In this document: positions 1 to 64,000 of the stretch, in pieces
Position numbering within the stretch: the first letter of the stretch is position 1
Layout of the letters: the number at the start of each line of letters is the position of its first letter
From: Lethocerus indicus
Taxonomy: Eukaryota > Arthropoda > Insecta > Hemiptera > Belostomatidae
Length of the DNA: 64,000 bases
Assembly: GCA_019843655.1 (NCBI GenBank)
Contig: JACDQD010000103.1
Location: 558,001 to 622,000 of the forward strand
Reading direction: 5' to 3'
The notes under the pieces: model-generated
Seen by the model: only the letters and a program-made list of their open reading frames with translations
The model's database searches: none
Told to the model about the DNA's origin: nothing
Translations under genes and position numbers: made by a program

Positions 1-445
1 TATCCTCAATTCCTGCTATGCATAGTAGACACGTTTCGGCTCATGTCAGAAAATCATTTCAGGCTCATAGACACCTAGCATTCTGACTTCTAGCTTTTCC
101 TTCGATTACAAATTCCGACAATTACTTTTATTTTTGTTGAACGATGATTATAGAAATATTAACGGAGCGCTCGGCCGGCTAATTGTAGCCAGCCCTCGCC
201 AATGTTTGTACACAGGTTGGGACAAAATCAGTTACATATTTTCCGTGCAACCGGTCAACGAAACATTAACCGAACGCTGTACGCAGTTTAATGGCGGGGG
301 ACCAGCCGCCGGCTCTAACTGCAGGGTAATAACAGTAAAAGTGCGCGGAGTACTTTCGCTGAAAATTCGATTAGGGCCGACCCCTCTAATTTGGCGGCCC
401 GGTTTGCGGCCCGTCTGGACACGGAGAAAGAGAGAGAGAGAGAGC

Positions 446-476
446 GCGTACACGTGTACGCGTTACACGTGTAACG
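446..476. promoter_or_regulatory. Two abutting 16-bp palindromes, each centred on CACGTG
   Basis: GCGTACACGTGTACGC (446-461) and CGTTACACGTGTAACG (461-476) are perfect palindromes sharing one base. Each holds the E-box ACACGTGT, 15 bp apart on the same helical face or nearly so. CACGTG binds bHLH factors such as Myc/Max or CLOCK/CYCLE. A (GA)n tract lies just before. No gene is assigned nearby. Confidence 0.5.
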
Positions 477-821
477 CGGCCTATTTATTCGGCCATCCCT
501 CGGTTCGGAGTGGTACAGAGAAGCCTAAGGACTCGGGTTCAATTACGAGAAAGGTAGTTAACGACGGATTGCACCCTCGGCACTGTACTCACAGCTACTG
601 GAGACACTGTACTTAGGTGGATACCGCGCTGGCTTTCTGACAATAATTATCAGAAGAGATACACAGACTGTAAATCAGAGACAGACCGGTATTTATGTTT
701 TGATACTGTTCTAGACGGGTTCGGGCATGATCAAGGAACGAAAGTTTTATCTTCGCGTTGAAATAAATTTACCGTCAATAAAATAATAGAAAATATATTC
801 AATTTTAAATACCAAAAATAA

Positions 822-1065
822 GTTTTGGGGTGTGCGAGGGTTGGAATACCGTCGATTTCGTGTGTTTCTGCCTGCCTCTCACCGGTCTGATCTTTCGCTA
901 GACCGGTTTCGGCACTGACACGGTCACCAGTACAAGTGACAGTGACAGTGCAGTGAGGATGCCCCCGAAAAAACGTCCAAAGTGTTGAAGGTGGCGTGCG
1001 GCCGAAACCGGTCTAGCAAAAGACCAGACCGGCGAGAGGAAGGTAGAAACACAACAAATCTACGA
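822..1065. repeat. Foldback repeat copy A
   Basis: Left arm from GTTTTGGGGTGTGCGAGGG, right arm ending ACAACAAATCTACG. The left hammerhead-like block is cut off after CCGGTTTCGGC, and the right one has TTGAAGG instead of CTGAAGA, so neither looks active. Confidence 0.8.
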
Positions 1066-1697
1066 GCCTCTTTCAGTTGGATGGTGAAACATGAAATGGT
1101 TAAGGAATTCATTAAGATAAATGCGAATATAAATTTCGTATAAAAACGATGCAAAGACTGACACCGTCCGGCTTTCCGCCATCGTCAGTAGCTTTTAGTC
1201 AGTAATATAGGTAGATAAACTTGTCACTAGAATTGCTGAGAAGACGAAATCTCTCAGGGTACAAACGAGAAGGGATTAAAATTTAAATTATCTTACTTTG
1301 ACCCCATTAACTTGATAGTTTCTGGGCGCCAATATTTAAGGCAAAATAATTATTCCGTTCCAATAAATGAAACGGTAATAAAAAAAAAAATATACCGTAT
1401 TCGCACGAGCACGCTATCCAGTACCACGTTTTTTCAGACGAATCGTTAAGTCTTTTTCCCCGAGTATTCTTTTCCGGGAAGGAACCCGGAATTCTGTAAT
1501 TACAGGAGTTCCTGCTAAGAAGGAAGATAAACTTATTCTGAGAACTATACTCTACAGACAATAATGTGCGGTATTTTCCCGGTTATGAAATAAATTAAAC
1601 GGGAATAGGTTCCCGGGGACGGTACCTGTCCGCAGTGTGGACATTCGATTGTTTAGAGCCGCCGTTCTTCATAAACGAGTAAAAGCAACAAATTTAT
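1066..1697. other. No gene seen
   Basis: Mixed AT-rich sequence between foldback copies A and B; open frames are short and unconvincing. Confidence 0.6.
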
Positions 1698-2075
1698 TTT
1701 TAACATACCCGTTTTGTGGTCTGCGAGGGGTTGGAAGTACGCCGTCGGTTTGTGGCGTTTCTGTCACCTCTCGCCGGTTCGGTCTTTTGCTAGACCGGTT
1801 TCGGCCGATCGCCGTCTTCAGTAGCGGTGTCGGTCACTGTTGGGCCACTTCGGATGTTTTTCGGGGGGGCCAACCTTCCCACTGCACTGTCACAAGAAGA
1901 CAAAACATACGCCCCAAAACACAATAACGAGACACGTCTATAATAGTACAAGTGACGGTGACACAGTGCAGTGAGGATGCACCCTGAAAAAAATCCAAAG
2001 TACCTACAGTGACTAACACCGCTACTGAAGATGGCCGAAACCGGTCTAGCAAAAGACCAAACCAGCGAGAGGAGG
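1698..2075. repeat. Foldback repeat copy B
   Basis: Complete left terminus (TTTAACATACCCGTTTTGTG). The right arm is truncated after CAGCGAGAGGAG. The left arm keeps an intact ribozyme-like block; the right arm has lost stem II (core followed directly by TGGCCGAAA). Confidence 0.85.
1789..1825 (-). ncRNA. Hammerhead-like type I ribozyme motif, copy B left arm
   Basis: Read on the minus strand: GCTA, CTGAAGA, C, GGC-GATCG-GCC, GAAA, CC/GG, TC, TAGC. All positions needed for a CUGANGA...GAAA...UH hammerhead core are present, with one unpaired C before stem II. Confidence 0.6.
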
Positions 2076-3069
2076 ATTTTTGATATTGTTTGTTCGATGA
2101 ATCCAACAGGTGGGCGGAAAAAATTTGTTTTCACAATTCTTGTGATCTCTGTGTGTTTGTCTGTTGTATTTCACAGCTTTTTAATCACTAGGTCGCCTGT
2201 TGGGGCATCCTGTTTGCACTTCCACCGCGGTAATTACGGATTCTGCCATCGATCTATTGTCATTGTTAAAAGGTTATTCGGTCGTAACAAAATTGCCTAG
2301 ACTGGCAAAAATCGATTCTCGGTATTTAAAATTTTTCGGCATTAAAAAAATGACAACGTGAGAAAAAACTATCTGCGCGCTCCGAAACGCCTATCGTAAA
2401 ATGGCAAAATAGTTTAAGTTGAAAGTAAGATTCATACATGACACAAGAATGTAGGATTCGTTCTAATCACTACTACTATTCTTTTCTTATCAGTTTCTGT
2501 TTGAATCGATTTCTTGGGATTGTTGTACCGGTTTAGCTTTAAAAAAGTCTGTTATATAGAGGGCCTAGTCCTCTAGGTGCTCAATTAAAAAAATGTTTTT
2601 AATGCGAGCGCCTGTTTAAAGTGTGCCGGAACAACACCCCAGGGAGGAAAACATGCCCGTTATCGTACAGCACGTCCCCCACTTGAGGGATGATTTTTGA
2701 CGCACCTTGTCGAAAAGGGGGGGCGAGTTTCGCATATGAATTGTTCGATCCACCACTTCACCCCTTCTGAGTGGGGGGGGCTCATCGGCAATGCAAATAT
2801 TGGACTTGAAAATTTACGGACGGTGCCGATACGCAAGTTGCCAGACATCCCCCCGGGCTAGTGCTATACCCCCCCAACCGAGAACAAACTTATTGCCGTG
2901 TTCCGTTTTGTATTTTAGTTCGAACATCGGTCCCGTTTAGCACACCAACGGGGTGGGAGTCTCATTGTATATCGACCCTTCCGATAACAGACACTATTTT
3001 ATGTATACACGTGGCGTGACAATAATGATTCTCGGGAGGGGGGGAGGAGAGGGGAGCTGAAAAAAAATA
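2076..3069. other. No gene seen
   Basis: AT-rich first half, then G- and C-runs; nothing recognised. Confidence 0.6.
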
Positions 3070-3522
3070 CCTCTCGCCGGTTCGGTCTTTGCTAGGCCGG
3101 TTTCGGCCATCTTCAATAGCAGTATGTTAGTCACTGTTGGCACTTTGGATGTTCTTCGTGGGCATCCTCACTGCACTGTGTCACTGTCACTTGTATATAT
3201 TTGGAAGTACATCGCTTCAAAGTTCTGTCTATAAAATTAAATTTCCCAAATTTTGTAACATATATAACATAGATCTTTTGCCCTCCGTTCGTCTGTTCCC
3301 GTCACGTGGATTTAATGACAAAACCACCACAGTACAAGTGACAGTGCAGTGAGGATGCGCCCAAAAAACATCTAAAGTGCCGAAAGTGACTGACACCGCT
3401 ACTGAAGATGGCGAGCGGCCGAAACCGGTCTAGCAAAAGACCGAACCGGCGAGAGGGGACAGAAACACACGAAATCTACGGTATTCCAACCGTTCGGAGA
3501 CCAAAAAACTGGTATGTTAAAA
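3070..3522. repeat. Foldback repeat copy C, with central spacer
   Basis: Left arm truncated at its outer end; right arm complete to GGTATGTTAAAA. About 3205-3320 is a non-palindromic spacer (TTCTGTCTATAAAATTAAAT onward) that recurs at 10.8 kb in the same orientation and at 21.6 kb reversed. Confidence 0.9.
3398..3434 (+). ncRNA. Hammerhead-like type I ribozyme motif, copy C right arm
   Basis: Consensus form. Stem I GCTA (3398-3401) pairs TAGC (3431-3434); core CTGAAGA 3402-3408; stem II GGC/GCC with loop GAGCG; GAAA 3421-3424; stem III ACC/GGT; predicted cleavage after C3430. Confidence 0.65.
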
Positions 3523-4543
3523 TACCTTTTTACTGATATTCGACTGTTCGCGGAACTAATTAAAACATTAGTTCTTCGATTTACGAGTTCCTCTGCGCGT
3601 CGACACCGCTACAATGTCCAGTGATTTCGGTGCAGTCGGAGTTTCCCATTTGCATTCGAAACAAATTTTCTCCACTTTCCCGATCTCGATTCTAGGTTTT
3701 CGGTCAATGCCAGTAGCACTCCGTTAGAAAATTAGTTGCCAGTCCGATAGAACCCAATATATATGGGATTTAAAGAGGCCGATTGTCAAATCGAATTTCC
3801 TACACGCTTAGCCAGTATTTTTTGGAGCCTCGAAACAACATTAGTTTGCCAATTCGGCTCTAACCGAACTTTGAAAAATTAGGTCGAGTTTTCGTTCAGT
3901 CGGACAGTTTATTTGATGCTAGTGGATATCACAGCGTCGTGATTTCATTCGATTATTAATAAATAAAATTTCTTATATATTCTGATGTTGCCTGTAGGAT
4001 CCAAAATTGCAGAATGCAGAAACAAAATCGGGAAATAAATATTTTATTTTGAAATTTTGATTTTCAATTATTGAATTGTGACTGATTTCAATACTGTTTT
4101 CCGGACCAAAGATTAGTATTTGACCGGCGGGAGTTCCAATTTTAGCCGAGAGTCAGACGTATCGTATTTCCCGAGCTGTGAGCGGTCGGCGCATTTTCCC
4201 GTCTGTTCGTGTCCGTTTTAGAAAATTCGAACCGGACAAGGGAGAAATAATTCCGGCGGCAAATCCCGGTTAATTCGTGGACCGGTTGAAGGTAGCCGCC
4301 CGTGAAATGGGGGAGGGCGGCCATCATAGCCCACGTTTACTGTTTTATTTCGGCTTAAAGCCCGGCTCCGGCCACCCCTATCCGGTCCAGAAAATCCGAT
4401 GGGGGCCGCAACCCCACGGGAGCAGTGACTGCGCCCTGCAGAACAATTACATGTAACATTAAACCTCTCACGGAAGAACGGTAAACAGTACGGAATAACT
4501 GTTACGCGGTCGGCGAGGTTTCGGACCACCGTAGTTTTATTGG
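3523..4543. other. No gene seen
   Basis: Nothing recognised. A short motif CAGTAGCACTCCGTTA at about 3711 recurs near 18750. Confidence 0.55.
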
Positions 4544-4648
4544 ATCTTTCGCCAGACCGGTTTCGACCATCTTCAGTAGTTGTGTCTCACTACAGTACTT
4601 AAAGACAGACGTACTGAAGATGTCAAGCGGTCGAAACTGGATTCACAC
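4544..4648. repeat. Degenerate foldback copy D
   Basis: Small palindrome: CCAGACCGGTTTCGACCATC on the left and GTACTGAAGATGTCAAGCGG on the right around a 40-bp centre. Only the ribozyme-like blocks are recognisable and both are damaged. Confidence 0.6.
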
Positions 4649-4783
4649 AGCAAGATGAGATTTGAAATTTGATTCTAGAGGAAGGATGCATTTTAAGCCT
4701 CCACAGCGGTATGAGCGGGTATGAGGAATGAAACAAATGGATGTTCTTAAATTACTTAACACAAAATAACATACATGAATTTG

Positions 4784-5069
4784 AGTTTAACATACCTGTT
4801 TCATGGTCTGCGAGGGGTTGTCTCTGTCTCCTCTCGCCGGTTCGGTCTTTTGCTAGACCGGTTTCGGCCGCTCGCCGTCTTCAGTAGCGGTGTTGGCACT
4901 TTGGATGTTTTTCGGGCATCCCCCACTGCACTGTCACTCCGTCACTTGTACCGCGGCGCCTAACACCGCTACTACGGAAGATGGCGAGCAGCCGAAACCG
5001 GTCTGGCAGAAGACCGAAATCTATATTTATTCCAATCCTTGGCAGATCACAAAACAGGTACGTTAAACT
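4784..5069. repeat. Foldback repeat copy E, both outer ends present
   Basis: Runs from AGTTTAACATACCTG to GGTACGTTAAACT and so defines the mirror-image termini of the family. It has no central spacer. No clear target-site duplication was seen. Confidence 0.9.
4852..4888 (-). ncRNA. Hammerhead-like motif, copy E left arm
   Basis: Intact core on the minus strand with C as the extra base before stem II. The partner right arm has a 2-nt insertion and a base change (CTACGGAAGA) and is broken. Confidence 0.6.
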
Positions 5070-6637
5070 AAAAATCTATTTCCCAACCAGTTAAACGTTG
5101 AAAGATCGATTGTGAAAACCGCATACGGGAACGGAACTGATGCCGGTGGCGTGCGGCCAAAGTTTTTCCCCCGCTATTGAAAATTGCAACCGGCGAAACG
5201 AGGGCAGCTCATAAACTGGCGTGCACTCATTAGAAATCGGTTCGGTAGTTTGTTCCCGAACAACTGGTTTGAATCCGAAGTGCGGCTGTCGAGCGGCCGC
5301 CGCTCTCGAATTACGAGCGGCCCTGCATAATGAGAGCGGAGCGGATCCCGGGGAATTGCAGTCATTGAATCAGATAAGCCGGAAATGCAAAAAACAACTT
5401 AGTGAACTAAAAAAAAAAAATTGAACTAAAACCGTTGTTTTGCGAACGAAACGAGACGGATGAAAATCCCTATACGGATGAGACACAGCGGTGACATTAT
5501 CAGAAAAACACATTATGGACGGAATAATTATACGTCAGCCCCTTTGAATTACGGCTTTACCCCATCGACGGTACCGTTCTGTCGGTGTCGAACTGAGTTA
5601 GTTACTCAGTTACTCTCGTTGCCGGTATTGAGGAGGCCGTGAGCGAGGGGTGGAAATTTCAGATTCGATAAATATAAACCCCGGATATTATTTATATTCA
5701 GAGGATCGTACGAGGGATTGCCAAATACAAGCAGATTTAGTTTCGCCAACTCCAAACAGCAACTCTACAAATACTGAAATTTGCGGTGAGCGACCAAATA
5801 TAGAATCGATGTTGTTCGATAAATGTATTGGCCCCTTTTAAACAAGAAAAACCTAGATATTTTAATGTAGTAGTTTCAAGTATTTTGAAACTGTTGAAAT
5901 TATTCTTAACTGACTGATTTAGGTTGGGTATAGAGAATTGTCTTGCCGGTGGAATAGATTTTTTTTTGGTTGAAATTTGTAATTGAAGGAAAATCATTAA
6001 AAAAACGTGTCGAAGTGCGATCGAATCAGGGTGGCGAACGGATTTTTTTTTCAATTTCATATTTTCGTATTTACCTCTTTGGGGCTCCGGTACAGTGGAT
6101 AAAATGTTTTTCCTTTTTGAATTTTTCCTCCGATCACGGACAACCAATCCGTGTTCCGGTTTTGTCCCGCCGAAACCCCTTTAAAACCCGTCCACGGGCG
6201 GCTGAAAAACCCAGCCGACGGGGGGGTGAAAAACAACGGTCGTTTCACAGAGTTTCCTCGCACAGCGCGTCATCAACACACGAGGCTCACACACGGCCCG
6301 AATTTCCATATGATTGGAACCGACGTAGCGTGAAAGTCTCAGCGTGTCAGCCCGACCTGCTTCAATCTCGGTTGGGGGAACACTCAATTAATATTTGTCT
6401 CTTCGTTTAGATTTTCACATTTTCCCAACTGCGAGGCCGGCGCTAAATACATTTTTTTGCAGCGGAAATTTTCGCCAGATTGACACCCTTCGCGAACCTC
6501 TGCCTTTTTCGCTTTTTCCGCATGTTCTTCACCGGCGATAAGAGACCGGTTTTCAGAATAGTGGATTTACAGCAGAATAACCTGAATGAATTTTGTAGAT
6601 TTCGTGCGATTCTGTCTCCCCACGATGGTTATTATTA

Positions 6638-6720
6638 AGACACGTATAAACACACGACAAATAGACAACCACCACAGTACAAGCGACAGTGAGGAGGCCA
6701 CAAAACAAGTATGTTAAAAT
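6638..6720 (+). repeat. Foldback fragment F
   Basis: Right-arm remnant: ACCACAGTACAAGCGACAGT joined by deletion to GGCCACAAAACAAGTATGTT. The hammerhead-like block is deleted. Confidence 0.7.
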
Positions 6721-7243
6721 ACACGACTTCAATTCTTGTACCAACGTTTTACTCTATTATTCAATTGAAATTCTACACCATTTCTTCTTTGTAGTTTGAA
6801 ATCGGTGAGAGGGGAAAGACTAGCGAGAACAGTTATTTGAATATTGGACGGAGAAAACCTAATTCCCTGGTAATTAAAGTTCATTTGAAAATCCGAAGGG
6901 GGAGCGAACCATTGTCCGTTGTAATACAGTTTGAAATTGCCCCTTTTAACAAAATTCGACCAATTACCTAATTTGCTCTATATATCTGCCGCAGTTGTAG
7001 ACGGTAGAGGTGAATCAAACACATAAAAAATTGGTATATATTCGAATTTATATTGGTATGTATTGACGAAAATTTTTTTCAGAGAGTCGAAGAACCGGTA
7101 TAAGAAAGTAAACGTGCCTCATAATTGCTTTTCCGGTTCTCGGAAAATCCTATTCTCGTTTTCCCTTTCCTGGGAAATTTAATAGCTTGAAAGTAACTCT
7201 CGAGAGGGAATAATGTCAGTACTAAGATTTTCCTTAATTGATC

Positions 7244-7246
<3 letters not shown>

Positions 7247-7291
<45 letters not shown>
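7247..7291. repeat. (AT)n microsatellite
   Basis: About 22 uninterrupted AT units. It creates the tyrosine-isoleucine run in one reverse-strand open frame, which is therefore spurious. Confidence 0.95.
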
Positions 7292-7295
<4 letters not shown>

Positions 7296-8430
7296 TATAT
7301 GTGTACCGGAAAATTACCTCTACATTTATAATGGCCTACAGAACAGTTTGTCATCTCAAAGGTTCCGATTTTCCCTCCACTGGTTGTAATACTCATTCCA
7401 ATTAAAATTAAACCTGGTTCCGGGTAAGATTCGCCCGAATTTTTATTTAGGTAATTGAAATAATCGAAGCCGGTCCTATCGGAGATATTGAACACTAATT
7501 ATTGTATATTATAGCTGTCAAGCTCTGTCGGACGCTGCATTGCGGTAATTACGGATTAACTACTACCACCTAAGGGCGATATACAAGCGGACGCTGGTAA
7601 TTAATTATTGCGAATAATTGGATCGATATTGAAGATATAGAACGATATTAGTGATGATATTGGGAAAAGGTTAAACGGACAAGAGAATTGGCTTAGAAAA
7701 AACCTTTAAGAACTACAATTATTATCGAACGTTAATAGCTGCAGGAATTTTGCTGCATCGGGACGATTCCTTATAATCTCTCATTAAGGAATGGGGACAA
7801 TACTTCGGGAAATGGGACAACGTACGGCTAGGGCTCTAGGATCCCATATGGGCGCCGGTTAAATAGAACCCGTATGTGTCGCCGCCAATAAGTGGAGGAA
7901 TTCCGGAGGTGCGCAATCAAGATTTTCTCATTGAGGGGGGCATATTCAATTAGGCCCGCAGGTTCCGTATTACCGGGGCACTGTTCGCTCCCCGCCCTCC
8001 AGATATGAGAGAGCTCGGACCTAGGGGGGGGGGTTTCCCTCTCGTCCCCGCGGTGAAATATCCAATTTTCCGCCGTGGGGCATTTTCCCGCCGGTGAACG
8101 GCGTCGAGGGAAATTCGCGCCGGCTGAAAGAAGACGGTAACCAATTTTCCGGCCGAAAAGTGGGACCCTGTCCAAGGTCCGATGGACCTTTTATGACGGT
8201 TTGCACCTTCACTGACGACTAGAGCCACATTAAGTAATCGGTCCTTTGTCTAACCAGTATAATATTTTTAGTAGTTATACGCCAGCAAAACGATTCGGCA
8301 CTTGGGTCAAGACGAACAGTTTTGGGCAGGAAGAAGAATCCTGCCAATTAATACAGAAATAAAAACTAATCACCGATTGTACAGAGATATCCTGAAACAA
8401 TGGTTGTGGGGTTCTCGGGATACTTATAAG

Positions 8431-8607
8431 TATAATGTTATAAGTACAAATGCTGTATGTATTTTTTTTTTCACATGCATTTCGCGATAAAAGCAACCTC
8501 CCAAAGACGGCACTTTTGACACAAGAACAATTGTGGTCTAAGGGCTAAGAAAGGATGAGAGAGGAAAGGGACTTAACGAGTGGAACTTCGGGAACCGGGA
8601 TCGCTGG
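8431..8607 (-). mobile_element. Jockey-like LINE 3' UTR fragment
   Basis: Matches the 3' UTR of the 58.2-kb copy (ATAATGTTATAAGTACAAAT, CGCGATAAAAGCAACC, ACACAAGAACAATTGTGGTC) and a little of the coding end (GAACTTCGGGAACCGGGAT). Its truncated 5' end abuts the terminal piece of a foldback arm at 8608. Confidence 0.75.
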
Positions 8608-8653
8608 AAAAGACCAGCGAGAGGAGACAGAAACACAACAAATCTACGGTATA
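8608..8653 (+). repeat. Foldback fragment G (right-arm tip)
   Basis: AAAAGACCAGCGAGAGGAGA through AACAAATCTACGGTAT, starting just 3' of the ribozyme-like block and abutting the LINE fragment at 8607. Confidence 0.8.
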
Positions 8654-9370
8654 TATAGAGAGATTTTTCTAATAAGTTTTCAACATATTTATAGAATACA
8701 ATTCATAATATCAGTGACTATATAATTATTGCAGCATTAAAAACGTAAATGATGTAAATGATTTTAATTACCCCTTCCGACAGCATGATTTATTTACTAA
8801 CTGCATTTCGAAACCGAACCGGGCCTACGTTTCCTCTAATATACGAGCGCTTTAAACTGTTTCAAGGACGGAAAACACGAAATATGCTGTATTGTGAATA
8901 CTGTACAGCGTTTATTTCAAAGTGACGCAGGTTCTTAAGATAAGAGGGGGATGCAAGTCCCATCACGTAGCTCATAGCCGGACGCCCCTATCAGAATGCG
9001 CTGGAATTGCACCCCTCAATTTATCATCAGTTTTCCGACCCCCAGTTTTCCTCTCTCCCTCTCTCATTAATATTTTAGGAGGAGCATATTTCTGGTGAAA
9101 TATTTATGGCCAGAACGCTCGGAGACCGTTATCATAATCGCCGTTTTTTATGGTGTTCGCTACCACCACCGAACCACCGCCCCCTGCGACAGCATTAAAA
9201 GTTTCCCCGGCTCCGGGTAAAACCGAAATTGAAATTCCGTTTCGGACAATTCTTCGAATTCTGCGGAAAATAAATCGACTGATAAATTCGGCCCGGCTTC
9301 TGGACGGACTCGAAGAAGTAAGGAATTTCCTTTAGACTAGTCCAATGGTACATTGAACAATATTGGCCGA

Positions 9371-9465
9371 CCGTAGATTTGTGTTTCTGTCTCCTCTCGC
9401 TGGTTTGTTGTTTTGCTAGACCGGTTTCGGCTGCTCGCCATCTTCAGTAGCGGTGTCACTGTCAC
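9371..9465 (-). repeat. Foldback solo left arm H
   Basis: Single arm from CCGTAGATTTGTGTTTCTGT to the CGGTGTCACTGTCACTT segment with no partner nearby. Its ribozyme-like block is intact on the minus strand. Confidence 0.85.
9415..9451 (-). ncRNA. Hammerhead-like motif, solo arm H
   Basis: Intact on the minus strand, stem II loop GAGCA. It occurs in an isolated arm, so the motif persists without the palindrome. Confidence 0.6.
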
Positions 9466-10639
9466 TTTAAAATCTTAAATTAGTCATAGATTGTTTATTA
9501 GACGTACAATATTAGAATAAAACACCTGCTAACAGGTTTTTTGTGAAATTCAATGTAATAGTTCTTATTTTGAGCGTTAAATTGGAACAACAATTAATAA
9601 AATTTATTCTTAAATATGTATTATCTATTGGGCTGATTGTCTATTTATATTAATTTGTAACAGCTGTACAACTATTTGGGATATTGTCTCGGCTAGCTTA
9701 TCCAAGCTAAATCACCCGATTCGGCTTCTCGCCACGGCCGGCTGGTAGGCCTTTTTGCGGCGTATAGCAATAAATTCGAAACCTTTACCCGCTTTATCAG
9801 TGGGGCCTATTTTCCGCGCCGAGAATACGCTTTCCACCTGAACGGCAGATTTTCTCGGCTTTCCTCCCCCCCTCAAACTCCCGAGTAGGAAAAGCCGTTA
9901 AAGTCCTCGGGGGGGGGCCCTGTGACTTAAACTGCAATAAAAGCCGCTGTGCTTTCCTCCGAGAATCCCGCCCCTTTCCTACTCGATACACCGGTTAGAG
10001 TTTACGACCCGGCAATTTGCATGCGCTCACCCCCATACACTATACATATATATACAGTCGACGCTAATGACTCTTATGGCCCTTCTATCCTTTTGTTTCC
10101 ATCCTCGAGAAACTTTTCGTTGAATTTAAAATGGATTCATAACTACGGTATAAATCAGATCGCGTACGGAATGCGAACACTGTACGCGTTCTAGTATTGT
10201 CAGCCATTTTCAAACGAAAATTTGACCTCAAATAATCAAATTATAGTAAGAAAGAATGAGTGAAAGCGATCAGAATTGTTCGACATAATTCTCCGTTAAA
10301 TTATCCTGGGTTTTCACCTTTTCCCCAATTGAAGATTCTGGAAGATTTAATACCTCATACCAAAATTTCTCCCCAGAGTACTACGTGATATCCCCGAAAG
10401 TTAGTTGATAGTAAATGAGAATAACGTTTAAAAACAAGATATAAACTCTTTAAAACTGTATTCATATTATATTGATGTAATTTTGTAGAGTGACCGATGA
10501 AATTGAAGTAGACGTACAGGTATGCACTACAACCGCTGGAATTTATAATTAAAATTTGTTATATGTAATGGAAATAAATGGATTGAGCCTTTTAAATGCT
10601 GTTAAATTTATAGATATCTTTTAAAGGACATTTCATATA
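9466..10639. other. No gene seen
   Basis: AT-rich with a GC-rich patch near 9800-9980; no coding pattern. Confidence 0.6.
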
Positions 10640-11136
10640 CCGTAGATTTCGTGTGTTTCTGTCTCCTCTCGCTGGTTTGGTCTTTTGCTCGCCATCTTCA
10701 GTAGCGGTGTTAGTGACTTTTGGCACTTTGGCTGTTTTTCGGGCATCCTCACTGCACTGTCACTGTCACTTGTACTGTCTTGGTTTGGTCATTTGCTAGA
10801 CCGGTTTCGGCCTATAAGTGCTGTCTATAAAATTAAATTTTCCTAAATTATGTAACATAGATGTTTTTCACTCTGTTTGCCTGTTCCTGTCATGTGTCGC
10901 ACACGTGTCAGACACGTATATATACACACGACAAACAGACAACCACAAGTGTACAAGTGACAGTGACAGTGCAGAGAGGATGCCCGAAAAACATCCAAAG
11001 TGCCAACTAACACCGCTACTGAAGATGGCGAGCAGCCGAAACCGGTCTGGCAAAAGACCAGATCTATACGAGACAGGAATATTCGAAATCTGCCGTATTC
11101 CGACCCCTCGCAGACCACAAAACAGGTCTGTTGAAC
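10640..11136. repeat. Foldback repeat copy I, with spacer
   Basis: The left arm lacks the stretch from GCTAGACC to the core, but a displaced CTAGACCGGTTTCGGCC sits at 10795-10812, suggesting internal rearrangement. The spacer as in copy C follows. The right arm ends CACAAAACAGGTCTGTTGAA. Confidence 0.85.
11015..11051 (+). ncRNA. Hammerhead-like motif, copy I right arm
   Basis: Intact core and stems II and III. The stem I 3' strand is TGGC, which still pairs with GCTA through one G-U pair at RNA level. Confidence 0.6.
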
Positions 11137-13055
11137 AAGATTTCATGTCTTTTTCTCAGCGGCACCTCAACCTCTAAACATGACTTACCGTCGCCTGAGA
11201 GGGGGGGGGATCGATGCAGTCCGACGGCCACTGCGACTAACGGGGGCCCGGATTTAGGGGTAAAAATAATAAAAATAAGGAGCAGATTTAGGCTAAGGGT
11301 TGAGCGTGGAAGGGCGCTAACAGAGTTATAGGCGGGATTAGGAGCCGGTAACGAGGGGGACATTAGCCCCGACACTGGGGTTGGCCCAATTCCCGAACCG
11401 GTTTTCTCATCCCCCTTCTATTTCTTCCCTTTCTAACCCCCCCCCCCCCGGGCCCACACACAGTGTTTGGGGTTGAAGCGAACAAAGAAAAAACTCCCAA
11501 GAAAAATCGTTTATACCATTAACAAAGGGGCGGCCACGACCGCAATACAAACAAGCCAAAAAAAAAAACTCTTAACGAGTGACGAAAGCGTCGTGATTAT
11601 TTCAACAAAAGGCGAATCCGAAACTACAATCAATCATAACAGTTCCTCAGTGAAAAGTTATGGGCATGTGAACCTCCATTAACAAAGAATTTTGAAAGAA
11701 GACTAAGTTTAGGATCTAGAATTGGAAAGACGGAGTGCGAAGGCTGTAAACGTTTCGGCTTGAATATCAGGGGCGAGCAATTAATTGAACAAAATTCATT
11801 AATTGACTTTAATTAATTCAGTTGGGCCTAATTAAGTAACAAGAAAGCCTCTTTTAATAGGCTATTTTAAGGGGCGCGTTTCAATTATCAATGAATTGAT
11901 TCGATTGATCGCCTCTCCTGTGTTTTCCTTTCCCTAGACCGGTTTCGGCCGTCCGCCGTTAAATAGACACGAGGCGATGATGGAAAGGATAACAGTGCGA
12001 AACGCCAATGTCGATATTTCAAGCTAAATAATTCATAATTTCTAAGCGTTTTTAATATTTTGAAAGCGACGGAAAATGAACGGACAGAACGAAGCTGTAT
12101 CGGAATTAAAATCGGCATTTATCAAAACTCCATTTTCCAGACGTTTTGTTTTCTTTTCCTTTTCTAGACGGGCCCCCCCCCCTATAGATCACTGTGGGGG
12201 CCCCCTCAGTGATATATGAAGTAATTTGTTGTTTGCGCCGCTCGGCTTGGCAGCGACAGATTTGCAGGTCTAATCCTGCAGCCCGTTCATGATTTATTTC
12301 TTCGGCCGTGGGGGGGGGGGGCGGCGGCGGTATGGGGGCACCTCTTAATCCGACCTTTAAATCTATGTCGTTCGACCCGGCTTTTCCGCGAAAACGGCTA
12401 TAAACGAGGAAATAATCGAACACCCGTCTGAAAAATTACACACCACTTATGAAATCTGTCCGAATGAAAATCTACCCCCCCCCACAGGGGGATAGGGGGT
12501 TGAAATAGACGGGCGATTAATCGTCCCCCCGTTTGTTTTTCCGCTTTACAGACGGTCCGGTGAAAATGTAATCGTTCAGCGGCCAGAACGGGAAATGACC
12601 GAGCGCTGAGTCTGTAATTTTCGGACGTTGAAATTCCTCCGTTACGAGAGCAGTAAACAACACGACATCCAACATAGTTCGCATCCTTTGGACAATCCTT
12701 AATACTCGACTAATATCTGGTTATTTCAAAAACAAGCTCCTTGATCAAAAATCATTCGAAAGGTCGAACAATAAAAATACGGAAACAGAAAAAAATCATC
12801 AACTGTGACCCTCTCTAATTTAAAGAAGGAATAATGCTACTGAAGACACGATAAGGGTAAACCGACGAGATGGGAAGAGGCTTGAATATACGCCTGTAAT
12901 TCTGAACCTGTATAATCCCTACAGTGTAACCTATAATCCAATAATCCGTAATAAATATCAATAATGTATAATAAACCTTGCCATATAATCCTTACCGCTC
13001 CTACGTATCCTCTCTATAATGGTAGCCAAAGAGTATGGAAATATACCTCAATATA
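11137..13055. other. No gene seen
   Basis: Several homopolymer C/G runs and AT-rich TATAATCC-like repeats near 12900-12990. A weak foldback-core echo (GCTACTGAAGACACG) at 12837. Confidence 0.55.
11934..11960 (-). repeat. Foldback core remnant J
   Basis: Only CTAGACCGGTTTCGGCCGTC and a few following bases remain, the GAAA / stem III / cleavage-site side of the block. Confidence 0.5.
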
Positions 13056-13260
13056 TTAGGGGTACCCAAAAGTAATCAACATTTTGACTTTGGAATTCAT
13101 TTTATTTTGCTAAAAAATAAACTTTAATTATTAATCTACTATATATTCACCGATATTATCGACAACTCCGTGCCAATTTTCCGGCAAATTTTCGATTCCC
13201 CTCCTGAAGAACTCCTCAAGACCAAAATACATCTTATCAAATTCTTTTGGGTACACCTAA
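13056..13260 (-). mobile_element. 205-bp mariner deletion derivative with C-terminal relic
   Basis: The ends TTAGGGGTACCCAAAAG and TTAGGTGTACCCAAAAG (reverse complement) are flanked by TA at 13054-13055 and 13261-13262. The minus strand encodes GLEEFFRRGIENLPENWHGV then VDNIGEYIVD and a stop, the usual mariner transposase C-terminus (F-x-R-G-I-x-x-L-P-x-x-W). Everything between the left end and this tail is deleted. Confidence 0.85.
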
Positions 13261-13794
13261 TATAACAGAACGCTACGGGCGATATGAAGAAACCTAAACT
13301 GGTATTTTCAATTATATGACCCGATAGTAATTTCACATTTAGTATCTCTCAATATTTACACTGTGGAGCTCTCCTATTAGAAATATTGAGGAGAAAATGA
13401 GTTCGTGGACTGAGGACTAAGAAAGAATTCAAGGTTGGTAAATAAACGCGTACAGATTTATGTTCCGCAATACATGTTTTCGATTATACTGCGGGTGGCC
13501 TTCTCGCGGGAAAAACTCACTTGTCGTCCGCATACCTCATTTTCCGGCTTTCACCGACACGCTTTTCGTCCACACGGAGAAAAACCACTCCCCCGTCCAA
13601 GTCGAATTACACACGAAGTTCAGTCAAAATGCGTCCGTACAGAACAATTCATCGATGCCATTAACGGTTTGCGTAAACGTACAAAGGAAAATAAGCGCTA
13701 TATTATTTTTAATTGTAAGGTTTAATTCAAATAACGGTGGAAAAAGGTTTGGTGGCCTGTCAGATTTCGGCCCTATAGGACCAATCCAAACCTC

Positions 13795-13834
13795 GTAGAC
13801 CGGTTTCGGCTTCTCGCCGAATCTTCAGTAGCGA
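13795..13834 (-). repeat. Foldback core remnant K
   Basis: Solo core: TAGACCGGTTTCGGCTTCTC then GCCGAATCTTCAGTAGCGA. Minus strand: GCTA, CTGAAGA, then TTC before GGC-GAGAA-GCC, so a 2-nt insertion lies in the core-stem II junction. Confidence 0.6.
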
Positions 13835-15259
13835 GTCACATTGTTTGGTTACACGTGGGGTATGTATATAAACGTCCTATCATTGATTATGACATGATTA
13901 TTGCACGTTAAATAATATTTATTTAATACGTTTTAAGCCTACATTATGTTATGTTAGCCGAATTATTTAAATTATAATTAAGAAAGGGGTTGTACCTTTC
14001 GTACAAGTTTAAGAAGAGTTTATCAATTTATGAGAATTGTGATAAATGTACGTGCGTTAATAAATATTGTAGCATAAAAGTTTATCTGGTTTGTTTGATC
14101 GGTCTGCGAGGTATTTCAGGTGGTGTCTTTTCTGAAAACGTCCACTAAGAACTTTCGGAAGGACACAAACGAATAGAATCGTTTGTAAACCATTGAAAAT
14201 GCTGTAAAAAACGTTTATAAAAGCCAGAAAATGATTAAAAAAGGCCCAAAATTGCGTTCATATACGCTTAAATTATCGTTTTTAAGCGTATATAAATGCG
14301 ACTTTGGCCCTTTTTATCCTATTTCCGTCCATAGTGGATCCAATGTGAGATACACTTGTCCCATAAAGACAGTTGAAAAATCGAAAATTTAATTTTTTCA
14401 AAAATGTTTCAGCTAGCGTCGCGGTGCTCGTGCATCCAACCAAAACAGACCATTAAAATTCTGCCAGAATGTGAGTTGAAATAGTGTTTCCAGTTCCGAG
14501 AGAATAAAAGAGATGGAGCGAGGGATGTCTCAGGAAAAAATTCTCGAACTGAGTCGCTTTAAATATGCGATAAGAAATTCGAACATTGGAAAGGGGAGCA
14601 CGAAAATACTGTCACGATTCAATAATAGCAAAAAACGCGGCCGGGAAGACGTCAGTGCGGGGAACGCTACTGAAGACGTGTGAAAGAAGACGGGTGAAAA
14701 ATCGGTATATCGAAAAAGGCGAAAATTGTAGCGTTGCTTTGGGGCGACAAACAGAGACTGTTTTTCTTCATTTCGGCCGGCGGGTCGACGGGACGGGAAA
14801 CGGCCGCCGATATACGGGTGAAATAAGCGGGAAAAGCGGAAAAAATATTATCAGAGTCAGGAGGAGGGCGAGCCTCTGTTTTCAATTCGAGAAAAGTCGA
14901 CGTCGCGCAGACACAACAGAACCGATTGTGCGGGGGGGGGGGGAGGAAAAATGCAACTGCGGGATTTTTCACAACCGGTTTTCAGCAACTCGAGTCCCAT
15001 TCCAATCAGTTATCTTCAATCGGAAAATAGTCCCTTGTCTAAATAGCGAAGCACTTCCGACTTTCCCACGTGATCCCCTGATATTAAATAGGGAATAAAT
15101 GGAAAACAGGAATTTCATATTCTGCAGTCACCGACCTTTATCCGCGTACGCTGGATTGATAGAATTTTAACCAGCAATAATACTATATACGTACAATGAA
15201 ATATTAAACAGAAATATTACGGTTTGATGAGACTAGAAATGAAAATTATAATTCTAGTC
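13835..15259. other. No gene seen apart from the hairpin
   Basis: A 170-codon frame at 14586-15098 starts without ATG, is Arg-rich, lies in a purine-rich tract and shows no domain. Confidence 0.55.
14237..14317. repeat. Long imperfect hairpin
   Basis: Arms of about 34 nt (starting AAAAAAGGCCCAAAATTGCG and ending TTTGGCCCTTTTTAT) pair at about 80% around a 12-nt loop, and the inner part TATACGCTTA/TAAGCGTATA is perfect. It could be the core of a MITE or a hairpin RNA precursor. No flanking terminal repeat or target duplication was recognised. Confidence 0.5.
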
Positions 15260-15580
15260 AGTTTAACATACCTGTTTTGTGGTCTGCGAGGGGTTGGAAT
15301 ACCGTAGATTTCGTGATTTTCGTTTCTTCTCGCCGTTGTGGTCTTTCGCTAGACCGGTTTCGGCCGCTCGCCACCTTCAGTAGCGGTGTCAGTCACTTTC
15401 GGCACTTTGGATGTTTTTCGGGCACCCTCACTGCACTGTCATCCAAGTGCCGAAAGTGACTGACACCGCTACTGAAGGTGGCGAGCGGCCGAAACCAAAG
15501 GTCTAGAAAAAGACCGAACCGGCGAGAGGGGACAGAAACATACGAAATCTACGGTATTCCGACCCCTCGCAGACCACAAT
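15260..15580. repeat. Foldback repeat copy L, near-perfect palindrome
   Basis: Both arms are present with almost no loop (turn near 15440). The left terminus AGTTTAACATACCTG is intact; the right is cut after GCAGACCACAA. Both arms carry the same CTGAAGG change in the core, and the right arm has AAA inserted at the stem III turn. Confidence 0.9.
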
Positions 15581-16059
15581 TTGGAAGATAACTATTTGGA
15601 GGATAACATTAATTTTTAATTACAAAGAAATATGTACTGTTTTTCTCCGAATAATATAGGATTTTATAAGAAATCTCGAACTGTATAAGGGGGGAAACAC
15701 TGCAGGAAACAGGAGTCCGTAACTAATACAGTAAGACCGGGCGTTTGGCTACGGATATAGCCCGATTGTGAACACACTGGTTATATGCTCCAGTGCAGTA
15801 GATCTGCACTCTGAGAATAGCATAAGTTGGACAACATGTTCTGTGCCGTCCTCGAGGAGTAGAATAGACGCCGATCGGATTAGCATTTTGATGGGCGCCC
15901 GCGCCGGAAATGGGGCCGGACTTTATTCCGATCTGTCCTTTCATCTGGATTTTCCTCCAAGGGATACTTAGCCGCTATCGTTGAATTCGCTCCGGCTTCA
16001 GGAAATTATCAATACTGGTCTCGCCGCACCTATTTACCGGACGTATTTTCGTTTATTTC

Positions 16060-16220
16060 GTTCGCTTATTTAATATGCGAATAATAAATGTTTCAAATAT
16101 CGGGACCCACGCCCGAAGCGGTTCAATAACGTACGCCCAGTTGGGTTTTAAACTAGAGTCGTACACTAATAATTTGTTCGTAACTGATAGTTCTGATCTA
16201 TTCTCAGCAGCACTTTGTAA
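16060..16220 (-). mobile_element. Jockey-clade LINE fragment (reverse transcriptase C-terminal end)
   Basis: The minus-strand frame contains SELSVTNKLLVYDSSLKPNW followed by AYVIEPLRA and PIFETF. This matches the spacing of the Jockey-clade segment x-S-L-x-N-K-L-L-x-Y-K-x-x-L-K-P-x-W-x-Y-G just after the reverse transcriptase core. It differs from the more abundant LINE at 19.5 kb, so it is a second family. It lies immediately downstream of the spectrin pseudogene on the same strand. Confidence 0.6.
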
Positions 16221-16229
16221 CGTCGTTAC

Positions 16230-16800
16230 GTTACGTCTGGACCGGTAGACAGCTCCAGGTCTAGGAGTCCGTTCAGAAGCTTCAGACGGAAGAAGTCTCC
16301 CAAGAGCGCTATTTTCTGGCATGCTACAATCTGTTCAGAATTAGGATGTTCAACATGCAGCAGCCGCCCGGCAATTTGGTTGACAACAGCGACATTAGAA
16401 GCATTAGCATTAATTTCTTTATCAAAAACCATCATAACGATGCTTCATAATTTCTACATCTTCAATATCTTTTCCTGGTGCCATAGTTTCTAGCATTCTT
16501 TATTTTTTTCCTATCCATTGCTGGACACCATCTGCAACCAACTGAACATTTTGTACAATGAAAGGGCGTCCATGAGCCTCTGTTTACGCAATTTTGCGAG
16601 CTCCAATAGCTCTCTTTGTATCTCACATCAATTGAGCTGAGCCTTTCCTTCGCCTCCGGCCTTTCTCGATAATTCTTAAGTTCCTCTGTAGCATCCTTGT
16701 GTTTTTTTCAGGAGCGACTGACCGTTAGCTTCATCACGACCAACATCCTCAGAGGACACAAGTCGCACGTGAATATTGCTGTCGCCACATCAGCTACGGC
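16230..16800 (-). pseudogene. Beta-spectrin processed pseudogene fragment
   Basis: Minus-strand sequence that translates, with several frameshifts, into consecutive beta-spectrin repeats. In order from 16790 down: DSNIHVRLVSSEDVGRDEAN, then QSLLKKHKDATEELKNY, LLELAKLRKQRLMDALSLYK, ADGVQQWIG, MLETMAPGKDIEDVEIMKHR, then NVAVVNQIAGRLLHVEHPNS near 16370. Joining these needs extra bases (an A in the KKHKD region, a T before DKE) and missing bases near 16550 and 16600, so it cannot encode a working protein. Beta-spectrin is the membrane-skeleton protein that crosslinks actin. The alignment crosses about 155 residues without an intron, which fits a retrocopy. Similarity stops near 16320, where LINE-like sequence on the same strand follows. 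No poly(A) tail is visible. The assignment rests on remembered conserved spectrin motifs. Confidence 0.8.
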
Positions 16801-16809
16801 CACGATCAT

Positions 16810-19484
16810 AAAAAAATATCATTAATTCTATAAAAGTTTACAGTATTATATCTACCAAATATTTATCGATATTAGGAGAATATAAGACTGTTATTTTCAT
16901 GTCAAATCTGCAAATTTAAAGAGTGTCAATCAAAACCGGTTCACAAAACTTGGTGAGCTTAGTTTTGACCCGCAACACTTTTATTGGATTTCTATGCGAG
17001 AGTACGAGTCGAAAAAATATTGAAATACTGTAGAAAGCGATTGTAATGCGCATACAAATGTTATATTCATAGGTGAAATCTGTCGATAAACAAACTATCC
17101 TATTCCTCTTTGAATTTCCAAACATTCCCATGCGACGAGGTGAAATATGAATAGAAACTAACGCGGGGCTATAAAGAATATTTCGAGAAGGCCCCGGACA
17201 CAATGCCAACGGTCTAAACGTCGGAAACCCTACGTCGGGGAAATTAAATTCTGTCTAAGAAAAGGGAGAGAATGAAAACTCGACTTGGGGTGGGGGGGGG
17301 GGTTGAGGGTTCCGCTAGGGGTTGAAAGACGAGAAATGTTTTGTGTCCCGAGAATTCTTTGCCCGCCGTCTTCCGAGATAAATTTAATCAGCGAGATCCT
17401 CACAGATTCCCCAACCCCCAAGCTCACCACCCTAGAGCCTAAGTATCCTTCTGAATATAAAGGGACTTACACTGGGGCGGAGGGTCGGGCCCTAACATTT
17501 GGGCCCGAATCGTTTGATGAAATTAGAGTAACGGACGATACGCTCAAATACAAATATTTACAGAATGCAATAAGCCCCTACCCCGTGTACCCCGGGGACT
17601 AGGAATCTAGTTTCGGCGTATTCAATTTGTCAAAATCCAAGACCGAACTTTATACTTCGGCCTGTTTTAGACGTTAAAGTATTTGAACTTCATCACAAAT
17701 TATTCTTGGAAAATTTCCGAAAATTCATTCCACCGACTCATATCCGTTTTACATTATTTTCGCATACTGAGAATTTCAGCCGCTTGTCCTCCCGGTAAGC
17801 GTAAGAACGCGTCAGAATCTGTCATCGTTCTAATAGAATTTCAGTAAATACAATTCTCTTCAAACAGAATATGTGACAAAGGTTTGGAGGAAGGGTTTAA
17901 TCAGTGAATAACAGAGAAATACGCTGTCTCCTCCTTTATTTCATTATTCTTTTATACATTATAGTACAAAATTTACTACCTGTACAATATATTTTGTTCT
18001 TATTTACGAAGTGTCCTGTGGGACCCATTCTTCGGCCCATTCACAGGAAGGTGCTGCAAATGAATATATCGGATTTCCAAAACATAACTTCGGCCGATAT
18101 CCCTTCATTCGGGCGACCGGAAACTACTGAATCTAGACGGCGGTTATGGACTATTTTCCATTCGGGAATTGGCAAGGTCCTCAAGGAACCGGGGGAGGGG
18201 GGGGGAATAAGTAGGGGTGGTGAAACTCGGGGTCTCTATTAGCGCCATTAGAATAATTTATTGAGCCCGAATAATTTTTCTTTTTTTTTTGCTTCCATTC
18301 TCCCTTTTATCTACCCGCTGTCCGGACTCTATAAATAGAGTATTAAAAGATGGGGCGACGGAGGGGGCTAGGCCAAATCTCTGGCAATAATCCACCGACT
18401 TCTCATTGCATTTTCCCCCGCCTTTTGGTGAAACCTCGGACGCTATTCAACCGGGCAAATACACGATTGAACCGTTTCTAATAAGATTTCCAGCCCCTCT
18501 ACACAAGGGTTGAAAATTTAGGCGCATTCTTCGAATAATCAGTCGCCTTGTAGAGCTTTTAAAAAATTTCGTATTAAAAAAATTCTATATTCTCCAAGAA
18601 AACGGCGAGAGAAAACGATATCGGGAAGACGGGGCAGACCGATGCTAAACCCGACGTACTCTGCGGTATTGCGGGTTAGCGGTCACCAACGCCGTGCTCA
18701 ATGCCGAACAATATTTTTTTTTTGGCTCCGTTATACTTACTGTCAGTAGCACTCCGTTATCAGTCAGTATACTGTTATCTACTAAGATAAGGTGATCGGC
18801 GTTATTTCTTCAGGAGATACGAATTTCAATAATCCACGTTTATTAAGCAGTCTATCAGCACCGTCGTTGCATTATTTCTATAAATTTCCTGCAATTCTTT
18901 ATTAATTTCTCAGGAAGCTCAGGAGTAACTGTTCTGACTCCTCTTTGGGCCTGTAGTAGATACAGAAATCCTCACTGGAGGGATTAGCTTCCGCTGTGTA
19001 ATTTATATATCCGAATGTAATTTATATCCGGTGGCGTGACCTATAAACGAAGATTAGTTGGAATTTTCCCTCGTTGTAATTGAAATTAGGTTGGGATCCA
19101 CCTGTCCGGCGATATCAGCCGGCCAGCGGTGCAGTGTCGGCCTCCAATTAAAACCGCCGGCGGGAAGGGTCCGCGCTCAAATCAAGGCCCTTAAACCCAT
19201 AATTCCCCTTTGCCGCGTCGGCCATTTCCATTGTCCCATCTTGGACGTATCCAATTACGAGTCCTCCGAGCGGAAAAATCCTCCGCCCCAAATCCAGAAC
19301 GATTATACGGACCGCACTCCAATTTTTTTCCTCCCAACTGAGGTAAGTTTATACGGCCGATCTGAAATATTCAATTGACTGAAACTTATCAATAGTAGTT
19401 TGAAACTACATTGTACTTTTTTCCCATATAACAATGGAAAGAATATTTCCACATTCTTTAATTCCAACTCGACAAACGACTCAC
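16810..19484. other. No gene recognised
   Basis: GC-rich stretches near 17290-17600 and 19090-19340 hold open frames without known motifs. A perfect donor-like GAG|GTAAGTTT stands at 19340-19347 at the end of one of them. Confidence 0.5.
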
Positions 19485-20025
19485 GTGGAATCCCGACTCA
19501 AAAGAACCGACTTAAACAGAAAATTTGGACTCTAAGGCCATTACTAAAACGGACGTCGAAATTGACCTTAAGCGACAAACTGACAATAAACAAAGCGATA
19601 CTGAAACCGACAAGGACATATGCTATGGGGTTCCACCGTATTCAGAGATTCCAATCAAAAGTCCTTCGTACCATCCTTAATGCTCCCCCCGGTATGTTTC
19701 TAACCGGACAATCCACAATGACCTCAACAGTGGACGAAGTCGCAAAATCCCGGTTCCCGAAGTTCCACTCCCGCCTTTCTCCTCATCCCAATCCACTCGT
19801 TCAGACCGTTTCCTCTCTTACCCATCCATTATCCCCCCCGCGTCGGCTAAGAGATCTTCTTAGCCCGTAGAATTGCTTTACCGAGCCATAAATTATTTCA
19901 TCCATTGTGAAAAGTGCCGTCATTGGATGGTTTCTTTCGTCGAGCCATTCAAGTGAGAAACATACACTCAACACTTGTACATGTAATTATGTTATAATTG
20001 ATTGTACAAATAAAGAAAAAACATT
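19485..20025 (+). mobile_element. Jockey-like LINE 3' end, best copy
   Basis: A 5'-truncated non-LTR retrotransposon. The plus frame gives LLKRTSKLTLSDKLTINKAI, LKP, IQRFQSKVLRTILNAPPG and FHSRLSPHPNPLVQ, the post-RT segment of Jockey-clade ORF2. The frame then stops after RRLRDLLSP at about 19870. A 3' UTR of about 150 bp follows and ends in AATAAA plus A-rich sequence. The WTYG/LWGS segment is damaged (a gap after AMGFH), so the copy is dead. Related copies occur near 8.4, 33.2, 37.3, 58.2 and 60.5 kb. Confidence 0.8.
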
Positions 20026-20394
20026 CTTTAATGCTCTTATCTCCTAAGGAAATTGCTCGAGTAAACGTCCCCAAACTGGGGTTCGATTAGTATTAATGAG
20101 AGTCGAATCAAACACTTTGACACTTCCATTTTACTGCCGGAGCTAGAACAATGCATGGGGTTTCTGTACGGGTTCACGGCTTGCTCGAACTACTTAAAGG
20201 AACCAAATTGTATTCGTCCCCAGTCGATCGATCGACACAGACACTGCTTTCCGCCGTCGTCGTCGTCGACCGCGAAGCATCCTGTCGGCACAGAGCTTCG
20301 CCGAGGCTTATAACACAAGAGAAGTAAGCCCCCGACCGAATATCGGACGTGTCAAAAAACAGAAACTACCGTACTTAAAATCAATTAAAGCACT

Positions 20395-20630
20395 AGTTTA
20401 ACCCGTTTTGTGGTCTGCGAGGGGTTGGAATACCGTAGGTTTGTCGTGTTTCTGTCTCCTCTCGCCGGTTTCGTCTATTGCTAGACCGGTTTCGGCCGTC
20501 AGTTTGTCCGTCAAAACTGGTGTTTTTCAGTCAAAAACACAATAACACACGCCAAACTGGCAAACACCACAGTACAAGTGACACAGTGACTAACACCGCT
20601 ACTGAAGATGGCGAGCAGCCGAAACCGGTC
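20395..20630. repeat. Foldback repeat copy M, right arm ends at GGTC
   Basis: The left terminus is present (AGTTTAACCCGTTTTGTG). The left block is truncated after CGGTTTCGGCC. The right arm is normal up to GCCGAAACCGGTC and then switches to unrelated sequence exactly at the predicted ribozyme cleavage site. Confidence 0.85.
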
Positions 20631-21059
20631 AACTCGTTCAAATCGATCGTGAACGGATCTCAAATAGCGGGAGGAAACGAATTGATTTATCATATCCCCC
20701 CCGTAAGCTGGGAGCGTAAACGGCATTTTCATACTGAATATCTCCTCCGCCGGAGGGAAAGGGAGGGGGAAAAACGTGGAAAAACTCGAGCCCGGAAAAA
20801 TTCCCCCAACGAAACTACTTATACGGCACAATAAGGGATGCGAATGGTGGTTGGGGAGGGCTGCTAAAGACGGGGGAAGGATTTGCGGCATTGATTTGCG
20901 CTTACCGCCACCGCCCCCCGCCCCCGAAGTTCCCCCCGTCGGGGGGCAGAAACAGGAAACATTCCACGCACGTACTGTATTCCGTTACGGATTCCGAAGG
21001 TTTAAACGCCAGTCCTATACCTGATTATACCCGATCGTAATATAATTTTATTTCAAATT

Positions 21060-21180
21060 CTGGCCAAGGCCCTGAGGATCTTCGGAGAGACTGAAGAGTG
21101 TGGCGACGAAGACGTGGCCTCGATGACACGGGACATCATCAATCAGAGGAAGAGTGATCTTATCTCGGTCCGGAATTATA
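21060..21180 (+). CDS. Unidentified exon-like segment with high GC3
   Basis: The frame beginning CTG GCC AAG reads LAKALRIFGETEECGDEDVA then SMTRDIINQRKSDLISVRNY. Most codons end in G or C while the flanks are AT-rich, and the composition is protein-like and acidic. The frame is open from about 21006 to 21243, without an early ATG. A weak acceptor (TTCAAATTCTGGCCAAG) precedes it; no strong donor follows. I do not recognise the protein. It may be an internal exon, a retrocopy fragment or chance. Confidence 0.35.
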
Positions 21181-21359
21181 TTTTTCATAACATTTTATTT
21201 CCGACAAACCGACAAAAAAATCCGAAAATTCGTGGAGATATTTGAAGTCTTGTATTCGAAGTCTCTTTGAAGTCCAACCCCCCTCGGTTTGTTTCGACAG
21301 TGTTGGTCAATTGTTGGAAAATGTTTGGGCGTAGAAATAGATCGGTTTTGTTTAACCGG

Positions 21360-21671
21360 ATTGGAATACCGTAGATTTCGTGTGTTTCCGTCTCCTCTCG
21401 CCGGTTCGGTCTTTTGCTAGACCCCGGTGTCGGCCGCTCGCCATCTTCAGTAGCGGTTCAATGTTTTTTGGACTGGCACTGTCACTGTCACTTGTACTGT
21501 GGTGGTCGTCTGTTTGTCTGCTTTGTGTTGAGGGAGGGGTGTCATCGGTTTTGTCATTAAATCCACATGACATGAATAGAGAAACAGAGTGCAAAAGATC
21601 TATGTCATCTATGTTACATAACTTGAGGAAATTTAATTTTATAGACAGAACTTTGCAGCGATGAACTTCCA
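21360..21671. repeat. Foldback repeat copy N, spacer reversed
   Basis: Left arm and core (core damaged: GACA instead of GAAA), then the family spacer in the opposite orientation to copies C and I, ending AACTTTGCAGCGATGAACTT. The right arm is missing. Confidence 0.8.
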
Positions 21672-23242
21672 ATTGGTTGTGGTGTGCTTGCAACTTCCGA
21701 AGTTTTCTACCAATTGAAAATTTGAATAGACTAATTGCTTTCAGACTTCTAGACTAGCACCAACTTGGCATTAGTCAGTCCGATATTATTGAGTTCTAGT
21801 AATTCGATTGCCAAGAAACTAGCGGTTTCCCGGTACAGGCGGTAGCTTCTAATTCTAATCTTCGGTTACGGTCGAATTGCTATCGAAGTTTTATCGAACT
21901 CCAGGAAATAGTTCTCGGCTGGGGAATAGTTACAGTAGAATTGAATCGTTTTATCCGATGAAGCATCTCCTTCGGCGGCGGCGGTGGGGGGCGTGAATCC
22001 GTGCGAAATTAGATCGGGTTAACGGTTTCTAATTGGAGCGGGCTCCCTTTACGGCCGAGGAAAAGCGGAGGAAAAGTGGAAAATTATCGGTCCGCGACAG
22101 TTTTCCTCCGGCTGTTTGCGGAGCCGGGCAAACAACGGAGCCAACTCTCCAAGTGTTTTCTCGTCCACTGAACGGTGGCCGGGCCCAAAACCCCCGCCAC
22201 CCAACTTAGTTATAAAGCCCCGGTAGTTATAAAGCCCATTGTTTTTACAGCCCATTCTGACAACAGTATGTTTTTCATACAGAGAACTCGGGAACACACT
22301 TCGCGTCGGGGTTCACTTCGCGCTCTCTCTCTCTCTTATTGTTTTAACGACGTCGAGGCGAAAATAATAAGATGAGGCTGCAAAAATAATGAGAAACAAG
22401 TTTATTTACGACAGCTTCTCGATTGGCGAAGAAGCGTACAAACAGTGTATGAAATAAATTTGGCTAAAATTCAAAATAAGTGCAACATAAATTTTACTCA
22501 CTCTTATAACGGGGATTTTCAGAACTCACCTGCAACAGAACAAAAGAAATTATATATAATACAGTATTTAAAATATGCTTTTGTATGAAAAATATTCGAA
22601 ATATTTTATACTGAAAAGACACTTTGAAACCACCAAATTACGTCAAATGGGACATTCAACTTATCCATTTTCCAATCGCCTACTGCTCCTGCATCTACTC
22701 TCATTATGTACAGAGGTTTTAACAAATTGTACAGCAAGAACTCCTCAGAAGGTATCTTAAAATATTTCTAAGTTACGTAAAATATAATTTCATTTACTGT
22801 GAGAAATATCCTTCAAAGCTGAAACGGAATCCGATCATCGATCGCCCGTTCGGCCGATTTCACCCTTGGACGAATTATTTTCGTGCTGTAACAGTAAACG
22901 TTACACGGAGAAGGAAGGGGGAAAACGATAAATTCGATCTAGAAACGGGAAACTTGTCGTAAAACGGGGTGGAATGTAATTTTTGTACGTGATCCACTCG
23001 CCCCCATGATGGGCTCTCACTCATCAGTCGGGCCCTAAATTGATCCCCGAGGGACGCGTTGTTCAACCTACGTGCCCTCCTCCTTAACTTCGTACAACAC
23101 TATAAAAATAGAAACAATAAACGGGAAGCGAGAGAGGAACGAGAACTAGATGTTTATTCTCTACAGTTATAAATCGAGAAACATTTTTCGTTCCCTTCAT
23201 TATTTAGGGCTGTACAACGTTTAAGAAAACAGCTTTTATTGA
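21672..23242. other. No gene seen
   Basis: Nothing recognised; short CT run at 22324-22337. Confidence 0.6.
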
Positions 23243-23686
23243 GTTTAGGGGTTGGAATAACGCAGGTTTGTGGTCCCTCTCGCTGGTTTCGTCTTTTGCT
23301 AGACCGGTTTCGGCCGCTCGCCATCTTCAATAGCGGTGTTAGTCACTGTCGGCACTTTGGATGTTTTTCGGGGGCATCCTCACTGCACTGTGTCACTGTC
23401 ACTTGTAATGCGGTATTTGTCAGTTGTATATATACGTATCTTGTTACTGTGTTATTGGGGAATTATGTTTGTCTTATCGTACAATCTGACGTACACTTGA
23501 GCGGATTAAAAAAATCCCAACCCCCACCCCCATCAACTCAAATAAGACAAACATAATTCCCCGATAACAAGATACGTATATGTATATAGAACTGATACAG
23601 AGGGTGCTACTGAGGGTGAGCAGCCGAAACCGGTCTAGCAAAAGACCAAACCAGCGAGAGTAGACAGAATCGCCACAAACCTACGA
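23243..23686. repeat. Foldback repeat copy O, extended palindromic centre
   Basis: Arms plus an extra inverted centre (GGGGAATTATGTTTGTCTTA against its complement, and AAGATACGTATA) around a C-rich loop. Both cores are mutated (TTGAAGA on the left, CTGAGGG on the right). Confidence 0.85.
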
Positions 23687-25019
23687 ACTTTTATTGACAT
23701 TTCGGTTTAAAATGAAGAATAATTATAAATATATGAACTCCTATTAGCAATTAAAATTTTCATATTAACAATATATCGATCCTAATGAGTTCCTCCTTAG
23801 TCAATTTAAATTTGCAGAGTGAAATTCCTGTCATGAATGTCCTGATGAACTCCGCTCTAATGATATGAAATTTGTGACTCATGGAAAATTTAAGGAATTT
23901 CCCCTAATAAATATCCACTCCAGTGAACACTTCTCTAGTCAATTTTGAATTGAAGGCATTTAAAATTCGGTCGCTAAAAAGAGGCGTGATAAGTGTGATT
24001 GTATGAGATATAAATTGTGTTGACCTTGTTTTGTTATGTAAAATCTATATCTCTCAAGTTATTATACCGACATTGTACAAATTTAAAATAAAAGTTGACA
24101 GTACATACAATCTTTAAAGTGATGCTGCACGTTAAGTTTCTTTTCAATCTTTTATCACAATTATTTACAATTTTCAAACAACAAGAAAATGTATTAATTT
24201 GAGTAACGCGATTTTCTACTTTTAAATTTCTAATTTAAAAAAAATTCCCATAAATTTCTGATTATTTTGTTTCTGGGAATTGTAAATTACATAATTTACA
24301 ATATAATACTAAGACAATTAATGTTTTTCTTCCCATGTTTTTTAGCGAAAGGCAATTTAAAAAATGACCAACTCTGCCTACGGAATTTCGGAGAGCCCAA
24401 TAACTTGGGATAGCGTGCGTTTTCGCACGGTATTCGTTCGAAATTACTTTTAATCGCTATTAAAAATGTAAATATACAAAAAAAAATTAAATTTTTTACG
24501 TCGATCACAAGTGTAGACCTTAATATATACGCTGAATCAAATTGCCGATTTTCAATATAGGGCGGCCCGTTATTAAAATCGACTTTGAGCCGGTCACAGC
24601 TCAATTAGGTTTAACGAATTCATAATGGGATAAGGGGAGTTTCAGGATTTACATCTCCAGTAAAACGCACGGCGGCGTTTTACATTTCGTCGAACGCCAA
24701 GGGTTTCGATTTTCGAGTTGCCCTCGCCGTGTTTTCGAGAACGGGCGAAAGGAATTCCGGCCCCGGACGGCCCGCTTCCTGTTTTGGCTTTCGACAAAAG
24801 GAAACCGTTTTCGGCGCTCGCGACGGGAGCCGAAATTTATGCAACTATAAACGGGACACTTCTCGCCGCCATTCTGAAAATAGCTCCCGAACAAATAACA
24901 TCCCCAATCGCCTAGCTGCAGGGACAGGGTGCTTTATTTCGGATAATGTGGAATACGCGTCTAAAGCTACTAGAGGTGTAGAGGTGTGTAGCATATAATA
25001 CTCCAAATATACACATATA
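23687..25019. other. No gene seen
   Basis: Very AT-rich, then a GC-rich block at 24650-24910 with frames on both strands and no motif. Confidence 0.6.
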
Positions 25020-25532
25020 TTAGGGTGTCCCATAAGTTTCTTCTCCCCCTCCCTCGAACGACTCTAACCGGCTTCGTTTATATTTACAATCAATTTGATC
25101 TCTTATCCGTTTATTACACATAGTTTTCAGTTGTCCCAGAGCTCTTTCATAGTGCGTTCCGTTGGTGGCAAAGTGTCTTTAAAATTTTCGTTCAATATGG
25201 AGAGCCGAAAGAAGCATTTGCGGCATCTTCATTGGTTTAGAAAAGGCAATAGTGCAAAGGACACTCTGGAGACGAGATTTGCACCGTTTACGGGAGCGAT
25301 ACTACGACTATTAGGACAGGTTTAACAAAATTTGTAGCCGGCAATTTTGAGTTGAAAGATGAAGAAGGATACGGACCTAATCGAGACTGTACCAGCTGAA
25401 AATCCGAGATATAGTTTGCCGCTGACATTCCCGGGACGACAGTACATAAGCATTTAATCAAGATGGGATAATCGGTAATATTGTGTATTCATTTCGCTCC
25501 AGAAAAGGGGGAAAACTTATGGGACACCCTGA
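25020..25532 (+). mobile_element. Internally deleted mariner with N-terminal transposase relic
   Basis: The ends are TTAGGGTGTCCCATAAGTTT on the left and TCAGGGTGTCCCATAAGTTT (reverse complement) on the right, flanked by TA at 25018-25019 and 25533-25534. Inside, from 25196, the plus frame begins MESRKKHLRHLHWFRKGNSA KDTLETRF, the start of a mariner transposase helix-turn-helix region. After a frameshift it continues with AGNFELKDEEGYG and ends near HKHLIKMG. The catalytic DD(D/E) domain is gone, so the 513-bp element would need a transposase supplied from elsewhere. Confidence 0.85.
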
Positions 25533-25543
25533 TATATATATCG

Positions 25544-25844
25544 ACTGTAAGATCAGGTGTAAGATCAGCTGTAGATCAGCTGTAAGATCAGCTGTATGAT
25601 CAGCTGTAAGATCAGCTGTTAGATCAGCTGTAGGATCAGATGTATGATCAGCTGTAAGATCAGCTGTATGATCAGCTGTAAGATCAGCTGTTAGATCAGC
25701 TGTAGGATCAGATGTATGATCAGCTGTAAGATCAGCTGTAAAATCGATCGGCTGTGAAATCAGCTGTAAGATCTGCTTAAGATCAGCTGTAAGATCAGCT
25801 GCAAGATCAGCTGTAAGATCAACTTCAAGATCAGCTGTAATATC
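25544..25844. repeat. Minisatellite, 12-bp unit AGATCAGCTGTA
   Basis: About two dozen head-to-tail units with point changes and a few unit-length irregularities. Each unit holds an overlapping GATC and CAGCTG, so the array is a cluster of E-box-type CANNTG sites. It starts 10 bp after the mariner element at 25020-25532. It is not a CRISPR array because there are no unique spacers. Confidence 0.9.
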
Positions 25845-26482
25845 AAAACCGAAGCGCGTTGCGAAGGTTAATAGGCATTGAAAAATCCCTCGCGTGAATA
25901 TGATATAATCAGTGCTACGGACGTTGGGGAGAATCCGAACTCCTCGAACTATATCTCTCTGCGGCGGGAAGGGTGTTGAAATTCAAAAGCGCGCTCCGGA
26001 GGCAAATTGTTTCCGAAACTCCAATTTGGCGCCGACCTTCTCGCGTTACAAGTTTAATAAGTGACGTCGATTCTTCAAGCGGCTCTATTCAATTGCTCAC
26101 GTCGGCACGTCGTTATTCACGGAGAGGGCCGGAGCGGGGGGGGGGTGGTGGAAAAAAAATTGGTCGAAGACGGTGATAGGAAGGGGTGAGAAGAAAAAAT
26201 AAAATAAAGGGCGTCGAACGAAGTGCATTTAATCCGGATGGTGAAATCGGGAACGGCGAATAATTGATGACCGCCGGCCGGACTATTCTTCAGAAGTGAC
26301 TGGAGATATTGAGGATCGAGTGATTGCAAAATAGATATCGCCCCTCTCGCCCAGGGGATGTTGGATGTTGGCAATATGGCGACCGGCGACCCTTCTCCGG
26401 TTGATTGATTGTATTTTAACTATAGCCCCGGAGTGCTGATCGATGGACCGTAGAAGCTGGGGCGGTCCCGGTCCAGCACTAG

Positions 26483-26484
<2 letters not shown>

Positions 26485-26529
<45 letters not shown>
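26485..26529. repeat. (GA)n microsatellite
   Basis: About 22 GA units in an otherwise GC-rich stretch. Confidence 0.95.
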
Positions 26530-26530
<1 letters not shown>

Positions 26531-27330
26531 CCGCCGGCGAAGAGGGGCCTTGAAACTGACAACTGCAATTCATTATAACCGGCCATTATCATTTTTACAG
26601 AGTCCGATATTATTTTTCAATTTTTCTTTCATTAAAAATTGGACACTCGCAAGTGCCGAAGTAAAGAAACACTTTTAACACTTTGAAAACATCATCCAAA
26701 TTATTAGGTCGAGTCATAATTAACTTCCGATGCAGCTAAGTAGAATCTATTGTTCCTATCTACCCATTTAAACTGATAAACTGGTTTATCAGACGGGAGA
26801 AGGTTATAGATAATAGCGGTGAATACGTAATAAATTAATATAATTTTGTTAGTCAACGAGAGCGAAATAAATGTCTGATAAATAACGGAAGTTACTTACG
26901 ACTCTACCTAATAGTTTCCAATCTTCAATAAACATCTATTTCAATAATAATAGTTACGTTAAACTGTTTGTTTAACCTCCGAAATGGAGAGTCAAAAAGT
27001 GCATATTCGTCGTGTAATGCTTAGGGAATTTAAACGAAAAAATATGCCGTGTATTCATTCGGTGAAGGAATAAACATCTATTTCAATAATAATATGTCCA
27101 CATAAAGTATACTAAAAAAAAATGTATATAGAGCAGAACATCAGTTCTGTGTTAATTTTTTAGGACAATGTAACTCTTTTTTCTGTATACTGAGTTTTAT
27201 AATTTATATATTTGATTTGGTCTATTGTTAGGACGATTTTGGTTTTTCGCCTCAATAATACCGTCTGCTGCACTTTACCTATTATTATATTTCAACCCTT
27301 CTTCGAGACCCTCATATACATATATATACA

Positions 27331-27525
27331 GGGTGTCCCAAAATTAACGAAAGATTTGAATTTGTCACCATTCTTTGAATTTGCTACCCTATTAAAAAAA
27401 AACCATTTGACAGCCGATAGTTTAGGGTCAGTAAAAAAGCGTTACATGGTAGAATAACGTGTTTTCATTGTTGAACAATATTTCAGAAATAATGAAAGTT
27501 TGGCAGCCACAGTTCGCAGTATATA
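27331..27525 (+). mobile_element. Mariner relic with DUF4817-type helix-turn-helix
   Basis: Starts with a CAGGGTGTCCCAAAATTAAC terminus typical of mariner-like elements. From 27446 the frame reads MVE, stop, RVFIVEQYFRNNESLAATVR, the pattern of the DUF4817 DNA-binding domain found at the start of many arthropod mariner-type transposases. The in-frame stop and loss of similarity after about 27520 show a dead fragment. A matching right end was not found. Confidence 0.6.
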
Positions 27526-27550
27526 GGCATACAAATCTTGCGTTAATCTT

Positions 27551-27552
<2 letters not shown>

Positions 27553-27581
<29 letters not shown>
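27553..27581. repeat. (TA)n microsatellite
   Basis: About 14 TA units just after the DUF4817 mariner relic. Confidence 0.95.
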
Positions 27582-27583
<2 letters not shown>

Positions 27584-27719
27584 CCTCTTATAATTGTCGT
27601 TAATCGTATATTACGGTTGGTTATGGAGCGAAGGACTACTGAAGAGATATAGAGAGGTCCCGGGCGTATGACCCGGGGGTGGTCAACAGGGCCGAAACTT
27701 GTTACCCTGGAGAATCAAA

Positions 27720-27796
27720 CGGATCTGGAGGCTCCAGTGTAGAGAGAGAGAGAGGGAGGAGGAGGGAGAGGAGAGAGGGAGGGAGAGAGAGAGACA
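27720..27796. repeat. GA/GGA-rich purine tract
   Basis: Mixed GAGA and GGGAGG units over about 75 bp on one strand. Confidence 0.9.
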
Positions 27797-29015
27797 GGGG
27801 GCCTCTAAGATACCCGTTTATCCCCCGCCACCAGGAGATCTGATTACGCGGCCCGCCCTTATTACGCCCCGGAGGCCTAACAATTGACGTTTTTTTTTTC
27901 GCCTGCGTTATTTCCTTCTTAATCTCGTCAGGATTAGGCGGCGGCGATACACCCTCGAGGATTACGAGATAGGAAGGGTCGTGGAGAGAAAATCAAGAAG
28001 TTTTAAACAAGGTGGTTAACCGCGACATGGAGCAAACGATCCTTGCAAAACTCGAATTTGCCTATTTTACGACTAATATTGTACACAGTTTTATGTAATA
28101 ATTGAGCGACTGAATTCTGACGGTGAAATATTGTTACAACTTTCATTTAACATGAATTTGATCAAACGAATTCATCATGAGGAAAATGTTTATCGGAAGG
28201 CTCTTAAATACTGAGAAAAAATTCATTCTTTACAGAATAATAACGTCCAAAAAATGTAGAAAAGGGACTAAAACAGAGATAATAAAGAAGAATCCAGGAT
28301 AGAAGACATACTTGCCAGATTTGTTAGTTACTAACGTACTAAAATATATAAGTAATTTAAAGACATCATGAGCCAACTTGTCCCCTCGATTCAACTTTTA
28401 CATTTAATATAGTCTTAGTCAAATTAATATTTTTTTCTTTGCTACCTATTTTTCTGAACCTTTATATCCAGTATAACCACAAAATATTTACCTATAAGGT
28501 GTGTTTACTCTATATCACAGTAACTAATATTGTATGTACATATGTCTTAAAGTAGAGAAAGGAACATATGCAGAGAAAACAGATGCTCAGGAGCGCACAA
28601 GTGTTGAAGTACTTAAAGAAACTTGAAAGTTCTGAAGACTTGATTAATAATTTTCTTAAACATCATTATTTATTGTGTTGTCGGCATTAATTATGCCCGT
28701 GTCGCTGTTTTAAATCAACTCGCAATCTAATAAATTTAGTTAACCCTCGACATTATAAATGGTCTGTCGTCCGCCGCCAGGTATCATTAAAAATGAAAGG
28801 GACACGCTAGCATTTTTTGGTAATACCAATTCGGTTAAAAGCCCATAAATTTAATCTTAAAAAGGCTTAAGAACCTCCACTCGGTAATCATCAGGACAAT
28901 ATTGTTTTTTGGTAACAACGTTTTTAAGCTTTAAGAGAATGGGAACCGGCTGTTCTGAAACTGAAGACAATTCGCGGTTTTAGTTGAATTGTACTTCTTT
29001 TGTCGCTGAAACAAA

Positions 29016-29050
29016 GAAACTGGTTTCGACTTTTCGCCAACGTCAGTAGC
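29016..29050 (-). ncRNA. Distant hammerhead-like relative, decayed
   Basis: Minus strand: GCTA, CTGACGT, T, GGC-GAAAA-GTC, GAAACC, AGTT. It shares the GAAAA loop with the 39.0-kb motif, so both come from a second lineage; core and cleavage site are damaged. Confidence 0.4.
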
Positions 29051-29372
29051 GTCCAAACTGTGAATTTTTTACAGTCCTTTCTGTGTAGTGAGGAAATCAC
29101 GTGGTCATTTCCTGTAAAGTGATAGATTTTTGAATGGAAGGATTTATATCGGGAATTCGTGGACGAACGGGACATTCAGATCGGAATAAATTAGTGCAAA
29201 AATTGAAGTTACCAGGCACTAAAAAAAATAATATGTTCCAAACCCTCAAAGATATCCACCTAATAAATACTGTAAACAACTAATTTAATATAACTGTTTT
29301 GTGGTCTGCGAGGGGTTGGAATACGCCGTAGGTTCGTGACGTTTCTGTCTCCTCTCGCCGGTTTGGTCTTTT

Positions 29373-29409
29373 GCTGGACCGGTTTCGGCCGCTCGCCATC
29401 TTCAGTAGC
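29373..29409 (-). ncRNA. Hammerhead-like motif, copy P left arm
   Basis: Intact core; the stem I 3' strand CAGC leaves one mismatch at the pair next to the core. Confidence 0.55.
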
Positions 29410-29546
29410 GGTGTTCAGTCACTGTTAGCGCTTTGGATGTTTTTTGGGCATCCTCACTGCCCACTGTCACTACTCACATGTACTGTCAACTGACAAACAC
29501 AACAGTACATGTGAAAGTGACAGTGCAAAAAACATCCAAAGTGCCC

Positions 29547-29583
29547 GCTACTGAAGATGGCGATCAGCCGAAACCGGTCTAGC
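29547..29583 (+). ncRNA. Hammerhead-like motif, copy P right arm
   Basis: Intact, with stem II loop GATCA. Together with 29373-29409 this gives one element with a motif on each strand. Confidence 0.6.
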
Positions 29584-29927
29584 AAAAGATCAAACCGGCG
29601 AGAGGAGACAGAAACATCACGAACCTGTAAACAACGTTTCTATCGTACATCTGAATTTGATCAAGTGATGCAGCATCTATTTGCAACTTTACTGAAGTAT
29701 ATGTTAACTAGTTAGTTTTATCCGGACGGATCATGCTGAAATAGTGTCGGTGTAGGGCATGTGGTCAGCCATGTTCTCTGGGCCTCGAAATGGAGCTCGG
29801 ACAGTGTCTAATTTGCGCATGTTACTGGGGGGGTACGCGTACACGTACCCGTACATGTTGGTGTCCGGTGACGTACCCGGGGTAAAACCAAGATTTACGA
29901 TCCCGGATGACGGGCCCCGGTCTCTCC

Positions 29928-29976
29928 CTCCATCCCTCCCTCCCTCTCACCCTCCTTCCATCCCTCTCTCCCTCCG
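29928..29976. repeat. CT/CCCTCC-rich pyrimidine tract
   Basis: Runs of CTCC and CCCTCC units without one fixed period. Confidence 0.85.
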
Positions 29977-30668
29977 GGCGATGCTCCCCGGCCAACACGT
30001 TCCCCCTATTACCGGGTCAGGGATGATAATTTACCGCTGTCTCCCGCCCTCTCGCTAAATTAAGCCTAAGGGCACTTCAATTATAAAGTTTTAATCGCCA
30101 CTACTAATCCACTATCGACCCCCGACGGTCCGCAGTCTCGCCGAACATAAATTTTTCTCCAGATATCCATTAAACTATAACTTGCAGAAGCGAAGAATTT
30201 CCACAGTAGAAAGCAAAATCCTATAGATCTCACTGCAGAAAATTACTTAGATTAAGTCTTTTATATGGGCACATTTCCGAGAAGAACTGAGCTTCCCAAA
30301 TTGTAAAATTTTGTAATTATCAACAATAAATTAAAGAAAAGCCGTAGTAAAAATGAATAAACGAGCTCGGGCAGTACTAGGCGGCACAGTGTATTTTTTG
30401 AGAGGCTTTATTTAAGCCTGTAAAAAGGTTCTTTATTTAATTAAAATAATTAGGCCCGTTAATTAATTAATGTCCCGAGGCTATTCTTTTTTTTTAAATT
30501 ACTTCTCCTTAATATCCCCGATATTGAAATTGAACCAGGTCCCTGTTGGTTTCGTACTTTCGCGGTTTTCTCGAATTGTGCATAATGAAACTAAGCTCCA
30601 CTACCAATCTAGTAGTGAACTGAAACACGTGTAAAATTGTAGTTGGCTAGGTTGGGATGCGGCAGGAT

Positions 30669-30700
30669 GAGGAGGAGGAGGAGGAGGAGGAGGAGGAGGC
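30669..30700. repeat. (GGA)n microsatellite
   Basis: About 10 GGA units; produces poly-glutamate or poly-leucine in spurious frames. Confidence 0.95.
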
Positions 30701-30968
30701 GGTTCGCTCGTATATCACCACTTCGGGAGGAAGACTCAGCTTTCTCAAACATCTGGAGTTTTCCCACAGGATAGCCCGGTTTTCCCGTCATTACCCTCCC
30801 TCAATTTTCGCGGTTTCCCCCATCCCCGAATTCCGGCCTCAGCGCTCAGGATGGGGACTGTAAGGGAAACTGTCCCGTCTGTCCGTCCCGGGTGTTACGA
30901 GCTAATCGTTTATGACGAAGTGTTGGGCGAAAATCAGAAGAACAAGGTATAGTTCACATGAATTATTT

Positions 30969-31358
30969 ACGAGGTCCGTTCTTGGGTCCGAATTTTGGGT
31001 CTTTTTTCAAAAATTATTTGAAATAATACGGCCGGCGACCAGTCTCATACCCAAATCGTTAGTGAAAATCCGTTTTTGCCTCAGTCGACATTCGATACGT
31101 TTCCGCGCACTTAATTTTGTTTTTCGCACAAAATTCGACACGGATTCTCCGATCCATTTTTCCGAACGGGTAAAAATCGAAGACGAACCAAAAAAACGTG
31201 CGAGAAAAGCGGCTTTAAAAGATTGACTGAACATTCGCGACGGCTGAAAGTGTCGGCTTAAGTGAGATACATGAAAACCGGCTACAGAAAAACCGTGGAT
31301 TGAATATACTTATTTCGCGGAAATCTAAAATTCGCGATACTTTTTGAACACACCTCGT
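30969..31358. mobile_element. Candidate TA-flanked inverted-repeat element
   Basis: The left end TACGAGGTCCGTTC and right end TACGAGGTGTGTTC (reverse complement) lie about 390 bp apart with TA at both sides, and further matching continues inward (GCGAATTTTAGAT against CCGAATTTTGGGT). Tc1/mariner elements often start this way. The internal open frame is not recognisable as transposase. Confidence 0.4.
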
Positions 31359-31734
31359 ATAAGTGCCATTTGTGAAATTTTTGCTCTCGATACTGCCCTG
31401 CGACTTTAACCTTAATTTCATCCTGTGCTCATTCTCGGCGTTGGCTTTTCCCCGCGAATTCAAGTCAGGGAAACTTTTCCCCGTTTCCGAGCAAAGCACC
31501 CTATCAATGTCCTGTGAAATTACCATTCCCTTCGAATTGTCTCGACGCCGTCAAGTGCTCATTGTAACAGCGTCTCCGGGGTCCCACTAAATATCCAGGA
31601 GGCGAAGAATTTTTATCGGAATTTTATCATTTTTTATTTCAGAATAGAAAGTTTTGAATATCCTACAAAATAAAACGCCGAAAATATCTGTATCACTCGT
31701 GTTTCCAAAGTGCCAAACTCTGGACTTCACTCGA

Positions 31735-31930
31735 CTTAAGGGCAGTTCAAGTCAATCTGTTACTTTCTCCCAGTCCGCCTACTAACAAATTTTAACTAGT
31801 CCCTTAAGTCTCATAAGCTACAATAGCATTAAGCGGCCGGCAGAAACATTAAGTATATAACCCACTTAAAAACAAGCCCAAACCGGAAGAAGACTTAGAG
31901 TTAGTGATAAGCGGGGGCCACCGACCTTTG
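31735..31930. repeat. Member of a two-copy dispersed repeat
   Basis: Shares CAAATTTTAACTAGT, AAGTCTC/AAGCCCC, CACTTAAAAAC and GACTTAGAGTT with 44975-45145 in the same order. The family type is unknown. Confidence 0.45.
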
Positions 31931-33203
31931 CCGACAGAAGTAAATTATATTTAATTATATACATTAGATAGATATACATTAGATTTATTCAGGATAATTA
32001 ATAGTTATTTAACAATAATAAAATAGGATTATTTATTAACTATACATTTTGACGACCAAGGAGACTAAGCATTTCACCGATGCTGTAGCTAGCGGAAAAC
32101 AGATATTTTTTCTGACCATTTAGTTTGAATTTTCAGTTGAAGGACAATTAATTTATGGTTATTCATCTAATATCATTCCAGTTTACGGGATGAAATTGTC
32201 CGGTTAGGAACCTAAAGTAGCGGGTTAACAATTTTACGAAGAATTATTTTGTAGGAGTTCAAGAGGAGTCTTAGTAGCAATTAGTAGCGTTTTGGGTCTT
32301 GTATCTGGATTTCATGAAAATTTTCTGTCCAAGCGATCCCCATTATAATAAATAATTTATAGATTCAATTTAGAATCATGACCAGGTCTAGCAGGCAAGT
32401 CACGATTTCCCTTGGAGGATTTCAAAATCCAATGCACGATTCGAATCACTACATGATTCGGGTGAACCTTAAATCGACCTATTTCTAATATGAAGTGCCA
32501 GGTGACTTATTATTCAGTAGTGTATAAATGCTTTAAAATAGTGTATAAACGGGCGCTATGTATACTTTGGCAAATGGTCTTTCAGTAGAAATAAAAAAAG
32601 AAAGTTTGTACCTTTTTCATATTTATGAACTGACTTTGTGTAATATAGTGCACCTTTAATCTGAGACCGAATTAACTGAGTGCCAAGCTTTATCAACATA
32701 ATTCGAGTTGTCCGTTTTCGGCGTTTCGGCTTTTTCCGAAACTTTTCCGGCTCTATCACCCAGTTTTTACCCCACCAAATGAAGTCTCCGACCGCTTGTC
32801 GGGGAATTCAAGGAAAACCGCTTACCGGGTGCTAAATTCGGGAAAAGATAAGGCCTCTAACGAGACCTGGAATTAGGCCCACTTTCATCATTCGGACGGT
32901 CTCAGCATGTTTGAGATGACCGGGGGGCTCGAATTTAACTCAGTAGCCAACCAAAGTGTTAAATATGATTTATGGCCTCACGAAGTAGTATTTTGCAGAA
33001 TTTCTGCAACTATTCAGTTCGGCGTGAAGTTTGTGATGGCCATTAATTGTTATTATCAATGTCGCGATTTCATTACGTTCAAATAAGTTTAGACGTCCTA
33101 CAGAGATATTTTCCACAATCGACGTTATTAACTGAACGGTGTGGTTTGAAACATACCGGGGCGCCTTAAGGACAGTTTCAATGATGCTCTGTAGATTTTT
33201 ATC

Positions 33204-33602
33204 CCCGTAACCGACTCAAAAGAATCGATTTCAACCGAAAATTTGGACTTTTAAGACCGTTACTAAAACGGACATCAAAATTGGCCTCAAGTAACAAACT
33301 GAAAATATACAAAGCGATACTTAAATCGCTCACATCCAGAGGTTCCAGTCAAAAGTCCTTCTTACCATCCTTAACGCTCCTTCAGTTCAGTCCCTTTCCT
33401 CGCTTACCCATCCCTTAACCCCCCCAACGTCGGCTTAAACGCCGCCGGCCTAGAGATCTTCTTAGCCCTTAGACCATAATTGTTCTTGTGTCAAAAGTGC
33501 CGTCTTTGGGCGGTTTCTATTATCGCGATATGCATTTGAAAAAAAAATACAGACGGCGTTTGTACTTATAACATTCAATGTTCATTGTACAAAATAAAAA
33601 CT
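33204..33602 (+). mobile_element. Jockey-like LINE 3' end, deleted copy
   Basis: Same family as the copy at 19.5 kb. It shares the ACTCAAAAGAATCGA start, the KLKIYKAILK coding segment, the CCATCCTTAACGCTCC stretch and the 3' UTR ending TTGTACAAAATAAAAAC. It lacks the WTYG/LWG region and much of the segment before the stop. Not functional. Confidence 0.75.
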
Positions 33603-33685
33603 TCTTGCACGTTTAGTAGTTCATTGTATCCAAGCAGGAGTCAATTATTCGAGTGTTTCGAATCAAACTGAAAATAAAATAAATA

Positions 33686-33704
33686 TCGGGTTCGAATCCC
33701 GGTG
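33686..33704 (+). other. Isolated tRNA T-arm / Pol III B-box
   Basis: GGTTCGAATCC fits the RNA polymerase III B-box consensus exactly and is enclosed by a CGGG/CCCG stem. No A-box or acceptor stem could be placed upstream, so this is probably the tail of a tRNA-derived SINE rather than a tRNA gene. Confidence 0.4.
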
Positions 33705-33939
33705 ACAAAAATAGTGGACCAAACTGAGAGCTATTTTCAGATAACTTGCTAAGGATAGGGTTTAATTTAGTTCAACGGAGGATTAGTTAACCGGTGGTCA
33801 CATGGTTGAGAGGCAGCCAGATGAGACGGGCGTTAACCAATTTCTCGACACGTAGAAGACGCCTAGAAACGAGAGTTGAACGAGGGTCTGGCGTAGGCAA
33901 AGGCACGTGTAGAACTTTATTAATTTAACTTCTGAAATT

Positions 33940-34025
33940 AGTCGGCGATTGGTTAAGCGGCGCGGGTTAAGACCGGCTCGCAGATCCGGCAGGGGCTTTG
34001 ATCGAAGCCCGGATTGGAATCGCAC
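33940..34025 (+). mobile_element. tRNA-like SINE head, possibly tRNA-Leu derived
   Basis: TGGTTAAGCGG resembles an A-box. CGG-GTTAAGA-CCG forms a 3-bp stem with a 7-nt loop that would read anticodon UAA. The downstream GGCTT-TGATCGA-AAGCC can form a T-arm-like stem-loop, but its loop does not match the consensus. The order of parts and the gap suiting a long variable arm suggest decayed tRNA-Leu ancestry. No 7-bp acceptor stem closes it, so it is not a functional tRNA. Confidence 0.35.
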
Positions 34026-34040
34026 TCACAAAGGGCATTA

Positions 34041-35047
34041 CGTGTCTCGAATCAGAGTTCAGCGAAACGGAGAAAATATCGGGGACGCGTCGGAACGTTC
34101 AAGCAAGAACGGTACTATCTCTAAGATAGAAGAGTTGTAAACCGAAATATATTTACTTATTAACCGATAACCTTGTTCGTAGTGATATTTCCCCGTTCGG
34201 ACAGCCGTTCATTCATTTGCTGACTTAAGTAAAAGAGTCATAAAGTTCTACAAGAAATATCTAAACACGAAGCGCAATATTTATCCATTCCGTCGCTGAG
34301 CGCCAAATGAGCTGCTGTATAACTTCGTGTCCGAAGTTATAATTCAAATTCCGTTCACAGAAACTTTTCTCTGAGTGGTCAGAAAAATTTCAAAGGAAGA
34401 AACAAATTTTAATTTATTAACAGTTCGACATATTATAGCGAAATGTTTCAGAGAGAAGTACAAATTGGAAAACGAATGTGTTAATTCGTGACGATCAAGC
34501 CTCAATAAATACAGTAATATTGCGCAAATTTGTTTGTCCCTAGAGTTATATACCGTGGATGTTATTCGTTGATAGTGCAAGGAAACAACGCAATTTCTTT
34601 ATACGGTATTCATTTTTTCGCACATTCTACAGAAATTCTAATCGCGCGGATATTTTCGTCAGCCCAATATTCGCTATCAATTAATTCCTCCGCTCTTAAA
34701 CGCGAACTAGTCTCGGAGTGCAACAGGAAATTGGATAACGCCCATTGAACTTGTCTACAATTCGCTTCCTCTTCCAAGTGTTGATCTGTGAGGTCTCTTT
34801 CGTCAATCTTCGGAATCAATTTTTTCTTTGGAGGCAACTTTTATAACGGAATTCTGAAGGGGATACTGGAATTATATGAGCTCATCTCGTTGCGAATTGA
34901 AGTAAAACAAATTATTATACGAATAAACGATATTTCAGTCAGCCTTCTTTACTGCTATTCCCGCCCTATTTCTGCTAGTGATAGGTTTGAGACCGCGAAT
35001 TTCCCTATTCTAACAGTTGCCCAGTAACTTAAACATAAAAAACGTAC
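34041..35047. other. No gene seen
   Basis: AT-rich with short frames on both strands. Confidence 0.6.
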
Positions 35048-35320
35048 ACCGTAGATTTGTTGCGCCTCCTCTTTCGCCGGTTCGGTCTTTTGCTAGACCG
35101 GTTTCGACGGCTCGACATCCTCAGTGGCATTTTGGACGTTCTTCGGGCATCCTCACTGCACTGTGTCACTGTCACTTGGTTCTGTCTCCCCACGCACTTT
35201 ACTGAAGATGCGGCAAGACCGGTCTAGAAAAAGACCAAACCGGCGAAAGAGGCGACGGAAACAGAACAAATCCTACGGTATTCCAACCCCTCGCAGACCA
35301 CAGAACAGGTGTGTTAAACT
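35048..35320. repeat. Foldback repeat copy Q
   Basis: Shares the CACTTGGTTCTGTCTCCCCACGC centre with copy U, marking a subfamily. Both cores are damaged. The right terminus is complete (CAGGTGTGTTAAACT). Confidence 0.85.
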
Positions 35321-35805
35321 AAGCACGGACTTTAGATTCGACAAGTCCCTTTCAAAACATAATATCCGGGCTGGAGCCCGGTGGATTGTCGGACTAGAGT
35401 ATTGTAAAATTATATTTTGTAATCGGAGATCTTTCTCTTTTATGTTATATACCGATTGAGTATATTTATATATCTGTTGTTGCACCAAGGCTTGCGATAA
35501 TTTCGACATCTCTAGAGTGTCGGCCCAAGTTTGACTCTGTGTGTACAGAAGCGGGCGCTCTTCTATTTGTCAAAGCCATTAGCGGCTTTTAATGTTCGCA
35601 CTTTTTTCACCAAGAGCAGAATGGGGGGAGCGAATTTACGACTCCGTCTCCGGGGGCTTTTTCAGCAGAACAGACAGAGAAGCCACAACGCCGGACACGT
35701 TAACCCCCGCGGGCCGACCAAAGCATAAATAAAGCAATAAAAAACTCTGTTCTTTCGATTTTCCGCACCCCGGTTTCTGCCTCCAATATGCCCAACTGGC
35801 TCGCC

Positions 35806-35862
35806 AAGAAAAAGCTATTAGAAGATGGCGCCAGCCAAAACCGTTCTAGCAGAATCCAAGAA
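35806..35862 (+). repeat. Degenerate foldback core X
   Basis: CTATTAGAAGATGGCGCCAG then CCAAAACCGTTCTAGCAGAA: a decayed right-arm core with changes in the catalytic positions. Confidence 0.45.
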
Positions 35863-35968
35863 CAAAGAGGATCGAAAATATTCCAGCTAATAATAGACGT
35901 CAGAACGTTTATTTACCGATAAAAAATATAAATCAGAGTCTGATTTAACGCTAAAAACAAAAAGCTTA

Positions 35969-36082
35969 AATACCGTAGATTTCTTGTGTGTCTGTCTCCT
36001 CTCGCCGGTTTGGTCTTTTGCTAGACCGGTTTCGGCCGCTCGCCATCTTCAGTAGCCATCTGTCTGTCGTGCGTATATATTT
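35969..36082 (-). repeat. Foldback solo left arm R
   Basis: Arm from TACCGTAGATTTCTTGTGTG to the core, then a jump to CTGTCTGTCGTGCGTATATA of the centre. The core is intact on the minus strand. Confidence 0.85.
36020..36056 (-). ncRNA. Hammerhead-like motif, solo arm R
   Basis: Consensus form on the minus strand, loop GAGCG. Confidence 0.6.
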
Positions 36083-36490
36083 GACTAACCGGCGTAATAA
36101 TATAATATACAAGCCATTATATTATTGTATCTCCCGCGAAAACAGACAATAAAAGGCTCTCGAACCAATGCCGGCCATTCAGAAACCAGAATAATTCGGA
36201 CGATAGTTAACAATAAAAAGAAAATCTATAATAGACACAGCGCCGGAGTGCTGTGACCTTAACTGGATATATATATATATATTTTGTAGGGGGTGCATAT
36301 ACACCCACCTTTTCCTGGGTTGAGGGAGAAAAACATTGTGTATGGGAGAATGGGAGAAAATATTTCTGTGCGAGGAGGCAAAAAAAGAGGAAATAATAGG
36401 AAAATGCGAAAACTAGTATTGGGTACGCGGGCGTGTGTTTGTGTGGAAAACAGTGACCACCAGACAAGACTTAGATAAATCAGAGAGACA

Positions 36491-36543
36491 GAGGAGGAGG
36501 AGGAGGAGGAGGAGGAGGAGGAGGAGGAGGAGGAGGAGGAGGA
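36491..36543. repeat. (GGA)n microsatellite
   Basis: About 17 units. It gives poly-Arg on one strand and poly-Ser/poly-Leu on the other, so the overlapping open frames are artefacts. Confidence 0.95.
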
Positions 36544-36584
36544 TCCCGAAAGGAAATGTGCTCCCATTGTTCATCTCCTGTACA

Positions 36585-36676
36585 CTTCTATCCCTCTCAC
36601 CCTCCCTCCATCCCATCCCTCTCACCCTCGCTCTCTCTCTCACTCTCACTCTCTCTATCTCTCTCTCTCTCCCTCG
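36585..36676. repeat. CT-rich pyrimidine tract
   Basis: CTCTCT and CCCTCC units, 40 bp after the (GGA)n block on the opposite composition, so a long purine/pyrimidine strand switch occurs here. Confidence 0.9.
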
Positions 36677-37315
36677 AGTCCGGTCCCGGAATCGAAGCGT
36701 TCTCCACCGGAGCCTTTGTTGTCCACAACAATAACAACACCACAAACCGTGAACAAATAGATTTCGGAATAAACGCTTTTCCGTCCTAATTTTCTGACGT
36801 CGAAACAAAATATCTTCTATTCAATTAGCGTCGAATAAAATTGCCGACAATAAAGGAAACCGGCCGGCCATAAAAAAAAAGGAAAAGTACAGCTTATAGA
36901 GAATCTTTGATGGATTATTGATAAAATTACCTAGTTTACTGAGTAAAATACACTTCCATTTTTATAGTTTTTAGATCATCCCCCTTCTGGTCGGCATCTC
37001 AGTGAACGTTCTTCTTTCATATTGCTTAAATTCTGAACTAATTTATTACTAATGGATGAGGGAAGATTTCCGCTCTCAGTTATCACCAACTTGCGGTTGG
37101 ATGGCGGGGTTCCAATCGGAAGTAGATCTCAGTCTCCATTCGGACCGGGTAAGAGTTCCGAGAACGTCGGAAACCACCCGTTCAGGTGGGTTTACAAACA
37201 AGTGATAAATTACGTGGGATGGCGAGGGTTCAAACCCCCCGCCGACTACGCGGTATTACCCCATCTTGCCGAAAGCTATTCATTACTCTTCATGTTGGGC
37301 TCGTTCCTGCCTTTC

Positions 37316-37632
37316 TGATAATGGATGGGTAAGAGAGGAAAGGGATTGAACGAGTGGATTGGGATGAGGGGAAAGGCGGGAGTGGAACTTCAACCGGGAT
37401 TTTGCGACCTCTTCGACTGTCGGTATGTTGAGGTCATGGAGGACATACCGGGGGGAAGCATTAAGGACTTTTGACTGGAATCTCTGGATGCGGGCGATGT
37501 CGGATTTCTCGGCGGTACCCCATAGTTCGATTCCTTAAGTCCGCGTCGGTTTTAATACGGATTCGTAAGTTTCGATGTCCTTTTCAAAAGAGGTCCAAAT
37601 TTACGGTTTAGGTCTATTATTTCCAGTCGGAT
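37316..37632 (-). mobile_element. Jockey-like LINE fragment, minus strand
   Basis: Reverse-strand relative of the 58.2-kb copy: it shares ATAATGGATGGGTAAGAGAG, the CTGTCGGTATGTTGAGGTCA block and the LWG segment (CCCCATAGTTCGA). The 3' UTR is absent and the upper end is diverged. Several indels. Confidence 0.7.
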
Positions 37633-40600
37633 GTGGGGGTTTCCATCCACCGGGAATACCGGGAACGTTCCTATGTTCTGTCGGATTGGAAAATATCTAA
37701 TCTGAAACATCTGATATCGTCACCGGTAGTGTGAAGGCGTCACCGAGGACGAGGTGACAAATTAGCTATGGTGTGGGGGGCATGGAGGGGCGCCACACTT
37801 CTGGCAACATTTAAACAGCTCTCTATATATAAACCTTGCAGCGAGGGCCAACTCGAGGGCTGGGCGAGCCGGCGGGAAACGAATCGATAACGCGGCCCAT
37901 CGAATAAGTGCATCGTCGCCCAACCAATATTGACGGACAGCCCGCAGTCAATATTAAAATATATTCGAAAATAACATTCAGCGCTCATGCAAGGACGGCG
38001 CCGTGCAAAAATTGAAATTGGCCCGGCTTAAGGCCAATTTTACACAAAACAATTTAAAAAAAAAATATCAGGAAGTCAACAGATGCCAAAAATTACTCGG
38101 ACAGACGGGCGATACAACTGAACTATGTTTAAAAAATATTACTATAGACTCCTATACTGAAACCAATCTCGACTTTCGGACCCGAATCGTCAAATATTAA
38201 TAGAATTAAAAAAAATACAGTCAGGAAAATAACTAACTGCATCCATTTTGATGACGGCCTTGGAACACAAAAATAAAACACACAATCCTAATCTTACGAG
38301 CCTGAAAAGGCCACATGATTTCAACTTACTAGGAAAATAAATAAAATTGAAAAAGTGGGGGAAAAGCCAGTTCATTTCCATTAATATATTCCATTGTTAT
38401 TGCTATAACTTATAATGCAGAAGGGTACAGTAAGGTAGGAAACCCTACCTAGAATTTAAGCATTTAGATTCAGGATAGGAAAAAATAAAATAAAAATAAT
38501 ATATTCCATTAATTATTATTGATTGAATTGATCGTATTTTTCAATAAAACAGTTAAAGGTAGGACGAGTGCACGAAGTGATCGTGTATTTTTCGTGTTAT
38601 CGGCTAAAGTCAGAGTTCGATCTTTATTTATCCAATTGCAGACTGTACACGTCGGTTCACTTTTTTGTTCGAGTCGCCCCCCCCCCGGTCGAGATTTAAT
38701 TTCTGTCGTTTAACTGGCTACCGGCCAGACTGTTCGGGGCGGTGTGTTTTCAGTCGACTTAATTTTATAAAATGCCTCCATTTGTATTTTCCCCGCGGGA
38801 AATTGCACGCTAAGTCCTATCGTTAATTCGGAGCGGCGTCAATTCGCTGCTACAAGTCGGTATAAGTCGCTTTTACCGCTTTTAATTGTAGCGACATTAG
38901 ACTGTGTTTCGCTTCGACGCAAAATATTTCGAGTGTAATTCAAAGCCGCACGGTTGTAACACAATATTGAATAAATTGAACAGCGCTTCGGTTCTGAACT
39001 AGACTAGTTTCGGCTTTTCGCCATCGCCAGTAGCCTTCCTCCCAACAAACCTAGCCGTTCCAGTTACTTCCGAATGTCTAAATCTGAATGTCACTAAGTA
39101 TCTTTTTTGCTAGATCCAAATAAATATTTATAGATGTTCCCACTTAGCCAAATATTTGGACTGGATTTAGATTAAACTATTTATATTAGACTGTTAGCAA
39201 CGGATTGATACTGGTGAATTAGATTCGGCCGTATCCTTATTTTTCAACAAAACATTCTCAATCTGTGGATAATACCTATTATAATATGTATTCGACAATG
39301 TCTTGTTAACGAAATTATTCTGCGTAACCCGCGGAGTGGGTTTGGAACGCGAGGCTTTCCTTTGACGTCCTCGTTCACTTCTCGAGATTCCCAACCGCCC
39401 TTTGATGTTAATACGGAGCTCGCGAAACGTCTTCTGTTGACAGAATTCTATAGGGAATTATCACAATGTATTGTAGCAGCGTTAAACCTAGGCCTGCGTC
39501 GAGATCCTGCGACGAGTTCAAAGTGAGTATTTCTGCCCGTGGAACTAGACGTTGAAGCACTGATCTGAAATTTAGATTCAAATTTGGATTCTCAGAACGC
39601 TGTCTATTGTCGTATTGATTTGTTAAATAGGGCCACGGTTTAACCCCTTAACCCTACGATTTACGTTCGAGAATCTTGGGCCGGATGAATGCTGTAAACA
39701 GCACGAACGAGGATCGTGATCTATTCCCATTATCTGTTCGTATCGTAATCAGTTTCAAGTTATTCACGGTCACATCCGCGCATCGAAATTTACTTTCATA
39801 AATTCTAGAGAAGCGACCCCGAGCGAGATGTTCTCAGGAAACGACGGCTTCAACAGCATCAGAATTGAGAACGTCAAAACCTTGTAGAGTTTGCCAAAAA
39901 AAATTTAAAAAAATAAAAAACGTAGAGAAACAACGCGGGAGTGTAAGAAGTGCAAAGTTCCTTTGCATCTACCATCTTATTAATTTTGTATTACTGATTT
40001 TTTTATAAATAAATTTTTAATACTGCTTGCGTCTACCACAATTATTGCATCGGGCTGTAATTACTTATTAAATATTCATCAAATATTTATAATTTTAAGA
40101 GAGCGCCGCCCGTAATGTACACTTTAGGCCCGATCATCGTACACGGGCTGTGCCCGTAGTTTTTCGGTAGAGGATCGAGAAACTCTGCGACCGAATACGG
40201 TGTAGTTTTATGTACATCGAGGTTCATAACTGTGATGTATCTCGGAATTTGTATCTGTGCTGCGGGTTATTGTGCGGGTCTGCGGTTAGGGTTGAGGTAG
40301 CAATACGGACGGCCTGAAGATGATGTCCATCCACAGGTTTAACGGCCACTCTTGCCAACCCCCGGTGTTCGGTTTATGGCTGCACCTTCAGCAATTTCAT
40401 TCAATATCCCGGGTTCTTCCCGGGGTCCTACTGGGGCCCGGCACGGTTGATTTATTCCAGTCGTTATATAACATCAACAAGGGATGGAGGGAGGAAGGGT
40501 CCACTCCCCCCTCGTTTCGGTATATACCCGTATACGGTCCTTCCTACTTCTTTATATTCAATTATAACATATATTGAAATAATAGTTCATCCCCTTTTCC

Positions 40601-40646
40601 GGGTGTATACATTGAGTATAAAGGTATCGTTTCGCTGAAAATATTC
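37633..40646. other. No gene seen
   Basis: Nothing coding recognised. TTAACCCCTTAACCCTACG at 39643 resembles a single piggyBac-type end without a partner. Confidence 0.5.
38998..39034 (-). ncRNA. Distant hammerhead-like relative with paired change in stem III
   Basis: Minus strand: GCTA, CTGGCGA, T, GGC-GAAAA-GCC, GAAA, CT/AG, TC, TAGT. Stem III is ACU/AGU instead of ACC/GGU, a compensated change. The core has G at the A6 position, so activity is doubtful. The flanks do not match the foldback family. Confidence 0.45.
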
Positions 40647-40650
40647 TTAA

Positions 40651-41252
40651 CCCCTTAGCGTTTGAGCTCGAGTTGATTCCAGCGGAGTTGTATTTTACGC
40701 CGCTATAATTTTTCACACTCGAATATAATCTGAGAATTGAAAATAACAATGTGAAAGCTAAGAAAAAAAATCGTTTTATCGTTATTCATCGTATAAATAG
40801 GATTGTAATCTATAACGCTTATTTATTCGAGAATAAAATAAGAAAAAAGAAACTCCCACAAGAAATATAAAAGGGATAGCGAAGGAAAAAGGAAAAGAAA
40901 AGAGTCGTTACACGTGTAATACTTGTATGTGCTGCTGCACCCTGCTTCGAAATATATCGCGCGAAAGAAAATTTCGAATAATTTTTTCAAATAAATACCA
41001 GTATTATTATTATTATTTCCGTTATAAACGTATAAATGGATATTTTCACCGATAAAAATATGTTTTTTTGTCGAAATAGCGATTCGAAAAGAAAGATCAA
41101 GGATCAAAGTCCAAAATTAAAATAAATGTTTCGATTAATTTTGTATTTTTATTTTTTTTGCCAAGACAGTGTTCTAAAGTGTGCTTTTTTACGTTAAAAA
41201 AAATTGATTTTTGGTGGCCGGTTTTTCCCAAAAAAATCTGCGCGTTAAGGGG
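40651..41252. mobile_element. piggyBac-like non-autonomous element, 602 bp
   Basis: The ends CCCCTTAGCG and CCCCTTAACG (reverse complement) are flanked by TTAA at 40647-40650 and 41253-41256. A diverged duplicate of the flanks near 42295 carries GAAAATATTCTTAATCTCAA with a single TTAA and no insert. This shows that the element entered at TTAA and duplicated it, the hallmark of piggyBac transposition. No transposase is encoded; open frames inside are AT-rich and unconvincing. Confidence 0.8.
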
Positions 41253-41365
41253 TTAATCTTAAGAAAATATAAGCATAGGTTGAGGTGGTTAAAAAGAGTT
41301 GCAGAAAGTTTTTACGGACTTTCAGAGTTTCAACTGTATTGACTTTAATCTATATTCGTATCGGT

Positions 41366-43041
41366 CTTTGCTACTTCGAGATATTCAATTATAATATCGG
41401 AATCGATTGTGCGGTTAGAAATAGTTTAAAATTTTAGTTGGGATTACAGAATGATTGGATCTTGGAGGAGTTGGACTGCATGAGAACAATTCTTCTGAAC
41501 ACTCTGAAATGGAACAATACATGCAATTTTGAATTTGCCAAATTGATAAAAAAATGTTGCTAAACACAGAATAGCGTTAATTAACTCCAAAAACCTTATA
41601 AATGTAATATAGGGCTGCATTGAAATTGTTTGCCTCCATTTTTTTTCCCGAATCAAACATCACGTATAAACTGTGCACATTTCGTGGGACAATATTGGTC
41701 GGGGCGTTCAATATCGGGTACTGCGAACAGGGGCCCTTTTTGTAGGGCTTAAGTGACGGCCGAATGTTCGAAACGGGTTTTTGGGCTATTAAAAAACGCA
41801 GAAAAACAATTTAACGCCGGCTCGTGATCCGAAAGACAGAGAAGAAACTAACCGTTCGTTCATGTGTTCAACGATCCTTGTGGTAGCACGTAGCTACAAT
41901 AGGAAGATGCGCCGTTCCTGTCCTAGTATTACATTTCATTTTATGCATTCTACGTGATAATAGAAGCCGAATTGTAGATTTGATGAGTTTTCTCGATCCG
42001 TCTACCCCTTAGGGTCATGAACGGACGATTCATTTCATCCCCGATATCAAAATTAACATATTGCTAAAAAACAATTACCCGAGAAGTAGGAAGAAGAATG
42101 AAAAGTTACTAAACAGTAGAACACATTAATTACTTCTACAGAACTTTGTACAAAATCCAAAGTTTAAAATAACCCTGTTATTCTTGTTTTACATAATCCT
42201 CCTGCAACTTATAGTGTGAGAAGTTTCAGCACTAAATTTCTATTTCGGAGAATTCCTCCCTTTCAAAATTCAGTATAAAGGTAAAAGATCTTTGCGCTGA
42301 AAATATTCTTAATCTCAAGAAAATATAAGCATAAATTGGACCAGTTAAATAGAGATAAGGGAAGTTTTTACAGACACTTTTCAGAGTTTCGGGATAAGCG
42401 GACAAAATGTATTAACTTTAATCTATATTCGTATTAAACGCTTTTAAAATATTACGAAACAGTGTTGAAATTAAAAAATACTATTGCTGTATAAAAACTG
42501 TCCCCTCTCCTACCACGAAATGCGCCAGTTATTTATCCGCAAAACCATTTACTTAAGCGCTGATTTATTTCCTTATTTATTTTCTTACATACTTCCTTAT
42601 TTATTAACCTAATATTTTATTTGAAATTGAATTCATGTCAGCACGTTAATCCGTAAATTAGGGTCAATTGTAAATACCTGTTAATAGAAAGAAACATACT
42701 TAAACTTTATGCGGGAGAAGAAAAGAAAACGCATAAAGAGAATCGGAATAATTATATTTGGATTTAACGTGAGACTATTTTCGATTGCAAACCAAAACCA
42801 TTTTACAATGTTTAAATATTTTTTTCAAGGAAGACCTGTGTTTACGTGTAATTGAATAATCGACATATATCGGTAATGTCAAATATTCTGTACGATCTTA
42901 AACATGACTCACATATTTATTGCCTAATATTTCAATCAAATTTGAAATTGAATTTATTATCTGAGCTTTTGTCGGGAAATACCGGTTGAGTAATGAACTA
43001 CCGAACTGAATTATAATGACTGAAAATTCGTCTAAAATATT
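41366..43041. other. No gene seen
   Basis: AT-rich; holds the empty-site duplicate at 42270. Confidence 0.6.
42270..42445 (+). repeat. Duplicate of the piggyBac target locus (empty site)
   Basis: Matches 40610-40650 joined to 41253-41365 (AGTATAAAGGT, GCTGAAAATATTCTTAA, AAGAAAATATAAGCATA, CTTTAATCTATATTCGTAT). It is either a local segmental duplication or two copies of an unnamed dispersed repeat. Confidence 0.7.
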
Positions 43042-43246
43042 AGTTTAACGTACCTATTTTGTGCAAATAGGTAGTCGGTAGACAGTGCAAATGACAGTGA
43101 CAGTGCAGTGAGGATGCCCGAAAGACATTCAAAGTGCCGAAAGTGACTAACAGCGCTACTGAAGATGGCGAGCGGCCGAAACCGGGGTCTAGCAAAAGAC
43201 CGAACCGGCGAGAGGAGACAGAAACACAACATATCTACGGTATTTA
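43042..43246. repeat. Foldback repeat copy S
   Basis: The left arm is reduced to its tip (AGTTTAACGTACCTATTTTG), then a nearly full right arm. A further tip-like piece (AGACAGACGGAAAAACAC, AAATCTACGGT) lies at 43324-43352. Confidence 0.85.
43155..43193 (+). ncRNA. Hammerhead-like motif with 2-nt stem III loop, copy S
   Basis: As the consensus but GAAACC-GG-GGTC: two extra G sit exactly at the stem III turn, giving a closed ACC/GGU stem with a loop instead of a loop-less one. Confidence 0.6.
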
Positions 43247-44342
43247 AGCTCTTTGTTTGTAGCGTTATGTCAGATTCTGATTTATATTTTGTCAGTTAAT
43301 AAGCGTTTTAACGTCTATTGTTAGACAGACGGAAAAACACTAAATCTACGGTCGACTAAAATATGTTTTGCGGTTCTCGGCGCCCTTTAAATCCAAAAAT
43401 GTTCACGAAGGGACAAAAATACGTCAAAAGGGATAATCGAGGAACCGGATAAAAATTTTCCCTTATTGAAATCCGAGTTTCGAATAAAAGTTACGAAAAC
43501 AAAGCCGGTTTGGGGGGTGAAAGAGCGGAGGGGGTCGGTAATATTTATTGCGCTAATATAATTCCGGGCTGAAAATATAAAAGAAAGAAAGACATAATAA
43601 AGAACGAAAACTGGAAGCTGCGGAACTAGGAGCAATTGAATGGGATATTTAACTCGTTGTGGAAGCGTCGGTTGGCCAACGACTCCCTCCAGAACAAAGA
43701 CGCCCTGGGAAAGGCTCGTCGATGAAAAATGATATTCATCCGAGCGAAATATCCTTTCCCCCCCCCCCGAGCGATTTTTTTATTGTTGCCCGACCGTTTT
43801 AAAAAAAAAATCCTATGCCTCGCCCCGGCAATAATTTCACTCCGGAAATGAAAACTCCAGGCGGTCCGCGTTCCCTAATAAAATATAGGGAAGAAAATAC
43901 TTGCGCTTCCGCCGTTCGGTCGGACGGATTCAGAAACGCGATATAAATCCAACGGTCGGAAAATTCGGCCATCGGTAACAACGCTAGGTTTTTCCTCTTG
44001 TCCTTAGAAAAGAAAATTGATCGCCGCCTATTTCTTTATAATAATTTTATTGCAGCGCTCTCTCTTTGAAAGCGTACTCTTTCACTGTTCCAGGTAAAAA
44101 TTTCAGATTAGACCTGCTGATTGTAATTTCGGGTGTATTTTTAGAAATACCAATTAAATAAATACTTAAATACTGTGATCTGTTTACACTTATTAAACAT
44201 CGAGCTGTACTTACTGAGAAAGCGACTAGTTATAGAAATTGGTCCTGCTTAGGACCTAAGTTAAGGATTTAAGGTATTAAAATTGTGTGTAAGGAATGAA
44301 AATCGAAACAATAAAGGTCCTAAGGGATACTTTAACAGTAAA

Positions 44343-44681
44343 ATACACCTGTTCTGTGGTCTGCGAGGGGTTCGAATACCGCAGGTTTGTGGTGTTTCTG
44401 TCTCCTCTCGCCGGTCTGGTCTTTCGCCAGATCGGTTGCGGCCGCTCGCCGTCTTCAGTAGCGCTGTGTCAGTAACTGTCGGCACTTTGGATGTTTTTCG
44501 GGGGCATCCTCACTGCACTGTGTCACTGTCACTTGTACTGTGGCGTTTGTCAGTTTGTCGTGTGTACATATATATACAAACAGTGACTAACACCGCTACT
44601 GAAGATGGCGAGCGGCCGAAACCGGTCTAGCAAAAGACCAAACCGGCGAGAGGAGACAGAAACACCACAAGCCTACGGTTT
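44343..44681. repeat. Foldback repeat copy T
   Basis: Both arms and a short TATATATACA centre. The right core is intact; the left core has GCAA instead of GAAA. The outer right end stops after GCCTACGGTT. Confidence 0.9.
44595..44631 (+). ncRNA. Hammerhead-like motif, copy T right arm
   Basis: Consensus form on the plus strand, loop GAGCG. Confidence 0.65.
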
Positions 44682-44974
44682 AACGGTAAAAATAGAGAAT
44701 ATTTTTTAAAATTTCAGTTTAAATCAGCGACATATTCGTTTTATATTTGAATCTCGATGAGTGCATTAAAACAAAACGTTTACAATATATAAGTTATTCT
44801 CAAGAGTGCTAAGAGCGGCCGCGACCAGAGGTAAAAAGAAATAAAAAACGTATTAATATCTACGTTACAATGCACACACGTGAGACCTACGGATATAAAT
44901 AGCCCTAGAATCCTCCTATTATTCAAGTCCTAGAGCTTTGCCCTTGCTCACAGAGTTTAAATTAGTCTAGTAAT

Positions 44975-45145
44975 TCCTTGCAATCTGAGCGGAACAAATC
45001 TTCTTACTAGAGACAAATTTTAACTAGTAATTTAAGCCCCTAGTAACAGGAAGTAAGTACACTACTTAAAAACTATTTCAGGACTAACAACAGGGCTTAG
45101 AGTTTGGGAGAAACTGGGGTCGACGACCCCCCCCCCCCCAGGAGC
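44975..45145. repeat. Second member of the same dispersed repeat
   Basis: Partner of 31735-31930, followed by a poly-C run. No coding or terminal repeats seen. Confidence 0.45.
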
Positions 45146-45186
45146 AAAGGAAGTTAATTATTCTATTTGACATTATATAGTAGATA

Positions 45187-45484
45187 CAGTATCGTAGGTT
45201 TGTGGTTTTTCTGTCTCCTCTCGCTGGTCTGGTCTTTCGCTAGACCGGTTTCGGCTGCTCGCCGTCTTCAGTAGCGGTGTCAGTCACTTGTCGGCACTTT
45301 GGGTGTTCTTCGGGCATCCTCACTGCACTGTCATTTGGTTCTGTCTCCCCACGCAGCTACTGAAGATGCGGCGAGAGGCCGAAACCGGTCTAGTAAAGAC
45401 CGAACCGGCGAGAGGAAGACAGAAACACCACAAAACCTACGGTATTCCAACCCCTCGCAGACCACAAAACAGGTATGTTAAACT
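45187..45484. repeat. Foldback repeat copy U, two cores
   Basis: Left core intact; right core has two extra bases between CTGAAGA and stem II. It shares its centre with copy Q. The right terminus is complete, GGTATGTTAAACT. Confidence 0.9.
45239..45275 (-). ncRNA. Hammerhead-like motif, copy U left arm
   Basis: Intact on the minus strand, extra base C, loop GAGCA. The right-arm counterpart at 45356-45394 has TGC instead of a single pyrimidine before stem II. Confidence 0.6.
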
Positions 45485-46045
45485 ATTATTTATGTATTGC
45501 TGTAACGATTTAAAACAATCTGTTTATTTATTTATCATTTCAAGTAAAGATACCCAGAATTTTGAACACGTTATTGGAATAAATAAATATGGGAATAATG
45601 TTCTGAATTTTTGAGGGAGGAAATTATGAAAGGCGTCTTAATTTAAATTGAAGCGCTAATTCCACTGTCACCGAATCCAAATGGAAACTGGGCTAGTTTG
45701 CATTAAAAATAGGTATTTAAGAAAGGTCGTCTGATTTCGTATCGAATCTGGATTAAATACCAGCTCAAATTATTATTACCTCAGGTTTGAATTATGTTCG
45801 ATTTTATGTAAAAACTGTATTACTTGTCACTGAGGTAATTACACGGTTCTGTATCTCGGTCTGTTAAGACGGCGGCGGTCGTGTCTTATGTGGGTTAGGT
45901 TTAAAATTCCAATATTTTAGAGGGAATATATCCCCCATTGAACTAGTAGATACAGTTCTACTAAGTGGTGAAATATAGTCCCACCACGTGCAATTAACCC
46001 GGTTTCGAATAATTTTGAAATTTCCCAGTCGTAAATGCGACATAC

Positions 46046-46510
46046 CTTTTTGCACCTGAAGAGGGCTATAATGGTGATGAGGTTGCCGGGTATGCCGACC
46101 AGCATGAAGAGGACGCAGCAGGCGGACGCCACAGTGAGCAGTGTCGCCGAATAGTCCTCGAAGAGTTCGACCTGCAGGTCCTGGGGGCGGTCGCCGAACA
46201 GGTCCGGGTAGATGGGCTCGTCGCCGGAGGCGTTCAAATATGAATTGTTGGCCGTCGAAGAAATTTCGGCGCTCTGCAGCGGCGACTCGTCCAGAGCCTC
46301 GGCGTTGTTCAACACCGCCACGAGGATGTTGGTGTCGTAGTCCTGGTAGTTGTTATTCATCGTCGGTGTCGTTATTCCTCTCCCCCCCCTGGTCGGTATT
46401 ATCCTCTCTCTGTATATCACTCGCGCCTCCGCCCACCGAGAAGAGTACACTGCTGGGACCGTACTACCATCGCTCCTGTGTACGCGCACCGCCTCCTCTG
46501 TTGTCGGCCA
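46046..46510 (-). CDS. GPCR exon: 5'UTR plus N-terminus and TM1 (moody/Tre1-like, partial)
   Basis: Exon of a rhodopsin-family G-protein-coupled receptor on the minus strand. It opens after a good acceptor (TTTCTGTTTCAG) at 46511-46512, has about 150 bases before an ATG at 46358-46360 (A at -3), and codes 105 residues to 46046, where it meets a donor AAG|GTATGT in phase 0. Residues 1-70 are acidic and hydrophilic with two N-glycosylation sequons (N38-N-S, N43-A-S), as expected for an extracellular N-terminus. Residues about 72-100 form TM1 with the class-A GN motif, FMLVGIPGNLITIIALFRC, then basic KK starting loop 1. The GIPGNLITI-ALxRxKK pattern recalls the insect moody/Tre1 (trapped in endoderm) group; this subfamily is from memory, the GPCR class is firmer. 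TM2-TM7 should lie at lower coordinates and were not found. The frame is open back to the acceptor, so a start in an upstream exon is possible. Confidence 0.75.
46361..46510 (-). promoter_or_regulatory. Probable 5' leader of the GPCR exon
   Basis: Bases between the acceptor at 46511-46512 and the first ATG at 46358-46360. No stop occurs in frame, so this may be untranslated leader or coding sequence joined to an upstream exon. The upstream exon and promoter were not identified. Confidence 0.45.
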
Positions 46511-46588
46511 CTGAAACAGAAAATATAATATTGAAACGAAGCCAAAAGGCGGAGGGCGGCTCTCTTTATTAATACACCGCCGTCCGCT

Positions 46589-47131
46589 AGCTAACTCACT
46601 GCCCGGATTCGATGTGTTACCTTCAAACAGGTAGAATAAACACTGCACAATATAACAGACAATTCGATCTAATAATGTAGCACAAAGATACATTCGGGTC
46701 ATTTTTACTATGTATTTAACGGCCTTAAAAATGTACCGTATAATATATCGAAAAATAATTATTTCGATTACATTCGACGAATCTTACAAAAAGTAGTATG
46801 CTCGTTTAATGCTTCGGTTTTTTTTCAGGTCAAATTTGACCTTACTTTGTCTGTTATATGTTGTTGTACAGCTAACTCACTCCCCGGCTTCGATTTGTTA
46901 CCTTCAAACAGGTAGAATAAACACTGCACAATATAACAGAAAATTCGATCTAATAATGTAGCACAAAGATACATTCGGGTCATTTTTACTATGTATTTAA
47001 CGGCCTTAAAAAATGTACCGTATAATATATCGAAAAATAATTATTTCGATTACATTCAACGAATCTTACAAAAAGTAGAATGCTTCGTTTTTTTTCAAGA
47101 CAAATTTGACCTTCCTTTTTTTGTTATATGT
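46589..47131. repeat. Tandem duplication, unit 281 bp, two copies
   Basis: Copy 1 is 46589-46869 and copy 2 is 46870-about 47131. They begin with the same AGCTAACTCACT and share nearly all bases through an inner palindrome GTCAAATTTGAC, with a few substitutions and a short deletion in copy 2. The array starts about 80 bp upstream of the GPCR exon acceptor, so it lies in the upstream intron or 5' flank. High identity means the duplication is recent compared with the other repeats here. Confidence 0.85.
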
Positions 47132-48689
47132 TAAAATTATATTTGGCTAACAGATGCTAACAGAAACCCTGCTTTACCGAGCCCGGTAAGCCCGCCCAGG
47201 TTAGTGTCGGGGTAAGCTCCCTTTATTCATTTCCGCGGACTTTTCGAGCTTAACGTCGGCACCGTACAAGGTGTGTCAACCTGTAAGCTCTGTGATAGTG
47301 TCACATCAGTGTGCTTCGCGGGCTGGAAAGGGTATCTGGTAAGCGCCGGAACGGGTAATAGGACCTAATAGGCTCGGCGGGGTACACGTAATATCGCAAG
47401 TATGACGCGAATACTCGTTTTCTTTTGGTTTTTTTACAGGTCGATTGTTCGCCTTGAGTTACCGGCCGGGATCCGGGATAATATAACGCCGACGCGGCAA
47501 CTTTGGTTTCTCCGGGAGAACGGTAGAAGCGCAAGATCGAGTTTTCTCAGCGATTTAGGGAAAAAGTTTCGGGCTTTATTGAAAAGAGTTGCTGGCTGTC
47601 TTTCGGCTGCGCTATTTAAATATACTTGACTAACTTATTTCAGTAAAATTCTAGAAGGTAGCAAGAAACAAAGCTCCTGGGACAGGTTTCTAATAAATAT
47701 GACGAAAAATAAAAAAAAGGTCATAAGAAAAAAATTAATACCATAAGCTGACCTTATTTCTTTAGATTCTCTTTTAAAAGTTTAAATGTATTTGGCCTTA
47801 TTTTGTTTTTGTTTTGAGGGCCGATTCCAATTAATCTCATTTCAATAGGAATAGTCGATTTGAGAAACCAGCATTTCGACTGACGGACTCGGTCACGGAA
47901 TGAATCGAACACTTATCCGAAGCGTACCTTAAATTATTCGGATTCCAATTGCGGGCAAATTCAGGATTCCCCTTCAACTGTGCCCTTCATTACCTATGAT
48001 CACCCGGGGCCGCCAAGGGGGAACAGACTGCGTGAATAACGTGAACCGGTTTCTCAGAAAAGGAGCGACCGAAAGGGAATTACGAAATTGGCCCATGATT
48101 GGGGTACGGCATAATTTATCGGTGTGAAACCGGGTTCGAATAACACCAAATTCGCGGTCAATTTTCCGATTCGAACGTAGCAACATGTCGCAGAAGCATG
48201 TCGGTTTCAGTTTATGAAAAATTGAATTTTACATTCTCCGGCATGAAAAAGGCTTCCACCGGGAATATCGAATCAAGTTTCGAAGCCCACAGATACTGCG
48301 GATCACTTCTTATTGTATTGTGGGCTGAATTGAAATAAATAAAAAATGTATTTTACAATTGAAGGGGGGAGCTCTCAACTTGTGGGTGCTCCTTTCGCGA
48401 CCGTTTCGAGTTCTCGACCTCGGCACCGTTTCTCGCGTCAATAAACACGTTTTATGAACGGCGTTTTTCAACTGAATGGATGTTTCGGTCCAGACGAAAA
48501 GGTCCACAACCGAAGCCGGGTTATTAAACGGGACCGACCGAATCGTCGAGTCGATATAGAGAATGGCGAAGAAGCCTGAAAAACGTCCCTCAAATATCCA
48601 GGAATTTATTTTTTTGAGAAACTATAAAGGACATCTTTCTACGATTTTTCGAAGTGTTTTTTTATCACCTGTGTGCCTTTCAAAATGCA
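47132..48689. other. No gene recognised
   Basis: An acceptor-like TTTTGGTTTTTTTACAG near 47441 precedes a 60-codon frame with no motif. Confidence 0.5.
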
Positions 48690-49555
48690 CCGGAAACAAC
48701 GAGAAATGCAGTTCCTCAAAAATGCAATTCCGCAATCCCCAAACGCAGGTGCGTTTTGCGGGATAGCATAATGCCTCAGATTGAACGGCGTCGTCGAATT
48801 ATAAGGCCCGGAGAAAATTCATTTTAAAAAATGCCGGTTGTAGAACGAAATATTTAATAGGGTAGTATAAACTATTGTCCTGGACGAGGATAATATTTTT
48901 TTACTGAGTTTTCTTCAATTAGGCCCGAAAATCGGACCCATTGTGACCATTCCCCCTGTCAAATTGCCAATTTTCAACTTCCTGAGAACGTTGTTTAGCC
49001 AGCAAAAATATGAATTCGGCCCTGGCTATTCACCTTTGAGGACGGAGGGAATCATTTCCGTTTAGATCTTTTTTCGTCCCCAACAAAATAAAAAAACCGT
49101 CCTCAAACAACGTATAGGTCGTCCAATTGGTGGACAGAGGGGTGTCGTTTTTTTTTCGATAGTTTATTCGAAAGTTTATTCGGCGAACCACGTATAAATC
49201 GACCGTTTTTCCGCACTAATCCCTGTAAAAACTAATATTCGAATAGTAGCTCAAAATATAAGGCAAATTAATAAAAAACTATTATGATGAAAATTATTGC
49301 ATTTTAGATAGAAAAAAAATTACATGACCGTAATAATTGAAACAATGACAAACGTAATTTGTTTATGACGACATTATTATATGAATCACAAATGAAATAA
49401 CGGGTCAGACCTAATGGAGAAATTCTTTAAGGGTCCTAATAGTTAAACGGTGCCCCTCGATATGAGGCGTTATGCTATCCCGCAACGCTCATCTGTATTC
49501 CAGGATTGCGGAATTGCAAATTTTGAGGAACCCGCATTTCCGCATAAGGTATGCA
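48690..49555. repeat. Inverted repeat pair about 690 bp apart
   Basis: Minus-strand 48775-48690 and plus-strand 49465-49550 share GAGGCRTTATGCTATCCCGC, GGATTGCGGAATTGCA and TTTTGAGGAACC in the same order, with small gaps. The arms face outward, unlike simple transposon termini. The 690 bp between them is AT-rich without a coding signal. Confidence 0.6.
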
Positions 49556-51467
49556 GTTGGGGAAACGCTTAGAGGCACGCTTCGGATAAGAACTCTGAAG
49601 GGATGAAACTTATAATTGTGAAAAATGCGTTAATCACATTCGGCGAATTAAATGAATTGCCTTAAGTACACGAGTCTATAAAGTTGGATTAAGTATTGTC
49701 TTGACAAACCTCCGAAAGATGAAACTGCGGTTAGACACTCAAATATCTTCAAGTTGTTTGCGCGAACTTCCGACAAAGTTTTCATATATTGATAATTGTG
49801 TTTCCGCTGGCCGGGTTAAGTCGGTCGCATTTGAGTTTCGGCTTCCAATAAAAGCGGAAGCGGAATTTAATTCCCGTAATCTGAAACTTTAAATCCCGGT
49901 TACTTAAAGCTCTGCAGGGCAGGACTTTATAATAGTTAAGTTTAAGTTTTGATGCAACCGTTTTAATAAAGCGTTCGATTCGACCGATCCGCCGACCTCT
50001 TATCTTCTGAAACAACTTCATGAAATTGTTACAACTTGAAATTGGTAAGTTGAGTTTAATTCAGATATGGCCCCGTTTTCACGAGAAATGTCTGCTGGCG
50101 TTTTTGTGCGGCTAACTGATTCAGAATCACTTCCAACTTCGGGATTTCGCTCCGAAGTAATCCAGTAAATAAGATGAAGGAGATTAACCTTTATAATTGT
50201 CTGAATATCTCGTTGTCGATAACAGTAAAGTACGCATTTTTGTTTTCAATTTTCGATAAACCGTCCGCACTTAAGGCCCAAGTTGATTCTAAACCCCTAT
50301 AGACAAGCCCACAAAGGGCTTTGACTTTCGACCCTTGCACCAGCAAGAAGTCCCTTATATCGTCTACGGTATCTTGCCTATATAACTTCAATCTTGCGTG
50401 AACCGCGGCCGGGCTCACAAATGGAAGATTTAGTTTGCCAAAAGGGCTAGATTTAACTCAGCGTTATTGTGCATCACTGAGCCGGCATCTTAGCTATTAC
50501 AGTTGGAATTCCTTTGACTGCAAAACTAGGTTTTAAACGAAAACCACATTAATTTCAGTCTAAACTCCTATCGTTGCAATCGTTCATAGAATTGTTAACG
50601 ACCGTGAAGGAAATGGCAAAAACCCTTCCTATGTAACCCCCGCTCAGGCAGTTTCCAAACACAGGGAATACCTGGAGGTTCCTCCCACAACATTAGGTTA
50701 TCCCAGGGGAGGTAGTTAGTGATAATAGATTTAAATTAGTTAAGAACTTAAAGTCTTAAAGTAGCGGAACTTTCCCAAGTGCCACTTAGACTGGGGACTT
50801 AAATAAAACATGACCGAAGGGAGCCCCTACAGCGTGTGTCGGGCTATTGACACCGTAAATAAGTAATAAGCGGGGCCGAATTTACCCTTTGACTGAGACT
50901 CAGTTCGGGGCTTTTTACGCCCTCCTTATCGGCAGAGAATATTCGAAACGTCCCTTTTCCGTCTCTCGGGGTCGTGGACCTCGGGACGTCTCCACGTGGA
51001 TAAACTCAGCCTTCCGAGCGGGCAGTGGAGATACCTCCCCCTCGGAAGAAGAAGAAGTAGAAGAAGACCGGGAGTGGATTATGAAGTTGAACTGAAGATT
51101 ATACCCGGTGTGAAGTTTCCCTTTAGGTATTCGGGCTTGAGCGGGTGGAAACTCGGGCGAAAATGGATACCGCCCGCCCCCCACACCACCGTCGGCCTTA
51201 GAACAACTTCCCTAATTGGAAAATTTAGAAGTTTTCCGATCGTTCCTCGCTCCTCCTTGTCGACAGACAAGCCAATAAACAATGCCAAGGTAAAAAAAAA
51301 CACTGAACCTCTTCCCTTCTATTTTTGAATAAACATTCCTTTTTAACTATTTTATTGTCACAACTGTAAAAATACAACCAGCGATACTGTTTTACAACTA
51401 GCACTAAAAACAAATACAGAATATACGGAGGTGAAACCAACTGGTTTTCCCCTTATTTTATAATTGC
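49556..51467. other. No gene recognised apart from the small frame at 50191
   Basis: A GAA-rich patch at 51045-51070; overlapping frames at 50890-51330 lack domains. Confidence 0.5.
50191..50415 (-). CDS. Unidentified small open frame, protein-like composition
   Basis: The minus frame RLKLYRQDTVDDIRDFLLVQ continues about 73 residues to a TAA with little low complexity. No ATG; a possible acceptor GTGAG precedes CCCGGCC. No domain recognised and no poly(A) signal directly after. It could be a terminal exon or chance. Confidence 0.18.
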   Translation of the reverse strand, partial: SPAAVHARLKLYRQDTVDDIRDFLLVQGSKVKALCGLVYRGLESTWALSADGLSKIENKNAYFTVIDNEIFRQL

Positions 51468-51682
51468 TCTTTTGCTAGACTGGTTTCGGCCGCTCGCCGT
51501 CTTCAGTAGCGCTGTGTTAGTCACTGTTGGGGCACTCCGGACGTTTTAGCACAGTACAAGTGACAGTGACACAGTGCAGTGAGGATGCCACCGAAAAACA
51601 TCCAAAGTGCCAACAGTGATTTAACACCACAAACCTACGGTATTCCAACCCCTCGCAGACCACAAAACGGGTGTGTTAAATT
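51468..51682. repeat. Foldback repeat copy V
   Basis: Left arm from the core inward, right arm with an internal deletion of its core (AACAGTGATTTAACACCACA). The right terminus GGTGTGTTAAAT is present. Confidence 0.85.
51474..51510 (-). ncRNA. Hammerhead-like motif, copy V left arm
   Basis: Core intact; stem III has one C-A mismatch at its tip (ACC/AGT). Confidence 0.5.
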
Positions 51683-52804
51683 AATTTATTTAATTTATTC
51701 GGGCGTCTGTAAGAACCGTTCGACATGTCTGGACCATAGGGATTCTTGAGTGAAATTGGTTTTACTTTTTATGGCGATATAACCCATTAAAATCGGCATT
51801 TAGGGAAGGGTTGGAGACGCGGTAGGGTGTGCACGGGTGTTTTTCTTGGTATATTCGAGTGTACACCTCGAATTTTATTAATTTCCGATTGTTTGGCACG
51901 AAATTTTCGGCCAATAGAGGGGGAAGAAAAAGGGACACAATTCCCCCATTGTTTTTAGATTGGGATTCGGGTGTCGGGGATTGATTGGGTGGACTTAATT
52001 TTACGCCCGACGCATATTGGAATGCGTAAATGAATAATGAGGAATATAAGGAGCTGTATGAGAGTGAATATTAATGCCACTGAAGACCGGGAGGAGCTGA
52101 ACAGCGCTGGAACAAATCGGCGAGCTGTATTCCGAAGCCTTGAGGGCCCGACAGTTAATTAACAATATATGTATAGGTATGTGCTATTTGTAATAATACT
52201 GTAATAAAACGGCAGTAAATTGGTACAGTCGTGTAAAACAGGGACTTGGGGTGGGGTAGAACGAAGTGTAAAGTGTAACCGGCGAGAGTGGAAGGACACG
52301 TGTTCGGCCTGCTCTCGGCGAAACCCCTCCTACTTTCTTCTTTTCACCAGATGCTTTTCCCCCCCCTTTAACTTCATTTAGATTTTACCACACTACCCGA
52401 GGCTAAGCCCCCGGAGGGGAAGCCGACCGACAGTCTGAAAGTGGAACAGAGGGGGGATCTTTACGACCCCGACGTCTAAACCGGGCCCTTACCAAATTAT
52501 GCTCGGACGATTTCATTCTCCCAAACGAATATACCTCATATTGAAAAATTTCGAATATCCACTACTTGCAATTAAGCTTAAATTTTACTCAGGCTAAATT
52601 CCTAAGTGGGACAAAGCGTCCGGGACTTGTGACAAATTTAAAGAAGCGTTACGTCCGCATTTTTCTTAAAAAACCCACCGTCAAGTGTGTAAGGCGAAAT
52701 GTGTAAGCGAATTTTTTACGACATTATTTGTTCAATAAAAATATAATCGAACATTAACACACAAGCTACAGTACTGTGGATTCCTGTTACTACTAAGTAA
52801 TAAA

Positions 52805-52926
52805 CCCATTGAGTACCGTAGGCCCCAAATGGGGATCAGTTAATTGTTTTAATTTTTAAATCTTTATTTTAATTTTTTAGGCGCAGTTTTCGGTGTTTAA
52901 TGGGTAAAAATTTGGTACTTAACGGG
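52805..52926. mobile_element. Small piggyBac-like inverted-repeat element
   Basis: The left end CCCATTGAGTACC and right end CCCGTTAAGTACC (reverse complement) enclose about 120 bp. TTAA follows on the right at 52927-52930 and ATAA precedes on the left. The short C-rich ends fit a piggyBac-type MITE, but the imperfect left target site leaves doubt. Confidence 0.45.
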
Positions 52927-52930
52927 TTAA

Positions 52931-55546
52931 AATTATTGTACCAAAAAATAATTTTGTTGCCAAAACGAGTCTAGTTTATGACCGAATAAGTGAAACTCTC
53001 TGTAGTGATGATTCATATGAATGAATAAACCCGTAACAGTAGGGAGGGAAACTCTCGTCGTTCCCTTCGGAGTTATTGCATACCTTACTAATATAAAAAA
53101 AACAGATCTAATTAAGGAGTTACGACCTCGCGGGGGGGGATATAATTTAGGATTTTTTAATCGAATTTACGGGTTTTTTTTAAATCGGGCGTCTTCAACC
53201 CCCGGCCGAACACCGGGAGTTTCGCCCAACTAACTTCGCTCGTAATTCACTTTGGGATTAGCGCCCGGCCAGATAAAAATACAGCCCCGCAACCCCCCGA
53301 CCATTCTCCATTGAAAAAACATCTAGACGTTTATTGTTTTCTCAAAACCGGCCGAAAACAACTCGGAAAAACCCTCCGGTCATTCGGTGTTATTTATTAT
53401 TGTGGAGACACACAGACACGCGCGCGTTTTATAGTAAATGCCTCGAAAAACGATTTTCCCATTATTTTTTTTTCTCCCCCCCCCGCGGAATGTCACTTTT
53501 GGCCGAACTGAGGGAGCGCAACTTTGAAGCCGATAAGATTTCGAAAAACACTGCAAAAATTCCCAACGAAAAGGGATTGATTCGATCGTGCTTTACGAAG
53601 AAAAATTCAGCAGCCAGACAGTGTGTCTTTGATGTGAGGGCGCAATAAAATATTATTTACGTTCGTACATCGTAGGCTTATTCAAGTGAAATCGGAGTCG
53701 CCCCCGAGGCTTCGCGGCGATAACCGAAATTGCCGCACGACAAAGGGGACTAACAGAGCTCATGTTGAAACGAAAAAAAAACGCGGAAAATATTCATTTC
53801 CATTCGTCCAATAATAAAGCTGTCGGTTTCCCGCGAGGGAGGAATAGGGGGAATAAAGGGGATCAAATGGCAGAACTCGAACCCGCGCTGGTCATAAAGG
53901 CGGGGTCGTATCGGGAGATGTTTGCCAGCGCCTTTTAAATGCCAGTTAATGTCAAATTACATCCACCTCCCCCAATCCCCTACCCTGAACAGAGGAATCG
54001 GTCCTAATAAACTTCCGGTTGAAGAGGAGTTGGGGGGGCTGAAGGGGGACCGGAAAAACCGGCCGAAAACTGCACTATGAAATTTAAGCTGCAGAGTCAT
54101 AAATGCAGTTATAGTCGGGGGGCAAGTCGTAAATTAAGTTAGTGCCGCGATCATGCCGACGGTGCATTTTTACGAGTCTTCAATAATAACTCTGTTTGCC
54201 CCGCCACTACCGACCCTCGACAATAGAATTCACCGACTTGGGAAAAGAAAATTGTCCATCCCCCTCTCGAATATTTGGAATTGATTTATTGAATTAGGAC
54301 CAACACCCGGTAGAATCCTCGTAGGAGTTCCGGTTTCACGCATCCGCCTTAGGAATTTAGCCAGAATACCTACAGTTATTACGTGAACAAACCAGTAAGC
54401 TCCAATATACTGCATTAGTATACAGTTTTTTATTATGACTGTTGACTGTATTAAATTACAGAAATATTTGTATTACAGACTAAAAATATAAGAAGGTGTT
54501 CTGTTGCTGTCAATGCGAATTTGATGGGTCCGTTGAACCCGTACACCAGGACTATTGGACGCGATGTACCGAACTGCAGTCACAGGATTCGCTATAAATT
54601 GCCACTAATGATTTAAATTAAGTAAGTTTATCGAGAGTCCAATAATCGGAGTGACACGATTTGGCGGATTGAAACTGAAGACAAACTACGTCGTTAGGGC
54701 CGGCTTCATCAGTTATTAAATTGCGCTAGTAGTTCCTGAATTGATTAGTGGACCGGTCCCGAGATAGTGTGTCAAATCGTATTCCGATATCCTGTTGCAG
54801 GAGTGACACAGATTGAAATAAGATTGATAAGCGAATCCGCCGCAAACTTTAGCTGATTCGCCGCCATTCATATACTCGTCGTTGGAAGCTTATGTGGGCG
54901 GCATTGCATGAATATTATTCCGCGCAGTTTGGGACCGCGGTTCAAACGTAGCGTGTTCATACTGAAGTCCGGCATTATTACCGTGGGCAGTCCCTCGGGA
55001 ACCGGTATTGAGGGGTGGGAAAAAGGCGAGTGTGTTTATACGGCGGGAGGGCAAAGCTACGCGCCGGTTTGAGGGGATCAAAGACTACGGGGACGATACG
55101 AAAGATTTCATCTTCCTTTATCGGAAAGAGACAGAGCGGACACGAATTTCAAATATATACATACGTACTATATTACACATATGTGCACGGGGAAAAACTT
55201 TTGATGTCACGATACAGTCGCATACTGACAGTTAAGAGGTCGTTCGACTGGAACACCAACCTCTCTGGCGATGCTCAAGTTCAATTTGGTTCAAAGACCG
55301 AACCGAGTCGACCGAAATTTAAACTTGAGCCAAACTTTATTGGCCTCGAAACTAAGCGAAGTTTGCAGAAGCCGCGTCAATGAGGAATACGAACACAGTA
55401 GGATTAGACAATTTCTAATAGAGGACTATAGCGAAAAAACATGCTAAGAAATTCGGTCATATACGACGGATTGATAATGATATATCGCAGAATACATATC
55501 GAGATTTGATATTCCGTATTCCTAACATTGATACAAGCACTAACTA
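52931..55546. other. No gene seen
   Basis: Mixed composition with poly-G/C runs; no coding pattern or repeat family recognised. Confidence 0.6.
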
Positions 55547-55620
55547 TTGGGTTGGCAACTAAAAAATTGCGGATTTTTTAGAAAATTATATCCATGCAGG
55601 ACTTTGTCATACGAATATAT
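55547..55620 (+). mobile_element. Solo left end of the same mariner family
   Basis: TTGGGTTGGCAACTAAAAAA and the next 50 bp match the left terminus at 56088, with TA at 55545-55546. Similarity fades near 55615 and no partner end follows directly. Confidence 0.7.
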
Positions 55621-56087
55621 TTTTATTTATTGGCACGAAAAATTATAATCTCCCTAAAACCGCATTTCGCTGAACTTTCTCTCTGCCCCATTATTTTATT
55701 TATTGCCGAATTACCGGGTCGAACCTACCCCCTCAACCCCCTCAGAAACCCCGATTTAATTTCATTCTAACTTTTGTTTGGCCATTTTAAAGGGAGGTCG
55801 GTGATAAAGCGCTGCCGGCACTGTGCCAACCTTGGCGCTTATATTGGTGCCATTGTGATGGCACGCTTATTTATAACGGTGTGGAGACCAATAGCCGACT
55901 CCATTTTCCCCGTACATGTATAACAAATATAACGCTATGAGTTCACATAGCGACAATTTTAATGCCGTTAAAGTTCGTTTCTATATTCGAATTCCACAAA
56001 GCTAAAAAGACTGGAAGTTAACGGACGATACAAGTTCCATCTAGACGATAGATCAAAATTAAGCTTAGACACCAAATTATTATTGTA

Positions 56088-56521
56088 TTGGGTTGGCAAC
56101 TAAAAAATTGCGGATTTTATAGAAAATTATAACACGTAGGGCTTTGTTATATGAATTTAAAGCGGTGAAATAGGGAGGATCCAAAATACTCCGAAAAATT
56201 TTATTTAAACCCAAATATTCTGTGATGAAGCAATAATAACTAGCCAGATTTAATCGATTGAAAAGTTGTTGCTTCATGGATTAGGAAATTTTTTTCACTT
56301 AAATTCATATAACAAAGGGTACATTTTTAGTTCAATCGTGAGGGAATCTTGGCTTTTATTATTGCTATTCGAATCAATAAGTTCACAGAATATTTGGGTT
56401 TTTTCGTAAAATTTTGGAGAAGGATTGGATCCTCCCTATTTCACCACTTTAAATTCATATAACAAAGTCCTACGTGTTATAATTTTCTATAAAATCCGCA
56501 ATTTCTTAGTTGCCAACCGAA
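56088..56521. mobile_element. Non-autonomous mariner foldback element, 434 bp
   Basis: The left end starts TTGGGTTGGCAACTAAAAAA and the right end reads TTCGGTTGGCAACTAAGAAA in reverse complement, with TA at 56086-56087 and 56522-56523. The inverted repeats continue for about 100 bp at high identity to GGTGAAATAGGGAGGATCC, then more weakly to AAATATTCTGTGA. This is far longer than the usual 20-30 bp mariner terminus. No transposase coding remains. Confidence 0.85.
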
Positions 56522-56529
56522 TAAAATTT

Positions 56530-56692
56530 ATGTTCACGTTGTTGCTTCATGGATTAGGTAATCGAGAGGGAATCTCGGCTTTTATTAGAGCTATTCGAAT
56601 CAATAAGTTCACAGAATATTTTAGTTTTTTCATAAAATGTTGGAGGAGGTTTGGGTCCTCCCTATTTCACCACTTTAAATTCACGCCGCCTC
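56530..56692 (+). mobile_element. Truncated inner right arm of the mariner foldback family
   Basis: Repeats the inner part and right arm of the 56088-56521 element (TTGTTGCTTCATGGATTAGG, ATTCGAATCAATAAGTTCAC, CCTCCCTATTTCACCACTTT) but stops before the outer terminus. This indicates a second, broken copy placed directly after the first. Confidence 0.75.
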
Positions 56693-58200
56693 CGAAATAG
56701 GCCGACTCCGACCCGGAGCGTCCATCCAACGCGTATCTGCTCTGATACGTTTAAACGAAACGAAATAAAAGTAAAATTATTTCCATTTTTCCCCCGCGTG
56801 CGGCTTGTCACGTCTCCTAGGCACACAGTATACGAGTGTTGTTGTTGGAGGGGGATGGAAAGGGGTGAAAAACACGATTACGAGTTTTCATTGCCCTCAT
56901 TCTGCGAGACTTAGAAGGGATCGGAATAATAAAACCGGGAAAACTCACCCCCTTTATTCGCCAGATATTTTTCCGGATGATCTCTTAACAACGGATTTAC
57001 AAATTCTTCTCGCGCTATAACATAAAATCTCCTATTCTTTTGTGACTGTCTGTCTGAGCATAGTCGTCCGAGCATTAATGACCCAGCTAAGCGCAGTTTT
57101 ATACAGTCCCCGATGGACAATAAACTTATATTTTATTTACAAAATTAAGCCCAAAATATAAGACGTTACGCCTAAACCGCTCTACGAAGGGACCAAACGT
57201 GCGATCGGTGAAATAATATCATCGATCAAATCTCCTATATTTTGAAAACTTTTACGTCAACTGACCATAATATGCCATATAAAAAAATGCCAAGAAAAAA
57301 TATGTCAAGTTACGATATCGGCCCAAGCTTGGCGAATATAAATAATATTGTACCTTAGATCTCGTCAGCCTTTGTGCTAGAATCGGTTTTTCTTCGCCTT
57401 TACTCTTTATATTATTCATTCTTATTTGCCTTTAGTATCTCTTTTGTGCATCGTTGTTTCGAAATAAATTGTAATTTTTTAAAATTTCAAACTCGAGATT
57501 CGCTTCAGCGAAACGAAAAATAGCGGACCCACTTCGATATGAAAATATCCGTCTGAAAGGTATATTTGATCATTACAATTGAAAGTATATTTTTTGTTTA
57601 TTTTGTATTCGTTGTGAAACAATAAACCCAACCGATATATAACTTGCATTAACTCAAGTTGTAAACTGGATTGTGCACAATGTTCTGGAATTATTTCAGT
57701 ATCTGCACTGCTACGGGTTTGAAAAACAGTGGTTATTAATTTAGAAACATCTGTTATCAGTGATACCCCTTTGGAGGAGGAGAAGAAGAAAAGGAATATC
57801 AACAAAAGTTTTAATTGCTCTAATTTAAGGCCGCCCCAGGTCTATTTCCGAAGGGGAAGGCCTTGAAGACCTTGAAAACGTCTCAAGTTGGTCTCGATCC
57901 CGAGTTTAATTTCTAAATTTCCCATCGCGTTTTCCCTTTTGGTCGACCACCTCGTAAATCTAGCCCAAGTGTTGAGGCCGGTGTTGATGGCGGTTCCTTT
58001 TGATGTGCGGCCCATCCTCAACTATTCAAGTTTAACAACGCCCCTGTTCGTTTATTTATCCGGGCTCTTTTTATACGACCGACAAAATTCTGCCGATCAT
58101 CCCCCGCAATTTCCGGCCGTGACTTATGTTCTGGATCTAGCACTACTGGAGAATGTCCTTAATCTAAATTTTTATAGTTGGATTCCGCTGATAGTAGACC
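56693..58200. other. No gene seen
   Basis: AT-rich. A 162-codon plus frame starting at 57888 runs into the antisense of the LINE and is spurious. Confidence 0.6.
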
Positions 58201-58721
58201 TTTTTTTTTTATTTTGTACAATCAACATTGAATGTTATAAGTGCAAATGCTATATGTATTTTTTTCGCACGTATTTCGTGATAAAAGCAACCACCCAAAG
58301 ATGGCACTTTAGACACAAGAACAATTGTAGTCTAAGGGCTCGGAAGATCTCTATAGGGGGGATAATGGATGGGTAAGAGAGGAGAGGGACTGAACGAGTG
58401 GATTGGGATGAGGAGAAAGGCGGGAGTGGAACTTCGGGAACAGGGATTTTGCGACTTCGTCGACTGTCGGTATGTTGAGGTCATTGTGGATTGTCTGGTT
58501 AGAAACATACCTGGGGGAGCATTGAGGATGGTACGAAGGCCTTTTCACTGAAATCTCTGGATGCGAGCGATGTCGGATGTCTTGTGGTGGAACCCCATAG
58601 CTCTAAACCGTATGCCGTGTCCGGTTTAAGTATCGCTTTGTAAATTGCCAGTTTGTTACTCAAGATCAATTTTGATGTCCGTTTTAGTCCAAATTTTCTG
58701 GTCGATTCTTTTGAGTCGGGT
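58201..58721 (-). mobile_element. Jockey-like LINE 3' end, minus strand
   Basis: Reverse-strand copy with the full 3' UTR (its end at 58201-58220 reads TTGTACAAAAT followed by A's) and the coding end with LSNKLAIYKAILKP, AYGLELWGST and FHSRLSPHPNPLVQ in different frames because of indels. It retains the LELWGS motif lost at 19.5 kb. The long plus-strand open frame over this interval is only its antisense. Confidence 0.8.
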
Positions 58722-60474
58722 AGAACTAAAGACGTTTTGTTGTACTCTACCGTTTTCAAATCTAAACTATCCGAAAAATTATAAAATTTAAATTCAAGAA
58801 AGCGTAATAAATATTGGAAAGAATGGACAGATATTTCAATACGTTTCCTGTACAGATCGGGTACATAAAAAGGGTTCTTGGGACTCTTCGAACAGTGTTA
58901 AATATCAGGGTAATATTGAATATACAAAACTGCAGCTATGAGCTGAACAAATGCCGTTGTCTACGAAAAAGTGAAAAATTGTCTTTCGGAGATGACGGAT
59001 ATATTTTTTCCTTCCTGAGGAAGTTTTGACTCGTGGGGACTTTTCCACCCATTCCACCCCGCTAACGCCCCATATAATATAAAAATCGAGATATAAGGCC
59101 CATTTATAAAATACGTTAGAAGTCCTACCGAACCGAGGAGGAGGACGTAAAAACGACCGTATTCTCTGTATTTGTGCTGACGCCCAACTTAGCCGGCCTC
59201 CAGACCGCCCGGGGGACTTACTAAGTCAAGCCCCCCCCTCTTTACTTATCTCCGACACTAAACTTGGAAAACCTTCTCAAAACAGCCCCTACAACACTAA
59301 GTAAAAAATAACAAGAGATGCGTACAAGTGCCTGTATTACAGCCTATTATATTTACGGTAATCAATCCTCTAATGCTAGTACTTCTCATTGGTGTGGTAT
59401 TAACAATTTACAATTGCATTCTCTAGAGAAAGAACATATAATATCTCACTATTATCATTCAAATCATGGAATGCCATTGTTCCTATATTACTACCAGGGT
59501 TGTATACCTGCAATTATAATAGTAATCAATTCTGAATTCAGTTATTGCGTTTCTGAACAACTCCTTCGAATTTAAAGTGTAGTTTTAGCTTCAGGTTGAA
59601 GTCCATTGAGGTGTGTTATTTGACAGCACAAATGCCGCAAAACTTAGGCGAATCGGGAGTTCAGAAAAGCGAGCATAAAACTGAAACTGTGAAAATCAAG
59701 ACCGGGGGAAGTTCCAACAGCGCCTACAATATCTCTCCGCGAGGCTTTTCTACTTGGGAAACGTTGTATTCCTATACATTTCTCATCGTAGAAAGTCCTT
59801 ATCGTATAGAAAAGTTCGAGCGTAAACGGAAATACTGGTGGGCGACAAGAGATACAAAGGGCCGTTGGAGAAGCGGCTCGTCTAATCCTATTCCATTGTT
59901 CTTATTTTTGGCCCCTCGTCAACTGAAATGAGATAATTTTCATTGTCAACAACTGCAAGAGCCGTCGGAAACTTACAGTCTCTTTTAGCGTCCTGTATAT
60001 CACTTTCGAGTTTATCCTCCGATTTCTGGTTTATCCTCCAACTTCCACGAAAAAAATGATTGTAATTATCAAAATATTTCGGCTGTCCGCACAAAAGGGA
60101 TGCAATTAAAAATTACTCATCGTTAATTGACGACCGGCTGAAAAATTAATTTCTAAACGACACCGATCGTTGAACAGTTTCGGCGCTTTGTTCTCCGGCC
60201 AATTTAATCTCACAACTCTCATGCCACTTAACTGAGGTAAATAAAAAAAAACATTTCATAATATTATACACTGTCACTAAATATAATTATTAAATTGTGG
60301 TCGCGCCTTAAAATATAAAGAAAACAAATTAGAATGGCCAGAAATATTTTAAGCAAATTTTTTCAAATTAAAGGAATTCAGGGAGGATTAGAGTTATTTT
60401 TGTGTTAACTTTAAATTCCTCGTTCCTCCAGAGTATTCTTAATTTATCCTCTACACGATAGTCCCACCCAACAG
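58722..60474. other. No gene recognised
   Basis: A frame at 59596-59931 has protein-like patches but no domain or splice support. Confidence 0.5.
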
Positions 60475-60818
60475 CAGATTCAAAAGAATCGACTTAAACA
60501 GAAAATTTGGACTCTTAAGGCCATTACTAAAACGGACATGAAAATTGATCTTAAGTAACAAACTGACAATATACAAAGCGATACTTAAACCGACATGGAC
60601 ATGCGGTATAGAGCTATGGGGTTCCACTGAGACATCCAACATCCAGAGATTCCAGTCAAAAGGCTTTCGTATTTATCCCTAATGATCCCGCGGTATGTTT
60701 CTAACCACACAATCCACCATGACCTCAACATACCGACAGTCGAAGAAGTCGCTAAATCCCGGTTCCTGAAGTTCCACTCCCGCCTTTCCCCTCATCCCAA
60801 TCCACTCATTATCCCCCG
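60475..60818 (+). mobile_element. Jockey-like LINE fragment, lacks 3' UTR
   Basis: Begins TTCAAAAGAATCGACTTAAA, then encodes FGLLRPLLKRT, LSNKLTIYKAILKPTWTCGI and ELWGST in nearly one frame, the best-preserved coding segment of the family. After the HPNPL region it jumps by a deletion to TTATCCCCC and ends, so the 3' UTR and poly(A) region are missing. Confidence 0.75.
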
Positions 60819-62938
60819 GGTAACGGTAAGAAGGGTTAAAAAAAAAATAAGAAACACGAGAGTACGTATATGTTTTGGTTCCCTGTTCAGCGTTAAGATC
60901 ACATTATATCGCTATTAAATTGAATTGGCGACTTAAAATTTAAATAAAAAAAAATGAAGATTAGAATCCCGAAATGGCTCCGTGTTCTCGACTGTCCATG
61001 AACCGAACCCGGGGCTTAAATCAGGACCGAATGAATGGGGGTCCTCGTTCATTGAGTAAGGCCGTAGCCGGAGTGAGAGTGAGAGTGAAAGAGAGCCACG
61101 CATGCGAGAGAGGCAAGCCGGGGATGATTCTCTTGAATGTTTTCTGTCTCTTTCCACCCCCACCCCCATCGACCACGGGGGTGTTAGTCGAGGTTGACTT
61201 GACGTTGGGGTGGGGATGAAAATTGGGTTTACTTGCGGCGAGGCCGCACACCCAACAACAAAAAGCCCGACTTTATTTCTACAAAAGTCTACACTTGTAT
61301 TAAATCCCCGCCCACCACCCCCTCCGCAGTAGGGGGAGCTTAAGCCGGGCCTAATTAATGGCGCTTTTTGCATTAAAAGTCCCTTCACCATCGGGCCGAA
61401 TAAGACCTTTATATAAAATACCCGGTTTTATTGCGCAAACATCGTTATCTCACCCAGTACAAATTCTGTTTTTTTTCCAGCCCCAGCCCCCGTCCTAATT
61501 GTGAAGACCGTGAATTGTTTCACTAATTCGAGGTGGAAATCTTGAAAGGGAGTCGCGACGGGAACGCACTGTACAATTAAGTTCGATTGAACTCAGTTCC
61601 CCAAACAAAGTGCAAAGTTGATGGTCAAGTGTAGAGTGTATCGAAGTCCAGCATCGCGAACGCTGAAGTGAAACAAGTTCAGCGCCTAATGTGTAATGAA
61701 TGTGTTTGTGCCAATGATTTGTACCGAAATTTGGTTAAAATGCAGAATAGGCCCCCCCCTTGATAACCTAATAGGCGAGGTTATATATCGATATCTATTT
61801 CAACGTATTCTTTCCACATTCAGGACACACATACTGTCTCTTTCCGGACTCTCATTCCCTCAAACTCGTCAAAAAAATACAAACTCAACCTTTCCATACC
61901 CACAAAAGACGTTATGCTTCTATAAAAAAAATAATAATAATAAAAACTGTTGCCTACAGCGTATGTCACGATATCGAATGAAACAGAGGGTCCTCTATTC
62001 TGCATTTTAACCCCAAATTTAAATTCTTGGTTTTTGTCATGTAACATTCAGTATTACCGTAACAACATTGTGAACAATGCAAGTCCTAATACTAGTGTAA
62101 ATAAGTGTATAAAGGCTCGTCGTGTGGTACAACCTATACTATACTACAATACCAAGGCCCCCTGGAGAAATGATTTTAAGGTGGGAAAATAGCAGACGCC
62201 AGTGTTCATTGAACTAACCGACAACGTTTCTGAAACAACTGTCTATTAAAGTGTAAACTGTTGTAGCTCTGTCTAGTGAATAAATAAATAGATAATGAAT
62301 AAAATCATCGAGGTGTGTTCCAATTGGACGCTTTCCGCGAAGTAGCCAGCCCCGTCCCTTATCTTCGCTGGAGGAGCGTTTAGAAAAGGCGAAAGTTTGC
62401 CTCGGCCCGAGCTCAACTTATTGTAAAGCGCAACTTTTTGCATTAAGCCCAAAACAGTTCCAACTTTTCACTGAAAAACCCGAAGTAAAAACCGATTCCC
62501 TTCTCCTATTTTCAATTATTCTTCTGGAGGGTTTTTTCCAGTCGCTTTGTCTTGAAATCTCGGCGGAAAATTTGCCAACTTCGCCTCTAATGAAAATACA
62601 TTTCTTTTTCTTTTTTTTAGCTATTCACCATTGGATTATCGATCGCTGAAGGTACGTATAGAAGATTTCATTCCTTCGTCAAATATTCTGACCAACGCAT
62701 TGAGACACTGCATCTTCTTAATATCTAGTAAATTCTTCGAAGTTCAAACAATCTCAGGTAGAAAAACTTAGCAAAATAAAGCGGAAAGCACTAAAATAAT
62801 TTATATATTGGTTGATATATTCCATCCTATTGTTAAGACCAACTTAATAAGTCATGAATTCAGTGTATTGGAATGTTTTTTACAACGTTATAGCTAATTA
62901 TACTTAATCTCCAAACGGAATAATTCCAAACCAATAGA
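60819..62938. other. No gene recognised apart from the possible microexon
   Basis: GA-rich patch at 61070-61100; several pyrimidine-AG acceptors such as TTCTGTTTTTTTTCCAG near 61480. Confidence 0.5.
62621..62651 (+). CDS. Possible 31-bp microexon
   Basis: A strong pyrimidine tract and acceptor (TTTCTTTTTCTTTTTTTTAG) end at 62620, and a strong donor AAG|GTACGT follows 31 bp later. One frame gives YSPLDYRSLK. Two good sites at this spacing are uncommon by chance, but no neighbouring exon was identified. Confidence 0.25.
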
Positions 62939-63196
62939 ATTCGTGTGTTTCTATAGTCACTATTGGCACTTTGGATGTTTTTTGGCAATCGAAATCCCCC
63001 AAAAACACAATAGCAAGACACGCGCATATACACGCGCCAAACAGACAACCGCCACAGTACAAGTGCGTTGAGGATGGCCAAAAAACATCCAAAGTGCCAA
63101 AGGTGACTAACGCCGCTACTGAAGATGCGGCGAGCAGCCGAAACCGGGGTCTAGTTCTTTCTCTAGCGAGAGGAGACAGAAACACACGAAATCTAC
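62939..63196. repeat. Foldback repeat copy W
   Basis: The left arm lost its core (CGTGTGTTTCTATAGTCACT joins outer and inner parts). The right core is present with GG at the stem III turn. The stem I 3' strand is disturbed (TAGTTC). Confidence 0.85.
63115..63154 (+). ncRNA. Hammerhead-like motif variant, copy W
   Basis: Core with TGC before stem II and GG at the stem III turn. Stem I is only 3 bp (TAG). Confidence 0.45.
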
Positions 63197-64000
63197 GAGA
63201 AAATCGTACTCAATAAAAAACAAACAAAAATTACCACCTGTTCCCCAGCTCCATTACATTAACTTAATTATACGATTGAGTTGTTGTTGGTGATATTGTG
63301 TATACTTTGGGGCATGAGGCTCTTAGACCCTCACACGTGTTCTCTCAGTATTCACAGCTATTTATAGAGACAAACCAGGAGCTAACTATGAACCGATGCG
63401 GATCCCTTTTCGCAGAATAATTTTTTTTCACTCCAATGTGCCGGCGGGGTTGCTGAAGAAACTTTCAGCCATAGCTTCGCCTTGTTCCGCGTTGATTGAG
63501 AACAGTCATTATGGTACTAGTGTTGCCAAGCTGTGATTACTCTGGGGAGAAGCCAAAACCCATGGCCGGTTGGGGGATAGAAATTTTAAAATTTTTATCA
63601 AGAGGTCGTCCACCTCAGATAATAGACACATCGTTCTTCTATAATGGGAATTCGAGTTGGACGCTTGGACGACAGCCGCGTCTGCAACAACCCCGATGAT
63701 AGACCGGGAACGGGGTCTATTAATAGACCTTGTCTCCGCCGTGTCGTCACCCATCTTCCAGTGTCTGGCGCACTATTTTATATATATATGTGTAGTGCGC
63801 GTTCCTGTCTAGAAATAAGTTGACACACAAACCCACAGACGGTGGGCGAGCCGGTCCGAAAATCTGCCAAAAATTTTACCAAACTTTCAGAAAAAATTGG
63901 GTCGATAACTGTGGCGGACGGTCAACACAAATTTAGAGGAATTTAGATAAATTATGGGCTAAAATTCCCACGGGAGTGCCACTAGTCAAGTATTGAAAGA
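63197..64000. other. No gene seen
   Basis: Nothing recognised in the last 800 bp. Confidence 0.6.

Follow-up and report, generated by a model that had tools for sequence, protein, structure and literature searches.

An nhmmer search of the window, the 64-kb stretch of Lethocerus indicus DNA analysed here, revealed 40 arm pieces of one repeat family, grouped into 23 clusters between positions 798 and 63198, which bears out the dispersed family with inverted arms recognised in the first-pass annotation. In the 427 Mb genome, 2,773 first-look candidates were obtained, 40 of which were scored. The best-bounded window copy is a whole foldback element at 29281..29624 (−), with its tailed end at 29281 and its short end at 29624. 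Its arms were delimited by nhmmer at 29275-29488 (−) and 29470-29623 (+), and it is flanked by an exact 11-bp duplication, CTGTAAACAAC, at 29270-29280 and 29625-29635. The element at 3070..3530 (+), with a left arm truncated at column 192, a full right arm and the flank match AAAATACCT, carries the example motif of the first-pass annotation, a hammerhead-type motif at 3398..3434 (+) with the ATG of a reading frame at 3408-3410 and a predicted scissile bond after C3430.

A complete motif was also found at 1789-1825 (−) in the two-arm element 1691..2127 (no strand assigned), whose plus-strand arm motif (2018-2053) is without stem II; at 4852-4888 (−) in 4778..5073 (no strand assigned), where both arms extend to the tailed end; at 11015-11051 (+) in 10635..11143 (+); at 44595-44631 (+) in 44333..44681 (−), which shows the flank match TTAC[C/T]GTTAAA; and at 45239-45275 (−) in 45178..45491 (+). 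Single arms carry it at 36020-36056 (−) in 35958..36057 (−) and at 9415-9451 (−) in 9364..9468 (−), and the single arm 43064..43255 (+) has a motif at 43155-43193 whose helix III carries a 2-nt loop (ACCGGGGT). Further two-arm elements lie at 798..1076 (−; motif damaged), 15256..15579 (−), 20396..20630 (−; plus-strand arm ending abruptly inside the motif), 23216..23693 (−), 35046..35322 (+) and 62954..63198 (+; motif with insertions, 63112-63158). The remaining copies are a single arm at 21336..21518 (−), arm fragments at 4482..4598 (−), 6587..6705 (several, no strand assigned), 8612..8652 (+) and 13796..13842 (−; damaged motif), and an element in arm pieces at 51465..51689 (no strand assigned).

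The two arms differ in length: the short arm reaches about 73 nt into a short reading frame and the tailed arm about 115 nt. Outer ends of arm pieces fell at model columns 212-234 in 43/152 cases, at columns 254-267 in 79/152 and elsewhere in 30/152, giving two clusters about 41 nt apart and an extension of about 41 nt (a ~40-nt tail) on one arm. The repeats thus have the head-to-head inverted pLTR-like arms and optional 30-40-bp tail of Penelope-type ends; no tandem full-length copies were found, the arms of the foldback elements being inverted. A hairpin with the loop ACAAAACA is predicted adjoining the tailed end. The tail, with an A+C content of 0.68, is no richer in these bases than the remainder of the arm (0.70), which counts against a Penelope origin. 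Flanking duplications of 7-13 columns were detected in 20 of the 34 usable arm pairs (44 in all). When flanks were mismatched in 200 control rounds, the mean was 2.3 pairs and the maximum 6. The duplications agree with the short target duplications of variable length of Penelope-type elements. The highly complementary inverted arms (134 nt, 97% in L003) and the many copies devoid of coding capacity could also point to a DNA transposon of foldback or MITE-like type, bounded by terminal inverted repeats, in which the hammerhead-like string arose by accident. This reading is highly improbable: the ends are unequal, the duplications vary in length, and the string would arise by chance at only about 1.3e-5 per 266-nt arm, both strands, as calculated from the random-sequence rate. 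A terminal-inverted-repeat transposon was rejected, since neither equal termini nor a fixed-length duplication was observed.

The 37-nt string at 3398-3434, carried exactly by three window arms, contains all the parts first listed for it: GCTA/TAGC, CTGAAGA, a 3-bp stem II with a 5-nt loop, GAAA, ACC/GGT and GTC. A descriptor that tolerated one additional base behind A9 and helix III loops of 0-12 nt matched 10 window arms; in another 20 loci of 10 kb each it matched 3 arms. In order-1 random sequence it matched 95 places per 3.8e9 bases (one strand), corresponding to a chance expectation of about 0.003 in the window, both strands. With 10 window arms against this expectation, a chance origin was rejected and the hammerhead-like string is not due to chance. 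The first-pass view that the string is a motif of hammerhead type, carried by a mobile element, is right as judged from the sequence, with matches far above chance; the Rfam hammerhead models, proposed at the same time as a check, reported no hammerhead for these repeats. The motif had been placed in each arm. It is indeed complete in 10 window arms, but these belong to 10 different elements, none of which is complete in both arms.

Compared with type I hammerheads, the conserved core CUGANGA ... GAAA and H17 are present in the consensus and in the 10 window arms, whereas stem II does not follow A9 directly but after one extra base. This base, first reported as an unpaired pyrimidine between A9 and stem II, is the U of AUG, the start codon of the frame, or C in 13/101 rows. 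The motif spans the start of this frame (CTGAAG-ATG; of the readable rows, at least 99, ATG is kept in 78), and such a hammerhead motif across an ORF start is, at the sequence level, what is expected of Penelope-type elements. The ACC/GGU of stem III is likewise present, as an ACCGGU palindrome without a loop in most rows and with a 2-nt insert in a few; it does not form the loop-closed helix III of a type I monomer, in which only an A-U pair could close over CCGG. Helix III is a loopless palindrome, resembling that of dimer-type hammerheads.

The motif had also been described as the best-kept block of the arm, which is not clearly so: mean divergence is 0.079 in the motif, while columns 61-105 reach 0.083 and columns 170-218 reach 0.110. 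Within the motif, divergence was 0.042 at the 11 core positions, 0.071 in the stems and 0.181 in loop II, and the core residues are the least variable (p 0.00025 by permutation, or 0.0014 when the subfamily site is left out). Coding constraint was rejected as the source of this pattern, since codon position 3 is the least variable (0.14, 0.124 and 0.096 for positions 1, 2 and 3). Compensatory change, whose lack had been named as evidence against the ribozyme, was tested and is weak: the covariation score was 0.091 vs a shuffled mean of 0.079, with 24/500 shuffles as high, and this counts against the Penelope/hammerhead reading. Two diverged copies, L039:6936-6979 (retrieved by means of a structure model, a method biased towards pairing) and window 38995-39034, show suggestive two-sided stem changes. 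The latter, within a diverged relative at 38987..39034 (−), has ACTAGT replacing ACCGGT in helix III and GAAAA as loop II, and its A6 is lost.

The complete motifs and the low variability of the core would fit the first proposal, in which the convergent hammerheads of a foldback element cleave the transcript of either strand in cis within its life cycle. We consider this very improbable, because no window element has complete motifs in both arms, helix III has no loop and the predicted folds are unfavourable. The best fold of the 37-mer reached -9.3, against 0.0 for the hammerhead with a 1-bp helix III and -5.2 for that without helix III, and the predicted stem I probability was at most 0.07 in three arms. 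When a whole element, the only one so treated, was folded, all 37 motif bases were predicted to pair with the opposite arm. Furthermore, single copies kept all core residues in 51/73 cases against 50.0 expected, indicating independent decay. Self-cleavage of transcripts of either strand is thus not supported; in addition, the dimer mechanism is said to require a tandem arrangement in eukaryotes (PMC6466107), while an inverted pair supplies one sense and one antisense copy.

The small size, high copy number, dispersion, type I motif and lack of a long ORF also recall non-LTR retrozymes as described in PMC7229834, that is, a family whose small RNA is circularised after hammerhead cleavage and copied by the reverse transcriptase (RT) of another element. 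This origin is very improbable: retrozymes are described as tandemly repeated, and cleavage by the hammerhead sets their ends, whereas the arms here are inverted and the elements terminate about 50 and 92 nt beyond the predicted cleavage site. Axolotl Amex1 and related retrozymes share with the repeats a helix III of one base pair closing a palindromic tetraloop, but they are reported as tandem, with loop-loop contacts and demonstrated small circular RNAs (PMC7229834).

Autonomous Penelope-like elements encode a telomerase-like RT, usually together with a GIY-YIG endonuclease. A GIY-YIG family search of the genome gave 0 matches. An RT motif pattern gave 0 exact matches in the genome and, with one mismatch, 14 matches vs 24 for the reversed control; three of the 14 were inspected by eye and are not RT. 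RT-like words in the sequence examined gave four hits, all unconvincing, the N-terminal 41 aa had no homologue, and reading past the tail gave a longest run of 146 codons (L032) with no domain visible by eye. Since these limited tests found no reverse transcriptase in the genome and the window copies encode none, assignment to an autonomous Penelope-like element is withheld. ARAGORN, which detects intact tRNA genes only, found none in the window, and within that scope a tRNA-derived SINE origin is not indicated.

The Penelope-like elements that the first-pass annotation had cited proved the correct lead, the repeats matching published pLTR anatomy (PMC3846280, PMC11167929). The foldback arrangement, taken at first for a notable variant, corresponds to what is described as the typical Penelope structure, head-to-head inverted pLTRs with a tail on one of them (PMC3846280; also PMC8969392). 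Rotifer Penelope elements are reported to have their first 12 codons in the pLTR, inverted head-to-head pLTRs, a 31-bp tail and target duplications of 8, 9 and 10 bp (PMC3846280). Adineta vaga Pen2a and its relatives resemble the repeats in ORF start, pLTR orientation, ~31-bp tail and short duplications. The copies described carry an ORF or captured sequence, whereas the present ones lack a long ORF, and the main text of that report mentions the hammerhead 0 times, whereas the motif is present here (PMC3846280). Penelope elements in general are described as carrying minimal type I hammerheads in their pLTRs (PMC6155905, PMC7761336). In Anolis carolinensis Poseidon, C3 and G8 of the hammerhead precede the start codon and the cut lies 26 bp after it, compared with a predicted 23 nt in our repeats; reverse transcription is reported to start in an AC-rich stem loop, 111-118 nt inside the ORF, with a 30-40-bp tail between two start sites (PMC11167929). 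Poseidon thus shares with the repeats the hammerhead across the start codon, the two RT start sites and the tail, but is autonomous with tandem pLTRs; its hammerhead is stated to require protein in vitro, and insertion persisted without it (PMC11167929).

These repeats are thus very probably short non-autonomous elements of head-to-head Penelope-type pLTRs with the motif across the start codon; most likely they are short leftovers of a Penelope-like element, without coding capacity. Each arm would consist of a pLTR end followed by the opening 73-115 nt of a reading frame. The RT most likely starts copying the element RNA about 115 nt (tailed) or 73 nt (short) after the ATG, and priming at a nicked target would leave the short duplication. 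Both the Penelope-like origin and mobilisation in trans by a Penelope RT are inferred. A9 is the A of AUG and the apparently bulged base its U. Dimer-type hammerheads of Penelope elements have reportedly been described by Lunse et al. (2017) and Cervera and de la Pena (2014). Like the motif here they are described as type I, with a palindromic helix III absent or very short, but tandem copies are said to supply the dimers in which they act, whereas the arms of the foldback copies are inverted, one motif sense and the other antisense. In these copies the motif, which is of that loopless kind, is probably just carried along and inactive in cis, since it would be paired with the opposite arm. The unequal ends, the duplications, the position of the motif and the lower core variation are observed in these repeats; the finding is genuine, though for the most part of a kind already known. 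More tentatively, and rather unlikely as a whole, the family could be a SINE-like unit consisting of nothing but two head-to-head Penelope pLTRs that reached thousands of copies after its RT was lost or became very rare, its dimer-type hammerhead working, if at all, only in trans from one RNA to another, because the foldback duplex locks it in cis.

If the Penelope-type reading is right, what looks like a foldback transposon would be a Penelope-type retroelement, recognisable by a hammerhead across the start codon and two unequal ends. The internal RT start sites measured in the lizard Penelope element would then extend to another animal, here an insect, and the repeats would provide a natural set of inverted dimer-type hammerheads for asking whether the ribozyme matters to insertion. 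The spacers of L040 and L049 contain ORFs, which are uninformative, and L009 and L023 have about 330 nt in common in the stretches upstream of their single arms.

The assembly that holds the window comprises 427 Mb in 209 contigs. A profile search for the arm revealed 152 arm pieces in the 360 kb of sequence examined, 40 of them in the window, and these 40 were grouped into 23 clusters, in agreement with the about 23 dispersed copies with inverted arms reported by the first-pass annotation. A first genome-wide pass yielded 2,773 candidates, and 40 of these were then scored. Among 20 sampled loci (10 kb each, evenly spaced, from two contigs), seven contained matches at E 1e-6, for a total of 33 pieces, 25 of which lay within two loci. 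After exclusion of eight allelic or duplicate loci, 128 rows were kept in the arm alignment. Matches of identical score were observed in the contig pairs C9/C100, C4/C99 and C8/C123, so that the assembly seems to contain both haplotypes in part.

The paired arms are unequal in length. In a typical pair, one arm ends near column 215 of the profile and the other extends about 41 nt further, to GGTATGTTAAAC or GGTATTCTAAAC. The outer ends of the 152 pieces fell in columns 212-234 (n = 43), in columns 254-267 (n = 79) or elsewhere (n = 30). Three pairs with both ends full were flagged in the search and one of them (44339-45482) consists of the arms of two adjacent elements joined. Target duplications were assayed on the 34 of 44 arm pairs with usable ends: 20 of the 34 reached a flank match score of at least 7, over 7-13 columns and with no more than one mismatch. 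In 200 control rounds of mismatched flanks, the number of such pairs averaged 2.3 and never exceeded 6. The clearest duplication in the window is the exact CTGTAAACAAC found on both sides of the element 29281-29624. The window pairs at 3070, 29275 and 44333 scored 8-11, and those at 798, 15256, 23216, 35046 and 45178 scored 4-6; that most window elements other than 29281-29624 lack a clear duplication is put down to age. Unequal ends together with duplications of variable length argue for target-primed retrotransposition and against a terminal-inverted-repeat transposon.

A consensus reading frame starts at column 143 (MASSRNRSSKRPNQREETETHEIYGIPTPRRPQNRYVKL) and 78 rows retain its ATG among the readable rows, which number at least 99 as counted from the eight commonest triplets. 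Downstream from the A of this ATG, the distance is about 73 nt to the short end and about 115 nt to the tailed one. In a lizard Penelope element, PMC11167929 places the measured start of reverse transcription 111-118 nt into the ORF, within an AC-rich stem loop, which is to be compared with the about 115 nt of our tailed end, and describes the optional 30-40-bp tail as the stretch between two such start sites. In the same paper, C3 and G8 of the hammerhead precede the start codon and the cut falls 26 bp after it, against a predicted 23 nt in the present motif. For Penelope in a rotifer, PMC3846280 reports a pLTR (pseudo-LTR) including the first 12 codons, head-to-head inverted pLTRs, one bearing a 31-bp tail, and duplications of 8, 9 and 10 bp. 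On the basis of this agreement with lizard and rotifer measurements, the arms are read as Penelope-type pLTR ends. A hairpin with the loop ACAAAACA is predicted adjoining the tailed end; the tail is not enriched in A+C (0.68 versus 0.70 in the remaining arm).

No reverse transcriptase was found in the genome by low-sensitivity searches. The GIY-YIG family search of the genome gave three candidates and no match, the 41-aa N-terminus used as query gave no candidate, and a reverse transcriptase motif had no exact match. With one mismatch, the latter gave 14 matches versus 24 for the reversed control, and the three of these 14 inspected by eye were not reverse transcriptase. Reverse transcriptase-like words matched four times across the sequence examined, none convincingly. 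The partner enzyme may be diverged, unassembled or extinct. Because of the outcome of these low-sensitivity searches, the family is filed as non-autonomous elements of Penelope-type anatomy and not as autonomous Penelope elements. The initial view that a foldback with convergent hammerheads would be a notable variant is not supported, as published descriptions exist of inverted pLTRs, of tails and of hammerheads in pLTRs. A head-to-head form that reaches high copy number and lacks a long ORF, probably in an insect, may be new, no description of it appearing among the open-licence titles and abstracts listed.

The 37-nt motif (for example 3398-3434) had been credited with every part of a type I hammerhead. 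The core and stems I and II are present in the string, but helix III, written ACC/GGU, is loopless. The pyrimidine described as unpaired between A9 and stem II is present too, and is the U of the AUG start codon. A descriptor that was set to permit both this additional base and a helix III without a loop matched 10 arms in the window and three in 20 other loci; 3.8 billion bases of random sequence gave 95 matches. The window thus holds 10 complete motifs, but these are spread over 10 different elements, which departs from the claimed motif in each arm. According to PMC6466107, a palindrome is required for dimer formation, and in eukaryotes the motifs must also lie in tandem. The arm has an older sister group, in which loop II is GAAAA and helix III is changed to ACTAGT, ATTAGT, ACCTGT or ACCAGT (window 38987-39034 and 29017-29047, both on the minus strand; L021:2923-2964 and L033:8525-8567 in other genome loci); helix III is self-complementary in two of these four copies.

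The Rfam search did not detect a hammerhead at the gathering threshold, at E 10 in the window or in the 71 nt surrounding the motif. The best fold of the 37-mer has an energy of -9.3, whereas the hammerhead fold has 0.0 if helix III is a 1-bp stem and -5.2 if helix III is left out; for the dimer, the double hammerhead reaches -20.3 versus -26.6 for the best fold. Across three arms, stem I had a probability of 0.00-0.07, and stem II one of 0.02-0.68. A single whole element was folded, at locus L003, and all 37 of its motif bases are predicted to pair with the opposite arm. We think cis cleavage of foldback transcripts unlikely, and any cleavage activity would require tandem copies, trans dimers or protein. 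As the lizard hammerhead needs protein for activity and its loss leaves insertion in vitro unaffected (PMC11167929), a role of the hammerhead would be compatible with a poor fold.

Divergence was 0.042 at the 11 core positions, 0.071 at the 18 stem positions and 0.181 at the five loop II positions; N7 showed 0.101 and the extra base 0.129. Of the 193 positions that the mask took when slid along the arm, three, its own included, were equally good, and label permutation gave p 0.00025 (0.0014 without the subfamily site); both tests assume independent positions. This pattern suggests that source copies have been constrained at the hammerhead residues. All 11 core residues are intact in 51 of the 73 complete rows, against 50.0 predicted under independence; single copies, as judged from the alignment, are therefore not constrained at these residues. 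Everything, all pairs included, is intact in 30 of the 73. Coding constraint does not account for the conservation, given the divergences at codon positions 1, 2 and 3 (0.14, 0.124 and 0.096). The signal of compensatory changes across copies was slight: covariation was weak both in the alignment of 63 rows (51 distinct; 0.091 versus 0.079, 24 of 500 shuffles as high) and in that of 106 rows (94 distinct; 0.097 versus 0.090, 45 of 500).

Some arms are separated or flanked by a tandem unit of about 70 bp with its own short palindromes (TGCACTTGCACC), as at L040:2990-3480, L049, L009 and L023. In the window, an exon-like frame at 45917-46783 (minus strand) resembles the insect G-protein coupled receptor moody; of its ten protein matches at E 1e-5, nine are named, all insect and mostly moody, which makes an insect host probable. 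This frame is partly overlapped by a 143-bp direct repeat (46589-46731 and 46870-47012; 97% identical, 281 bp apart). The window also contains a tandem array of 24.9 copies of a 12-bp unit (25545-25845) and a second dispersed repeat of 116 nt in three copies (19494-19609, 33213-33328 and 60477-60592; 70-100% identical), near which the frame 58499-58897 looks like the last part of a reverse transcriptase of LINE type.
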